From Porphyridium purpureum (lineage: Eukaryota > Rhodophyta > Bangiophyceae > Porphyridiales > Porphyridiaceae), in contig VRMN01000015.1 in assembly GCA_008690995.1 (NCBI GenBank), positions 186,001-250,000 on the forward strand: a stretch of DNA of 64,000 bases, in the 5' to 3' direction. The notes beneath the pieces were generated by a model that saw only the letters and a program-made list of their open reading frames with translations, did not search any database and was not told where the DNA came from. Position 1 is the first letter of the stretch. Each line of letters starts with the position of its first letter. Below are positions 1 to 64,000 of this stretch, in pieces. The position numbers were made by a program, and so were the translations under genes.

Positions 1-111
1 CACGCGATTTGTCGCGGCTTGATCGCCGCCCAGAATACTGCGCACTTCCCGAAGCTTATTTTCGTTACCCGTCACAAACGTCACGGTCAAGTCGGCGCCG
101 GACGCGGCCAT
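1..111 (-). CDS. ITPA: Inosine triphosphate pyrophosphatase (HAM1/ITPA), N-terminal part only
   Basis: Reading leftward from an ATG at 111-109, the frame is open for exactly 37 codons to the window edge. The peptide carries TFVTGNENKLREV followed by a short helix ending SILGG, the hallmark N-terminal nucleotide-binding segment of the HAM1/ITPA family (typically VTGN-x-x-K-x-x-E). Family members are soluble homodimers that hydrolyse non-canonical purine nucleotides (ITP, dITP, XTP) to monophosphates and clean the nucleotide pool. Only about a fifth of a normal ~190-residue protein is present; the rest lies left of the window. The short MAASGADL lead before the first strand suggests a cytosolic form without targeting peptide. 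It follows the F1-inhibitor gene on the same strand. Family assignment is fairly secure from the motif; nothing can be said about the catalytic centre. Confidence 0.8.
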   Translation of the reverse strand, partial: MAASGADLTVTFVTGNENKLREVRSILGGDQAATNRV

Positions 112-446
112 CGTCGCCCAAGTGCTGCGCGCGCAACGTGGACGCGCGAAACGGCGGGCACGAAAACGCCACGTCGGCGTGCGGTGCGCGCGACGCGAAA
201 GAAGCCCTGGCGGTAATACGAATGCGGCAAAATCGTGTGAGTGACCGGGCATTCTGTTCCTGAACGAGGATCCGCGGTTTTCCCTCGCACCGCTTCAAAG
301 TATGCAACTGAACTTAGCTGGTGCATTGGAGCCGAACCTACCGGGTTCTGGCGCGAGCCAATTCACCGGGACGCATGGGCAGGACGCCGCCTAGCCGTAT
401 CGAGCTTTCACCTGCGGGCGCGAGCCGCCACCTGCAACGAACTTTA
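112..446. other. Intergenic spacer between F1-inhibitor and ITPase genes
   Basis: This spacer holds the 3' end of the upstream minus-strand gene and the promoter of the ITPase gene. An AATAAA-like poly(A) signal overlaps the F1-inhibitor stop codon (about 444-449, minus strand). I see no palindromic GTAC element and no convincing ORF; the open frames here have no recognisable similarity. Confidence 0.5.
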
Positions 447-797
447 TTAATGAGCGTACTTAAAATGAATCAGGTCATCGACGAACGCCGAGCTGACGGG
501 CACGCCATGCTTCTCACAAATTTCCTTGATCTGCTTTGCGTCGGCTGCCTTTTGCTCCGGCGTGGCGCCCATTTTCTTCGCCATTTTCTTCAAGAGCTCG
601 CGCTCCTCCTTCTGAAAGTAGACCGCCTCCTGCGCGTGCTCCTTGTCCTCCCACGAGCGGCCCAACCCCCCCGACGCAATCTCGCCCGACAGTCCGCACC
701 GCGAGACGTACCCCACACTCCCCACGCCAGCGACTCTACTCCAAGCGCTGAGTCCGCGACCCCACCCAACTCTGGCCACGCTCATGCTCACCGCCAT
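447..797 (-). CDS. IF1: Mitochondrial F1F0-ATPase inhibitor (IF1/IATP family)
   Basis: A 116-residue protein. Residues ~45-80 match the IF1 inhibitory segment: glycine-rich lead (GLGRSWEDKEHAQEA), then a conserved Y-F, then a charged helix EERELLKKMAKKM. In IF1 this helix enters the catalytic interface of F1 and blocks ATP hydrolysis when the proton gradient collapses; the protein acts in the mitochondrial matrix. Residues 1-40 (MAVSMSVARVGWGRG...) are basic, hydroxylated and nearly free of acidic residues, as expected for a matrix-targeting presequence. The ATG at 797 was chosen over an upstream GTG at 911 because a TATA box lies at 882-888 and the interval is a purine-rich leader typical of this window. 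The C-terminus (EKHGVPVSSAFVDDLIHFKYAH) is unlike animal IF1, so it is a divergent member; the family call rests on a short motif. Confidence 0.72.
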   Translation of the reverse strand: MAVSMSVARVGWGRGLSAWSRVAGVGSVGYVSRCGLSGEIASGGLGRSWEDKEHAQEAVYFQKEERELLKKMAKKMGATPEQKAADAKQIKEICEKHGVPVSSAFVDDLIHFKYAH

Positions 798-881
798 CTT
801 CTCCTTCTCTCCTCTTCCGTCCCTTCCGCCTCTCCTCTCTCTCCTACCTCCTCTCTCCCCCCCACAACCAACACCGAAAAA

Positions 882-888
882 CTTTATA
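882..888 (-). promoter_or_regulatory. TATA box of the F1-inhibitor gene
   Basis: TATAAAG on the minus strand, about 85 bp upstream of the chosen ATG (797). It is followed by a purine-rich leader, which supports the shorter gene start. Confidence 0.55.
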
Positions 889-1015
889 GCGTCATCTTCG
901 CCCCTACACAAAATCAGCGCCTTCTTCTCACACTCCCACCTGGCACGATCCTTTGCTCACCAAAATCACAAAACAACCCAGATTTACTAGGACAGCGCCC
1001 AGCCGGGTAGAGGAG

Positions 1016-1088
1016 GTACAGCCAAAATCCAACAGAGTACAGCGATGTACAGCGGCATGTACAGTCTTGTACAGTGAGGTGTACTGTG
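1016..1088. promoter_or_regulatory. Array of five GTACAG boxes upstream of the F1-inhibitor gene
   Basis: GTACAG occurs at 1016, 1037, 1047, 1059 and 1069, followed by GTACTGT at 1081. From 1037 on the spacing is 10, 12, 10 and 12 bp, about one helical turn, so the boxes would face the same side of the DNA. The array lies about 220-290 bp upstream of the F1-inhibitor ATG. The same hexamer forms inverted repeats elsewhere in this window. Function is inferred; GTAC is also the core bound by SBP-domain proteins such as the algal copper regulator CRR1. Confidence 0.5.
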
Positions 1089-1090
1089 GG

Positions 1091-1770
1091 AATTGGCGCA
1101 CAATCGGTTCAGCTGGACGGTGGGCGTGCGAGCTGAAATCTGGCGCTGCGTGTTGATGCGCTACGCGGCAGCTGCACGCACGAAGGGGATTACGTCTCGT
1201 GTAGGATGTAGCACTTTTTCCCAGGCTGGCATGTGCTCCCGCGCGCACGACCACTGTGGTCGAGTGATCGGCGTCGAGCTTGATGTGCGGGGTATGTATG
1301 ACTATCGATGCGCGGCTTTGGGTTCAGTCAGGCGCCCGTCACGCTCTTTGATCGTGGCAGCGGCCAGCATTGGCACAGTTCTTGGCCAAGCTTCCTTGCG
1401 GGAGACCGGTCTTCGGGCAGCGGTTTTGCCGTGGAACAAGCCGCTGCTGTGCGCGCGCATTTCGCCACGCTGGCTGCACCGACGCCGACGCGACTGCGGC
1501 TGTTTCCTCGCGACCGCGCCATGCGTCATGAGCAAACCCGCGCGCGCGTGCCTCTGCATAGCCAGCGCCGCGTGCTGGCTCCATGCACCGCGTTCCTCAC
1601 TCATCCAGCAAGCCACAAACTGCGACGACGCCACGCCGTCTGATGGCAGACTTGGGATTCCGTGTTGACATTTGCATTCAGTAGCAGCAGGCGCTCGAGG
1701 GGTCATCGCGGGGTCATCGCAAGTCACGACGCACAAGCATCACGAAATCGGTGCGTTTTGATGGAGACGT
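1091..1770. other. Intergenic region, no gene recognised
   Basis: Between the GTACAG array and the malate dehydrogenase promoter I see only unrelated short open frames on both strands, without domain motifs or purine-rich leaders. Confidence 0.4.
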
Positions 1771-1773
1771 GCG

Positions 1774-1858
1774 CTGTACCCAACACCACAACTGTACCTT
1801 CACCACCGATTTTTAGATGTTCGCGGGCCGGCGCGGTGGCACGTACAGTATACTGTAC
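1774..1858. promoter_or_regulatory. GTACAG/CTGTAC elements of the malate dehydrogenase promoter
   Basis: CTGTAC occurs at 1774-1779 and 1792-1797, and a perfect 16 bp palindrome GTACAGTATACTGTAC lies at 1843-1858, about 210 bp upstream of the malate dehydrogenase ATG. This is the same half-site that recurs through the window. A dyad of this kind is expected for a dimeric transcription factor; the factor is unknown. Confidence 0.55.
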
Positions 1859-1886
1859 TTTCTAGGGTTTCGGTTTTGAGAGGATG

Positions 1887-1913
1887 ATTAGGGTTAGGGT
1901 TTAGGGTTTAGGG
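1887..1913 (+). promoter_or_regulatory. Telo-box-like TTAGGG/TTTAGGG stretch
   Basis: Four consecutive telomere-like units (two TTAGGG then two TTTAGGG) lie about 155 bp upstream of the malate dehydrogenase start, just after the GTAC palindrome. Similar short stretches occur upstream of the Sec12 gene (about 40143) and between pirin and PsbP (about 43487). In plants such telo-boxes are promoter elements of highly expressed genes; a short interstitial telomeric repeat is the alternative. Confidence 0.45.
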
Positions 1914-2067
1914 GGAAGTTTGGATTTTTGGATTTTTGGATTTTGGAGGCGGTGGCGGTGGCGATGCTGTCGGTAGCGGGGAAGGGCGAGTGGGAGAGAG
2001 CAGGCGAAGGAGAGAAGGAGAGAAGGACAGGAGAGAGAGGGAGGGAGAGAGAAGAGCAGAGAGCAAG

Positions 2068-3075
2068 ATGGACGGCATGGATATTGGGTCGAAGGGGGTG
2101 GTGCGAGTGGTGGTCACGGGAGCGGCCGGGCAGATTGGGTACTCGCTGGTGCCGCTGATTGCGGGCGGCAAGATGCTTGGGCCCGGCGTCAAGGTGGAGC
2201 TGAGGCTGGTCGAGATCCCGCCGGCCATGGGCGCGCTCGAGGGCGTCAAGATGGAGCTCGAGGACTGCGCGTTCCCGCTGCTCGATAAGGTCGTGTGCAC
2301 CTCCGACGCCGCAGAGGCTTTTGTCGACGTCGATATCTGCATCCTCGTCGGCGCGTTCCCGCGAAAGGCAGGCATGGAGAGGAAGGATCTGCTCGCAAAG
2401 AACGCAGCCATCTTCAAGGCGCAGGGCGAGGCTCTCAATAGCGTCGCCAGCCCAAATGTCAAGGTCGTCGTCGTTGGGAACCCGGCAAACACAAACGCAC
2501 TCATCCTGTCCACCTTTGCGCCAAACGTGCCCAAGTCGAACATCACCGCGCTCACACGACTCGATCACAACCGTCTCAAGGCAATGGTGGCCCTCAAGCT
2601 GGACAAGAACGTGACCTACGTCGATGGCGCCGTCATCTGGGGCAACCACTCGGCCACCCAATTCCCTGACGTGCTCAACTGCAAAGTGGACGGAATTTCG
2701 GATCCGATCCGGGAAGCGGTCGGCGGCGAGGCATACTTGCGTGACGAGCTCATTCCAAAGATCCAGAAGCGCGGCGCGGCGATCATTGCGGCGCGCGGTC
2801 TGTCGTCCGCTATGAGCGCAGCGAACGCCATCTGCGATCACATGAACGATTGGCTGCACGGCACAGGCGACAAGTACGTATCTATGGCCGTCTTTGCAGA
2901 CGGAAGCTACGGCATCAGTGAAGGAATTGTCTACTCAATGCCCGTGCGTACCATGAAGGGCGGCTCGTATGAAATTGTGCAGGGCCTCACTGTAGATGCG
3001 TTCAGCCAAGAATACATGAAGGCGACTGAGGCAGAGCTGCGCGCGGAGCGCGAGGACGCGCTTTCAATTCTCTAA
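2068..3075 (+). CDS. MDH1: Cytosolic-type NAD malate dehydrogenase
   Basis: A 335-residue enzyme interconverting malate and oxaloacetate with NAD(H). The Rossmann fold opens with [10 protein letters not shown] (residues 17-25). Substrate arginines lie in [11 protein letters not shown] (R99, R105), the catalytic pair in TRLDHNR (D166) and VIWGNHS (H194). The order and the '[10 protein letters not shown]' string are typical of the cytosolic MDH1 group rather than of mitochondrial or bacterial-type enzymes. The ATG at 2068 follows a long GA-rich leader; an upstream in-frame ATG at 1936 would add only translated leader (Gly/Arg/Glu repeats) and is rejected. No targeting peptide is seen, so cytosolic shuttling of reducing equivalents is likely. 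The gene is convergent with the SLX4-like gene, 266 bp apart. Confidence 0.95.
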
Positions 3076-3289
3076 TCTCGGAATTGCGCTACGCATGCGA
3101 GAACGGCATGACATGCCTGTGTCGACAATATGCCGGACTCTTTTTGAATTTCTTTTTTGTGAAATGTGGTGTGGAAGGAGCGAGTGAGTGCTCTGCATGA
3201 TGTGCTATCACACTAAAAGCCCCGCGCACAGATCATGAGGGTTGAAAGTATGCGAGCCGTAACACAAACAAGAGATGAGAAAAAAACTT

Positions 3290-3295
3290 AATAAA
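3290..3295 (+). terminator. Poly(A) signal of malate dehydrogenase gene
   Basis: AATAAA about 215 bp after the stop codon, in the short convergent spacer. Confidence 0.4.
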
Positions 3296-3341
3296 AGTAC
3301 GGCGTATTTACATTTTCGAGCAGGAGCAGCTTGCGGCCTTC

Positions 3342-5192
3342 TCACTCTCCATCTTCATGAGCATTCCATTGACGCCCCGTCTTGCGCTTGTCGAAGAACA
3401 AGACGCCCTCTAAACGCAGATATTCCGCCAGCGTTCGAAACGACACGTCCAGAGGCCGCTGTGGCGCTTCGCGCAGCTGGTCTCTCAGCAAACCAAGGTC
3501 CACCATCCCGCCACCCGCGATTTGTTCGTAGACGCGCGCAAGTTCACTCAAAGTCTGCGATATACAACGTTGCTTGTATTCCGAGCAGATTCCGTTCAAG
3601 CGCGCCACAGACCCCTCATTCGCACAGTCGACGGCAGAGGGCGCCACTTCATCACCATCGGACGGCGAGCACTGTGTCAATATGAGTTCGTGCCTCTCCT
3701 CGTCGCTCGGCACATCAAAGCCGTACGAGTCGGTTTCAAGGGGGAGTGGAAGCGTGCTTGGAAACAAGGGTCTTTCTGGACTACTGGTCGTTCTTTCTTC
3801 TTCTTGTTCCAGCAGGTTATCATGCTCGTCCCTGCTTTCACTGTCAAAGAGACGCGAACGCAGTGCAACCTCAGAGTTCTCTGGAGAATCGACGTTGAAC
3901 TCGCGGATGTGGTTGATAGGACTTCGAGCTCGCTTGTTGATTAGCCCTCGGCAAAATGCTGGTGTACGAAGCAAATCATCTTCGTCCTCGCTGCTCATGC
4001 CTTCAACACGCCTTTTTGCGAGCGTGTGCTGATTGGAATCGACATGTGCGGTGCACGGATGCACCACATGCTGTTCGCACGAATTGTCCAGGTCAATCAC
4101 TTCGTCGCCCCGGTGTGCGTTGAGTCCAGTTTGCGCAACCTGTGGCTTCTTCATTGCGCCGCTCAGATGCGCAAATCCATCTGCAACTCGGCGACCGACT
4201 TTGGGAGAGCAGTTGAATGGCTGCGTGAGAGAAACGAATACCAATTCGTCATCACTACTTGGAGCTGCGTCTCCAGCATCTGTCGACAGGGCTTCTTCCA
4301 AATGTAAGTCCACAGGATCTTGGACACTTGCTTGTTTGCTCCGTTGCATTGCCGTTTGCAGGAGGAGCATGGATGGGCGCGCATCGAGAATTCTTTTGCG
4401 GGCGGCCTTTGGCAGCTTCATCGAATCCAAAAGCTGTTCAAACTCTGGCAAACAGTGCATGAGCTCGCGCGCGTGTCGATGCAAGCTGAACTGAGCCATA
4501 TATCGACCAAGACCGAGCGCGCAGAGCCATGCATTCAGCACACGGTCGCCTTGCGTACTCTTGTCGTGCTGCGCCTTTGCACGTCGCATTTCTTCCATCA
4601 AACGCCCGGGTCGACTCGCTGCCGTGTTGTCATTAGCGTCCAGGCATAAGTTCACGTGCTGCATCCGCATCTCGAATGGCATGTTTTCCAAACTCAGCCC
4701 ACACACAATACATTCAGCAATACTTTCTCCCGCCTGAGCCTCATCTGAACTACTTGCGCTTTGGCCAAGCGACCGCTCTTCCAACCGCTCATTCTCACAC
4801 GACAGCACGTGCGCCTGCCGATGCCGCGGCGCAAAAAGATCGAGCGACATGCTGCAGAACGGACACTCAACGCGCGGCATGCCAGCCGCGGCAACGGTGT
4901 CTGCGTTCATCCCTTTTCGCTCAGGCGACATGCTCCCACTTGAAGCACCAGATTTCAAAATGGTTAAACGCGCCGAGTTCGTTTCAATTCTCTCCCCTAG
5001 AGGTACAGTTCTAGCTGTACTATGTTGGCTACTCATGCGCGTCTGTGCACAAAACGACGTGTGGTGGTGTCTGCCATGCGAGTCGGCGTTTCGGTTTGGT
5101 GTGGAGAGTTTGCGACACAAGGCGCGGGTTGTGGTCGCGTGTAGAACGACGGTGACGGTCTTGCGGGGAAGCAGGCGCGCATATGTGCTCAT
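3342..5192 (-). CDS. SLX4-like structure-specific endonuclease scaffold (two UBZ4 fingers, SAM-like, C-terminal SLX4 domain)
   Basis: A 616-residue open frame. Two C2HC ubiquitin-binding UBZ4 fingers occupy ~108-133 (C110, C113, H128, C132) and ~159-184 (C161, C164, H179, C183). A SAM-like helical domain follows at ~215-270 (WLCALGLGRYMAQF...). A long acidic, serine-rich linker leads to residues ~545-605, whose pattern (YEQI, L-L-x-D-Q-L-R, Y-L-x-x-E-G-V-L-F-F-D) resembles the conserved C-terminal domain by which SLX4 binds the SLX1 nuclease. Tandem UBZ4 fingers are typical of vertebrate SLX4, the nuclear platform for cross-link repair and Holliday-junction resolution. No metallo-beta-lactamase domain is present, which argues against the SNM1/DCLRE1 family, the main alternative. 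Start is uncertain: ATGs at 5036 and 4931 are possible, and a GTAC palindrome at 5003-5020 would be promoter DNA if the 4931 start is used. Confidence 0.6.
   Translation of the reverse strand: MSTYARLLPRKTVTVVLHATTTRALCRKLSTPNRNADSHGRHHHTSFCAQTRMSSQHSTARTVPLGERIETNSARLTILKSGASSGSMSPERKGMNADTVAAAGMPRVECPFCSMSLDLFAPRHRQAHVLSCENERLEERSLGQSASSSDEAQAGESIAECIVCGLSLENMPFEMRMQHVNLCLDANDNTAASRPGRLMEEMRRAKAQHDKSTQGDRVLNAWLCALGLGRYMAQFSLHRHARELMHCLPEFEQLLDSMKLPKAARKRILDARPSMLLLQTAMQRSKQASVQDPVDLHLEEALSTDAGDAAPSSDDELVFVSLTQPFNCSPKVGRRVADGFAHLSGAMKKPQVAQTGLNAHRGDEVIDLDNSCEQHVVHPCTAHVDSNQHTLAKRRVEGMSSEDEDDLLRTPAFCRGLINKRARSPINHIREFNVDSPENSEVALRSRLFDSESRDEHDNLLEQEEERTTSSPERPLFPSTLPLPLETDSYGFDVPSDEERHELILTQCSPSDGDEVAPSAVDCANEGSVARLNGICSEYKQRCISQTLSELARVYEQIAGGGMVDLGLLRDQLREAPQRPLDVSFRTLAEYLRLEGVLFFDKRKTGRQWNAHEDGE
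5003..5020. promoter_or_regulatory. GTACAG-N6-CTGTAC palindrome near the 5' end of the SLX4-like gene
   Basis: Perfect inverted repeat of the recurrent half-site with a 6 bp spacer. It lies inside the longest reading frame but upstream of the ATG at 4931, so it either marks a downstream translation start or is coding coincidence. Confidence 0.45.
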
Positions 5193-5394
5193 GGGCGCGT
5201 CGTCCCCGCGAACATAAAGCGGCGGATAATTTGGGCGAGCCTCGGGGCAGCGGAAACCACGCGTGCTCCGTGAGGAGAGTTATTGTTTGTTTGCCCACCG
5301 CGTTGTAGCAGGGTAAGTAAAGCGTGCTTGTGTTTTTGATGCTTCGAGATTGGCTCCTTGCTTTGCGATAGCACCAGTTGGCTTTTTAACGTAC

Positions 5395-5735
5395 ACCGTC
5401 ACACAGCTCTTCTCCCTTTATTACAGGTTTTTCTTCTTCTTCTTGTCGATTGACGGTTGCCTCTCTTTATTTTTCTCAATCTAGTCGTCCAACTCGACGC
5501 GGACTGTACGCCGACTTCGCTGAAGGAAAAGTTACGCAGGTTTGAAAATCCTCTGCTGGTCGACCACTTCACGACCCCTCAACTAATCGCGCAAAAAAGG
5601 GCTAGACAAAAAACTTGTACAAAAATATGCGATGTTGATTGAGGAGGCGCATTTGTCAACGGGCGCCGCGTCCTCTTTCTTGTCAGTACTTGGCGCCGCT
5701 CGTCTCGAGTCATGTTTGGCTTTAACAGTGCATTC
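5395..5735. repeat. Diverged ~350 bp direct repeat, copy A
   Basis: Colinear with 12561-12935. Shared landmarks are CCGTCAC at the left, a TTC-rich run, ATTGACGGTTGC, GCAGGTTTGAAAA, CCACTTCACGACC, GGGCGCCGCGTCC and CACTTGGCGC. The copies are clearly diverged, and copy B carries a local ~40 bp duplication. They flank the retroelement graveyard and could be old terminal repeats. Confidence 0.6.
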
Positions 5736-7099
5736 GACAGAGAACAGATGTGTACGAAAATTTTGTCAGGAGTTTTGATTTTGGTAAGGATTGCGAGCTA
5801 CATTTGCAAAGTATGGTTTCAGACAAAGCACTGCGCATCACGAAATGAGTCATCTGTGGCAAGAATGCGACGCATTTACGCGGCATCTTGGGAAATGGTG
5901 CGAGCATTCGTGTGCTGCGCTCGAGTTCCGCTTCTTGGGGCTCGTTCGCGCCGAGCAGACTCGCTAGAGCAAGAAAGGTATAAAACTCAAGGCATGGACG
6001 GCCAAATTCGCGAAGCGAGCAAATAAAAGCAGGCAAGGAGGTTGCGAAGTTCGCTAGTGGTTATCTAGTTAGTAGACGTAGTGTGAAGTAGCCACAATAT
6101 TCACCATCAAAGACGTGCTTTGTTTCCTTCCGTATCCGTGTGAAAATGATGGCCGGTAGGAGCTGCACCCCGTCCGAGGGATTGCGTCTCGGAGCGTGTG
6201 GTAGTAGCGGGGGACGCGCAAGCCCCCAGCGCGGGGAAACGCGCCCCCAATCTGTGGCAGTTTCGGAGGACAAAGCCCACGTCGTGTGGGCGCGCAGCTC
6301 AATCCGACCGGTGGCTGCAAACGCGCACCGCATCTTGTGGCCATCTTTTGCGGAGGGGCGCCGCGGCGTCGTTGGTGCACCGCGCTTCTGGCGAAGCATT
6401 GGTACTTAATGCCGCACGATGAAGCTGGCAGGCTTCTGCGGCCCCAGATCCATAGAGCCACGGTTGAAGTTGTTGTGTCTGATAAAAGGACCTTCATTGT
6501 TATTCTCATACTCTCTGTCTCCGTCATGGCTCTATTCTACTCGCCCGAATCCGCTGCGGCACTAACCTCGCAAGAATTTGTCAATTATTTATTTAATGAT
6601 TGACTGGATACGGTCTTCACTGTACCCAGATGACCCTCAACACATCTATAGAAGGTTCCATCGAGGGCTTCATACAGCTAGAGAAGGATAAGAGCGCCGA
6701 TTGACGGCGAGCGAGAAGAGAAGGCAAGACTTTAGTCTAGTGATAAGGGTTTGAAGACCACATCATCATCTGTCACCCCGACTCCAAAATATCGAACAGG
6801 AACTTTCCGTCACGCAACCAGCAGTCGCGTGCGTTTCGTGCTGTCACTCTGTAAAGGTGGTGCAGCGCATAAATTGAACCATTGAGAAGCTACCGGCCGA
6901 AGGGGAAATCGAAAAGAATAAGGTGCAGCGGCGGTGACTGGAAGAACATGTACCACCGCTAGGGTGACAGTAAACGAGGATATAAGCAGAGGGTTCGCAA
7001 CCAGCGAGAGCAAGTCGCGGCAGAATGAGCTGGATGCGGAGGAGCTGTCATGGAGCCGGTCTGTTCGGTGGCTGACGCTGTCAGGCGACCGGTGTGAGG
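5736..7099. other. Non-genic DNA with promoter-like motifs
   Basis: No gene is recognised. A TGAGTCATC motif (about 5847) and a TATAAAA (about 5980) resemble retroelement terminal-repeat promoters seen elsewhere in the window. Confidence 0.35.
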
Positions 7100-8880
7100 G
7101 TACGGAGGTATTCTTTTCGTGAGGACTGGTGCGAGTTGATGCCAAGCTCGATAGCGGTATGTGCCTATCGCGGATGGGACCGGAGCTATTCCGTGAGCTC
7201 AAGGGCGAGGCTGGAGGAATCCAGCCCGCACTCATGCCTCTGGCACCCGACGGAAGGGCAATGAAAAGACGTTCAGTTAATGTGACGAAAATAAACCTTA
7301 ACAGGAAGTGCTCTCCTGAGCAGCTGCAGATCATGCCTGGGCTGGTCTCGAGACCTTTGCTAGGACAAGAACTTCTCTATCGCAACCAAAGGAATATCGA
7401 TTGGTACCCGGGCCGTGTTACATTCATCACCGTTAAAAGAAAGAATCGGATCCCTTCTAGCGTGCGGCCATACCTACATCCAGTGTTGCCACTTGACGAG
7501 ATGCCAGAGGAATGATCGGAGCATGAGCTCACCAGAGAAAGATTCCAGACTCTTGACCTCAATGCATTTGGGTCGCTCGAAAAGCGCGTACGCCGTATTC
7601 TTCCTGAGAATATAGACTTGATCCTCCGGAACGAAATAATTGAAGGAAAAGTATGCCGAGTGCGGCTCAGACCGAGAGCGGTGATGGTAGATGCACCAAG
7701 AAGGCGCAAATCCCAGAAGAATTCGGAGGTTGAGGAGAAAGAAACTTGAAAGCCCATAGAAAGAAAACCATCGAAGAATGCACGCGAGGCGAATGGGGGC
7801 CTGCAAGAGCATTCGTATTCAAAACGTTTGGCACCCTCCTAATGTCGACTGTCTTTCGTGGCTAGAATAAGGATAAAGAGAAAGAGGTGTGATCGTTCAG
7901 AGACCTACACGAGGTTTTGGAGCTCCTTGCGAGGGAAGCTTAGGATCATCTTTGTATTTAAAGGACAGTTTCTTTGCCATCGTGCTCGACACGGAGTCAC
8001 AGGCTCTGACAGCTATGAAGGCAAAAATGGGGCTGTACCAGTACAAGAAGCGTCCGCAGGTTCTTGTCACAAGTGCTTTTACCACGCAACGAGCTACCGA
8101 CCGTCGAAGGGGATTTCAAGGAGAAGCGGCGAGTTTTCTGAGCGATATTCATGTGGCATCGCCGATGCTCGAGGCGCATATTGCGGTAACAGAGAGAGCG
8201 TCAATCTCTTGTCAGGCTCATGCAGCAATACTGAATGTTTCGGCGTGCCACATTGGTAAGGAAAATGTCGAAGCGTTAGCTGACGATGTGAGATTCGGAA
8301 AGATTCGCCTAAGCAAGAAGCATGCGAAAGCTGCCTAGAAACTACGAAAGCTGACTAGCGCAGCGACATTCGTCCGCATTCTCGGATCGGCGAGCCGAAT
8401 TGAAGGTCTTGTCTCGAGCTTATCGTAGGTTTTGAGTTACTCTAGATGCAACGAAAAGAGGCGGAATCGATACACTCCGTTATAATCTCGGATCTCGATT
8501 ATTGCTGGAACATCAAATATTGGTACGGCGCGAGCTAAAGCAGCGATTGATAAGCACGCAGGGACTGGTGCCGCTCGCGCACGGAAACGTAAACGCCCAG
8601 TCACGGACGCCTCACAGATGGATTGCGGCAGGGTACTTGGGCAAGAGGAAGCGGTTGGGACTCTGGAAACCAATTGATTTCTTTTCCCGGTCGTTACGCG
8701 GTGCGGAGCTGAACTATCCCGTAGGCGACGAGGAACCGCGGCCGTCATCCATGCAACGAGTAAATTAAGGCATTTCAAGCACGGATCGAATTTAATCGTC
8801 ATGACAGATTCTCAAGCATTGATATGGCTACTGATTCGAATCCCACGAGGCGGCCGGTAAGATGTTATTAGGAGCTCCAA
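7100..8880 (+). mobile_element. Ty3/gypsy pol fossil
   Basis: Old, heavily broken remnant of a Ty3/gypsy polyprotein in plus orientation. An aspartic-protease-like stretch lies near 7130-7400 and reverse-transcriptase-like sequence near 7900-8340 (a YQYKKRPQVLVTS string similar to the family's YKxLPFGL block). RNase H-like sequence lies near 8500-8830 (FFSRSLRGAELNY and a TDSQAL string). It has many breaks and is a non-functional fossil. Family assignment rests on the order of these parts. Confidence 0.6.
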
Positions 8881-9055
8881 GATGCAGACCTCCAGGTAGA
8901 ATATTGACCCGGGCCTCAGATGCAGGCAGCGGACAGTCTCTTGAGAGACTCGGAAGATCAGTAGATGACCTGGAAGTACTCATCGCATTGCCGATCGTGC
9001 TTGAGTTCATGATGGAATAGAAGGCAAGTCGTGCGGAGCTAGGAGAAAAGTTGAA

Positions 9056-11290
9056 TTGGAAGGTCTTTTTTTGTTTTCTTTTTTGTATGATCACTGGATG
9101 ACTCTTCTCAAAAGCAATAACTTTGCAAGTTTGTGCAGCGATGAGTGCTGCGCTTTAGATGATGCAGCTCTCGAAGCTCATTTCGCTGTCCGATCGCCTG
9201 AGCGCGCACATGAATTTCTTCGCAAGGTCCGTCTTCGTGTTCAATGTGAATATCAGTCTTTATCCATCATCGACCTGTTCGCTATTGCTACTCGATATCT
9301 GAATGTCACGACAGATCCCAACGACATTTTACCAATGCTCCTGGTATTCGGAACCATTCCTAGGATCGCGGTTTATCTTGGCATTGCTCAGCATGATTGG
9401 TGAGAACTGCAGGAGACGAGACTCTGTGCCAAATATATCGCAAGAAATCAATACTGGAAAAAGTTTTGGACGAATCTAGCTTTCTCGTGCAAGATATTAT
9501 TGATTATCACCGTTTCCACGGCAGGATGACCCAGTTCGTCCTGGATTCGGCGTTCTTGTGCGCTACGAACGTGCATACGAGTACGCTGGGCCATGTTTTT
9601 CTTGCTTCCATAGACGGCACGGACGTGTAGGTTGCAATACCCAGCCAGATCCCTGGTCATGGCGGTCGCGTACATTTGATAAAATACCATATTGCCAATA
9701 TCAAACTGTATCGTTCTACAAGTACGACGAACTCTGTCCCTAAAAGTGACGCGCCATTTACCGCTGCGCCAGCTTTATGCACGGAAAATGATAAGGACAA
9801 TTTCATGACATCTCGCCGGAAGGAAAGTGCAGGCTTGATTGATCAAAGAACTTTCATTCGATGCTCACAGCCTCCACGAGGTGCAACTGTGCCTAAAGTA
9901 CGATTTGTCGACACCATTTAACAAGACGGCAATGAAAAATCTCGACTAGTTGTATAAGGCTAGCGTTTCGCACATCGTCACGGGACAAAAACTGCTCTTT
10001 GTGCGCCAGCTCTTTCGCAATTGATGTTTTGTGGTCTCGTCTCGGTTGCAATCATCCGCCAAGAAACGTGAAGGTATCGAGTTCTAGCGCAGGAGTATGT
10101 GAAGAGCGGCTCTGATCTACATCGACTAGTATATGTACGACTGTCTCCGGATTAATTGCGCCTGTTCCAGCTTACCGGTAAACCAGATTTGGTTCGGACA
10201 CAATATCTTCTGGTGCGACGAGCGTTGTAAGGTCTTCGCGACAGTGGTACCGTTAGGACTGCGACCTCACGTAGGTATCTTAAGGACCACGGTTCTAGAC
10301 GCGCTGCTCCGGATCTGCATCCATACCGACTTCTCGCGCAAAATGCACCGCCTCATGGAGCACTGGGTGGACTCGTCGATGAGGTGATCGGTTTTGGTCA
10401 TACCATGTTCTGTGGACGAGAAGGACGGGTCGCAAACACCTCTAAACACAAAGGTTTGCACCAAACACCATTCCCTTCCTACGGATATGCAGTAATACAG
10501 CATCAACAAGAGAAAGCAGTAAAGATCCATCATACTGCCTATGTGAAACAGTATCTTTCGAATCTCTGCCAACTTTCCGATTTCGAAAGCTTTCGTTCGC
10601 TGCAAGGCAAACTTGCCTATTTTGCGAATGGTACGCGACCCGACTTTCTCGGCAGCGCCAATATTCAATGACAAGTTAAAGCGACATACTTTGACGACAC
10701 TGCCACCAAGCGTCTTTCAAGAATCTCTTACTTCGTCAATCGCCAAGGCCGCAAACTTTTATATCTCCCGCTCGACGCAAGCCGTCTTCATTTACGTGTC
10801 TATGCTAATGCCTCATGTGGCACACATCAGGACGGCGGATCACAACTGGGCATCGCCATCTTTCTGGGCGATCACACGGATCGAGGTCATTTCCTTCATG
10901 CCGTATCAAACCAGTCACGATACTTTGTCACATCTTTTCTGAGTGCAGAACTACTCGTATTATGCTAAGCATATGACCATACTCAAGCAATCCAAGCAGA
11001 ACTGCATGCTTTTCAAATTCACGCGAAGCTTGTGCTGTACACAGACTCAAAGCATATATTTGATGCACGAACGTATGGAACGACCTTGTTTGAAAAGTGC
11101 ATGATGGTACGGCTCATGTCACTCCGCGAAGGAGCCAAAGGCTTATCTATCACCGAACTTCTCCGCACCTCTGGCAATCGCAATACTGCCGATACACAAA
11201 CAGAATACAAACTGACTCGTCGACCTTGGACATTTGTGCAAGCGAAAGGTCGTCTCTTCGATACATGTGAGGAGCGTCTGTACTAAATTG
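9056..11290 (+). mobile_element. Ty1/copia pol fossil
   Basis: Old, heavily broken plus-strand remnant immediately after the gypsy fossil. The end of a copia integrase is seen near 9200-9400 (PMLLVFGTIPRI). The end of the reverse transcriptase lies near 10450-10680 (GKLAYFANGTRPDF). RNase H follows near 10790-11290 (YANASCG, SQLG, LYTDSKHIFD, NRNTAD). The RNase H type resembles copia elements known from fungi and algae. Repeat sequence at 11573-12060 is a candidate for its 3' terminal repeat. Confidence 0.65.
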
Positions 11291-11572
11291 ACGACAAGAA
11301 GAAACCCAGGTAGCAAGAAGAATGCTTTTATGTAACATCAATGCATGCTTATTTCTCCGCCATTGCTCCAAAAACAGAGTGAGTCAAATGTCAGAACCAC
11401 GTACCTCCAAGTGCATACATCCGACTGTCAGAACCCAATCAGCAACATCGAGGCGCATGGACAGAGCGTCTTTACCTTGGTGCCACTAAAGCTTGACCTA
11501 AAAGCGTCGACACGAGGTCTCCCAACAATGCTGTGGGCGGCTGGAAGCGCAACAACAGATATAATGTATAAT

Positions 11573-12060
11573 AGAGCGCGTCAGGTCTAAGGACCGTCGT
11601 CTTGACAGCAAAAAAGGATTCAATGATCGTGCGGAGATTCAAGTGAATGCATCCTTGCATTTGGAAGGCCGTGGCTACATGTCATGATTGACCTCCTCCA
11701 CTGCAACGATCTAACGACACTTTCCACTGTGATCCTACTGCACCCACAAACTCTGGTTGAAACCGGGCTCTATATTTATTCTCAGGGCGTATAAACGGCA
11801 GAGTGGTGCTAGAGCTAGGGCTAGGATAAATATATGAGGGCCCCCGCAAACGGTGGCCAGAGAAGAGTAAAACGGAGGGCAGACGGGGTCAGTGGAATTG
11901 GGGCTATGTTCTCTTTCGACGGAGCTGAGGAAGAAGGGCGGACGTAAGGGCTGGGGCAGCCTATTGCGCGGCATGTAGAAATGAGTCATCGAGAGGGATT
12001 CCGAGCCGGCTGCCTTGTTCAGCTCCCGTGCGCACTTGTGCACTCTTTGGAGCACAACAC
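11573..12060 (+). repeat. Dispersed LTR-like repeat R2, copy 1
   Basis: Colinear with the reverse complement of 34080-34290. Shared blocks are GCGCGTCAGGTCT, GAAGGCCGTGGCT, GAGTCATCG and a GTGCGCAC/GTGCACTC end. This copy carries ~270 bp extra in the middle that shares GGTGGCCAGA and GCGCGGCATG with 28807-28925. It contains a TATA-like run and a GCN4/AP-1-type TGAGTCATC. It lies just downstream of a copia pol fossil. Confidence 0.5.
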
Positions 12061-12522
12061 GCGAAGTTCGCTGTAAAAGCAGCGACCTAGCTCGGTAGGA
12101 TCGACACTCAGGATTTGCACATGGAGCGGAATGTTTTCCTGTACTTTGTCTTCTCCTCCTGATTAGCTACTCCTCACTTGTACAACCTCGTCTAGCACTG
12201 CTGATTTCAAAGAAGTTCCTCTCGAGAGGCTGACCGTCATATCCGCAGTGTCTAGCAAGTTATTAAGCTGGGTTTCGCGAAAGGACGCGGGTTCGAAGCA
12301 GTGGCGATTTCAAAGGCGCGCTCATAGGGTCGCTGCGCCTGAAAGAGGAGCCGCGGCACGGGCGCGAATAGCCGAACCTTTGCAGCACGCGCAAACATAA
12401 AAGGTGGCAGCTCTCGAGTCGTTCAGTCCGAAGCGGAAGAAATAGTGTAGATAAGTTAAGAAAATTAAGATTTGCTGCGGGTAAAACGCCTTGAGTTTTT
12501 CCTCCCTCTTTCCTCCACTCCG

Positions 12523-12542
12523 GGTACAGTTTAATCTGTACC
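12523..12542. promoter_or_regulatory. GGTACAG-N6-CTGTACC palindrome
   Basis: Perfect 7+6+7 inverted repeat just left of repeat copy B (12561). No host gene starts within 1.8 kb, so this is an orphan or mobile copy of the recurrent element. Confidence 0.5.
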
Positions 12543-12560
12543 TGGGTTTTGCTGCCAATT

Positions 12561-12935
12561 ACCGTCACGCAGCAATTCTTCCTTCTCAAAGGTTCTTCTT
12601 CTTCTTCAATTGACGGTTGCTCTCTTTTTACTTTTTTCCAATCTAGCCATCATACATGACACTTTATAGAATGCCGACTTCGCTCGAGGAAAAAACCCGC
12701 AGGTTTGAAAAACCTCTGCTTGTCGGCCACTTCACGACCATTTAACCGGTCGTGCAACAAAAGGATTCCATAAAAAACTTGTAAAATCAATTATGCTGCC
12801 CATTTAGGGGTAGCGTTGGCCAAGGGGCGCCGCGTCCTGTTTCTTATCGGTACTTGGTGTCGCGCCCTCTTTCTTGTCAGCACTTGGCGCAGCTCGTCTT
12901 GAGCCACCTGCTTTGACCGTGCATGCGACCGTGCA
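12561..12935. repeat. Diverged ~350 bp direct repeat, copy B
   Basis: Partner of 5395-5735 in the same orientation, 7.2 kb apart, with a local tandem duplication around the CCTCTTTCTTGTCAG motif. Confidence 0.6.
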
Positions 12936-14378
12936 TGCGACCGTGCACATTGGCAAGGTAAAAGAGTTTTACGCTGAAAGCCATCGTTCTTAAATTTCCG
13001 CTGTAAACGGACATTTAGGACAGGACAAACGGACCATCGCGATCACCACTTCGTCCAGCAGTAACCAAGCATAACGACAAGCATGCACGTATTTAATGAT
13101 GCAGAGAAGGCTGCGGAGAAGACACGTCGTGGATGAAGGGGAAGTGGAAAGTCTATGAGACTCCCTGTCCGTAAGCCGCGATTTAGAAAGTGAGTCGCAG
13201 TCGAGGAAATGAGCCACGGCTGTGGCTGTAAGCCACAGGTAACACTTTCTGCCGCATGTAAGGGGCTTCTGCCGTGGTCGGGAACAAACCAACTATATGG
13301 CAACCTCTATGACGCCTTGCTACTCTTTAGCTCGGCAAACAATTTAGACTGGATGTTTTCCGCCGGGTCAATTCCTGACGCCCTCGTAATCGCTAGTCGC
13401 TCTCGACAAGCGGTGTCTTTTTCATTTATTTTCTTACCACGTAATTCTTGCACGAGGTGGTCACTGTGCGCCCGGCTGCTGTGTATTGATGCCCGCAGAC
13501 GTGAACGAGCCCATGCGGCCCGAAACGCGCCCGCGTCTGGCGAAAGCGCACGTACGACACGACTTACCTCTTGGCACCCTCTGCCTTGGTAAACAAGTGT
13601 TCGGTCACTGACAGTTCTGGTCGGCTTTTATAACACACTTCCTTCTTGAAATTGCAGTTCTTGTTAGAAGATGCAAATGTAAACGCTATTTCTGTTGCGG
13701 TCCCGCAATAAAGGATGAAAGTCAAGGCCCCGCAAGGATTCGCACGCTACGCGAGAGTACCTGTCCGTAAACAATCTCTTCAAGGGCACTCCTACCAACT
13801 CCCTGCAATTCACAATCAGCAGCAACCCCTACCCGAGCGGCTGAATCCAAAACTTGCTAACGCGAGTTTCGTTGCCAAAGATCATTGCTGTTTTACTTTT
13901 GCAGTCTATTGATCCTAGTTTAACAACAGGGCCTTTGATAGGCCAGTTCTATTGCTCCAATTACCCCTCGAGGAAGACTGCCTAGCAAGAATTTGCCGCC
14001 GCGCGCCCCGTCACAAGTCCGCTCTTACGTGTCCGTCCCGTCTGCATAGCGCAAGCGAGCCCGCGACCATTCGACTTCAGCAGCGGCCCCACCCGTTTAG
14101 ACCTAGACCCTTCCAGGCAACATGCGTTTCCGCTGGGTCATGACGGCTCTCGTGCCGTCGCCCGCTTGTGCAGCCCACGTCAAGCTGTCCTGCAACATCG
14201 TGTCCGAACGCTGCACAACAAACCGCCACTTCCGGTGATTCCTTATGGAGTAAGGACATCGCGACGAAAAAGGTGGGCCGTACGAAAAAGGAGGCCGCAA
14301 AGTTACTTGCGTATGGTGAGGAGTGACGACGGCAGGGAAAAACGTGGGGTTTGTCGGGGGCGGCGTGAGAAGGACGGG
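12936..14378. other. Non-genic spacer and promoter of the SPT small-subunit gene
   Basis: I find no recognisable protein on either strand. The last ~70 bp before the next ATG are purine-rich, as for other genes here. Confidence 0.4.
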
Positions 14379-14696
14379 ATGGCGCACGCGCAAGACGGGG
14401 AGCCGCAACTGGTGTTTGAGCCGCACCACAAGCGCGCATGGCGGGAGACGCTGGAGCGCGACCTCAAGGTGGAGGTGCTGCGCGGCACGCCAGGGCTCAG
14501 CTGGTGGGAGTACGCCGTGGGCATGCTCCAGCTGCTCTACTTCCGCTGGTCTGTCGCAACGGCCATTTTCATGTTGTATCCGCGCGAGGTCGTGGTCGTC
14601 AACTCGATCTACCTGTGCGTCCTCTTGGCGTCGCTCTACGCCCTGGGCCGCTCCATCGCCGCTTACTTCGCCGCCCGGACTTTCGCCGCGGGATGA
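14379..14696 (+). CDS. Serine palmitoyltransferase small subunit-like membrane protein (ssSPT)
   Basis: A 105-residue protein with two hydrophobic segments. The first and its flank (YFRWSVATAIFMLYPREVVV, then VNSIYLCVLLASLYALG) align with the conserved core of ssSPT proteins, in which Y-x3-(L/V)-x-T-A-x-(Y/F)-M-L-x-P-x-E is followed by F-N-S. These small ER subunits bind the LCB1/LCB2 heterodimer, stimulate condensation of serine with palmitoyl-CoA and tune acyl-CoA choice in sphingolipid synthesis. The N-terminal ~45 residues are polar and charged, longer than in animal ssSPTs (~70 aa). The ATG at 14379 was chosen because the preceding DNA is purine-rich leader; in-frame ATGs upstream would encode only basic, low-complexity residues. 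Recognition rests on one motif and the topology, so this is a good but not certain assignment. Confidence 0.62.
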   Translation: MAHAQDGEPQLVFEPHHKRAWRETLERDLKVEVLRGTPGLSWWEYAVGMLQLLYFRWSVATAIFMLYPREVVVVNSIYLCVLLASLYALGRSIAAYFAARTFAAG

Positions 14697-14869
14697 GGCG
14701 CGTGCATAATGCGTGGTCAGCGAGAAGAAAGCATTGCTGCGCGCAGTCTGGATCCAGAGCGTTCCTGCTCGGCTCCGAAAGAAGGAAGACCGATAAACTG
14801 CTTCATGTCATGTGACAGCACGCGGAGGCAGTTCAGTGCGAGCATGCTCGCCCAAGCTCCACATGCAAG

Positions 14870-15710
14870 TGGTCCGGCTCTGACGATGGGGACAGGGAGA
14901 CGCCAGGCACGGGCGGCACGAGGAAGAGGAGGCGCCGCTCCTGGGTGCACGAGTACTTCCAGCAGGATGAAAGGACCGCGGACTGGATTTGCAGACTGTG
15001 CATGGACCTCCAGGCGCGCGGCGAGGAAATCCATGACACCAAGGTCGCGCGGTACGCCGCCACCACCAGCACGTCGTCCATGGCGAGGCACCTGATATGC
15101 AAGCACAAAGTGTCCGGGCCGAACGGCGCCCCAGCCAGGTGGGCACAGTACATGATGGACGAGCCGCACCAGGAGCGCGTGGCCGTCGTGATTGCTGCCG
15201 GCTCGGCCGGAGCGGCGCCGGGTGCTGCCACAGCGCCGTCGTCGGCTGAGGACGGCAGTGGGCTGATTCAGGTCGTGACAGAAAGATCTGCAGCGACCAC
15301 ATTTCCTACGCACCCCGCCGAGACGCGCGCCCTTACCATGCCGCCACTGCCCAAGCCGCCCGTCATTCCAAAAGTGCCGCTCAAAATTGCGAAGCAAAAA
15401 CGGCCGCCGTTTGACGCGTCCGCAGGTGCGTTGCTGGTGATTGACGTGCAGAACTACTGCGCGGCGCCCGGTCGCGGGCTGAACGCGGGCAAGACAGCGG
15501 AAAATGATCCGTATTGGTTCCAGGCCATCGACAACATGAACGCGAATATTCGAGAGTTGTTGAGTGCGTTTAGGAAAAAGAAGTGCGAGGTGATTTATAC
15601 GGTGATCGAGAGTCTGACCAAGGACGGGCGCGACATGTCGCTCGACTACAAGCTGTCCGGCTTCCATGTTCCGCCAGGCAGCTCGGACGTGGAGATCCTG
15701 GTGGAGTGTC
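14870..15710 (+). pseudogene. Truncated duplicate of the BED-isochorismatase gene
   Basis: About 840 bp nearly identical to the middle of the gene at 18820-20145, in the opposite orientation. The open frame ends at 15769. Protein identity is essentially complete from the BED finger to the first half of the hydrolase domain, with only a few, mostly silent, nucleotide differences, so the copy is recent or kept alike by gene conversion. It lacks the acidic N-terminus with its start codon, and it ends before the catalytic lysine and cysteine, running into ~20 unrelated residues. It has no obvious promoter or ATG at the expected position and is most likely non-functional as an enzyme. A BED-only DNA-binding product remains a formal possibility. 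Confidence 0.75.
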
Positions 15711-16079
15711 GCCCATGGCGCGAAACACCGAGGCGCGACCTGAACTTGGCACTGCAGCGCGACTCGTGAAAGCGAAACTGGGACAAGATCTTCTCGGGCA
15801 CAGTGCTGCTTGCGCATTTTCGCTGGTCGGACATGACAACGGCGTTTGTATTATATTCCTGCTAGATGGTGGTGGACTATTCGATCTACGTGTGGGTCTC
15901 GATGGGGTTACTCTTTTTGAATCGCGCGGTCCATCTTTGAATTCTTTGCTGTCCGATTTCGCGTGACTGAATGATATTTCGTATCTGGCCATGCGCAAGG
16001 GGACAAATATTTGAGAGCGGCATTGATTCAGCGGTTTGCCGCGCGGCTTTGCGAAAAAGCGTCTTCGCACCTCTTTTTC
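15711..16079. other. Short spacer between the truncated duplicate and the monooxygenase 3' end
   Basis: Sequence after the duplication breakpoint is unrelated to the parent gene. It holds the 3' region of the minus-strand monooxygenase; nothing else is recognised. Confidence 0.4.
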
Positions 16080-17384
16080 TTACGTCGTGGCACGCGGAGG
16101 TCCTCCTGAGTGCGCCTGTGAGCCCCAGCTCCACATCCAAGGAACCACCGCTTGAGGTCGATCCAAGAACTCGTACTTGTCGTTGTAGAAAGAGGTGCTT
16201 GTTCCTCGCCATTCCGCGCCACTTTTGAAGGACGCGATCTGGATTTGGGCTGTACGCTTCAAGCGCTCGGTTTCGTACGCACGCAAACACTCCTGCACGA
16301 GGTGCGAATTATCAGGACTCGCGTTTACAAGCATTTGCGAGAGAACTGCGGCGTCTTCTAGGGCAAGGCACGCACCCTGACCATACGAAGGAAGCACGGC
16401 GTGCATCGAATCGCCCAGAAGCGTGGCTTGTGGGAACGTGCCTGTCCAAGACGCTTCAAAGGTTGGTTTTCGTGACAGGTTTCGGCTCACATACAAATCC
16501 CCTGGTGCCGTTGCATGTAGTAACGTGCGCATCATCTGCTTGTCCGAGTCCGAACCCGTAATGAGCGCTACAAGTGCATCGCGCGCGGCTGCATCGGAGC
16601 ACTCCTCAGGCACTTTCCATACCTCAGTGCCGAGCTTCTTGAGCAGGAGGTCGTGGTCCATTACAATCGCCCAGTACATCTGATCCTGCCCCACATCCAT
16701 GAAGGCAACAGAAAGCCCATCCTCACCGACGAGTCTCTTGATCACTGCCGCGCCCTCGGGGCAATATGTTGCCAGCTGTGGGTGCGCGCGTGAGCTGATA
16801 ACGGCGCGGAAAACCACACGCCCGGCGTCGATAATATCATCCGAAAGTTCCGATCTGTTGGCCATCGCAGGGGATCGCGGTTCAAGCAAAGCACGGGTAG
16901 AGCTTCGGATGCCGTCAGCACCAACCAGCAGATCCACTTCTACAATTTGTTGTGCGCTCCTACCTGCCTTTCCTTCAAACCTGACCTTGCACTTGCCGTC
17001 GTTACCGCCTTCAATGCCTGTAATGGCCCGGTCATAGACTACGCGACCAGCCGGCACGCGCTGCAAGAGCGCATCACGCAAGTCTCTCCAGGCCACCATA
17101 ACTGCACGCGCGTCTTCCGGAAACTGTTGTGGTACGGTGCGCTCGCCCACGAGCACTACTTTCTGCTCCGCACCGACTGCTTTTCCGTCCTTCTCCAACT
17201 CAACTTGCAATTGCCGCAGTGCGCGAATACCGTTCGGCCACAGCACCATCCCGGTGCCACTCTCTGCCGGCCCACGCCGGCGCTCATACACACGCACATC
17301 GAACTTGTCCGGATGCCGACACAACGACGAGGCCAGAGCCAGTCCACCAATACCACCGCCCACGACCGCTACCTTCAACAACAT
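16080..17384 (-). CDS. FAD-dependent monooxygenase (PHBH/zeaxanthin-epoxidase-like fold)
   Basis: A 434-residue flavoprotein monooxygenase. The dinucleotide-binding motif VAVVGGGIGGLALA sits at residues 5-18, GADGIRSSTR marks the middle motif, and GDSMHAVLPSYGQGACLALEDA (given in two parts: GDSMHAVLPS, YGQGACLALED) at ~325-346 is the second FAD-contact motif. The class uses NAD(P)H and O2 to hydroxylate or epoxidise aromatic, terpenoid or carotenoid substrates. Kynurenine 3-monooxygenase- and zeaxanthin-epoxidase-like proteins share the fold, and the substrate cannot be told from sequence. ATG at 17384 places the glycine motif at the very N-terminus, so no transit peptide or membrane anchor is visible and a cytosolic location is likely. 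The gene lies in the loop between the two inverted copies of the BED-isochorismatase sequence. Confidence 0.82.
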   Translation of the reverse strand: MLLKVAVVGGGIGGLALASSLCRHPDKFDVRVYERRRGPAESGTGMVLWPNGIRALRQLQVELEKDGKAVGAEQKVVLVGERTVPQQFPEDARAVMVAWRDLRDALLQRVPAGRVVYDRAITGIEGGNDGKCKVRFEGKAGRSAQQIVEVDLLVGADGIRSSTRALLEPRSPAMANRSELSDDIIDAGRVVFRAVISSRAHPQLATYCPEGAAVIKRLVGEDGLSVAFMDVGQDQMYWAIVMDHDLLLKKLGTEVWKVPEECSDAAARDALVALITGSDSDKQMMRTLLHATAPGDLYVSRNLSRKPTFEASWTGTFPQATLLGDSMHAVLPSYGQGACLALEDAAVLSQMLVNASPDNSHLVQECLRAYETERLKRTAQIQIASFKSGAEWRGTSTSFYNDKYEFLDRPQAVVPWMWSWGSQAHSGGPPRATT

Positions 17385-18615
17385 GATCAACCACGTGCCT
17401 GACCGCAGGAAACGCTCACTGGTGTTTGATACGTCGCTACGGAAGATCCAACGCTGCGCCGCATTCGCGAGCGCACGCCGCTCTTGTCGAGATGCTCCCT
17501 TACAGAGACCGCTATTTGCTGTGTGAGCAAGCTGGAGTCACTTGTGTAAAATTACCTCGGCTGTTCAGAGCGCGTTGGAAGCAGCTCTTGCATCCGTAAA
17601 AATACGTCGGAGCGAGATGCCAACCGCACATTGAATTCGCATGTGTGCAGATTCTAGATGAATCTCGTACACTTCTATGGCATCGTTCTGCAGTTCTCAC
17701 TCGCCCGCCACGTGCATCTACATAGCAGCCTGCGCTCTACATGTAGTCCGAGGCCTCGCTCGAGAAAAAGAAAGGAATAAGGCAACAAAGTCGATGAAGA
17801 AAGTCTTCTTTTTCTGAATGACCGAGTCGACCATCTATCCACACTCCTGCTCAACTTCATCCGAGACAGGCAAAGGAAACAGGTCTCTCGGATTGCGTCG
17901 TCGTCCCTCGCAGCCGCACGTCCGACAGCGGACGAACAGAGTCCTTGTTCATATGGCGAAGAAGACGAGAGGTACCCGACTGGGCAAGGTTTCGTGATAA
18001 ATGTTCACTCGCAGCCACGGAGCCGTCCAAGGCGGAGAAATTGAGCCAAGCACCTCTGGCTTCTGGATGAAGCCGTGTGCTGAATTCCGGAGTCGGCGTC
18101 GCCAGATTGAGCAGGTTTCCGGAATCGTAGACTTTCCGTTCCCTAAGTTGGCAACCCGAGACGAACGGAGACGAACATTTTAGTGCCTTGCGACCCAATA
18201 AGCACTCCTCGCAAGCAGCCGCAAGTGACATGTGGCAGCAATGCGTCCAGAATCTTCACCTGTCGCGCCGCACCCCTCCGAAAGAAGCAAATATCACAGA
18301 GACATTGCAAACTGCCTGATGAGCAAACCTCCCTGACCAAGATTGTACGTGAGGGCCTCACGTGAAGAATGTAAACGGCTCGCGAAGCGTTCTGGATGAG
18401 AAAAAGTGTCTGACAGCCGAAGCTCACGAGCTGCTTATGTCATTTTCGTCGTGACGGGTCCCACAATTGATGCGCATCTGGTCGTTTTTCGAATCTTTCC
18501 CAGCACGCTCCAGAAGATAAGGCGACTCACCTGCCGCTTCACAAGGATGCGTGTTCTTCCCAGGAACCGGCTCTTTGTTCGCAGTCTTTCAAGCCGCATC
18601 TGGGTAGAAGTACGT

Positions 18616-18654
<39 letters not shown>

Positions 18655-18819
18655 AGAGAGAGAGAGTGTGTTTAAGCGTACGAGTATCAGTCCATATTTA
18701 GATCGACATCGCCGGAGCGTAATTTAGTCCGGCCTGCTTTTCGATACTTTCTCACTAGCTTTTCGTCATGGGTTAGGAACGCCGCAGGTGTCTGCGGATC
18801 ACCTGAGCAGCTGCTCCCT
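17385..18819. other. Intergenic region with a microsatellite
   Basis: It holds the monooxygenase promoter and the 3' flank of the BED-isochorismatase gene. No ORF with recognisable similarity is present. A TG run and an AG run lie at 18613-18668. Confidence 0.4.
18613..18651 (+). repeat. (TG)n microsatellite followed by a short (AG)n run
   Basis: About 18 nearly perfect TG units, then AG units to 18668. A (CA)n run flanks the other side of the neighbouring gene (20297-20319). Confidence 0.9.
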
Positions 18820-20145
18820 TCAGGACTCGAGCTGCTCCAAAAGCTCGGCGGTTGTGCACACTTGGCCAAAGCCTCGGAGAGTGTTCTCGGCGGCCGCCTG
18901 CTTCGACTTGGAGTGCGCAGCCGTAGCGTCTGCGACGAGCGTGCAGTAATAACCGCGATCAGCGGCATCTCGCATTATACCCTCCACGCACTGGTTGGTG
19001 ACCACACCGGTCAGTGCAAGGTGCGAAACACCCAGGTTCCGAAGCACATAATCAATGTTTGTCGAGTTGAAGGCACTGTGAGACGTCTTGCGAAGCACCA
19101 GCTCGTCGTCGATCGGCGCAACACTCGCCAGGATCTCCGCGTCCGAGCTGCCTGGCGGAACATGGAAGCCGGACAGCTTGTAGTCGAGCGACATGTCGCG
19201 CCCGTCCTTGGTCAGACTCTCGATCACCGTGTAAATCACCTCGCACTTCTTTTTCCTAAACGCACTCAACAACTCTCGAATATTCGCGTTCATGTTGTCG
19301 ATGGCCTGGAACCAATACGGATCATTTTCTGCTGTCTTGCCCGCGTTCAGCCCGCGACCGGGCGCCGCGCAGTAGTTCTGCACGTCAATCACCAGCAACG
19401 CACCTGCGGACGCGTCAAACGGCGGCCGTTTTTGCTTCGCAATTTTGAGCGGCACTTTTGGAATGACGGGCGGCTTGGGCAGTGGCGGCATGGTAAGGGC
19501 GCGCGTCTCGGCGGGGTGCGTAGGAAATGTGGTCGCTGCAGATCTTTCTGTCACGACCTGAATCAGCCCACTGCCGTCCTCAGCCGACGACGGCGCTGTG
19601 GCAGCACCCGGCGCCGCTCCGGCCGAGCCGGCAGCAATCACGACGGCCACGCGCTCCTGGTGCGGCTCGTCCATCATGTACTGCGCCCACCTGGCTGGGG
19701 CGCCGTTCGGCCCGGACACTTTGTGCTTGCATATCAGGTGCCTCGCCATGGACGACGTGCTGGTGGTGGCGGCGTACCGCGCGACCTTGGTGTCATGGAT
19801 TTCCTCGCCGCGCGCCTGGAGGTCCATGCACAGTCTGCAAATCCAGTCCGCGGTCCTTTCATCCTGCTGGAAGTACTCGTGCACCCAGGAGCGGCGCCTC
19901 CTCTTCCTCGTGCCGCCCGTGCCTGGCGTCTCCTTGTCCATCTCGTCCGAGCCGGACATCTGCTGCGGATCGTCCTCCGCATCCCGGAGCTTTTCCTCCT
20001 TGTCCTTTGCGTCGTCCTGCGCAGCGCCGCCCTCCTGCTCCTCCTCCACGACCGGGCCCTCCTTCTTCATCCCCACTTCCTGCTCGCCACCAGACCCTTC
20101 CTCGCCCCCGTCGCCACCTCGACGACGCCCCTTCCTCTGAATCAT
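18820..20145 (-). CDS. BED-type zinc finger fused to an isochorismatase-family cysteine hydrolase
   Basis: A 441-residue fusion. Residues 1-80 are acidic and low in complexity. KRRRR (81-85) is a likely nuclear signal. A BED finger follows at 86-142: W87, C103-x2-C106 and H136-x4-H141 with the typical TSTSSMARHL string. After a Pro/Ala linker an isochorismatase-like hydrolase domain spans ~243-436, with D254 (LLVIDVQNY), K353 (VLRKTSHSAF) and C386 (GVVTNQCVE) as the catalytic triad. The string YKLSGFHVP and FNSTNIDYVLRN are typical of amidase-like members. The enzyme half looks intact, so it probably hydrolyses an amide or vinyl ether; substrate unknown. BED fingers bind DNA and usually derive from hAT transposases, so the pairing is unusual. 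A near-identical truncated copy lies 3.4 kb away in inverted orientation. Confidence 0.85.
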   Translation of the reverse strand: MIQRKGRRRGGDGGEEGSGGEQEVGMKKEGPVVEEEQEGGAAQDDAKDKEEKLRDAEDDPQQMSGSDEMDKETPGTGGTRKRRRRSWVHEYFQQDERTADWICRLCMDLQARGEEIHDTKVARYAATTSTSSMARHLICKHKVSGPNGAPARWAQYMMDEPHQERVAVVIAAGSAGAAPGAATAPSSAEDGSGLIQVVTERSAATTFPTHPAETRALTMPPLPKPPVIPKVPLKIAKQKRPPFDASAGALLVIDVQNYCAAPGRGLNAGKTAENDPYWFQAIDNMNANIRELLSAFRKKKCEVIYTVIESLTKDGRDMSLDYKLSGFHVPPGSSDAEILASVAPIDDELVLRKTSHSAFNSTNIDYVLRNLGVSHLALTGVVTNQCVEGIMRDAADRGYYCTLVADATAAHSKSKQAAAENTLRGFGQVCTTAELLEQLES

Positions 20146-20296
20146 TGCGCCACAAGCCCGTCAATAAATACCCGACCGATACCCACTCGCACCTCTGCAC
20201 CCACCCACACACCCCCACACCGCACCGCCGAAACTCCTCTCCAACTCTGCAAGTATATCTCTCTGCGACAACTCGTCGACGCACGCCACATCCACT

Positions 20297-20319
20297 CACA
20301 CACACACACACACACACAC
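20297..20319 (+). repeat. (CA)n microsatellite
   Basis: About 11 CA units in the 5' flank of the BED-isochorismatase gene. Confidence 0.85.
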
Positions 20320-20744
20320 CCAACACACTCTTGCCCTTCCTCTCTCCCTGCTCTCTCCGTTCCCTCTCCCTTCTCCAAACCGCGCGCCTTTTTTCCCTTC
20401 CTTCCCGGCGCAAACCAACAAACCAAATAAACCAAATAAACCAACAAACCAACAAACCAAACAAACCAAAAAAAAGCGCGCGCCGTTTGTGCGAGAAATC
20501 ACAAACCCGCGCCGAAAAATGATCGCTCGGCTCGCGGCGCGTGCGCTCAACCGGCGCCGCTGCCGCTGGCGCTGCTGCGTGCGTGCACACGCGCGTTTTG
20601 CGCGCGCTCGCCGCTTCCGGCGCAAACGGGTTATCGGTTACTCGCCGCTTGCTATAACATTGAGCGATCTGCACTAGGACGGAGGGCTGGGCGCACAAAG
20701 CGGTTCAACGACCAGGTGGGTTACACGGTCTGACGGTTTGGGTA

Positions 20745-20764
20745 GTGTACAGCGATGGGTACAC
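20745..20764. promoter_or_regulatory. GTGTAC-N8-GTACAC inverted repeat
   Basis: Variant of the recurrent GTAC dyad. Its core (GTACAGCGATG) also matches the array at 1037-1047. It sits 600 bp upstream of the BED-isochorismatase start, beyond the PRP19 stop. Confidence 0.4.
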
Positions 20765-20921
20765 GTGGGCGATGTAGAGGTGTGTGGGGGTGTCTATGTG
20801 GATGGCATCAGTTTGATAGAGGAATGGAACGGGGGTAGTAAAACGGCGGTGGTTTAGTATATGTGGCTGTGCGGGAGGTGTACAGGTGGGTGTTCGGTGG
20901 AGGGGACGGGTGTAGGGTTTT

Positions 20922-23096
20922 TCAGGGTGCGGGTGGTGGGGGTAGTGCAGAGAAGATGCAGAGCGTGGTGGTGGGTTGGTTGTGGTGGGGCTGGAGCTCC
21001 TGAAGCATGACGAGAGCGAGCCATGCCGCGTCTGGGCCCCAGCACACCGCGTGCGTGGTGTGTCGCGTCGAGATAGGTACCATGCCTGGGCGTCCGCCGG
21101 GTGTTGCGCTGCTGCTATCGCTACTGTGACTGCTGCTGCTGCTTGCGGTAGGTTTGGTCGCGGCGGGCTCTAAAGTCCTCAGGTTAAGCTTACAAAGGGC
21201 GCGGAGCTTCTTGCGGTGCGCAATTTCAAGCAGCACGGCGCTCGAGTCAAACACATTCGCCACGTACACGCCGGCATCGTCCAGGCAGAATGCGCGTCCG
21301 CGCGCTCGCGTGCCGGCGGGATCCATGTGGCCAGTCCACTCGGCTGTATCGCCCTTCCTGCCGTTAGCACCGCCGCCGGCGCCATGATTATCATGATTCG
21401 GTGCTTCATCCCATGTCCACTCGTTCTGGCACTTGATTTTGCGCAAGTCCAACAGCTGCACTCCACGCGTGGTCGACACAACACACTGATACCCGTTCTC
21501 CGAAAACTGCATCGTCCGCAGCGTGCCGCTCGCCGAGCCTGACTTTGACACAGATATGCATGCTATTTCTTCGAGCATGGACACGTCCCAGAGACGCAGT
21601 GTGTCGTCGTCGCATCCGAACCCAAGAAGTTTTCCATCCGGGTGAAACGATACGCTCACATACTTGACATTCTCTTTCTGACACAACTTGGCAACTCGAC
21701 GCGCTGGCTCGGACGCACGCATTAGCCACAATGTGCAGTGCCCTTTCACATCCACGACAGCAAGCAGCTCATTCGTCGGATTGACGGCCAAGTCACACAC
21801 CGGACCTTGGCTCGCGTTGGGTATGGACCTGTGGGACGTCACGCCCAGGTCATTACTGTCATTCCTTTGCGCGGAGAGCTGCAAGAAGACAACCGAACCG
21901 TTCGAAAGGCCAATCATGAGCTGACTGCGGGAAAGTACGTGCGACGCCATACTGGACACGCTCGCGCCGTCTGACCATACATCGATAGATCGATGAAAGG
22001 CACCTAGCTCGACCTGTTCGAGATGTTGCGCGTCCACCAGATAAACTTGGATCTTTCCTGCGCACACGCTGCTTCCTAGCGCGATGTATACATTGTGACC
22101 CACCACAATCTGAGCACTGAAATCATATCTTCCTGGAATGTCCGCTTTGGCGGACGGCGCAAATGCTGTCACGTGATCGGCCCGCGTGAGCGAGTCGGGA
22201 AGCTTCCTGGCGCGGCGAGCTTCCATGAGTTCGTCATGTTTGATCGAAATACTGTTAAGAAGCGCCTCGGGCAGTGTTGCGATTTGGCTGGGCTCAATCC
22301 CCGCATCCTCTGTGTGCATCCCTTGTGGCTGCAATTGCGGTGAAGGCAATGCTTCTTCGTGCTCTTGTTCTTGAGCATCTGATCGCTCTGCAGGCATCTT
22401 TCCTAGTTCACGTTCTGGACGTTCCGGTGACACACCCGGCGGAGACCGTGGCATAAAGGCAGGTTTTTTGTTAAATGGTCCTTCTTGCTGCACAGAGCCC
22501 AGTGGAGCATCACGCTCTAGCTTGCGCTTTTCTCCCAGGCTTCCATTCGAGTTTGCGTTCAGCGCGAGAGGAGCTTGAGGCACGTCGCCTCGGAGCAATG
22601 CGTCTCGCGCAGCGAGCGCGTTGTCGCGCTCCCTGACAAGTCTGGCGATCACGCGCAGCGCGGCGTCCTTTTCAAACAGTGCGGTAGCAAGTTGCTTTTG
22701 CAGCATATCGAGCTGCTCCCTGTGCGCATGGGCTTCCAGCATCATCGCGTCCCATTCAGACTGGAGCGTTCTTAGAAGCTGCGGCAGCGATCCGCTCGCC
22801 ACGGTTCTCGGCGGGACCACCGATGGCACCATCAGTTCTGCATACGGCTCTTGCTGCTGCTGATACGGATGCTGATGATGATTTTCGTCCGACCCGCCCG
22901 CATGACCTATGCCACTCGACGAGCTCGACTGTCGGACTGCAATTAGCTCGCTAGTCTCCATGCGCTCGTTCGTGTGCGGACACAGCCCGCCAGACGCCGC
23001 CAGGTGCTTCATGATAAGGCGCTTCTCGTAAACATGTCCCGTGCGCTTGGACACCACGGGCTCCTGCGTCAGCGCCCCGCTGATTGAGCAGAACAT
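20922..23096 (-). CDS. PRP19: Pre-mRNA-processing factor 19 (PRP19), U-box E3 ligase and spliceosome component
   Basis: A 724-residue protein with the full PRP19 architecture. A U-box lies at 1-56 (MFCSISGALTQEPVVS, Y-E-K-R-L-I). The PRP19 tetramerisation/coiled-coil block is at ~102-170 (LLRTLQSEWDAMMLE, HREQL, EKDAALRVIARL). A variable linker leads to a C-terminal WD40 propeller (~340-690), with repeats such as YVSVSFHPDGKLLGFGCDDDTLRLWD. PRP19 is the scaffold of the NineTeen complex that activates the spliceosome and ubiquitylates PRP3. It is ~200 residues longer than human PRPF19 (504), mainly through the linker and a C-terminal extension. The ATG at 23096 is the canonical U-box start; an in-frame GTG upstream is ignored. 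It is head-to-head with the JmjC gene. Confidence 0.93.
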   Translation of the reverse strand: MFCSISGALTQEPVVSKRTGHVYEKRLIMKHLAASGGLCPHTNERMETSELIAVRQSSSSSGIGHAGGSDENHHQHPYQQQQEPYAELMVPSVVPPRTVASGSLPQLLRTLQSEWDAMMLEAHAHREQLDMLQKQLATALFEKDAALRVIARLVRERDNALAARDALLRGDVPQAPLALNANSNGSLGEKRKLERDAPLGSVQQEGPFNKKPAFMPRSPPGVSPERPERELGKMPAERSDAQEQEHEEALPSPQLQPQGMHTEDAGIEPSQIATLPEALLNSISIKHDELMEARRARKLPDSLTRADHVTAFAPSAKADIPGRYDFSAQIVVGHNVYIALGSSVCAGKIQVYLVDAQHLEQVELGAFHRSIDVWSDGASVSSMASHVLSRSQLMIGLSNGSVVFLQLSAQRNDSNDLGVTSHRSIPNASQGPVCDLAVNPTNELLAVVDVKGHCTLWLMRASEPARRVAKLCQKENVKYVSVSFHPDGKLLGFGCDDDTLRLWDVSMLEEIACISVSKSGSASGTLRTMQFSENGYQCVVSTTRGVQLLDLRKIKCQNEWTWDEAPNHDNHGAGGGANGRKGDTAEWTGHMDPAGTRARGRAFCLDDAGVYVANVFDSSAVLLEIAHRKKLRALCKLNLRTLEPAATKPTASSSSSHSSDSSSATPGGRPGMVPISTRHTTHAVCWGPDAAWLALVMLQELQPHHNQPTTTLCIFSALPPPPAP

Positions 23097-23182
23097 CGTA
23101 ACGATTCCTCTCGCCCGCACACACGAAACGTTGCGCGGCCTGCGTCGTTTCGTGCTTCACAAGCGAGCGCGAACAAGTCTCG
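23097..23182. promoter_or_regulatory. 86 bp bidirectional promoter between PRP19 and the JmjC gene
   Basis: The two divergent ATGs are only 86 bp apart, so both genes must share core promoter DNA. I see no TATA box and no GTAC dyad in it. Confidence 0.5.
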
Positions 23183-26062
23183 ATGGAAGTAGACGGCTCT
23201 AGCGATGTTGAAGTGGTGAGTGAGTCGCTGGTGAACGCAACACGCCGGCGCAATCGGCCGCGGGAAGCTCAAAATGTGCGACGTACCGGGAAAAGGCGAA
23301 GTACCAGGCGAACGCCATCCCCTGCGCGCTACCTACATGCGATGCAGCCGCACGGCACAGGCTCTGGGCCTACGGGAGGAGCTGCTCAAGGCGTGCTCCC
23401 AGCGTCGGTGGAACCCAACCGCACTCAGCAGGGAAGGAACGTGGATGTTTTGTTTCTAAACGGCGAGAACCACATGCCGACTCTTGCTGAGCAGAACAAA
23501 CACCCTGCAAACAAAGCCGTCCAACCGGTCCTAGCGAGAAACGCGAGGGGGAGAAACGTGCAAGACGAGCTGATTGGCTTCTCCACTCCCTTTCGTAGTT
23601 CTCAGCTTGGTGCGGGCAGTTCTTTTATCCCTGTCGAACGGCGCGTCTCGTCGCCAGTATCGCAACACTTGAAATCTGATTCTGCGATCCTCAGCGACAG
23701 GACGCTTGGCGAGCAGACGGATGCTCCAAGCGGAGATGTCACGAAGGACGCACATCTGGAATGCGATCGCGCTTTTCTTAATCGCGTGTCACATAAACCT
23801 GCTGTTCCTGAACAGGCACCCAAGCCAGAGGCAATGCAGACGGCAACTCCGATGGCACAGAAAGTCGAGACGACGTTCTCATTCAAGGAAGTCCAGTGGG
23901 TGCATGTGACGAAGCACGGCATTCTGTGTCTGCATTGTATGGCACTTTCGCGAAATGGCCTCATACCAGACGAAGCAGTTCTCCGTATCCTCCATGTATG
24001 CGCACAACGACAACAAAAAGTGGTGCACGATGATCAACTTGTGGAACTAGACAAGCACAGGCGGGCAGCCTGCATGCGTTTGTACGGAGTTGAGTGCATA
24101 CCTCTTACTGTGCAGCAAGAGTTCAATGATAACATCAGAGACGTCATCTCTTTAGAACAAGACCCTACTGTGCGGCTCAGAATCCCGGGCTTTTATCCGC
24201 CGATTCACGCCTGTGACACCAACGTGGGAGCCAAATTCAGTCATCAGGCTCGCAGCGAATGTACTCAGGCCGACCTGGATGCAGTGCCGGACGCGCCCAC
24301 ATTTTACCCGTCGGAAGCAGAGTTTGCCGATCCCGCCAAGTACCTAACTCTAGTGAGCGCACTTGCCAAACAGTTCGGCATTTGCAAAATTGTGCCACCG
24401 GACTCATGGCACAGGCGCAAAGGAGCGAGCAAAGTGTCGCGGGAGTGGAACATCAAAACCTGTATTCAACCGATTCATGAGCTTATGCACCGCGATGAAA
24501 AGAAAAATAACACCTTTGGGTACGAGGAGAGCGAGATGTGCACGGTGCGCAAGTTCGAAGAAGCTGCCAATGTGTATCAGCAGCTGTTCCTTCAGCAGCA
24601 TTATTCGAGCAAATGTAGTGGGTCTGGCACGATGCCCGAATCGCCGTCATCGCCGCACTCACCACGTTCGCGCGTGGCTCAAAACTTCGGAGAGCAGCTG
24701 GCGTTCTACGAGAAAAAGTATTGGGATATCGTTTCGGGCGCACCGTCTTCTCTTTGGCCGACACAGCCCCAACCAATGTACACATTGTACGCCAACGACA
24801 TGGACTCCAACACCGTGTACGACGTGAATTTAGAGTATGGCGGCCCGCGTCCAAGGAGTGACCCATGGAACTTGAATACGTTGTCTCAGTCGAACCGAAT
24901 GCTTCTGTCCTTCATTGCAAGATTCTGTACAGATGTGAATCTAAGTGGCGTCGCGCAGCCGTGGATTTATTTCGGCATGCTCTTCTCGACCTTTTGCTGG
25001 CATACGGAAGATAACTACTTATTCAGTATCAACTGCTTGCATGAAGGAAGCAGCAAGTTTTGGTACGGTGTGCCTGGCTGGGGGCCTCAGCAACCAGAGC
25101 TTGCGTTTGAACGCGCATTTTACTCGGTACATAGTCAGAAGGCGAAGCACGATCATGCGAACATTCTTTACGACTTGCGTACCATGATTAGTCCTGCACA
25201 GTTGCGTGAGCACAACGTGCCTGTGTATCGACTGGTGCAACACGCTGGTGAAATTGTGGTCACACTCCCGCACGCGTATCATTCTGGATTTTCGACGGGC
25301 TTCAATTGCGCCGAGGCCGTCAACTTTGCCTTGCCCTGCTGGTTTGTTTACGGTGTGCGAAGTGAAACGCGATACAAGAAATGGCGAAAAGAGCCCGTCT
25401 TTAGCACGCAGCTGCTGATGTACCTTGCATTTCGAGCCAACGGTGATGCTGCGCTGAGAGACATGATGATCTCGAAGACGGAGCTGACGTATATTCAGGA
25501 CCAATTTGCCTGTGTCATCGAGAACGAAAGAGTGCAGCGCGCAGAGTGCCGAAAGCTTGGGCTCGTGTCACGATCAGAGCACCTGATTCAGGATGACGCG
25601 GTGAACCGCGTATGCATGCATTGCCAACAACCGTGTGACTTTAGTGCAGTCCGAATCGTCCTTCCAATAAGCGATGATAGTGACAGCGGTGCGAGTAGCT
25701 CGCGTGTGGGTAAGAGTACAACCACGTCGCGGGCTTCCTATTTATGTCTGGAACATGCGCTCCGTTTTCGAGATTTCGAAGGCGAAGGTGAGCTCGCCGA
25801 GTACGTCACTTTACAGGAGCTCGAAAGTGTTCTCGTGCGAATGCGCACGTACGTTGCCGATGCGCGTCCTCCGCTCACGGTGGGAGCCAGGACTTTTAGC
25901 CACAACGGTGTCCTTGGCGTCACACCCAAGTCGGATCGCGTGTGTCTTGCATGCGTATCTTCAGCGGCAGGGACTGATGTTAGAGGGAAAATTACGGACC
26001 CACCCTGGGAGTCTTCCTTTGGGGTGCAGGAACTTCTGCGAGAAGTTCTTGAGAGACCATAA
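23183..26062 (+). CDS. JmjN-JmjC-C5HC2 histone lysine demethylase, KDM5/JMJ14-like
   Basis: A 959-residue nuclear protein. Residues 1-220 are basic and disordered (NLS-like NATRRRNRPRE near 20). JmjN lies at ~373-411 (TFYPSEAEFADPAKYL). The JmjC domain at ~590-730 keeps the Fe(II) ligands H607-x-E609 (CWHTEDNYLFSIN) and H700 (AYHSGFSTGFN). A C5HC2 zinc finger spans ~812-870 (VCMHCQQPCDF ... LCLEHALRFRD). JmjN-JmjC-C5HC2 is the core of H3K4me3/me2 demethylases; unlike animal KDM5 there is no ARID or PHD finger, and unlike plant JMJ14 no FYRN/FYRC. A cysteine- and charged-residue-rich stretch (~235-330, LCLHCMALSRNGL) before JmjN is unrecognised. The single exon starts at an ATG right beside the PRP19 promoter. 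H3K4 specificity is inferred from domain order. Confidence 0.88.
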   Translation: MEVDGSSDVEVVSESLVNATRRRNRPREAQNVRRTGKRRSTRRTPSPARYLHAMQPHGTGSGPTGGAAQGVLPASVEPNRTQQGRNVDVLFLNGENHMPTLAEQNKHPANKAVQPVLARNARGRNVQDELIGFSTPFRSSQLGAGSSFIPVERRVSSPVSQHLKSDSAILSDRTLGEQTDAPSGDVTKDAHLECDRAFLNRVSHKPAVPEQAPKPEAMQTATPMAQKVETTFSFKEVQWVHVTKHGILCLHCMALSRNGLIPDEAVLRILHVCAQRQQKVVHDDQLVELDKHRRAACMRLYGVECIPLTVQQEFNDNIRDVISLEQDPTVRLRIPGFYPPIHACDTNVGAKFSHQARSECTQADLDAVPDAPTFYPSEAEFADPAKYLTLVSALAKQFGICKIVPPDSWHRRKGASKVSREWNIKTCIQPIHELMHRDEKKNNTFGYEESEMCTVRKFEEAANVYQQLFLQQHYSSKCSGSGTMPESPSSPHSPRSRVAQNFGEQLAFYEKKYWDIVSGAPSSLWPTQPQPMYTLYANDMDSNTVYDVNLEYGGPRPRSDPWNLNTLSQSNRMLLSFIARFCTDVNLSGVAQPWIYFGMLFSTFCWHTEDNYLFSINCLHEGSSKFWYGVPGWGPQQPELAFERAFYSVHSQKAKHDHANILYDLRTMISPAQLREHNVPVYRLVQHAGEIVVTLPHAYHSGFSTGFNCAEAVNFALPCWFVYGVRSETRYKKWRKEPVFSTQLLMYLAFRANGDAALRDMMISKTELTYIQDQFACVIENERVQRAECRKLGLVSRSEHLIQDDAVNRVCMHCQQPCDFSAVRIVLPISDDSDSGASSSRVGKSTTTSRASYLCLEHALRFRDFEGEGELAEYVTLQELESVLVRMRTYVADARPPLTVGARTFSHNGVLGVTPKSDRVCLACVSSAAGTDVRGKITDPPWESSFGVQELLREVLERP

Positions 26063-27949
26063 TTGGCTTGCGGTGGTCGCGAGTCAGAACCTGACAGTGG
26101 TGAGGTGTTGTAGTACATTAAGAATGGTTGATGGAATGGGCGGCGTACGCGTGGCGTGGTGCAAAGAAATTACCGCCCAGACGCGCAAAAGCAGGCCATT
26201 CGATTTGGGTGACAAGATTGCGTGCAGGCTTTTTGCATCTGAGCAGCGCGCATCGGCTAGACGTACCGGCCTCGCAAGAATCACTCGCAGGTACCTGCGC
26301 ACGGTCCTTGAAATGGGCACGGCCACATCCGGCTGTCGCGTTCGGCTTTGTTCGGGGAATGTTGTGCGCGAAACTCCCTGGACTGCAGAACGAAAAGTCG
26401 CCGACTTTGTCTGGGCGAGATCGAACATCCGCGCACGGCGGAAAAGCAGACACATGTGGGGCGCCAAGTCGCTGCATCTTGGCCAGGTGCGCGGGATTTA
26501 ATGTATTTCATCATCTCGTCGCGGCGCTTCCAGGGATTGCAACTTCGTCCGCTCCGTCTCTCGCTCATGCGGTTTCTGAATATTGCAATTGTAGGGAACG
26601 GCGTGTTTTGACTGTTCCCCAATCCCTTGTGGATGTTTCGAAATGTGAGGGGAGAAGAAGGGAACGGTCTTTCTGTGTCGGCTGCGCTAGAGGGAACTTC
26701 GGGGAAAGAGCCCAGGTAAGGCGCGGGAAGTTGGAGAAGGTGCCTGACGGGAGAACAAAGGGAAGGGCATACGCTGCACAGCACAACGTATCGGGTGGGA
26801 ACGAAGAGCGCAGCGGAGGGGGAAAGAGGGAAGGGAGAGAAGAAGCGAAGAGGAGTCAGGATCCCTCTACGGAAAAGAAAGGGTAAACACCGTGTCACCT
26901 CTCCGTTTCATTTTCTGCACCGAATGGCACCCCGGCGTAACTGTGTACTCGTCATTCGAATTCGATCTGCGTAATGTCGTGAGTGCGACTCGGTGGTGGA
27001 AATCAAGCGTCTACTTTTCCAAAGGATTGGTCCGAACTTCTGAAGTTTCGTCACACTTTGGCAACGGCGAAAACAGACCCATCAAGTTCGGAAAGTAGTT
27101 GGCGACGGTGTTTGACGAATCCGTGGGATCGTGAGGTTAAACGATTAGATAGCGTGATAGTTGAGCCATATTCTAAATAAAATGTTATGCCTATATATTC
27201 TTGGACACTGAACAGACAATGCTTGTATTTTTATCGTGTCAGCCGAAGGCGACTGCAGGAATCGAAACTTGCCAGTAGAGAAGCATGCGCCAGTACGTCA
27301 GCTGCTTGATTCTATGCTTTGGGAAATTCTGTGCCTCACCACTGGACTAAGCTATTGCAATGTCTGTAAAAATGGTCGAAGATGAAATCTACTGGCCGCG
27401 TCCTAGACAAAGGATTAGCATTGAAAGCATATACTACGAGAGTTGAGCGGCATGAGGCGCATAAACAAGTTTGACGTCAGGGATTCAATACTGGTTCGAA
27501 AGTTAGTCGGAGAAAGGTGCCTCGGTAGTTCTATAAAATAGTTTCAGATTTGACGAGGAAAACAGACTGGCCTTTAAGCATTCTCGCCCGATATATGTAG
27601 ACGAGACGGAAGACACTGCCATGAGAAGACATCTTGGCGATTTCAGATGCCTCTCGCCGTGTTGTTTTAGATTCCATGAATCCCAAATTTCATTGTTGTT
27701 CGGTCCTATTTTCGACATGTCCCTTAACATCATTCTTTCAGGGGTAAGCAACAAACATGTTCCCGCTCTACGCTAAGCTTCCTTGCGTGCGACATAAGAA
27801 TAATGTTAACAATCGCAGTCCTCTGAGCTCACGCTATGCGAATAGCATCATCCGACATGAACCTGCCTGTGTACCGATCGGGTACTGAAATCAAAAATGG
27901 CAGAGTATTAATTCATCTTTGTCTTCGAACGTGTTGACGATTCCATCGC
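26063..27949. other. Intergenic, AT-richer DNA without a recognised gene
   Basis: It holds the JmjC 3' flank (an AATAAA-like sequence near 27176). GC content falls after ~26.9 kb, as in the other repeat blocks, which suggests decayed mobile DNA. Open frames here show no domain signatures. Confidence 0.4.
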
Positions 27950-28280
27950 TGATTTATGGACATCATGACGGGTAAGACGCACGGCACCCACGATTTCAAG
28001 GGAAGCGCCAATGGACTGGGGCTGCTACATCACAGAGACATTCTGAGGTGAAAGTAAGTCACGTCAGACTAAAAGGACATGGTACTTGTGAGTATGGAAT
28101 TGATTTTATGGAGCGCGTCGCTTGGGGCAGCGGATATGCCCTTTTTCTATCAAGCACCAACACTACCTGGGTGTCTTAAGGCTGGTGACCAGCACATGTT
28201 TTCTACGTCAATCGTCTTGTATTCGTCTTCCGGCATCCGCAATCCCGAACGTTCTGCAGGTAGCAGCTCAAATTAAACAC
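27950..28280 (+). mobile_element. Possible Ty3/gypsy integrase relic
   Basis: Short, broken stretch with a faint resemblance to the integrase core of Ty3/gypsy elements. Old and many breaks. Low confidence. Confidence 0.25.
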
Positions 28281-28806
28281 GACATGGCCATCTCCAGCCT
28301 TCTTTGGAAAGCCTTGAAAAACAGCCCACAGTAGTCTACACCCGGCCAACTGCTGTCCTTCGGATTGATACGGTCAAATTGTCAAAGCTTGTGCTTGTCT
28401 TGATTTTGAGGTTTACTTCATCCTTTCTGCCTTGAACCTTTCATACCTAGGCCTGGCTTTTCTCGCTTACTGCAGTTCTACATTGAAGTTTTAGTACTCT
28501 CTTGTCATGATCGCTCATGAACACCGGCTTTTCCCGCTTGCCCTGTCTACCGTTTTGCGGTTTATCACTTTGTCGGGCAGCTGATAAACCGCAACGCTTC
28601 GCATCCTTTTGCCAGGTCGCGGTCCTCCGCGAGTCACGACGTTACTTGCCCCTGCCCCACAGCCGCGCAGCCATGGAGCCCGAAACCATACTCCAATCCT
28701 GCTGGCCCCATTGGCCCTTCTTGTTTTGCAAGCTAGCTTCCGCGCCGTCAACGATGCGATTCAGTCCCTTACGTAATCCCGCTTTGGAATCCTTGCTCTG
28801 TAGACG

Positions 28807-28925
28807 GTGGCCAGAAAAAAGGACAAGGGAGCGCCGGTAGGATTGTGGTGTAGGTCCTCCTTTGGTAGGGCCGAGTAGGGTGCGGCGCCACGAAGAGGGC
28901 TGCGGATTGCGCGGCATGCATAATG
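28807..28925 (+). repeat. Dispersed LTR-like repeat R3
   Basis: It shares ACGGTGGCCAGA near its start and TTGCGCGGCATG near its end with 11858-11975, where the segment is embedded in repeat R2. A TATATAAAG follows at about 28988. Probably part of a solitary terminal repeat. Confidence 0.4.
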
Positions 28926-29856
28926 TGTACTTTTTTGTGACCTGTTCTGCTCAAGAACACGCGTGAGCCGGTATGTCCTATGCTAGTATATAAAGCCTGG
29001 CGATCACGGCAGCAATCCTTCGACATGACTGTCATTCGACATCATTCATTCTTCATTATGCGACTTCAGAGGAGCATTGTTAAAATCAAAATTTGAAACC
29101 AGGAATGATGCTGCGGAACAATACGTGGACGAACCAGAGTGGTTGTACGTCAGGAATCGCTTTCAAATTTGACGCCCAGAAATTTATTTTCGTTCACCGA
29201 TTTTACACTCCAAATGATGTTTATTACGTCACTGGCCCGTGATGAAGCAGCCGACGAGACGATCCTAGCAAGGAAAGAAGAAGCATGCGAGCAACTCCTC
29301 GCTCACATGATAACAAAGGAGTTTGAATGATGAGCTACTTCTTAGTGCCCAATACTTTACCCAGCGTACTCGGTACTATTTCAGATGTTGCGAGAGAAAC
29401 TAGGATTGAGTGTAAAGTCGGAGTGTGCGGAAGCAGCTTTCCAGTCATCGTGCGCATTGCGTCTTAGCTGTTGAGTGCCACGCAGCATGAAACGGAAAGA
29501 TGGTAATTTTTACCCTTTTTTCCGAAACAGAGATGAGAGCAGCGTCAATGACCGTGTACCACGAGCCCAGAACAAAAGCTATTTTGAAAATCTATTCTGG
29601 GTGCATAATCCTAGATCACGTAGATTAGGAGTAGGAGTGATGACTTACACGATGTCGAAACTGCACTCTTCGTGTTGAGGTACAAACACACGTGTAAGTC
29701 ATCACTACCCAACCCGTTGCTGATCTTTCTCTCTCCCTCTGTGGCTTGACCACGTGTGCACGAATGCGTAACTGCGATAAGTGGACGGTGAAGTTTGTCC
29801 AAGGACACAAACACACGCAGAGGGAGAGAGAAGAAAAAGCGCTCGCGCGCGCGCGA
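28926..29856. other. Non-genic DNA before the minisatellite
   Basis: An inverted repeat of about 15 bp sits near 29632-29710 (AGTGATGACTTACACG and its complement around CGTGTAAGTCATCACT), a potential hairpin. No gene is recognised. Confidence 0.35.
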
Positions 29857-30100
29857 AGACACACACGCGCACACACACGCGCACACACACGCACGCACGA
29901 GCACACACGAGCACACACGAGCACGCACGAGCACGCACGAGCACGCACAAGCACACACGAGCACACACGAGCACGCACGAGCACGCACGAGTACGCAAAA
30001 GAATGTGTACGCGAACGGACACGCGCACGGACACGCGCACGGACACGCGCACGGACACGCGCACGGACACGCGCACGCACACGCGCACGCAGACACACAA
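29857..30100 (+). repeat. Minisatellite of ACACGCGC and CACGAGCA units
   Basis: About 245 bp of tandem purine/pyrimidine-alternating repeats: first ACACACGCGC units, then ~12 copies of a GAGCAC(A/G)CAC 10-mer, then five copies of the 12-mer ACACGCGCACGG. All frames stay open by composition, giving His/Thr/Arg-rich or Cys/Val/Arg-rich frames that are not genes. The alternating GC/CA content is prone to Z-DNA. Confidence 0.9.
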
Positions 30101-30493
30101 ATTCGAAGAAGCATACGTCCATGTATCAACTCAGACGCCCAGGCTCACACAAGCAAACAGACGCACCAGTGGACACGCGCTTGCATGCACATACTCGCCT
30201 GCTTGCATCCATGCTGGGTTAGACTCGTAGGCTGGGATCTTTCGCTCGCGCTCGCAAGCAAGCAACCACACAGTCACCCGCTGTCGGAACGTACCCATGC
30301 GCACACGCATGCGCACAAGCTCGAGTACACAGGCTTCGTCCGTTGCTCCCCAATCACCAATCGTTCGTCATACCCCAGACTGAGTAGATTGCTTGCATCT
30401 CTTTATGGAAAGCACCGAGACCATGAAGTCGCCAACGGCTGGACATCGACAAGCGCAAGGAACCTGGGTTCTTGTTCTTGTCCAGTTCCCAGT

Positions 30494-33474
30494 CTATCTT
30501 CCCACCAAAAACACTCTCCAAACGGTTGTTTCTCTGGGTGATACCGGCCTTTTTCTGCTGATGGGCGAGACCCACATTGCCGAAATAAGTTTCATTTTTT
30601 CGTCACATGACGGAAACATGGTTTCGCCCTCTTGGTACTCCTGCGTGCACTCCGGTGATATAACGTCATGATACTTGTCCATGATCTCTTTAGGCTCGAG
30701 CCGTTTGCGCATGTGGCCATGAAGCGCACTGCCGGGCGCGAATTTCACCGCGCAAGTTTGAGGCAGTACGTGTGATGCCTTTCTCCCTTTCAAATTAGAC
30801 TTGACAGGCTTCGCGTCTGAGATCCAGGAACTTTGGCACATGGGCGCGGGTACACGCGAATCTGTCCAACCATACTGAGCTGCAGCATTTTTTAACGGTG
30901 ACGCGCTGTGCAATGGTAGTCCCCGCGCAGCGAAAGATTCAGAAGATGGTGACCTCGCCGCGGGCCCGCCACTCCTTCCGTAGCCTGCAGGAACCGGCGC
31001 CGGGGAGCGAGGAGACACGGGCGACATGCGGATCGGCGTTGTAGACCTACTGATTCCCAACGCTGCGATGATCCCGTTCGAATGTGATGAAGCCGTGGCG
31101 TTGGTAAATGCAGGCATTTCTGCAGACAGCGGAGTTACACGTGCATTTGCACCTGCACCGGCCTCGTTCACGGTTTTGGGCCCTGCGGTAGCAAGGTTTG
31201 CAGACCTTGCACCACGAGCAAAGCCTGATGGACCTGCATCGAAGCCCGGCTCCGAGCTTGCAGCGAAAGGTCTTGTGCTTCCAGAACGTGAAGCCGCGGT
31301 CGGGGTACCAGTGCGCTGAGAATGTGGAGGCCCAGCAAAATGTATTCTGTCGACAGGCTGAGCACGAGATCGTACATCAGAAGGAGAAACTGGTGAGACA
31401 AAGACGGACCCTGGGACAACCCAAGCTCCTGAGCCATGCCCAGTGTCACCGTGGCGGCGGCGTCCTGAAATGCCGTCTGCAATCCCGGCCGATCCTGGCT
31501 GATATGCTGCAGCATAATCGCTGTCTTCTTCGTCTTCGTCGTCGTCGTCATCGTCGTCGTCAATGTCCGGAAATGATTTCCTCCAGGTGTCAATGAACTG
31601 GACAAATTTGTTCTCCAGCCCTTTCCAATCGCCTTGATCCCTTCGCCCACGAAAATCTCGCCAAATCTTTTTTATTAAATTATCAAAGGTGACTGCGCCC
31701 GGCGGAGCTGCACTGCCGAAATTCCCAGCCCGTGAATGAAGTTGAGCGCGAGGTGCGCAAAGTGCGCACTTTGAAATTTCAGTTTTCCTTTCATCGGATG
31801 GGGCTTTCCCTTATTCCTGTCGTCCGCAAAGTACAATTTCTTAAGCATGGTCGAGAGCAGACTGTAGTCCCCAAGCGCCGCGACGATTTTCGGCAAATTC
31901 AGCGGGCGGCGGCGATTCTGCACGGAGACCGTTTTTGTGGCGATCTTCACTTGAAGTGGATGCACAATCACCTGTGCGCACCAAATGTACGCCGGCCCGT
32001 ATCGCACAATCTTCTTGAGCTGCTCGATATCCTCATGAATTCGATCATCGTCAGAAAACGCTACATTCGCCCAATTTTCCAGATCCGAGTAAAAAATCTC
32101 AATGTCTGCATTCGATCTCCGCAGAGTCTTAACATCTTTCACACATTTCCATTTGGTGACCTTTGGTGGAGAATCGTCTGTCTCTCCGCTTGTACGCTCG
32201 GCCACGCCGCCCCCGTTGCTGCGCTTGGCTGCGCTGCTCCCGTTGCTGCGCTCAGCCATGCCGCTCCCGTTGCTGCGCTCGGCCACGCCACTCCCGTTGC
32301 TGCGCTCGGCCACGCCACTCCCGTTGCTGCGCTCTGGCGCTTCAACTCCTGCTCGGACGCGCAGATTCCCGTCGTAGGCATCACTATAAGTAAGTGGCTC
32401 TGATGTCGCCTCCCTGCGCATCACCTTTGGCACGCCTGAACTTTCGATACTTATGTCAAACTCAGAGCACGACCGCTTCTTCAGTGCCGCGTCTGGCTCA
32501 TCTGTCACGACAGTCTCAGTCGCCGGCTGCGACATGGAACTCGAGCCTTGCGCCTCTAGACTTTCAACACTGGGCTTGTCATTTCTACTGTGCACGTTTT
32601 CCTGACTTGTGCAAGGAGGCTGTACTGACGAGTCGTCCTGCGCTGGCAGCGTGGGACATACAACCTGCATTTGATGAACTGGCGACCCTGCCGATGTACT
32701 TGGTATGCTTGGTGCCGCCTGCACAGTCTGTGGACGCTGCGGTGAGGAAGTCAACTCGAACGGCAGCGGCGGCTGCTCACTGCGTCCGTCTCGCTCTGGC
32801 GTCACGGGTGCCGTACTGAGTGCTACCGCCGCCGGCTCCGACTGCAGGCTGAGCGCAACGTGCTCTCGCTTGACACGCTTTACTCTGGGCTCCAAGTCCT
32901 CTGACTCATCACGCCGAGCCGGCTGTTGTTCCTGCGGTTCCGTCGAAATGCTGGACACGTGCTGGGTGTGTTTGCGCTGCCGTTCAGTTACACGTGTGAG
33001 TACGCCGGCAAGCTCGAGAAATCCGGCGTCGTGTGCAATGTCTGACGCAGTCATGCCTGCTGCATTCCACATATTTACATTTGCCCCTCGCTCCAGAAGG
33101 GCATTTGCCACATCGATGCGACCCTTTGCGGCAGCAACCATGAGCGCGTTGCTGTGCCCAATGGCGCAGGCGTCTAGTTCAGCACCGGCGTCCACCAGGG
33201 CGACCGCAATATCTACAAAGCCTCTGGAGGCAGCATACATCAGCGCCGTCATTTGCGCCGCGCCACGCGCGTTCACGTCTGCACCCAGCCTCACCAAAAC
33301 ATCCACCACATCCGCAAACCCACGCGAGGCCGCAATCGTCAACGCCGAAGCGCGCACGCATCCATCCACCAACGCGTCCACGTCCACGCTTCCCGCACGC
33401 ACTAGTGCCTCGACGGCCGCTACATCTCGCGCTACCACCGCATCCCGCAGCTCTTTCCCAGCCTCTCCATACAT
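30494..33474 (-). CDS. Ankyrin-repeat protein with an acidic, disordered C-terminal half (two exons)
   Basis: Exon 1 reads from the ATG at 33474. Four to five ankyrin repeats occupy ~1-150 (LTIAASRGFADVVDVLVRLG, TALMYAASRGFVDIAVALVD, NALMVAAAKGRIDVANALL). A Ser/Pro-rich linker with five nine-residue repeats (SNGSGVAER) follows. Then comes an unrecognised folded block with FYSDLENWANVAF, IVRYGPAYIWCAQV and LPKIVAALGDYSLLS. This frame stops at 31675. A second open frame runs from ~31730 to 30494 and continues the protein: TFDNLIKKIWRDF, an acidic Asp run, and a long Ser/Pro/Ala tail. Removing a 62 nt GT-AG interval (31769-31708) joins the two frames. An ATG at 33573 exists, but the DNA to 33474 is GA-rich leader. 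Function unknown; a nuclear adaptor is a guess. Confidence 0.68.
31708..31769 (-). other. Predicted 62 nt intron of the ankyrin gene
   Basis: Begins GTGCGC and ends TGCAG on the minus strand. A CTCAAC branch-like site lies 31 nt into it. Splicing restores one frame across two long coding stretches. Its donor resembles the MSH5 donor (GTACGC). A frameshift in the assembly is the alternative. Confidence 0.5.
32198..32332 (-). repeat. 27 bp coding tandem repeat, five units
   Basis: Encodes consecutive SNGSGVAER-type nonapeptides in the ankyrin protein linker. The last two units (in plus order) are identical, so the tract is probably length-variable. Confidence 0.9.
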
Positions 33475-33637
33475 CCTTCTCCCCTCTCCTTCCTCCCTTC
33501 CAGTACTTCCCTCCTTCCCCCGCTTCTCGCTCCATCCCGTCAACTTTTTTCGGTCCCTTCTTCTCCTTTTCATATCAAAACTCGCTTGGTTACCAGAAAC
33601 TTCGATTTCGACCCACGTGTTCTGTGGAATAGTCGCG

Positions 33638-33654
33638 CTGTACGCAAAGTACAG
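33638..33654. promoter_or_regulatory. CTGTAC-N5-GTACAG palindrome of the ankyrin gene
   Basis: Perfect dyad of the recurrent half-site, here in divergent order, 164 bp upstream of the ankyrin-gene ATG. Confidence 0.5.
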
Positions 33655-34079
33655 TGGACTTGGACTCCTTGTTAGACGGGCAAGGCGACGGCTGGAGAGC
33701 TGGAGAGAGGCCCCGGAGATGTGTGGCTACTTCCACCGCTTGCGGCGCGCCTTTGGTACGCAGGTCGACCGTCTACCGTCGTCGACGCCATGTCGGCGTT
33801 TCCGCGATAGCATATTTACCCGTCGGCTCCCGCCGAACAAAAAGCGTTGCGCCATGTTTCCGGAGGCCAAAGTAAGTTGGTCTTCGAAGGTTAAAGGCAT
33901 AGATTCGATTGAGCTTATGCTATGATTTTCATCTCGCCACCCACGGTGCACCTACGAAAGAAGGAAGTGATCTGCTGCTCATACCGCATGGGCCTTTTCC
34001 AATCTGCTTCGGTATCTGGAGAAATATGGAGAACTTTGGCGATGTTGCCGATCCTAAAAAGGTGGGTCGATAAATGAAG

Positions 34080-34290
34080 CGGACTTCGCATAAGATTCTT
34101 CAATGCGCGCACCAATGCGCAAGGAACTTGGGCACAGTAGCTGGCTCGGAGCACCTCCCGATGACTCAACTCTGCAGCCACGGCCTTCGACAAACACGAA
34201 TGTATCCACATTTATCTTGGCACGATTATTTTCTCCTTCTGCGTTTTTGGACAATGGTCCTCAGACCTGACGCGCTGTTTTCACTTTGAA
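34080..34290 (-). repeat. Dispersed LTR-like repeat R2, copy 2
   Basis: The reverse complement is colinear with 11573-12060 but lacks its ~270 bp middle segment. Probably a solitary terminal repeat of the same family. Confidence 0.5.
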
Positions 34291-34919
34291 CATGCTATTG
34301 GGCTGGTGGTCGTCAACAATAGTGCCAGAAGACCGTATCTCGACTTTTTCAGTTCATTTGAGGAAACACCAAAGGCGCTCTGCGCATACTCCGTGACATT
34401 GCTGACCAGTGTTTTGAGTGATGCATGGATGCATTTAGAAGAACGTGGTTCCGACAGGTGAAATATGCACTCGCAGTGTACCAGTGAAACGGAGGTGCAG
34501 ACGGCTGTTGACAGTCGTCTGCTGTGTGTTCACTGGCGTTCGACGCCAAGCGCTGGAACGCTGGCCACGAGCGGCCGCTAGCCGCTCGGTGCACTCCCGG
34601 AGTCGCGGAGGGTGACATACAAATGAAAAATAGCAAAAGCCGTCGCCTCACCAGTAAAAAAACTTTAAGCGCCAACTGAGAGGAGTGAGCCTTCTTTCTT
34701 TCGTCCCCGAGGGTACTGAGAGATTTTGTTTGGTAGATCAAAAATGTTCGTACACCACCCCAGCGAAGCACATTTCCTCACATGAAAACACAATTCACGA
34801 AAGCAGTCTGTCGGCTGCGCGGGGCGGGAAGTTGAGCATGAGGATCGGAGCACGAAGGATACCGCGCGCAGGGAGTGAGGGCGCCACGATGACCTGGCAC
34901 GGAAGAGGATCTGCCTCCG

Positions 34920-37200
34920 TTGAGTTTTGTATCGAAGAGAGCAACAATTGTAGACGATATGCTCGCGTGGTTTGACGCACTCAAGTTGCACGTCCTCCAC
35001 GAGCTCGGAACGCTGTCGATGCTCTTCGACTTGAGTGAATGCGGGCTGACGGTTGAGGACACAGCGGGAGCAGCCTTCGCAGACCTGCGTGTGGACGTGA
35101 GCCCAATAGATGGGGTCAGAGCGGCTATGGTCTCGTTCATGGAGCGAGAGAAAGCCAAGATCGCTTTGCAGGCGGTATACTGCAAGATCGAAGAGCTCGC
35201 AGAAAAGCACCTGCGGATCTTCGGACTCGTGATGGGGCAGCTTCGTGCAGAATCAAAGGCGGCGTTGCGAGCCACGCCTGGGTTCGCTGAACTTGACAAA
35301 GACAGGAAGGACACCAAGAAGCACCTTCTGCTAGCCGTGGAGATGCACCTGACGCGTGGATCGAGAAACAAGCTGGTGAACTAGCAGTATGCCCGTAATC
35401 AGTAAGAAGAGCTTCGAATCCAGCCACGCGAATCAGTTATCAAGTTCCGAGCTCGCTTCGATGCGGCGGTAACGACGATGAAGGTTGACCGAGAAACAAC
35501 CGGAGACAACGCAAGGATTACGGCGGACTTTGTGCGCAGGATGGAAATGAGCGGTAAGTACCGTGAGACCGTCGTGAGCTTGCACAACAGCAAGGCCACG
35601 ATAGATACTCTCGATCAGGTGGTGCAACAGGTCACCTGGCTCCGCTTGACTGTCGTAAAGCGTAAAGTTGGCTTGACGTACAATGCTGCTGGTGCCTGAG
35701 ACAAAGCGACGGATGGTCACGGAAGACTCACCGACGAGGATGAGTCCGACATAAACGGTGAAGAAGAACCTCGTGCGCAGAGGAAGGCGCGAAAGTGCTG
35801 GGAGTGCGGAAAGACTGGCCACGTGCGCTGAAACTGGGCAAAGAAGCGGGACAAGCTCATAGACGAGCTGAGGAAGCAGGTCGAGATGCTCAAGAAGAAG
35901 AATGCTGCACGCGAGCGCTCTGGTTTGACCAAAAAAGCGGTGGCCACCGACGAGAGCGATGCGAGCTCGGTGGAAATGTCGAATGAAGACAGTGAGTGAG
36001 GGCGCGGCGCGCCGAGGAATCGTACTCGGTGCGCGCACTCAATAGTGACGGACACGACATTCGCGGAAGGAGAGATTGGCTTGGACACATGTTCAAATGA
36101 GCACGTGTTCCGGGACCTTTGACAAGTTGAAAACGTGAGGCGCGCTGATCACACGTTGCTGCTGAGCGGTATCAATGAAGGGGTCGAGGTCAGGATCTCA
36201 AAGATTGGGGACACACAATATGGAGAAGTGTATGTGTTGAGGAAAGTGAGTGGAAATGTCTTATCGCTGGGAAAGTTGCGCGCGCAGGGACATCCAGTGG
36301 CTTACACTAAGCACCTCAACGAGTTCAGGTTGCAGTTAGATAAAGAGACTGTTTTGTTTATCATGCGCCCCGACTTTGTGTAGACATCCAAGGCCAGACA
36401 TACAGACCAGGACACGCGACACTCCACTACTCTTGTCACTGGGACTGTTGCCGGAAGAGAATCTAAGTTCACACCGCGGGAAGTGGCCAGTGCCACGGCG
36501 GCCAGGGACTTGGCAAAGAGGTCGGCATACCCGTCAGCAAAGAACCTAAAGCACGCCATACGGACAGGCGCAGTCGTGCGTGCGCAAGTTAGCGTACGTG
36601 ATGTCGACATGGCCAAAGTCATCTGGGGCCCGATGGAGGAAGCCGTCAAGAGCAAGACCATGGAAAACACGTCGAACAACATCCCGGAGACACGCAGGAG
36701 TATGTTCAGCAAGTATGCGACGCTGCACCATGGCCTGATGTTTGTGAATGGTCAAGAGTTTCTTGTCTCCGTGTGCAAGCCCTTTCGGTACATTATAAAC
36801 AGGTGTCTAGTGGACAAGACAAGCGTAGAGCTGAAGAGAGCTATTGCACTGCAAGTATCAGAGCTTCGAGGGCATGGAATTTGAGTCGCATACATGCACT
36901 CAGACCCGGAGAGTAGGATCAAGGTACTGGAAACTTGGATAAAGGCCAGCAGCGTGATTCCGGACTTGGTGGTTGCGGGCGAGTCCGTGCATTCTCTTGA
37001 GTCAGTCATCTGGCTCATCAAGGAGCGTATGATAGCAAAGCGAAGTGGGTTGCCTCACCCCTTCGCTGCACTCTTATGCTCCCTTTTTGCCCAAATACTG
37101 CGTGCAAAGAATCAATGGAACACAAAGCACGGCTTTATGTGCAAAAAGCGAAACCTTGAGCTCGCCGTACGAGCAAGTGATAGATCGTAGCCTCGGAGCC
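34920..37200 (+). mobile_element. Ty1/copia gag-protease-integrase fossil
   Basis: Old, broken plus-strand element. Gag-like helical sequence lies at 34920-35690 and a CCHC-type knuckle remnant near 35790 (CWECGKTGH). A protease-like region is near 36060-36120, and pre-integrase and integrase remnants lie at 36480-37190 (a PEIER/IKER-like signature appears as IKERM). About ten or more breaks are likely. Polymerase remnants may extend toward 39.7 kb, but I cannot recognise them. Confidence 0.6.
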
Positions 37201-40200
37201 AAGGAGCTTGGTCTACCATTAGGAGGCAATTTTCCAGCTCACTAGAAATTTGGACGAAAACTAGCGCCGCGTGGCATGAATTGCAGAGACTTTCATCCAG
37301 TGCTGAATCTCAAAGGCGCATGGCCATTCTGCCATCTGGACACACTGCAAGCAAGGAAGCGACAGGGTGTGAGACAATAATCTTTCCCAGCAGAGTTGTT
37401 CGGGCGTATGATGAATGAAGGTCGACGTCTTTTCACGGGAAGCACATAGGGATTTGCTACTGTTTTGTGCACGATAGTCAGACGCCGAGAAGCTACGATC
37501 GTGTTTTGCCTATCAGACGAACTAGCGACAGATTTGTTCAAAATACTCATGTAACATTTGATGTCTAGAAGGCTGCGAGACAGTGTTGGTGCATAAATCG
37601 GATGCAGAGCAAGAACCGGGAGCGATGTGGATGCAAAAGAAGCGCCGGCGACAAACCAAAGAGTGCGTGGAGAAGTGCGATGAAAAACTGTACAACTTCA
37701 TTCTTCTGACCAGGCAGAGATGCAGACTACTTTGCACACTTACCTTTCTGCTTTCTCTGACGCTCGTCGCAGTGCGCGAAAAGGTTGCTGTGAGCGGGCA
37801 CGTGTCGCCCATATATACTTTGGAGCCGCGACAGTCTTGGTAGAAAAGAAAAATGGTAAGAGCCGTCGTTTGATAAGTAGACATGGTCTTTGACACGGTT
37901 GGAAGCACTGAAACCTGTGAAAATTATCCGGGAAGAATAAAGTGTTTGTCTGCCCATGTTGTTCAGGCTCTCATGGGTCCGGCGACGGGCAAATAAATAC
38001 AATATTCGTTGAAGAATTTAGTGGCGCGGATACCTATCGCTGAACAACGTTCTAAGAAGGCAAGATTAGCTCGTACAGGCGGGAGCGCCCAATCTGCTGA
38101 GCTTTCTGACTCTTTCATGGTAGAGGTGTCACGTTCAGTGCTTGAAAACATCGACTCCACTCACTTTAGAAGATGCCTTCAGTAACAACATGTTGTACTT
38201 CCTCGCCTGCTTGTCGAAAAAGATTCCATGGTTTCAACGTACCACTGACCAAATGTGCTTGAGAGCAACTTTAACTTGGTCCTTCCTCTTCCCGTACACA
38301 AGAGGAAAACGAGACAAAGCCCGCGAACGTAGCGGTGGCGTGGGTGGGCTCGGCGCCGACACGCACTGTGGTTACTGAGAACTTGCGTCCGCGCTCCATT
38401 CTCGGAACTGGTATGATGCTTAACGCTGTCCGTACCCGCATAAGAATCCCGTCGATATGTTGAGTTTTGATTAAACGCGATTGAGGAGTTGTGAGTGCGT
38501 TCAGTGAAGGAACAGACGCGTGTCGCAAGCAGTATTCAAGTACATTGATGCGAAATGCTGAAACCCATTCGAGTGAAAGTACTTGGACTGTGCGGGAGGG
38601 CGCTAGCTTTACGCACTGAATCTCATTAGAACACCACTCGAGCTGGACTCAGCTGGAGTAGATCTCGAATAACCCGCTCTTATTCTTGCACGATGCCTCT
38701 GCAGCGCGCACAACATGAGGCAAGGAAGAAGTCGCTAATCTGCTCCACGCACTTCTTCGCCAAGACGCTGTGAAGATGGAGCTAAGCGAAAGCCGACCCT
38801 CGAATAGAATATCATTGGAAATCATACTCCTCACCATGCATGATCCCAGAGAACGCGTGCCAACTGGCGCTTAGGTGGGCGTGATTTTCGTGGAAATATT
38901 GAGCACGGGACACTTTGGAGACCTTGTGGCATACTGTAAAAATAGTGGCCTGCCCGCGCTAGCCGTCAAACAGGCATCCCAACTCATGGCAGATGTTCAG
39001 TTCAAACGGGCCACGAGGCCAGCAAACACACCATGCCGGACCGCAGTCGTCAGCTTGAAGAAAGAAGAGTCTCGTGTTGGACAATTGCATGATTATCGCA
39101 GTGGATATCGCCACTGGATTTGCCAGGATGACAGAATGGTATTCATTTCCGAGTTTCAACGCAACGCGCGGAATCGCTGCAGGTCTGCATCACTCCAAAC
39201 CAATGCAATGGTACGTTTAACGCAGCGTACACACTACCAATGACCTCACACGGCAAAGTCGACGAGCACGTCTCCGCTGGAGGGTTTGACAAGCGAGCCC
39301 AGCCGACTCGGAAGTGCAGATAAGGTCGGGCGCTCAAAAACATTTTATTCTTTGGCGATGACGATAGAGGTATCGATGCGATCATGAATGAGTGCATATA
39401 GCACAGCAAAAGTCGGCTTCGCATATTTTGCCGAACGAGCCAGCTTCTCAAAGCCACAGTCTCAACAAAGGCTATACGCTTGGCAACGAAAGACATTCCT
39501 TCTTTAGGACGCTGGCATCTAATGCAACGAAGCATAAGCATCATCGACAACGGCTTGAAGGCTCCGATAAGAAGCTTCCTAAATCGTCGAGGCAGATTCA
39601 TCACATAGTCAGCTCCTAGTTCTGTGGCCCGCTTGCTACGCATGCAACCCACAGCACAACTTAACGCTTTCCATAATTTTGATTGCTGATTGGAGGCATT
39701 CAGGTGAAGTACAATGGTCTACTTGGAAAGGTCACGGTATCCTCGATAAGATGCAGGTTTATTTGCCACCGACGATTTGGCTTCCGATATTGCAAAGCTT
39801 CCTGCGAGCGGGTTATCTTTACTACCTCGGAGTGAGAGTTTGAAGGACTGGGGACGTAACATGCAAGTCATTTCGTTCCACCATTTGCAAGCGTCTATCA
39901 CTCCTCTCTGTTTTGTAAAGCGGCGTTTTTGACCGACAAATAAGTACATACTTCCAGCATGCTTTGGAGAATGTCCAGAATCCACACTCAAGCTGGATGC
40001 GCGAAGACTCGCGCGACGAGACAAGCGAGCTAATCACACCCACCGTCATCCAGCGTGTCACGCATGCCACGCAGCGGAGCATCCTCATCGCCTTCGATGC
40101 CGTCCAAGCTGAAACATTCGGCGTATCCACGAGAACCAACTGGTTAGGGTTTCTAGCTCAGCCGAAACATTGAGTCGTGGAAGGGAAGAGGAGAAGACTT

Positions 40201-40235
40201 TAGACAGTGACGCGCACAAGTGGTGGGCGATTCGC
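37201..40235. other. Decayed repeat DNA and promoter of the Sec12 gene
   Basis: No clear protein domain is seen in 37.2-40.1 kb; it is presumably the remainder of the copia fossil. At 40143-40151 a TTAGGGTTT telo-box-like motif precedes a purine-rich leader (about 40176-40197) and the Sec12 ATG. Confidence 0.4.
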
Positions 40236-41924
40236 ATGGCAGCGAGAGAGTTCGATGCGCGCGCGGTCGCGCGCAAGGTGGTGGCATACCCTGTGTATGT
40301 GAGCGTATGGGTGCGCGAGCTTGCGCTGCTCGTGGTGTGTGGCGGTGGCGGCGAGCTCAAGACGGGGATTCCGAATTGCGTTGACGTATTTGCGCTCGAG
40401 CGAGTTACGGTCAATGGTGATGCTCGGTCTTCCGAGACCATTTCCACGGCCGATGCGGCGGCACGGCGCGCCACGAAAGAAAATCGTGCGCATGATCTTG
40501 CGAAGACAGCACCGGCAAGCGAGCGGGACGAAGCAAGTAGCATGAGGAGCGATGTACTTCAGGACGCACCTGCTGTCGCTGTCGATTCTCAAAAGCGTAC
40601 TGGTAGAGCGACCGCGGTGGATGCCTTTGAGATGTTTCTCAAGTGCCGCGTCGAGCTGGACGACATGCCAGTCACTATGCATTACTTGAATCACAGCCGC
40701 GACGCTCCAAATTCCGTCACGCTGGTCGTGGCCGGGCGCGAGTTCTGCGTAGTTTACTCGCTCGATCGTGGTGGCGTTCTCACTAAGGCAAGTGCGCCGT
40801 GGTCATCTGCGGATGATTTCGGAGCACGGCTACGCGAAGAAAAATGTGCATGTGTGCGTCTCGTCGCGTTGGCGCAGACTCCGGCGAGGACAAGTAAGAA
40901 AGACGATGTCTCAACTTCGGGTTCGCTTGTGTCATCCATTTCGGAAACAGCTGTCGTGGGCGTGGCCACGCGTTCAAGAGTGAAGGAGATGAAACTGGCC
41001 GAGGCTGCCCGTACACCAACAGAATCGGAACCAGACTCTCACGCTCAAGCCGAGACAGAGGGCCAAGTGCTCCTGGCCACGCGTTCAGGCATGATTCATC
41101 TCATCAACGGCCTGTCCGGAAAGGCAGAACGCTCGCTAGCTGTTGTTGACTCGGGCAAGCCGGTGATTCAAATGGACATGAGTATGGACAAACATCGATT
41201 TGTTTGCTGCATCGTTCAAGGCATTCGAGGCGCAGCATCTTTTACGTGCATCGTGATGGACTTGGACCGTCCCGACTACAAGCTGGAAATCTTGCCAGCT
41301 GCGCGCGCAGCGTCAGGCTCGAACGTGAAGGCAAACATGGCCGTGCGCTGTTGCCGTTTTCATCCGGTCCGAGCTGACGTACTAATCCTTGGAGAAGCGT
41401 CGCCGAAAATGGGCAGCTATTTGTCTGTGTGGCGGTATGCGCGCGACACGGGATCATTTGAACTATTGTGCTACCAAAAGGTGCTATCAAATCCGGTCAC
41501 CGCCGTGGAGCTAAACGGGAATGGCAGCCTCATCTTCGTGGGTAGCGCCGAAGGAACAGTGGCAGTGCTTTCACTGCACTTCTCTTCGCTGGAAACAGGA
41601 GAAAAAGTCGCACCTATTAGTCAGAAATCGATGAACAGGAAGATCCCTGCAAAATTGCGAGCGGAGCTCGTGCCGGCGTGGTCGACAGAACAGCCCCCGT
41701 CCTTATTTGCCGGAAGGAAACGGCGCACTACACTCCACCAGCTACCTGTATCGACGGGATGCTTTGTGCTCGACGATACACACCTCTTGACCGGATCACC
41801 TGACTCAGTGCTCATGTTGCTAGACCTGGGTATGCGCGTCGCCCAAGACTTCGATGTGCAAACGATAGTGCTGATTTCAGTGTTTCTGCTGGTTCTTGCG
41901 ATCTTGTTAGGGCTGCTGCACTAA
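40236..41924 (+). CDS. SEC12: Sec12/PREB-like ER guanine-nucleotide exchange factor for SAR1
   Basis: A 562-residue WD40-type protein with a single C-terminal membrane span (~540-560, VLISVFLLVLAILLGLL). The N-terminus shows the family signature: YPVYVSVWV at 18-26, then CGGGGELKTGIPN at 35-47, the K-loop region that binds K+ and activates SAR1 in yeast Sec12. Blade motifs follow, e.g. AVRCCRFHPVRADVLILGE, VTAVELNGNGSLIFVGSAEGTVAVL and TGCFVLDDTHLLTGSPDSVLMLLDLG. Sec12 sits in the ER membrane, loads GTP on SAR1 and starts COPII coat assembly. A ~100-residue low-complexity insert follows the first blade (~60-110). The ATG at 40236 is the first in frame after a purine-rich leader; an upstream TTG is ignored. 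Convergent with pirin, 121 bp apart. Confidence 0.87.
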   Translation: MAAREFDARAVARKVVAYPVYVSVWVRELALLVVCGGGGELKTGIPNCVDVFALERVTVNGDARSSETISTADAAARRATKENRAHDLAKTAPASERDEASSMRSDVLQDAPAVAVDSQKRTGRATAVDAFEMFLKCRVELDDMPVTMHYLNHSRDAPNSVTLVVAGREFCVVYSLDRGGVLTKASAPWSSADDFGARLREEKCACVRLVALAQTPARTSKKDDVSTSGSLVSSISETAVVGVATRSRVKEMKLAEAARTPTESEPDSHAQAETEGQVLLATRSGMIHLINGLSGKAERSLAVVDSGKPVIQMDMSMDKHRFVCCIVQGIRGAASFTCIVMDLDRPDYKLEILPAARAASGSNVKANMAVRCCRFHPVRADVLILGEASPKMGSYLSVWRYARDTGSFELLCYQKVLSNPVTAVELNGNGSLIFVGSAEGTVAVLSLHFSSLETGEKVAPISQKSMNRKIPAKLRAELVPAWSTEQPPSLFAGRKRRTTLHQLPVSTGCFVLDDTHLLTGSPDSVLMLLDLGMRVAQDFDVQTIVLISVFLLVLAILLGLLH

Positions 41925-42045
41925 GATGCAGCCAAAGTAGGGCATGACGGCCGTTCGCGAAGAGGTGAAGAGAGGTAGGAAGAAAGAGGTGAGCCCCATA
42001 CCCGGAAAGCGCTATTTATTTTAATCTGTATTCCTTCTGCTTAGT

Positions 42046-43044
42046 TTAGAATCGGCTGCTTCCGTCGCGGCTCATCTCGACAACCAGACAGAGCGCACCG
42101 TCTTCGCCTTGTGCAACAACGCTCAAATCAAGGGCACCCTCAAGTTCTGCCGCCTCATGCTGCTTCAGCACGGCTGATGCTGCGCTGGCAGTATTTTGGA
42201 TCGCAACACTTCCTCGCACTTGCAAAAAGTATGCCTGCCGGTCGTCTTCAATACGAAGAGGCACACTGCACCCTGATTCAACTTGCGCGACAAAGACATT
42301 GGCGTCCTGGTTAATTTGTACTGGCGTTGCTGCGTCTTTTCGCTCCACGTCGCTCACAAGATGCTGCCATGTATTCGGTGCCCAATTGCACTTGTCGCCG
42401 CGCATGGAGCCATAATTCGGCTCAAGACCCGAGCGCCTTGGTACGATCCACATCTGAATGAATCGCAATGGCTCCTCCGGGCTCATATTGCGCTCCGCGT
42501 GAACCACGCCTGTTCCCGCAGTCATGAACTGGATCGAGTTGGGCCCGAGCGTTTCGGCAGTGCCCATCGAGTCTTGGTGCGTGAGCTCGCCGTCCACGAC
42601 AAAGGTGCAGATCTCCATGTTGCGGTGCGGATGGCTGCCGAATCCACGCGCCGGCTGCACAAGATCATCGTTCATGACACGCAGAACGCCAAAGTTCGAG
42701 TTGCTTCGGCTCATGTATTCGGCAAAGCTAAAGTGGAAACGGCTTTTGAGCCAGTTTGCATTCGTCCAGCGCGGGTTACTGCTCATATTTTCGTTCGAAG
42801 GATTTCCAAAATACATTGGGTTTGGCTCGGATACGTACAACATATCCTCGGCCACTTTGCGCACATTTCCGCTATTCTGACTCGGCGCCATCATTCGCAC
42901 TGCCCGATGCAACGGCAAGACCCTCACGCCGCGCCTCTGCCTCGCCACCGACCTGCTTCCCAGAAAGCCAAACTCCGACCACTCCGCACGCGCAACCTTA
43001 CGAGCTGGACGTGTCACCCACCGAACACCTGGCGCCACAAACAT
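42046..43044 (-). CDS. Pirin-family bicupin protein
   Basis: A 332-residue protein. Residues 1-50 are rich in Arg and hydrophobics without acids until ~21, resembling an organelle-targeting peptide; M51/M52 would start the pirin core. The metal-binding N-terminal cupin shows GFGSHPHRNMEICTFV (His-x-His), then LTHQDSMG and QFMTAGTGVVHAERN. These are the canonical pirin ligands (two or three His and one Glu). The C-terminal cupin is poorly conserved, as usual. Pirins bind Fe(II); human pirin is a redox-sensing transcription cofactor, and bacterial or plant homologues include quercetin dioxygenases. Here the role is unknown, and a plastid or mitochondrial location is suggested only by the N-terminus. 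Divergent from the PsbP-like gene with an 813 bp shared promoter region. Confidence 0.88.
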   Translation of the reverse strand: MFVAPGVRWVTRPARKVARAEWSEFGFLGSRSVARQRRGVRVLPLHRAVRMMAPSQNSGNVRKVAEDMLYVSEPNPMYFGNPSNENMSSNPRWTNANWLKSRFHFSFAEYMSRSNSNFGVLRVMNDDLVQPARGFGSHPHRNMEICTFVVDGELTHQDSMGTAETLGPNSIQFMTAGTGVVHAERNMSPEEPLRFIQMWIVPRRSGLEPNYGSMRGDKCNWAPNTWQHLVSDVERKDAATPVQINQDANVFVAQVESGCSVPLRIEDDRQAYFLQVRGSVAIQNTASAASAVLKQHEAAELEGALDLSVVAQGEDGALCLVVEMSRDGSSRF

Positions 43045-43857
43045 CTGCTACTCCACACTCCTTCGACTGTGCCTGTCTGCGTCTCCACGCAGCGTGTCTC
43101 CTCCTTTATATCCACGCGAAACCGTCCTGACGCCTCTGCCAAACTGTCACATGCAAACGCTGGATTCCGTCTGTTTTCTCTTTTCTCTCTCTCGCAACGA
43201 ACCGACAAACGGTTGAACAAACCACCAAGCCACCCACTACGCTCCAATGTGTCTCGACAGGTCAACAGCAAGCCACCGCGCGAGAAATGCCAGCACGCGC
43301 GGTGCGTCGTCACGCACGCGTACGCGCAGCACACAGACACAAAGCGGCGTCCTGTCCACAGCAGCGGCTCACGCGTCGCCTGCCACCCGACTTTCCGCGA
43401 GCTCCCGCGCGCGCGCACGCGCATTTTCGACGCCAGCCGGGTTTCTCCCGAACTGTACCTTGTCCAGAATGAATATGGTACAGTTAGGATTAGGGTAGAT
43501 TAGGGTAGCGCGTGGTGCGTCTGGCTGCAGCAGCAGCTGCTGCGCGCCGCTGCCCCTTCGCCCGCCGCAGCGCGCGTGCGTGAGGTGGCTGCCGCAGTGG
43601 CGGCGGCCTGTGTGTCTCGGTCGGTGTGCGAGACCCTTCGCTGAGATCAGCCTCCCGCTGAAATGATCTGCGCCACGTGAAGCATGCCGTGCGGTCATTT
43701 TTGTTTCTGGTTCGCGCGGCTTCGAGTCACTTGTTGATCTCGCAGATCTTCTTCCACTGGACGCGGGCGTTTTGACGAGTCGAAGGAAGGATTTGCGGGA
43801 CGGCGTTGCTGCAGGAGACAGAGCTGAGGACGTGCAGCGCGTCAGCTCCAGTGCGCG
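43045..43857. other. Divergent promoter region between pirin and the PsbP-like gene
   Basis: It contains the GTAC dyad at 43451-43485 directly followed by TTAGGGTAGATTAGGG-type repeats to about 43507, the same pairing as in the malate dehydrogenase promoter. A CAGCAGCAGCTGCTG palindrome lies near 43530. No other gene is seen. Confidence 0.45.
43451..43485. promoter_or_regulatory. AACTGTACC-N17-GGTACAGTT inverted repeat plus telo-box
   Basis: A perfect 9 bp inverted repeat with a longer, 17 bp spacer, about 400 bp from both flanking ATGs and abutting TTAGGGT repeats (43487-43507). Confidence 0.5.
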
Positions 43858-44745
43858 ATGGCGGCATTTGTGGGGAGTTCAGTGGATGTGCGCGGTTTAC
43901 GTGTTTCCGGCGTGCACCGACGCGGATCGATTCTGGTGTGTCGCGAGATATGTGGCGTAAACCGGAACGTGGCACCCCGTGGATACTTGAGCATGGTATC
44001 GATGGAGGCGGGATCTGACGCAGGCATCGCGGACAGTCGTTGCTCGCGCAGACAGCTGTTGAGTGGCGTGGCTGGTGCCGTGCTGGCTGCGGCGGTCTCG
44101 GCGCATACAGACGGCACGGGATTCGTTGGTCTGGCAGCGCCTGCCGTGGATGATACGACCAAGGCCGTCAAAATGCTCAGTTCGCTGGGCGTTCCTGCGC
44201 CAAAGGTACCGGGCGGCTTCACTCTTCTGTTCAAGCAGCTGCGCAGTGATGTCGCGCTGGCGTTTGTGCACCCGAGTGCGTGGTTGGTGAACGAGGAGTT
44301 CGAGCTGGAGGTGGACCGGCCGCGATTGGAAAAGTCGCGCCCAAAGAGCATGGCTGCAATTCGATCTGCAGATTTCCGCAGGGCTGAGGAAGTAGGTGTG
44401 TTCGTGCAACCCGTCCCCGCGGGCGTCAAAAGCGTGACTGACATGGATTGGAAGCAGCTCGCGCGTCTGGTCGTCGGGGAAGAGGCCGTTGACCTCAAAC
44501 TGGTAAAAAGGGAAGCTCCGCCAGGCGTGGAAAGTAGCCAGCGCGTTTTCTACGAGTTCCGCTTTGTCACTGTCACAGATGCGGCGTATGCTTTTGAGCG
44601 CCACGGCGCGCTGACAGCAGAAATCCTCGACGGTACGCTGTATGTATTCGCCGGTCAGGCCAACGACCCGAGATGGAAAAAGTCGACTGGAGCACAGATC
44701 CTCACGAGCGTGCAATCATTCACGCTGGCCAAAAGCCTCAAGTGA
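43858..44745 (+). CDS. PsbP-domain thylakoid lumen protein with Tat signal
   Basis: A 295-residue precursor with a bipartite presequence. Residues ~1-50 are hydroxylated, Arg-containing and acid-poor, like a plastid transit peptide. A twin-arginine motif SRRQLL (63-68) is followed by a hydrophobic alanine-rich stretch ending AVSA (79-82), the likely lumen cleavage site. The mature ~210 residues fit the PsbP fold (GFTLLFKQL, FVHPSAWLVN, YEFRFVTV near the C-terminal strands, and a terminal SVQSFTLAK). PsbP-family proteins are lumenal: PsbP stabilises the oxygen-evolving Mn cluster, while PPD/PPL relatives assist photosystem I, photosystem II or NDH assembly. Red algae use PsbU and PsbV in photosystem II, so a PPD-type assembly role is more likely than true PsbP. 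Convergent with the glycosyltransferase gene. Confidence 0.85.
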   Translation: MAAFVGSSVDVRGLRVSGVHRRGSILVCREICGVNRNVAPRGYLSMVSMEAGSDAGIADSRCSRRQLLSGVAGAVLAAAVSAHTDGTGFVGLAAPAVDDTTKAVKMLSSLGVPAPKVPGGFTLLFKQLRSDVALAFVHPSAWLVNEEFELEVDRPRLEKSRPKSMAAIRSADFRRAEEVGVFVQPVPAGVKSVTDMDWKQLARLVVGEEAVDLKLVKREAPPGVESSQRVFYEFRFVTVTDAAYAFERHGALTAEILDGTLYVFAGQANDPRWKKSTGAQILTSVQSFTLAKSLK

Positions 44746-44957
44746 GGATACGGTGCGTAGTTTCAAATAGATGCGGCCGTTGGAGTGATGCCTTCGGGGC
44801 AACTGAAGCATCCTGCAGATAATGTGCACGCATGGTACGGCATTCAGACCAGCATTTGCTTTCATTTTTGAACTTCCTTATTCCCGCTGCTTTATCCTAT
44901 AAAATTTTCACATGCGCCCGGCTCAGGCGACTCCAAACGTTCAGCGGCCTCCATACA

Positions 44958-46643
44958 TTAGTTTTGCACCAGATTCTCCGAGTTCCATTGCATCACATGT
45001 TTGTGCACAGCGGGGCGATCGAACAGAACGTGGCTCCGCGAAATCGTTCGATTGAGCACCTGGGCGCCCGCGATTCCGTGCGTACTGGCTCCGCCACTCG
45101 CTCGCGTGAGTTGTTCGTGCTCGCTTTCGTCGTACAGGTGCGACACTCCAGATTCGTACACGCCAACGTGATAGCCGTTCGTCCATGCCTCCAGACACAG
45201 CATGCAGTCGTGGTAAATATTGTGCTCATAGCTGGTCGCCAGCAACACATCAAACCCATTCAGCTCCGAGAATACCGAGGTGCGCACGAACCACAACGGG
45301 CGCATATGTGCACACTCGACGTACATGAAAGGCAGATCTACATCGGGGTGACCGTACGCTATCTTCCTAAACTCTTGCGAAGATGATGATTGAGTGTTAC
45401 CGCCGCCAATCCGTGCCGATACTTCGGTACTACCGCCGTCTGTACGGCCTTTCATCCAATGGTTTCCAGCCCTTTTTGGCTCATCACCGCTCAAGGGATC
45501 GAGTGGAAAACTACTACTGCTGCCAAACACGCGCTCGTCGCCCACACGCGACGACGAATAGTCCCAGAGCGAGCCGGTCGTACCACTGAGCACACCGAGT
45601 AGCGGATCGAACAAAAAGAGGCGGTGCGCCTGCAGAATCCAGTCGACCTCGTAGAGCGACGGCAGCACGGCATCAGAATGCAGGATTGCGGTGAGCGGTG
45701 CTTCGACGAGCCTCATGGCGCGGTTGATCGCGCGGATCTCGCGCAACCCATTGAAACGCAGCATGGTGAGGCTGGCATACCGTGAGCTCAATTTCATGAG
45801 GCCTAGCAGCGCGTCGTCAAGCCCAATGCTGCCGTGGCTCGAGCCTTTGGCCACGTGTGCCATATCCAAGCACAATATGATCTGTGCGCGCGTCTTCAGC
45901 TGCTGCATGTGCCGCACAAGGGTCTTGACAAGGTCCTCAAGGTGCGTGGCTTGTACTACGTGCGAGTCCGGTGTGTAAATGACGAACGCCAGCCCATACG
46001 CATACTTATCCGTCGCACCGAGGTGCTTCCGGTCGTCGCCGCCTGAGGCAGCCGCCCGCACACTCATTTGCAGAGATGAAGAGCCAGGCTCGCCCATCCT
46101 TCGCTTGACGCGCGCGGAACTGATACTTTCAGACTCTGAGAGTCGCCTGGCGGTATCAACCAGCGCGCTCATGCTCGAATCGACCAGAATACGCATGCGC
46201 TCGCTGCCGGGGTCCTCCTGTGGTATTGGGTGCGGACACGCACAATGGATCCGGCCATCATCACCGTACACGTACATCTGCGCGTCGCCCAATGCCGAAG
46301 TGTACGCTCTGGCGGCGCCAGGATTCGGACTCCTCGACACGCGCAGCGTCGAGGCGATGAACAGCACTGAAATCGAGACGCACAGCGTCCATACCGTGTA
46401 AACCAGTAGCACTTTGCCCTTGGACAACGACGACAACGAGGCCGAACCCGAGCCAGAGCCGGAGCCCGGCCCTGCCGACGCCAGAGATCCTCCAGATGCC
46501 TGCAGGCCGCCACTATTCATCGCCGACACGTGCAGTTCCTTGTCCTTATCTCTGGGAGTTGTCACAGCTCCATTGTCCAACCCACCACCACCGCCGCCCG
46601 ACGCTCCAGCTGTTCCTGTCCGTTGGCCAGCAGAACTGATCAT
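44958..46643 (-). CDS. Type II membrane glycosyltransferase-like protein (family 2-like)
   Basis: A 561-residue protein. A Ser/Gly-rich cytosolic head (1-77) precedes one transmembrane span (~78-99, VLLVYTVWTLCVSISVLFIA), then a lumenal stem and a catalytic-type domain (~215-540). The order of landmarks suggests a GT-A fold: a RALNRA-like segment (IRAINRAMRLVEAP), the strand TAILHSDAVLPS (possible D-x-D-like metal site, H-S-D-A), VLSGTTGSLWD, and a late FVRTSVFSELNGFDVLL plus EHNIYHDCMLCLEAWTNGYHV region resembling the acceptor/nucleotide-sugar motifs of family 2 enzymes. It is therefore a probable Golgi glycosyltransferase, perhaps for the sulfated wall polysaccharide of such algae; donor and acceptor are unknown. 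The ATG at 46643 follows a frame-consistent GTG at 46649 that is ignored. Confidence 0.68.
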   Translation of the reverse strand: MISSAGQRTGTAGASGGGGGGLDNGAVTTPRDKDKELHVSAMNSGGLQASGGSLASAGPGSGSGSGSASLSSLSKGKVLLVYTVWTLCVSISVLFIASTLRVSRSPNPGAARAYTSALGDAQMYVYGDDGRIHCACPHPIPQEDPGSERMRILVDSSMSALVDTARRLSESESISSARVKRRMGEPGSSSLQMSVRAAASGGDDRKHLGATDKYAYGLAFVIYTPDSHVVQATHLEDLVKTLVRHMQQLKTRAQIILCLDMAHVAKGSSHGSIGLDDALLGLMKLSSRYASLTMLRFNGLREIRAINRAMRLVEAPLTAILHSDAVLPSLYEVDWILQAHRLFLFDPLLGVLSGTTGSLWDYSSSRVGDERVFGSSSSFPLDPLSGDEPKRAGNHWMKGRTDGGSTEVSARIGGGNTQSSSSQEFRKIAYGHPDVDLPFMYVECAHMRPLWFVRTSVFSELNGFDVLLATSYEHNIYHDCMLCLEAWTNGYHVGVYESGVSHLYDESEHEQLTRASGGASTHGIAGAQVLNRTISRSHVLFDRPAVHKHVMQWNSENLVQN

Positions 46644-46777
46644 GCTCACCTACATACAATCTCCGACTCGACCAGCACTGGCGCGCTCTCGTTCGGCCTC
46701 GTGTCGCTTGTCCCCTCGGGTCGTCGCACTGTGTCCGTGCCACTGCGGCCTTTTCGATCCGACAAGCATCGCTCGGA

Positions 46778-46799
46778 AAGTACAGCGAGAACTGTACTT
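46778..46799. promoter_or_regulatory. AAGTACAG-N6-CTGTACTT palindrome of the glycosyltransferase gene
   Basis: Perfect 8+6+8 dyad about 135 bp upstream of the ATG, the longest-armed of the 6-spaced dyads. Confidence 0.58.
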
Positions 46800-47558
46800 C
46801 GGACATCAAAAACCATTGTCTGTGGCCGAGAGGGAGACGGAACAGCCAGGAGCCGCCTCATCCGCGTCCGTCCCCTCCAGTCGTCTCGCTCCAATCCCAC
46901 GCACCGCAGAATTCCCGCAAGCCAGAGTTTTTAACCAAACCAACACTGCTTTACTCCACGAGTCTCTGACTCTCTTTCCGACGCTCGAACCAAGAGTCTT
47001 TCAAACAGTTTCGCATTTCTATACCCGCCTGCGCCCAAACATCTCCGTGCTGTCTCACGTCGTGGTGCCGACGAATACTCGCATTCATTCTCGCTCAATT
47101 TGCGCCCCAGCGCGTCGCGCATCCTCTTCAGCCGCTTGTTCTGTCTCACATGCATCTTCCTGTTCCAACTCCCTCTGCCGCTTCGGGAAGGTGCGCTCGT
47201 ATTATGTCAAATACATGATAATAGCGCTCAGCACAAGTGCATCAGGCCTTAGTTAATGCCAGCGGTGTTGGCAAAGTAGCATTGCATCGGAAAGACTGGG
47301 GGGTAGAGTTGTTGTTTGTTTGGTTACGAGTAAAGGTCTTTTACGAGACTCGTGCATTAGGGAAGATAGACGCAGCGGGAGGCGCGATTACTCTCCCCTA
47401 CACCGCCCCATCGACCAGCACCACATCCGGGAGGACTGATCGCTTTAGACCCGGGCGGGGACAGCTCTCACAAACCGGTTCAACTTGACATTTCGAAATT
47501 GTCACTTGTGTATCGAGTGGGGGGTTTCCACGCAAGCCGCTCGACGTCGCTAGATAGG
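46800..47558. other. Intergenic region before the Gag-like ORF
   Basis: No gene recognised. Confidence 0.35.
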
Positions 47559-48386
47559 ATGGCGTCCGGGACGAGATCTCAACGTGAGGGGCAAAGGCGC
47601 ACAGGTGGCGATGAGGCCGAAACGCAATTGAATCCTTGGGATAACATCAAGTCTGCGAACACGGACATGCAAGAATTGCTCGATCTCTGTAACGCGAGCA
47701 CAAACGACGAGATGGAGCTGATGATGGTAGATGCTGTTATGACCCTTAAAAGGCTCGAAACATTCGGTCTTGCGTGCCCGCTTGTGTGCCAAAAGTATTG
47801 TCGTGCGCGTGCACTACCAAACTTCGACGCAGGAACTAGAATCGAGAAGTCGTTCCAACTTTACTGTCCGGATGGAAAGCGTGAAGATACGGCTTTGAAG
47901 TTGGGCCACGATCACGCGGAAGTCAGCCCACGAACTGCCGATTCGAGCAATAGCAAGGTTTCCCAGTTCATTCGTCTCTTCCCCACCGAGCAGCAATTCG
48001 ACGGACACGAAACAGGCATTCCCTATTCCGCCTGGAGCCGTAAGGTGACGTATGTTATGAGGCTGTTAAATATTGATGGAAATACAGCGGCCAAAGCCTT
48101 GCCGTTGATCCTCAAAGGCTCAGCGGAATCGTTCTTATCAGCGAGCAAGCTGGGCAGGCTCCGGCCGCTACTCGACCTCCTGAAGAAAGAATTCGACGCC
48201 GAGGAAACGCGGATGATGCGTATGCTAGAGCTGCGAATGAAGAACTTTTCCGTCTATCAAAAGCGGGGAGTAGACATAATGTCTGCTTTTGCCGACCTCG
48301 TTGCAGACATGACCGACACGGCGACGCGAGTGGGCACCGTTCGACCCCAGTCACCTAGAACGGTTCGGTTAATCCGAAACCGGTAA
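47559..48386 (+). mobile_element. Gag-like ORF of a pol-less LTR-retroelement relic
   Basis: A 275-residue open frame starting at an ATG at 47559. Residues ~150-265 read like a retrotransposon capsid (FIRLFPTEQQFDG..., AWSRKVTYVM, ALPLILKGSAESF, LLDLLKKEFD). No zinc knuckle, protease or polymerase follows; the frame runs into promoter-like DNA with a TATAAAG at 48534. This frame itself looks whole, but the element is only a fragment. Domestication is possible but unsupported. Confidence 0.5.
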
Positions 48387-49306
48387 GCCGTTCAACTGGT
48401 AGACCGTTTAACCGTTTCTAGAAGCTTCTAGAGGTTCCAGAACCTTCTAGACGTGCGCAGAATTGTCAATGATTTGCATTGTCATTTCTCTTGGTGCCTT
48501 GCTGTCCCTGGCGGCGATAAGAGTATAAAGAGGCGACAAGCCTGCTCGGACTAGCCGGTCAGGTCTTGCTCGGAGAGAGAAGAGGGAAGGATAGTAACAG
48601 TGAAGAGACCCACGGTAAAACACTCACATACACAGCTGAAAAAATTCGTGCTGGTGGTTTGGTGCGACGGGTCGCGGTTGTCGCTGCATAGCCACACACG
48701 TGCCACGGCGCCGGGGTCCGCCACTTTTCGACGGGCCTGTAGCAGGAGCAAGATCTGGTAGAAAGACATTCTTACGGTCGAGTAAAACGGAAAGCCTCTA
48801 TTCTGGTCACCTGCTCGTGTTTTCGCTGACATCATCGGCTTTGTCTACAAGCTTGGTCTTACCGCGGCGCCTACCTCTCCAGACACACAGGTGCGTAAGC
48901 ACAGCACTTCACCACTGCCACAGACACTACCATTTAGGCTTGAAGCAGAAAGATATAGATAGAGGAAATTGAGCGGTTGCTTTTTGTTGTCTGGTTGGTC
49001 TAGTCCATCCGCAGAAGACTTCATTTTTTGAAGAGTAGCAGTAAAGACGGCTGAGCTCCGCGTGGAAGACTGTGAAAGATTTTGTCTGTCACAAACGGAG
49101 CTTCCTTCATTACTTTCTCTCTCCTCCTCTACCTCTTCTCTTCTCCTTCCTAGCCTTTTTTCTTTGTTCAGCTGGTGCTGGCTCTGTTTAATACCCGCCT
49201 TCCGGCACCCAAACGGCTTGCATGGCGCGTTCAGCCCTCAGAATAACCCAATCCGATAACCCTCAAGATAACTCAGCTGTACATCGCAGTACACCTAACA
49301 ACTGTA
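48387..49306. other. LTR-like promoter DNA and left flank of the Tc1 element
   Basis: Clustered CTTCTAGA/TCTAGAAG dyads (48410-48460), a TATAAAG (48534-48540) and a GA-rich stretch (about 48570-48600) look like a terminal-repeat promoter. GTAC motifs at 49277-49307 mark the Tc1 target. Confidence 0.4.
49277..49294. promoter_or_regulatory. CTGTAC-N6-GTACAC dyad beside the Tc1 insertion
   Basis: Near-perfect copy of the recurrent element, followed at 49302 by another CTGTAC whose TA is the Tc1 target site. Confidence 0.45.
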
Positions 49307-49426
49307 CGTTAAGTAAAGTACGCACAAATAAGATAGGACCCCGCCTACTTTCTTCCGACTTCATAGTCAATTCGATGGTTTTACTATGTAAGGTAGCCTT
49401 TTCCAACTTTGGTACAGTAAGACGCG

Positions 49427-49770
49427 TGATAGAGTCACAGAAATGAACGTGGGGGTCGAGGTCCAACACTGGTAAGGGGAGACAGCAAACCGAAATCCAC
49501 AGCCGAGAAGACAAGACCAAAAGGGTATCCACGAGTAACCTCCTTTAATCCGCGCCCTAATCTCCTCTGACTAAAAGCCAACTAAGCACGTCGACGGCGA
49601 CGCGAAAGGGTGCTGGTTGTATACCCGTGCGGCGCCATGGACGGCCGCCGTCGCCGCCCATATTGGTGCAGTGTGGGCACAGATTGAGGCTGCTGGCTGC
49701 TCACTCATCTGCAGCAGTACGACGGAACTGGACGCCCGCTCGATACTGGAGTACAGCTTGACCCCATTCA
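49427..49770 (-). repeat. 3' LTR of the copia element
   Basis: 344 bp, ~97% identical to 54847-55190, bounded by TG and CA. Confidence 0.9.
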
Positions 49771-52700
49771 CGCGCCCTCTCAAGCTTAATCCATATCGAG
49801 CGCAGGCTAAAAGAGATTCATATCACAAGCCCCCAACAAGGGGGTATATAGCTAGGACTAGCCATACCATCATCATATCCATAACGGGTTGGTTTCACCA
49901 TACCCGAACAATCATAAGAGGGCGAATTGGTGCTCCGCCCTCACAACCTAACACGACTCCGTGGCCGAAGGGGAAAGAAGGGATGACGAGAGGCCCCACG
50001 CGCACGCATGGCCGCGGAATACATCGGCGCTCACTGGCTTCGTGAGCGGGTCAGCCATATTGCCCCGTGTGGGCACGTGGTCAACGGTCACGAGTGCTTC
50101 ACGGTAAAGCTCGTGAAGCCAAGCCAGACAAAGTTTCTGGGTCTTGCTCGCATGGATCAGCCCTGGACTGAATCCCTTCATCACCGCGCCAAGCGCGGTC
50201 TCATTATCGCAGCGGATAGTGGCGCGCGGCCATCCCCGGCCCACATCCTCCAGGAAAAGTGCGATGGGAAACAGCGCGTTTTGCACTGCGCCATGGAGCG
50301 CCACCAGCTCTGCTTCGGCTGTCGAGGTCGCAACGCGCCTCTGACGTCTACTGGACCACTCGACAAGGTGAAGGGTATCACCGGACACCAAGAATAAAGC
50401 AGTACCGCTGGTTGAGCGACCGGGATCCAAATCGGAATCCACATAACAATGGATCATTATCTGAGCATTCTCCGCTTGCGGCACCGGATAGCGCAAGCGC
50501 ACATCTGCGTGTTTGTACAAGTACGCGAGGACCTCGCTGAGTGCGCGATCTGCATCAGCCGACCAGCGATCTGTGTGACGCGCAATCATTGCCACTGCGT
50601 GTGCGACATCGGGGCGGGTGGTCCTGGCGAGCCACATGAGCTTGCCCAGGCATGAGCGCACCTCAGACGAGCAAGAATTTGCTTCTTCGCTCGTCTCGAC
50701 TCGGGATGAAAGTGGTGTTGCCCTTGCGCGCCCACCTTTGTGGGCCGCAGTGATGTACCTGGCAAATTCGCAGCTATCAAAAATCCACGCGCCCTCCTCG
50801 CGGTACACATTCACGCCGAGGTAGCGGATTGGTTTTGCGCGCGTGCTTTCCGAGATGAGCTGCGCGCTCTTAGTGATGTTGAACATTCTTACTAGCTCAC
50901 GCATTGCCTCGCTCACCGAGTGTGTAGTGCCAAGGATGGCACCATCGTCCACGTAAAGGACGAGCAAAGTAAGCACGCCATTTCGTCTGCGCCAGTAAAT
51001 GTTCTTGTCCGAAGCCGACTCTTTCCAGTGTGCGGCACATAACTTTTCGCGAGCATAAGCCGAATAATCGAATCCCGCTCTGGGCAATCCGTAAAGTGCC
51101 ATCGGTATTGGCACGACGGGGTTTGGAATCGAAGAAATTTTCCGCATATCAGCTCGCGGCAACACAGAATCCAAGAACGGCATCAAGGATTTGAAGTACG
51201 CAAAGGTCGGACTTCCGAGTAACGGTGCATGTACATATGCAGCATCGACGTCAAAGAACATCGCATCTGCGGCCTCACCATGAGTATGGAGCGCAATCGA
51301 CACCGCAGCACGAATGCTCGAAAGGCCCGGAGGCCGGTCAAACTGCGGCACTTCGGGCGGGGCGCGCCGGCCTGTTGCATCAGTGATGTGGCACCCTTGT
51401 GCCACAACGCGGCACTTCAGCGCGCGATGCTCGGGAGGCATCTCACTGTTCTTAATAGCCATGATTGGCTTCAAGTTCACAAAGCGTGCTTGCTTTGCGC
51501 GTGCAGCCTCGTGCTTGCTGACCACCTTATGAAACGGCAGAGCGCCGCTTCCTATAAGTGTCTGCATCTCCTTCTGAAACGCAATGCGGCCTGGCTTTGT
51601 GTGCGCGTGATTGGCAAATGCCACGATCTCAGCTACACCAAGTTCTACAACGTCACCGCTGCAGCTTGCGGTGCGCCCATGTTGAGCGCCATGCCCTTCC
51701 TCCGTCGGCTCCTGCTGCGCCAGCTGCGCCACGCCTAACACCATCTGCATAGCGCGCGTGTTCCCGGTCTTGATGCCGCGCCGATGCTCTTTGAGACCCA
51801 TGGCGCGCTCGCCGAGTAGGCCCATGGCTGCCGCATGAGATCGCAAATCCTTGCTTCCAATGCCGCGCAGTGGCTCACCTCCGCTTTCACCGATCAAGGA
51901 CCAATTAGGCCCGTGCTTTTCGCATCCTGCGCTGAGCGCGTTGTTCATATCTGCGCTCCAGACGCGGCGTTCCTTCTTCCTCTGCGGCGGCGAAACAAGA
52001 ACAACCTCGTTGTCTTCTTGCTGGGCTTCAGCGCTTTTATCACCGGGCAGACTTGACTGAGTATGCTCCGATGATCTATCGCCCTCGGATTCGTGCATGC
52101 TGTCCCGCTCCGGCATTACCCGAGCCATTACACCCTCTTCAGATGGGCGCTCCTTCTTGGGAAATTCGTTTGCTGATAAAGACCACTCTCTTACCCACCT
52201 CGCCGTTGTGGGCCGGAGGTCGGCGTAGGGTGCGGCAAGAAGGTTAAGGGGTGTTCGCGTTGTTGTTGGGGTTGGCATGCGTATGCCGATGACGAGTGCC
52301 AATGTGCCCGGTGAATCGTACTTTGTGTGCTCGGGCGCCAAGACGTACACGCCGCAGCCGAACGGCGGAAGCTCACGGTTCCAAGCGAACCCGTAGCGAG
52401 CCTCATACGGCGTCTTGCCGTCAGCGCCCTCCCACTTGACGTTGCGGGCAGCTGCCCAGTACTGAGCCACAAATGCGAACCACGGCGAATCGAGTCCGGC
52501 GGCGGCAATGCGTGAACGCCCGCGTTCAAGTCACGATGCATTCTTTCGTGGATGGCATGCGTATTGGGACGGTGTGGGAGCATGATTTCGTGGGCTACCA
52601 GGTTACCTTTCAGGGCTGTCTCGAAAGCGCCTTGAAACTCTCCTCCATCATCGGTCTTGACAAGACGCGGCCAGCCGCGTCCGCGCTGTATCTCGATCAG

Positions 52701-54833
52701 CGCCATCAACGTGCTCTCAGATGTTTTGTTCGCAAGCGGCGCGACTACCAACCAAGCGGTTGCCGCATCACGGTGGGTCATAAGCCAACGTGTTCCACAT
52801 ATGCCCGTCTCGGTTGGATCAACTAAGTCGACCGATACAACATCGTTAAATCCCTCGAATTGGGAATTTTCCTTCTTACGCGGCGCGCGAAGTACTTTCA
52901 ACTTCGCCGCCTGACAGGCATCACAACTTGCTTTGGCGGGCATGTGCAGCACTCCGTGCTCATCTTCTGGCACCTCTTCGTTAGCGCGCGGTGCGTGCGC
53001 CTTATGCCCGCTTGCGACGGCACACTCAAATGGTTTCTCCGGCTCATCTGCCGGTGCTTCAATTGCGGCAGCTGGCCCAGGAATACTTTTCCCAGCAACT
53101 TGAATTTTCAATTCATGTGCATGTAGCCAGTCCAAGCCGAGAATTAACTCATGATGCCCTTGATGCACCCACGCATTTGTGCTCTCATCAGTCGCGCCGG
53201 GCGCGACGAGCAGGAATGAGGCTTTGCCATGAATTGGCTCACTGCGCCCATCGGCCAATCGGATGCGTGGCCCGTTCGCTCCGCACTTCGTGTACGGCAC
53301 TCACAAGCGGCGACACAAAGCTTGCGAGATGAAGGTTGCGGTGGCGCCAGTATCAACAATGGCCCGAGCCTTGTGCCCGTTGACGAATACTGGCAGTCGA
53401 ATTAGATCCGAAGCGCCGCTGACGGCGCTGGTTCCAATCTCGTACTCGGCCACACCCAGCTCTTGCGTGCAATCTGCGGCCCAGTGGCCGCGTCTTCCGC
53501 AGTTGCGATAAGTATCAGCACCGAGATGATTGCCTATTGGCGGCCCACGGTTTCCCTTTGATTGCGCCTTCGGCACGTTCTTGCCTTTGTTGTTTCGTCG
53601 GCCATACCTCCGACGCGGCCCTTCAGCCGTCCCAAGATCCATCGGCGCGATGCCATCGTTGGAGAAGGCGGACGCGTGGACGCTCTGCCGATACACGGCA
53701 TCAATTGCCAGTGCCGCTCGGAGTGCCTCATGGTAGTCGGCGGGCTGCTTCAACAGCACTTGCACTTAGATCTTTGCCTGCAAACCGCGCACGAAGCGAT
53801 CGAGACGTTCCGGATCGCTGACGGACGGAAGGCGAAGTAGGCAATTACCGAAATCGTTTGCGTACTCATGCACGCTTCGATTGCGGTGCACGTAGGCAGC
53901 GAGTCGGTCACGAGCGATCTGACTTCAAGCAATGGGTTCAAATTCCCTCTTAAAGACGCCAATGAAGCGGTCGAACCTGATCGGTTTCGGTTCCAGCACG
54001 GACCACCATAGCCTCGCGGCTCCGTGAAAGAAAGATGCGGCTACACGCACACATTTCAGCTCCGCGTCGTCATCCCATGTACGACCGGCAAGCTGGTATT
54101 CCTCTCTCAACTGTGAGAAGATGCGATCGTTCGCGGCGTCGCACCACGACGCGACCACAAGTGCGTCGCGTTCTCCGAGGAAAGCGGGCATGGGAGCGTG
54201 CTTGACTTGAGACGTCGCGTCAACGCGCGAGTATGCGTCATTGCGCACGCGGTGCAATTCAGCGGCGAGCGCTGCGCGCTCTTCCTGCACCTGTCCAATG
54301 AGTTCCTCGCGCATGCGCGAAAACTCTTGAGACATGGCCTGTCGCATGAGCTCAATATCGCTCTGCGCGGCAGCCATCGTCGGCTGATGATGCTGCTGTG
54401 CAGCTGCCTGCGCAGCCAGCTCGGCCTGCATGGCCTGCATGGCCTGCATGGCCTGCATGGCCTGCTGCTGCTGGCGAGCTAGCGCCGCGTTGCGCTCTTG
54501 CTCCAGCCGGGTGGGGGTCCTATGACCTGACTCCATGTGGGAGTAACTTCTGCTTTGTGCCTACTACACGAGCCTACGTGCGATCGTTCCTTTGCAACGA
54601 GCCTCTCGTTCTAATTGCACGCTACAAGCCTCTTGCTCGTACGTCTGTTTGTGCGCGCCGTGCCTTCTTGCACGCGTCACTCAACGATCACCGGTGCGGC
54701 GAGCTCCTCGCTCGAGCCGTCTTTGCGCAACTGTCGCGTTCGCGCTGTGCCTCGCACACGCCGTCGCTGTTGTTCGCTTCACGCCGTGCCCTTGCACGCG
54801 TTACTTTGTTGCAGCTGTGTTGTTAGCGACCTA

Positions 54834-54845
54834 GGCTCATAACCC
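54834..54845 (-). other. Copia primer-binding site for initiator tRNA-Met anticodon half
   Basis: Minus-strand GGGTTATGAGCC, two bases after the 5' LTR, is complementary to the GGCTCATAACCC anticodon arm of eukaryotic initiator tRNA-Met. Drosophila copia is known to prime from this internal half-tRNA rather than the 3' end. Confidence 0.65.
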
Positions 54846-54846
54846 G

Positions 54847-55190
54847 TGATAGAGTCACAGAAATGAACGTGGGGGACGAGGTCCAACACTGGTAAGGGGA
54901 GACAGCAAACCGAAATCCACTGCCGAGAAGACAAGACCAAAAGGGTATCCACGAGTAACCTCCTTTAATCCGCGCCCTAATCTCCTCTGACTAAAAGCCA
55001 ACTAAGCACGTCGGCGGCGACGCGAAAGGGTGCTGGTTATACACCCGTGCGGCGACATGGACGGCCGCCGTCGCCGCCCATATTGGTGCAGTGTGGGCAC
55101 AGATTGAGGCTGCTGGCTGCTCACTCATCTGCAGCAGTACGACGGAACTGAACGCCCGTTCGATACTGGAGTACAGCTTGACCCCCTTCA
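54847..55190 (-). repeat. 5' LTR of the copia element
   Basis: 344 bp, partner of 49427-49770. Confidence 0.9.
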
Positions 55191-55219
55191 CGAGAAGCGC
55201 GCGCAAAAAGGTTAGGACC

Positions 55220-56362
55220 ATGGAAGAAGATCGGCGAAAATCCGGAGCTGGGCGTGGACAGGTAGCACAGAGTTTGACTCCAGTGCAAGCGCATTGTCGG
55301 CACAGCCGCTCAGCTACCATTGGGCGCAAAAACGGGCTTTCGGAGCGCGAAAAAGGGTCCATTTTGGCCGTGAAGGCAGCCGGTGACAGTCTGCACGCAA
55401 TATCGGGCAAGGTAAAGCGCTCCCGCAACGTCATTCGCCGCTATTTGGCAGATCTTGATGCCTACGGCTTGAACTACGTTTCGGACAACTCATTGAAGCT
55501 CATGCCGGCCGTTGTCAAGAGAATCACAAATGTTGCAAGGTCGAGACAGTTTTCTACATCACGCCAGATGGCGAAGAATCTGCGCCTGCGCGGGGCAAAG
55601 AACATCGAATCGTTGGCATAAATCCGGAAAGCCACGCATCAGGAGTTTGCCTTCCGCCGGATGCCAAAGAATCCGCCTTTGGCAGTGGAACGTAAGCGCA
55701 AAAGATTGGACTGGGCCAGAGCGCATATGGCGTTTGGCGAGAAGTGGAAGAAAGGTGTCTCTACGGACGAAAAGAAGTTCAATCTGGACGGCCTGGATGG
55801 ATTCCATGCCACATGGATGGATAAGACGAAAGTCCCTTTTGCTTGCTGGTCTCGTCATAGTGGTGGTGGGAGCCTCATGGTTTGGGGTGCAATTTCAAGC
55901 CGTGGAAAACTGTGCCTTCACTTTGTTGAAGGCACGGTGACTGCTGACAAGCACGTGCGCACGCCGCAGGACAAAGAGCTCTCTCCGAAATGCCGAGCTG
56001 CTCTGGGCAATGACTTCATTTGGATGCATGACAACTTGAAGCCACACACTGCAAACTTGAAAGCAAACATTTTCCGAGCGCAGAACGTTAATCTTATTCA
56101 GTGGCCTGCGTACTCACCAGACTGAAACATCATTGAGAATGTCTGGGGCATTCTTGCTCGGAAGGTTTTCGAGGGTGGAAGACAATATACGACCGTGAAC
56201 GGACTGAGGAGCGCTGTTCTTGCTGCATGATACACCATCGAGCAGGCTACCATTGACAACCTGTATTTGTCTGTAGACGATCACGTGTGGGAATGTGCGC
56301 GCCGCGATGGTGGATATGTGCAGGGTAATCCGAGTCAGTTTCGCTTTCGTCTTGCTTCGTAA
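55220..56362 (+). pseudogene. Tc1-type (DD34E) transposase, interrupted by in-frame stops
   Basis: One reading frame of 381 codons from ATG 55220 to TAA 56360-56362, with three internal stops (TAA at 55619, TGA at 56123 and TGA at 56228) and no frameshift. An N-terminal helix-turn-helix region lies at ~40-105 (LSEREKGSILAVKAAGDSLH, SRNVIRRYL). The catalytic domain shows VSTDEKKFNLDG (first D), FIWMHDNLKPH (second D) and, 34 residues further, NIIENVWG (E), i.e. DD34E as in the Tc1 family. Other hallmarks are GGGSLMVWGAISSRGK and WPAYSPD. The clean frame with only point stops suggests recent death. The promoter side is separated by the copia insertion, which alone would silence it. Confidence 0.88.
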
Positions 56363-56703
56363 TTGCTCGGGCAAAGTGTGGATTCCTATCCTTTTCGACC
56401 CCCTGTTTGGTCACTTTCCCTCTCCCTTCTTCCGTACCTTGTCCTTTTCATAGTAAAAAACTGTCTTTTTCATATGAATTTCTAAAATTGATTAAAATAT
56501 GGTGGGGGGTTCTATCCATTCTGGTCGCACTTTACACTCAGTAACTGTACCTGTCCATACTCGCTTTACTGAGGCCTGCATCAGGTCGCACGCGACAAAA
56601 GAAGAGAAAGAGAGCAGGGAGAGACGGATGAGTTGAATGAAAGAGGACGAAAGAAGCCCGGTTTGTGCCAGACACAAACCACGATCGTGGATAATTTTGA
56701 TTC

Positions 56704-57862
56704 CTAGCCCGCGTTTGAAGCGCTTGTCGGGTTCAGACCGCCTGTGAACGCGACATTCGCTATTTTACATGTAGAAGAAGATTTGCTCGCAAGCCAAAGG
56801 GACAAGGTACGGAAGACGTCATCGACGACGTCGTCGATCGTGCCAAGATCATGCAGCTCACGGAAGGACTCGTCTGATTCACCGAATGAAGCGCCCACGC
56901 AATCGCTCGAATTCTCGTCACTTCGCCGAAAATCTTGGAGTCCACGTACACGCGTGCGTACGTGTGTGCGTGCAAGCGTGCGTTCGTTTGTGCGTGCATG
57001 TTTGTGTATCTTCAGCATGCGGCGTTCGGATTCTTGACATGAAGCGCCAAAATATGGGCTTTCGTTGTGTTTTGTAAGCTTTGGTGTGCGTATCAAACAA
57101 ACAGAGCGGACACGCAAGCAGTGCGACTGAAACGGATAGGTCAGAATCAGCGTTTGCGTGAAGTCATGAGAGCCGGGAACCGAAATGATGTGCGCGAGAC
57201 GGCCATTGCCGAAAACGTACAGAAATCTGAAACCAAAACCGCTGAAGGTCCTATACCAAGCAAAAACGCCTCGCGCGCTTCGTCTTATGATCGACTTTCT
57301 TTCCTGTACCTCTAAATTAGAAGCGCTGCCTCCTGCTGCGCCACAACAAGTCATCAGGACAGCAAGTGAACGGCCCGGGGTGCGTTTGAGCCGATCCTTA
57401 CAAATGGCTTCCATTGTGACAAAACACCCGATTTTGTTTGCTGATGAACGTGGCGCCGCACATCGTACTTTCGTAAGGGGTTGCGCTCGTGGCGTCCGCT
57501 TGCGGGCCCATAACATTCCATGTCCGCCACAGAATATCTTTGCGCGTTTGACTGGGAAAGCGTGGCGACTTCCTGACATGGACCAATGCCCCTAAAGGTC
57601 CTTGCGCCTGCGGCCCTTTAATTGTGAGCAACTGACTCCCGTGCCTCCTGTATCGTGATCTTTTCAAAATCTTATCAGACACTATGAAGAAATCGCTGTG
57701 CGCATCGACAACGAGGCCACCAGCGCGTCTGTCCCTGTCATCAGGACGCCTTGACCCGTTGGGCCGGATAACGACATGCAAAGGGGACGACAGGATTGCT
57801 CCACGGGAACGATGCGGAAGGGGGCATGACCCCTCACTTCCACGCGGGCGACGCCGTAACAT
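56704..57862 (-). mobile_element. Ty1/copia integrase-region fossil
   Basis: Minus-strand remnant. Near 57420-57540 the end of a copia integrase is recognisable (WNVMGPQADA, TPYE), and downstream a GVFAWYRTFSGFGFRF string fits the segment linking integrase to reverse transcriptase. Old, several breaks, truncated near the Tc1 end. One 291-residue open frame (56704-57579) lies within it and is not a host gene. Confidence 0.45.
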
Positions 57863-60702
57863 GGCTATGCCCTCTCATTTGCAACGATGAGCTTTGTGGC
57901 GGCTCTATGTATTGGGCAGCCGTCGTGTACTCAGTAACGCGACTCCGCAAGTAAATAGGTCCAAGCAAGTTGTTTCCAAGTTGAGGGAAAGGATGAACTG
58001 CGACAGTTTCCTTGACACCACGGCGGCTTCCTTATAAAGGGCACAAGCGGCAATTTTCGAACCGCTTCATTATTTGGCCGAAATTGTTACCTCATATCAC
58101 GTTTACAACAATTGGCAGAGGATTCGTGATTCAGACTGGGTGAGAGACATTACGTGGTTACTAATTTAAATAGCAGATCAATGTTCATGGCAGAATGCCG
58201 AGTCCATCGCCAATTGTGAGAACCTGTAGTCTAAAACCCTGAAGGGCAAGACAGGTAAGTGTACTTGAGACAGAAGGACCCTTTCAAAGCCTTTGCAAGC
58301 CATGTGGAGACGCAAGATTCAGGTTTCAGAATTGTTACTGGCATCGTAAGTTTCTAGAGATGCCTGCTTTAGTCGCGTGTGAGTCAATTAAAACTAAACT
58401 ACACGGATTAAAACTGAAAAAGCCAAAACATCGAATAACAAAATTAGCAAACTTTGAGCTACTTTACCGCCGCATTGAAGTCTATGTAACGATCCACCCC
58501 TTTTGTCCACCTGCAGCTTTTTTCTAATCGCCTCTTTAATCTTTTTGTTACAGTCTAAAGTCTATTCTAATGGGCACTGTACCACTCGGTACAGTGCATC
58601 GGCCCCCAAAATAACTGGGCGGTCCGGTTAGCTTTAGGGTCTAGTTGTAGGGTATTTAAGCTCTGCCGCTTCACGGCGGGGATTGGAGAAAGAGAGCGAG
58701 AGACAGAAGAGGAGAGAGAGTAAAAGACGTTGGTTTTGAACGCTTGGGGTCTGGGACACGAGCGGACGATTGGGGTAACCCAAATCGTGGCATCTAGGCT
58801 GTACCACTCGCTCGCTGCGCAAAGTCAATCAAACGGTTGACGATAGTCATGAGGCTAGTGAATCTGACGAATCAATACAGCTGAAGTGCATTCCGTCCGC
58901 CTCATAGCTTTAATCGCAATGTGAATAGGTTTGCGCAGGCCAGACCATATTGAGTGGGACACAGACGGCAAGGTATGCATTTACTGATGCCAAAAAGGTG
59001 AATGTCGACGGGCAAGATGGTTTCCACAGAACAGGGCCCGAGCTTGAAAGAGACGTTGAAGTCCTCGCGACACTCCGACGGTAGCACATGTTCAACTGGG
59101 GCGCCGTCTTCGCGAAAGCAAAGGCTTGCCGTGATCTCATGAACTGGACGTTAGCGGTTCAAATGTATTCTTCTTTGGTTCATCATGATGGTGTGCGAGT
59201 TTGATTTTGTTTATGTTTAGCTGAGACACGATGCAAATGATTGCACACCAGTCTTCTGCTAAGGCACTTCATATGCCATAGAGAAATTGAATTTCCAGAC
59301 CGACCATTGTCTTCGCCGTCGTTCAATGTCATCGTTAACCTCTGGGGGGATGCTAGTGCACAGTTTGACAAGCGTGTATGGCAGCGTCTGACTGTGCGGC
59401 AACTCTGGACGCCATCAGACTTGGTTGGTCGACTTTGGAAACGCCTACGCGAGCGAATTTGTATGTGTCGTCGTGACGACTCACCGTGCACGTGTGCTTT
59501 CAGCTATGTCTCACGACTGTCCATTATTTCAAGCTCCTGTCTCCAATAGAAATAGCGCGCCCCATGCCTCCGGGGATCACACGCAGTGGAAGAAGGTGTC
59601 AACGACTGATGTCCTATTTTCGGATCAGGAAGTCCCGAAGCACCCAGAAGACGCCATTTCTGACGAGTTGGAAGATTCGCTTACGGTGTAACTCCGAACA
59701 GACTCGAATCTCCGCTTCGTTTTCCCTTTTTGGGTCCCTATTATGTCTTTTTACGGTGAACAAGTGCACATAGCGAGTGGCCCCGATGCTTACATGAGTT
59801 TCTCCTTTATTGTGCCTTTCCCGTCTTCTCTGGCGCTACGGCTATATAAGCGCTGGAGACAGCACCATTGTTTAGTTTATTTTGCCTCCCTCTTTCAGCC
59901 AAGGGGAGCAATCAACCAGCATAAAACACGTTCATTGAGGAAACCAAGCAGACTTTCGCGTACCAATTCCCGCTTTTGTCCGCCACGCGCATACCAGCGC
60001 CTTCTGCCTTTTCCCCTGGCAAAATGACAAAGGGATACCGCAAGCAGAATCCGTACAAGGCTATCAGCGCTCAGCCTCGCTCAGAAGGTAAGATAAGAAT
60101 CAATAAAGCGTGCGACAGAAATCTTACGGTAAAGTTTAAAGTGCGAAAGAGAGGACAACCGGGACCGCGCAGGAACACCACGGAGCCCATGACCAGACGG
60201 TCCTCGGCCCCATAGTTTCACACCCACGCCCTTGAAGATATTTTCCGGGACGCGATCCCGACTATTGCGACAGTACTCGTCTATGCCGATGCGTATGTTC
60301 GAGCATGCATGTGCTTCAGGCAAACACGTAGACGAAAGCCATAAGCGATTCTGAACTTGCGTGATTGAGCAATGTCCGGACAGCGAGTGTGTGTCCGGTC
60401 TGGCCTTTCACCATGCCGCGCTTGGACATGACCTCGAGTCTTTTCAAGTAGAATGGAATACTTCATGAGCAAAGCGTAAACACGAGTTCCGTTCTCAATC
60501 CCTGCTGGTTGCTTTTGCGGTCGGGAAGATGAAGACCGGGACGTCGGGGTTACGATACTGAATGAAGTCACAGTGCCCATGTGGTCAAAGATCAACATTT
60601 TACACGTGCGAAAGACGATGTAGCGATGATGGGTGGCGAGACTCGCCGGCGAAGCAAGCCAAATCGGGGACGGTACTGATTTCGATTTCGCAGCGCGCCT
60701 TC
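57863..60702. other. Repeat-rich DNA without a recognised gene
   Basis: It holds a promoter-like module without a gene (GTAC dyad 58574-58597, TATTTAA at 58653, GA-rich leader 58684-58730) and a second TATATAAG at about 59842 followed by a pyrimidine-rich tract. Broken open frames on both strands suggest old retroelement DNA, but I cannot assign a family. Confidence 0.4.
58574..58597. promoter_or_regulatory. GCACTGTACC-N4-GGTACAGTGC palindrome
   Basis: The longest perfect dyad in the window (10+4+10). A TATTTAA follows 56 bp later and then a GA-rich leader, the same layout as at real gene promoters, yet no ORF follows. It is probably the promoter of a dead gene or of an LTR. Confidence 0.6.
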
Positions 60703-63592
60703 TCAATGAGCAAGCATTTGAACGAGCTCGTCGAGGAAAGAGAGCAGCTCAGCATCGCTCATGCTATCCATATCTGCATCTTTGAAGCGATGCAGCATGC
60801 GCAAGACGCTTACGCAATGAGACCGGACACGTTTACCCGCGTCACGACAGCCAATATTATTGTGCAGGCGCAGGCTTGTCTCAATGTCGGCTGCGCGTCG
60901 CACAACTTGCCGGGGTAGGCCAAATTGGGACGCCAGTGAAATAGCTAGGCTGCTTTCGAGCTGCTCGGTCATGGCGACACGCTTGGCACGGTACAGAAAG
61001 ACCGTGTGGTCCTCGTCGCCCTGCGGCTCGGCGGTCTGCATGTGGAAATGGTGCAGGCGCGAACTCACCGGGAGGTGAGGCAGCAATTCGCTCATGTGCG
61101 TGCTACAGAGCAGCAACGGCGCGCCTCGATCATCCGGGGCAAAATGCAGCACGTATTCGATCAGCGCATGATTGAGCGCAAGAGCATCCGTGTGAATGGT
61201 ACCCTTGCCAAATTCGTCAAACACAATGAGTGAGCGGGGCGATGCACGGAACAAGGCCTGCGCAACCTGCGCACAATCAGCTGAAAACGAGCTCTGGTCA
61301 TCTGCACAACTCTCAAAGCCGCGCATCTGCACAAAAAGCTCAAAGAAAATCGGGAGCCGTGCACAACGCGCGGGCACAAAGCAACCAATCTGTGCTAGGT
61401 ACACTATCAGGAGCGTTTGTTTCATGAACACGCTCTTGCCACTGAAGTTGGGTCCCGTAATAACACCCACATGACCTGTGTGCATGCTCAGACTGTTTGG
61501 AATAAAGCCCGGGACTAAGCATTCTGTGATTGGGTGCACGCCGTCCTCATACTCGAGCTTGAGCGGAGCGTCTGAACGCAAAGGCACGATCTCGCTCAAG
61601 TCTGGGCGCGTCCATTGCCGCTCGCGGCACACTTTGGCAAGACTCATGAGGCAATCAAGCTCGGCCAGGTTCCACGCACTATTGAGCAAAGCCTCGAAAT
61701 ACGGCACGATTTCGCGCTGCATAAGCGCAATCTTCGCCTTTTCCACGTCGCACAGCTCTGAAAATATATCCCCCAGCTCGTCATCCAACTGGCGCATGCG
61801 TGCGGTCTTGTAGTACTCGTGCTCGTCGGAAGCAAAGAGCAAATCCATGTCCAAACCGAGTGCAGCGGCCTCCTTGCTTAGGTCGCGGCCAGCGGGCGCA
61901 AGGGCGCGCTTGCGAACTACGACAAGGTAGCCAATTTGTGGATAGTACGCGCAATACATGCGCGGTATGTTTAGACCACGTGCTACCAATGCCTGCATTT
62001 CCTCGAGCGCAATTTCTGTCAGGGCGCCGTCTAGCCCTTCGTACACCTTGCGCAAATCGTCCAGCGTTTCGCACGCGCCGCTACGCACCACCAGCCGCTT
62101 GTCTCGGCCGCTGAGTGTAACGTCCACAACCGCTTCAAAGCTGCGAATGATTTGAAGCACCGCATTTGAGTCACTCGGTGAGTCGATGAGGTGGTCTGCA
62201 TGTTGAGTTTCCGGTGCCGAATCGACATGTCTGTCAAACAGCAGCGAGTGGATGCCAGCCGTCAGGGCGATTCCTGTACCACTTTGCGTGTGCTGCTGCT
62301 GAAGTTGCTGGACACCCGAACCGAGCAAGTTCCGTAGGGTCTGGCGGAGATTGTACGCAGCTTTAGCGCAGGCATACATATGCAACCAATCGTTCGTGCT
62401 CGCTTGGTGTTCACGGGCGCGGCGCACCGCGCCGGGAATGTTCTTGAGCATTTTTAGACTGTCGCGAAGTGCTTCAAATGGTGCAGGCTCAACGCCCATC
62501 AAGAGCTGGACCGTCGAGTGACGCCTCACGAGTTGTGCATGGTCCGTGAGCGGGCAGCGCATCCACTCGCGAAGTACTTGCGCACCAAGGGCTGACTTTG
62601 TACAGTCCAGAATACCACAAAGCGACACGCTTTCCTTGGCGCGGCCCAAGCCGCCCAGCTGCGGGTGTGACTCGGAGCCAAAGATATTTAGCAAGGAAAA
62701 CACCTGAGGAGGTATAAGCACCGCGCCATCGAGCTGCAGCGGAAGCACGCGAGCAACTCCGAGCGCCGGATTGGACATGCCCATGCTCGCCTCACCATCT
62801 GCTGCAAGTGCAGCGCTTCGTGCCAGCCACAACATCAGTCCACCCACTGCTCGCACTGACACGGCATACGAAGGCTCCGCCAAAATGCTCAAGAGGCACT
62901 CACTGCCGGCGTCAGGACTACCTGCGGCAGCAGACATGGTTTGTTTCTGATGCGCAAGCGCCCGCGCCGCAGCGCTCGCAGATGCAGTGGAAAAGGAAGC
63001 ATTTGCAGTAAAGAGAATCGGTGAGCGATCACCACGGTCTGCGTCGCCTTCATCTAAGTTAAACGGCTCCGCGAAGGCGTCATCTTGCGGATTCTCCACC
63101 GTCCTCGACCGAGCTACCACTTTGAGGCCGTCGCGGACCGCGTCCATCAGTGTTTTGTTATTCTGATGAGTGAGAAAAGGAGGAGACAGTCCGGCGAAAC
63201 GTATTTCGGTCAGCATTAAACATCACTCCTTTCGAAGCGGTCGGACAGTGCCATGCAGTCCTGTCTTGGACCAAGCATTCCGCTCAACGGCAAAAAAGCC
63301 AGGACCAGTCATGGTTTTCTGCTTTTCGCTTTGTCAGACGAGGAGGCAAGCGTACCTTGAGCGCAGCTGGGAGCAAAACTGCTGCCACACCGGTCTGCAC
63401 AATGGATGCAGACACGGCCGTGTACACACGGTCCACGGCAGTCTGCATAAATGCGAGCTCGCGCCGAGCATCGCGCCATACGGCCAGCCCCACCGCGTCC
63501 TTGCTCACCACGCACGCCATAATATCCCGCGAATGCTCTGCATGCTCTTCTTGTGCCAGCGGTGCACCACCGCGCGCACCGTCCGCATCCAT
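60703..63592 (-). CDS. MSH5: MutS homologue MSH5 (meiotic MutSgamma subunit), two exons
   Basis: Exon 2 (63162-60703) carries most of the protein: the connector/lever region, the signature PRMYCAYYPQIGYLVV, Walker A GPNFSGKS, Walker B LIVFDEFGKGT and STHMSELL. DEFGKGT and the PQIGYLV motif are typical of MSH5 rather than MSH4 or mismatch-repair MutS. MSH5 pairs with MSH4, clamps recombination intermediates and promotes crossovers. Exon 1 (63592-63356, 79 codons) encodes the usual MSH5 N-terminus (DIMACVVSKDAVGLAVW) and ends LLPAALK. A 193 nt intron (63355-63163) with donor GTACGC and a pyrimidine-rich acceptor ending ATCAG joins it in phase to NNKTLMDAV. Total is 898 residues (human 834). The ATG at 63216 in the intron would lose the N-terminal strand. 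A GA-rich leader precedes 63592. Confidence 0.9.
63163..63355 (-). other. Predicted 193 nt intron of MSH5
   Basis: Donor AAG|GTACGC, acceptor TTTTCTCACTCATCAG|AAT, both phase 0. An in-frame ATG at 63216 lies within it and could mislead gene callers. Confidence 0.75.
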
Positions 63593-63698
63593 TCTCCTCC
63601 CGCTCCTCTTCCCCTTCCGCAAGCTCGTCGACGATCAGCGCGGTTCGCGCCAAGCACTTGGACGCGACGTCTCGACGCGCCTGACGCGTGCATGTCGG
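63593..63698. promoter_or_regulatory. 106 bp divergent promoter between MSH5 and a secreted-protein gene
   Basis: Its MSH5-proximal 30 bp are purine-rich on the minus strand (the MSH5 leader). No TATA box or GTAC dyad is visible. Confidence 0.4.
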
Positions 63699-64000
63699 AT
63701 GGGCATGGCGCGGAGAGCCTGTGCTGTGCGCGTGATCGCGCTGCTAGCGGTGCTGGTGGGCGCGCGATCATGTGTGCTGGCAGATACTCCGCCAAACCAT
63801 CGCAGATGGGGACTGTGGCGGCCGCGGCTCATCGCGGGTGTGCGCAGTAATGTGCGTGACTCGGCTATGTTTGGGATAGGATGGCAGGGCGAAGGCGCCG
63901 TGCGGAGCGCGCTGCGCATGTGCGCGGACGATGGCAGTAATGGCGTCCAGTTCGGATACGTCCGGCACGATGGTCGTGCGTACGCACAGCAAGTTATCGT
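63699..64000 (+). CDS. Putative secreted protein, N-terminal part cut by the window edge
   Basis: The frame from ATG 63699 (second ATG 63705) stays open for ~100 codons to the edge. It begins with a classic signal peptide: basic MGMARRACAVR, hydrophobic VIALLAVLVGA and a likely cleavage after SCVLA. The following sequence (DTPPNHRRWGLWRPR ... MFGIGWQGEGAVRSALRMCADDG) is not recognised. An earlier ATG at 63692 in another frame gives only 52 codons and no signal, so it is less likely. It is divergent from MSH5 with ~106 bp between starts. Evidence is the signal peptide, the uninterrupted frame and the context; the product is unknown. Confidence 0.45.
   Translation, partial: MGMARRACAVRVIALLAVLVGARSCVLADTPPNHRRWGLWRPRLIAGVRSNVRDSAMFGIGWQGEGAVRSALRMCADDGSNGVQFGYVRHDGRAYAQQVI

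Follow-up and report, generated by a model that had tools for sequence, protein, structure and literature searches.

Homotypic clusters of transcription factor sites in eukaryotic promoters hold several copies in any orientation, near the start and at helical spacing, and the bacterial NtcA/CRP-type box, TGTA-N8-TACA, is a fixed dimer site. Two systems with a GTAC core have been described in eukaryotes. The CRR1/SPL7 copper-response elements of green algae and plants carry this core in promoters, and SBP domains bind GTAC-core motifs (PMC4158090). The sites of Plasmodium PfAP2-G have a GTACNC core, and three or more of them have been described in one promoter (PMC7083873). For the red alga Porphyridium purpureum, the promoters in the accessible sections of PMC10866757 are whole upstream fragments of 500–1500 bp, and those sections describe no promoter element; in addition, no earlier report of a red-algal CTGTAC promoter element was found in the open-licence literature.

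The word CTGTAC in P. purpureum resembles each of these systems in part. It has the GTAC core of the copper-response elements, but it differs from them in having its own flanks, in occurring as phased half-site clusters and in marking 42 of 79 sampled genes; moreover, a published census counted 0 SBP genes in P. purpureum, against 23 in Chlamydomonas (PMC4827209, Table 3). Similarly, it shares with the PfAP2-G sites both the core and the occurrence of several copies in one promoter, whereas the same census (PMC4827209) detected no AP2/ERF genes in P. purpureum. As in homotypic clusters, its copies lie in any orientation near gene starts and at helical spacing; the difference is that a single word heads the list of promoter words in the sampled DNA. 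The everted form CTGTAC-N6-GTACAG also reads TGTA-N8-TACA, like the NtcA/CRP-type box, but P. purpureum uses inverted and direct arrangements and spacings of 5 and 7 as well. An NtcA-like reading was rejected, since inverted pairs match everted ones in number and direct pairs exceed both.

Sites in the 64-kb window

The initial annotation of the window (the whole 64-kb stretch of DNA analysed) had reported an array and inverted repeats at nine further places, and all ten were checked against the window sequence. The array at 1016–1074 stood as described, with five GTACAG half-sites in a single direction on the forward strand (starts at 1016, 1037, 1047, 1059 and 1069) and no dyad. Exact dyads were present at seven of the nine other places, and at 20745 and 49277 only near-dyads were found, each of which (20745–20764 and 49277–49294) combines one CTGTAC-type arm with one GTGTAC/GTACAC-type arm. 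The spacers, described as mostly 4–6 bp, are indeed N4, N5 or N6 at six exact dyads, and the spacer at 43451–43485 is 19 bp.

Several of these sites lie, as proposed, in the 5′ regions of genes. The array precedes the F1-ATPase inhibitor gene (447–797, minus strand) by 224–277 bp; this gene was identified by a Pfam IATP match of 26.6 bits (cut-off 25). A cluster of four half-sites at 1774–1858 (1774, 1792, 1843 and 1853), which holds the exact dyad GTACAG-N4-CTGTAC at 1843–1858, is 215–294 bp upstream of the malate dehydrogenase gene (2068–3075, plus strand), and the exact dyad CTGTAC-N5-GTACAG at 33638–33654 is 70–81 bp upstream of an ankyrin-repeat gene (31675–33573, minus strand). The exact dyad AACTGTAC-N19-GTACAGTT at 43451–43485, with 8-bp arms, occupies the divergent promoter of a pirin gene (42046–43044, minus strand) and a PsbP-like gene (43858–44745, plus strand), about 380–440 bp from either start. 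The near-dyad GTGTACAG...GTACAC at 20745–20764, placed by the initial annotation in the BED-isochorismatase 5′ region, is about 600–620 bp upstream of the start of that gene (18820–20145, minus strand). It also lies some 160 bp downstream of the 3′ end of a Prp19-like gene (20922–23096, minus strand).

Two other dyads lie inside or upstream of predicted ORFs of 616 and 561 aa. Neither ORF matched a Pfam family at E ≤ 0.001, and the glycosyltransferase named as a neighbour was not confirmed in either. The exact dyad GTACAG-N6-CTGTAC at 5003–5020 falls within the first 190 bp of the 616-aa ORF (3342–5192, minus strand), a position that is ambiguous relative to the gene, as the true start of this ORF may be further in. 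The exact dyad AAGTACAG-N6-CTGTACTT at 46778–46799 is 142–154 bp upstream of the 561-aa ORF (44958–46643, minus strand). A 204-aa ORF on the plus strand (46642–47256), passed over by the gene caller and with no Pfam match, overlaps the latter dyad. No nearby gene was assigned in the window to the exact dyads GGTACAG-N6-CTGTACC at 12523–12542 (7-bp arms) and GCACTGTAC-N6-GTACAGTGC at 58574–58597 (9-bp arms), or to the site at 49277–49307, where the CTGTAC/GTACAC near-dyad is followed by a second CTGTAC at 49302 and which adjoins a terminal-repeat pair.

Abundance, arrangement and helical phasing

As a single hexamer, CTGTAC occurs 49 times in the window, compared with 46 occurrences of the reversed word, which (or the reversed pattern) served as the control throughout. 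At spacers of 4–8 bp, four GTACAG..CTGTAC and two CTGTAC..GTACAG dyads were present, and 500 dinucleotide-preserving shuffles of the window gave a mean of 0.004 per dyad type, with 0 of 500 reaching the observed value of either. In the whole assembly (22.16 Mb in 46 contigs), GTACAG-N6-CTGTAC was found 70 times against 3 for the control, in line with the annotated claim that the dyad recurs beyond chance. The single word numbered 8134+8034 (control 7056+7078) and ACTGTAC 3181+3139 (control 1548+1540). At spacers of 0–30 bp there were 573 inverted, 565 everted and 1995 direct pairs genome-wide, against 66, 69 and 195 for the control; word counts predict about 91, 91 and 183 pairs for CTGTAC and about 70, 70 and 140 for the control. 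The excess over the expectation for independent half-sites is therefore present in all three arrangements, and the clustering of CTGTAC is real and genome-wide.

Repeats contribute to these numbers. Among the 50 N6 dyads listed of the 70, 13 share one identical spacer and represent one repeat family, and the one pair of this family examined consists of two identical, terminal-repeat-like 221-bp repeats 5536 bp apart. Similarly, the window sites at 49751 and 55171 sit in two paired 351-bp repeats that are separated by 5420 bp. It could be argued from such cases that transposable elements or simple repeats left the sites behind as debris, but 37 of the 50 listed dyads are outside the large family, and spacers differ among most of them, with four other spacers recurring two or three times. 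A spacer and flanks common to the copies in general were not seen, flanks having been compared at one repeat pair only. As site position is in addition tied to gene starts, repeat debris is disfavoured as a general cause, and we consider it very unlikely.

The flanks of the sites give the half-site consensus c(A/G)CTGTAC(not G). The extended word CTGTAC(A/C)CTAC was set aside, with only 2 occurrences in 264 kb. Half-sites are grouped by twos to fives, and all relative orientations are represented in these clusters. Inverted pairs favour 4–8 bp between hexamers, with a mode of 6, and everted pairs 5–7 bp; these peaks, together with an N6 inverted dyad count about 24 times expectation, favour a rigid palindrome that is read by an obligate dimer across a fixed spacer. 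However, direct repeats are over-represented even more than inverted or everted pairs, single half-sites are enriched at promoters, at least five spacing values are used across three arrangements, and second-turn spacings are favoured too. Such a palindrome is thus improbable, and of the lineage-wide dimeric transcription factor site initially proposed, the recurrent putative factor site at promoters has held up within the one genome analysed and the single dimeric palindrome has not. Because of the over-representation of direct repeats, the unit is the half-site, in phased and flexible clusters. Tandem arrays inflate the direct-repeat count, for example through a 13-bp spacing repeated in one sampled piece (L008).

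The distances between GTAC cores, pooled over all orientations, repeat every 10–10.5 bp. On one contig (C1), 226 pairs were listed and 6 repeat copies removed, and the 207 pairs with core distances of 9–34 gave a likelihood-ratio chi-square of 17–22 (2 df) at 10–10.5 bp over three smooth null models. In the 264-kb sample without L008, 31 pairs fell in 18 peak bins and 4 in 9 dip bins. With peak and dip windows chosen beforehand from contig C1, the genome-wide counts were 109 for CTGTAC-N14..17-GTACAG against 44 for N10..13 (binomial p = 1.5e-7), and 97 against 42 when C1 was left out (p = 3.5e-6). The control word leaned in the same direction on small numbers (15 against 8, p = 0.21).

Position relative to genes

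The positional sample comprised 79 ORF-defined genes in 264 kb (the window plus 200 kb outside it), where genes are ab initio ORFs that start at the 5′-most in-frame ATG and miss exons of intron-bearing genes. In this sample, CTGTAC occurs at 2.46/kb upstream, 0.42 in coding and 0.34 in downstream DNA, with a flat control word, and ACTGTAC at 1.44/kb upstream against 0.08 in coding DNA. When the window is set aside, the corresponding CTGTAC densities in the other 200 kb are 2.66, 0.41 and 0.18/kb, and those of the reversed word 0.41, 0.52 and 0.64/kb. The 22.2 kb of upstream DNA here contain 59 sites and the 102.4 kb of coding DNA contain 42 (Fisher p = 9e-20), and the equal frequency in coding DNA that would have spoken against a promoter element was not observed. 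CTGTAC ranks first of 2041 hexamers for upstream enrichment in these 200 kb, and only ninth of 1891 in the window alone. The sites are concentrated in about 600 bp upstream, with a maximum 100–300 bp before the predicted start codon, which supports the promoter position proposed by the initial annotation. For the 14 further N6 dyads examined among the 50 listed of 70, 8 precede an ORF start by no more than 600 bp, 2 fall inside an ORF and 4 are elsewhere.

At least one CTGTAC lies within 600 bp upstream in 42 of 79 genes (reversed word 20) and at least two in 29 (reversed word 0). Among 180 words of the same letters it is first on both measures (medians 13 and 1), and the runner-up, GGTACA (30 and 17 genes), overlaps GGTACAG. 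As the remaining 37 of 79 genes are without a site within 600 bp, CTGTAC is not a universal core element. The share of genes with a site is 9/27 in small-contig and contig-end samples and 33/52 in large-contig samples, and the latter figure indicates that the element is broad.

Sequence evidence of this kind suggests that the CTGTAC cluster is likely a major proximal promoter element for a putative DNA-binding factor. A sequence-specific protein would read each half-site as a unit, and half-sites that face the same side of the helix would be bound cooperatively, with bound proteins linked by flexible contacts or by a common co-activator. Such binding may activate many of the RNA polymerase II promoters or keep them accessible, those of light-harvesting genes among them.

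Inverted repeats could form hairpins, and the region from −50 to −300 may in part be transcribed as 5′ untranslated RNA, which would suit an RNA-level element (a hairpin or untranslated-region signal) instead of a DNA site. Against this, the orientation of the sites is 35:40, which shows no strand preference (preference and not function being measured); direct repeats, incapable of such hairpins, outnumber inverted ones; and phasing by the helical turn belongs to double-stranded DNA. An RNA element is thus extremely unlikely; in the window, no Rfam family reached its gathering score and no tRNA was found. Somewhat better placed is a chromatin or general-regulatory-factor site (for a nucleosome-free region, boundary or replication origin), with a role like that of yeast Reb1, Abf1 or Rap1 and unlike that of an ordinary regulon activator. 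Broad use over unrelated genes, the even orientation and the position at −100 to −300 agree with it, but phased clusters are common here, unlike the mostly single sites of the yeast general factors. This role, inseparable from activation on sequence alone, appears possible though rather unlikely.

Candidate factors and light-harvesting genes

The initial annotation had linked the GTAC core contained in CTGTAC to SBP proteins. An SPL/CRR1-like SBP factor bound to this common core would make the sites copper-response elements, but the published SBP count for P. purpureum is 0, the sites have (A/G)CTGTAC(not G) flanks, and a site in 42 of 79 sampled genes is too many for a copper regulon. A PF03110 profile search of the genome likewise gave 0 SBP matches, although 14 control genomes were equally without a match and its power is unproven. 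The SBP link is not supported and is most improbable. The putative factor is probably neither SBP nor AP2, and is therefore expected from a family that red algae possess; by published counts, C2H2 zinc fingers are the largest red-algal family, followed by MYB and bZIP, and our guess is that the candidate comes from one of these three.

Within 600 bp upstream, CTGTAC is present at 10/10 genes with phycobilisome (PBS)-linker matches and 8/10 with LHC-like matches, against a background of 42/79. The PBS excess has uncorrected p values of 0.004 and 0.015; PBS genes on contigs C34 and C38 may duplicate one locus, which would leave nine independent genes, and the ten LHC-like matches include three weak ones (E = 8e-8 to 8e-5). 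The apparent excess of the word at light-harvesting genes over other genes is weak, and a light-harvesting-specific regulon was rejected, since the site is also carried by the majority of large-contig sample genes given above. One ORF of the genome is identical at 490/490 positions to a linker chain in the phycobilisome structure PDB 6kgx, which is from P. purpureum, in agreement with the species.

We tentatively propose that much of nuclear transcription in P. purpureum, and perhaps in mesophilic red algae generally, may depend on a single dominant regulator that recognises the GTAC core but belongs to neither SBP nor AP2, the known GTAC-binding families. It would read helically phased half-site clusters and tie light-harvesting to housekeeping genes. 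A single word found at about half of the promoters sampled, together with a spacing rule, is a direct handle on regulation: CTGTAC could serve as bait to isolate and identify the factor, be mutated in reporters and be traced through other red algae. Such work would reveal a GTAC-core code that is read by neither SBP nor AP2 proteins, and would supply a rule for designing expression vectors in algae.

Pairing and promoter position of CTGTAC

The initial annotation had listed nine dyads, i.e., two facing copies of CTGTAC (GTACAG on the other strand), in the window; seven are exact and the other two are only near-dyads, and the array noted at 1016-1074 is a direct array. The enrichment that it expected over dinucleotide-shuffled sequence was borne out, as the window contains 49 copies of the hexamer and 4 and 2 dyads in the two orders (shuffle means 17, 0.004 and 0.004), and neither the dyad counts nor the hexamer count was reached in any of 500 dinucleotide-preserving shuffles. 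Compared with the same letters read backwards, the hexamer alone is unremarkable in the window (49 versus 46), and it is therefore its pairing and position that stand out.

Reversed words likewise served as the control for counts over the whole assembly (22,164,627 bases in 46 contigs, the window being positions 186001-250000 of contig C30), in which CTGTAC occurs 1.14 times as often as its control and ACTGTAC twice as often as its own. Pairs at most 30 bp apart number 573 inverted (GTACAG..CTGTAC), 565 everted (CTGTAC..GTACAG) and 1995 direct (both strands), against about 91, 91 and 183 expected from word counts under independence; these numbers are raised by repeats (one spacer is common to 13 of the 50 places listed, from 70 counted, with a 6-bp spacer), and the direct count additionally by tandem arrays. 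The control word gives 66, 69 and 195 pairs, with about 70, 70 and 140 expected, and is thus near chance, whereas CTGTAC is not.

Position was analyzed in 264 kb (the window plus 200 kb outside it), where 79 genes were taken as ORFs picked by hexamer coding score. The 600 bp upstream of genes contain 2.46 CTGTAC per kb, against 0.42 in coding sequence, 0.34 downstream and 0.65 elsewhere, and the density of the reversed word is flat across these classes. Outside the window (200 kb) the densities are 2.66, 0.41, 0.18 and 0.64, and CTGTAC ranks first of 2041 hexamers in upstream contrast; in the window alone they are 1.98, 0.45, 0.77 and 0.69, and it ranks ninth of 1891. Density is maximal 100-300 bp upstream of the start codon. 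At least one site lies within 600 bp upstream of 42 of the 79 genes and at least two upstream of 29, compared with 20 and none for the reversed word and medians of 13 and 1 for 180 words of the same letters. Sites show an orientation ratio of 35:40 relative to the gene. Among 14 dyads with a 6-bp spacer, drawn from the 50 listed (4 cut by the tool, 10 hand-picked blind to genes), eight lie at most 600 bp upstream of an ORF start, four lie elsewhere and two lie inside an ORF, one of them 55 bp past a weak predicted start.

Half-site anatomy and phased spacing

Flanks of the 75 upstream half-sites (single copies) favor C at -2 (41/75) and A or G at -1 (69/75), and G after the hexamer is disfavored (5/75). 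Most single-base variants retain little of the upstream excess; for GTGTAC, CAGTAC and CGGTAC part of it remains, about 1.6 to 2 times.

In contig C1, spacers peak at 4-8 bp for inverted and 5-7 bp for everted pairs. Across all arrangements, distances between GTAC cores (226 listed pairs, 6 repeat copies removed, 207 within 9-34 bp) cluster at 9-16, 18-25 and near 33 bp, with dips at 17 and 26-29 bp, and adding a period of 10-10.5 bp to three smooth nulls improves the fit by a chi2 of 17-22 (2 df). The 264 kb sample, which is nearly independent of C1 in that it shares just its first 20 kb, gave, with locus L008 left out, 31 pairs in 18 peak bins versus 4 in 9 dip bins. With one peak and one dip window set from C1, everted pairs numbered 109 and 44 genome-wide, and 97 and 42 without C1 (p 3.5e-6); the control word was alike in direction (15 and 8) and not significant (p 0.21). 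Such same-face spacing would be a requirement of cooperative proteins on double-stranded DNA. The palindrome reading of the initial annotation had spotted the feature correctly, and depicted just its tidiest form.

Repeats and other features

Positions 49422-55192 of the window form an LTR-type element: two direct repeats of 351 bp, which share 97% identity and are separated by 5420 bp, contain GTACAG at 49751 and 55171, and between the repeats lies a 776-aa minus-strand ORF with no Pfam match. On contig C11, two identical 221-bp repeats 5536 bp apart (loci L045, 6800-8000, and L046, 12336-13536) each hold the dyad GTACAGCTACACCTGTAC. As this dyad is found at 13 of the 50 listed places with a 6-bp spacer, the host promoter element apparently resides within the repeats of a recent LTR-type family.

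At the start of contig C4 (locus L009, 1-312), a tandem array of AACCCTAGAGT, with a unit of 11 and sometimes 13 bp, runs from the contig end into AACCCTAACCCTAACCCC and is a candidate telomere or subtelomere repeat. The protein encoded at window 18820-20145 shows an odd pairing of an isochorismatase domain with a weak BED zinc finger match (residues 88-142; 19.7 bits, below the cut-off of 20.6). P. purpureum is an intron-poor species. Long stretches of the window without a confident long ORF by coding score (5200-14300, 26900-30400, 35500-40000 and 56000-60700) may represent repeats, intron-bearing genes or noncoding transcripts.

Genes carrying the element and candidate factors

Site-bearing promoters in the window include those of an F1-ATPase inhibitor (five sites), malate dehydrogenase (four sites), an ankyrin gene, a divergent pirin/PsbP-like pair and a 561-aa gene without a Pfam match. 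The phycobilisome (PBS) linker family has ten matches in the genome, one encoding a protein that is identical at all 490 of 490 residues to one of the linker chains in PDB 6kgx, the P. purpureum phycobilisome. Within 600 bp before the 5'-most ATG, all ten carry at least one site and eight at least two, an excess over all 79 background genes (p 0.004 and 0.015, uncorrected); for ten light-harvesting (LHC)-like matches the figures are eight and five (reversed word, 2 and 0). A site is also present at 33 of 52 background genes in the large-contig samples, so that use of the element is broad and not restricted to light harvesting. Contigs C34 and C38 both contain a same-scoring proteasome gene with a similar PBS-linker gene at an equal distance (8650 bp), and are probably duplicate assembly copies of one locus.

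Literature searches, at the level of their listings, returned no earlier report of the motif, and the available passages of a P. purpureum promoter paper (PMC10866757) describe no such element. SBP proteins, suggested initially as possible binders of CTGTAC, are unlikely in this role: a published transcription factor census lists none in P. purpureum and 23 in Chlamydomonas (PMC4827209, Table 3). A search of this genome gave no SBP match, an unproven negative since control genomes gave none either. The same table lists for P. purpureum no AP2/ERF, C2H2 60/199, 47 MYB of all types together and 21 bZIP; none of C2H2, MYB and bZIP was singled out by our sequence evidence. CTGTAC half-sites in phased clusters thus make up a genuine promoter element, and a prominent one, and we infer that it serves as the site of a protein-bound activator or general factor.
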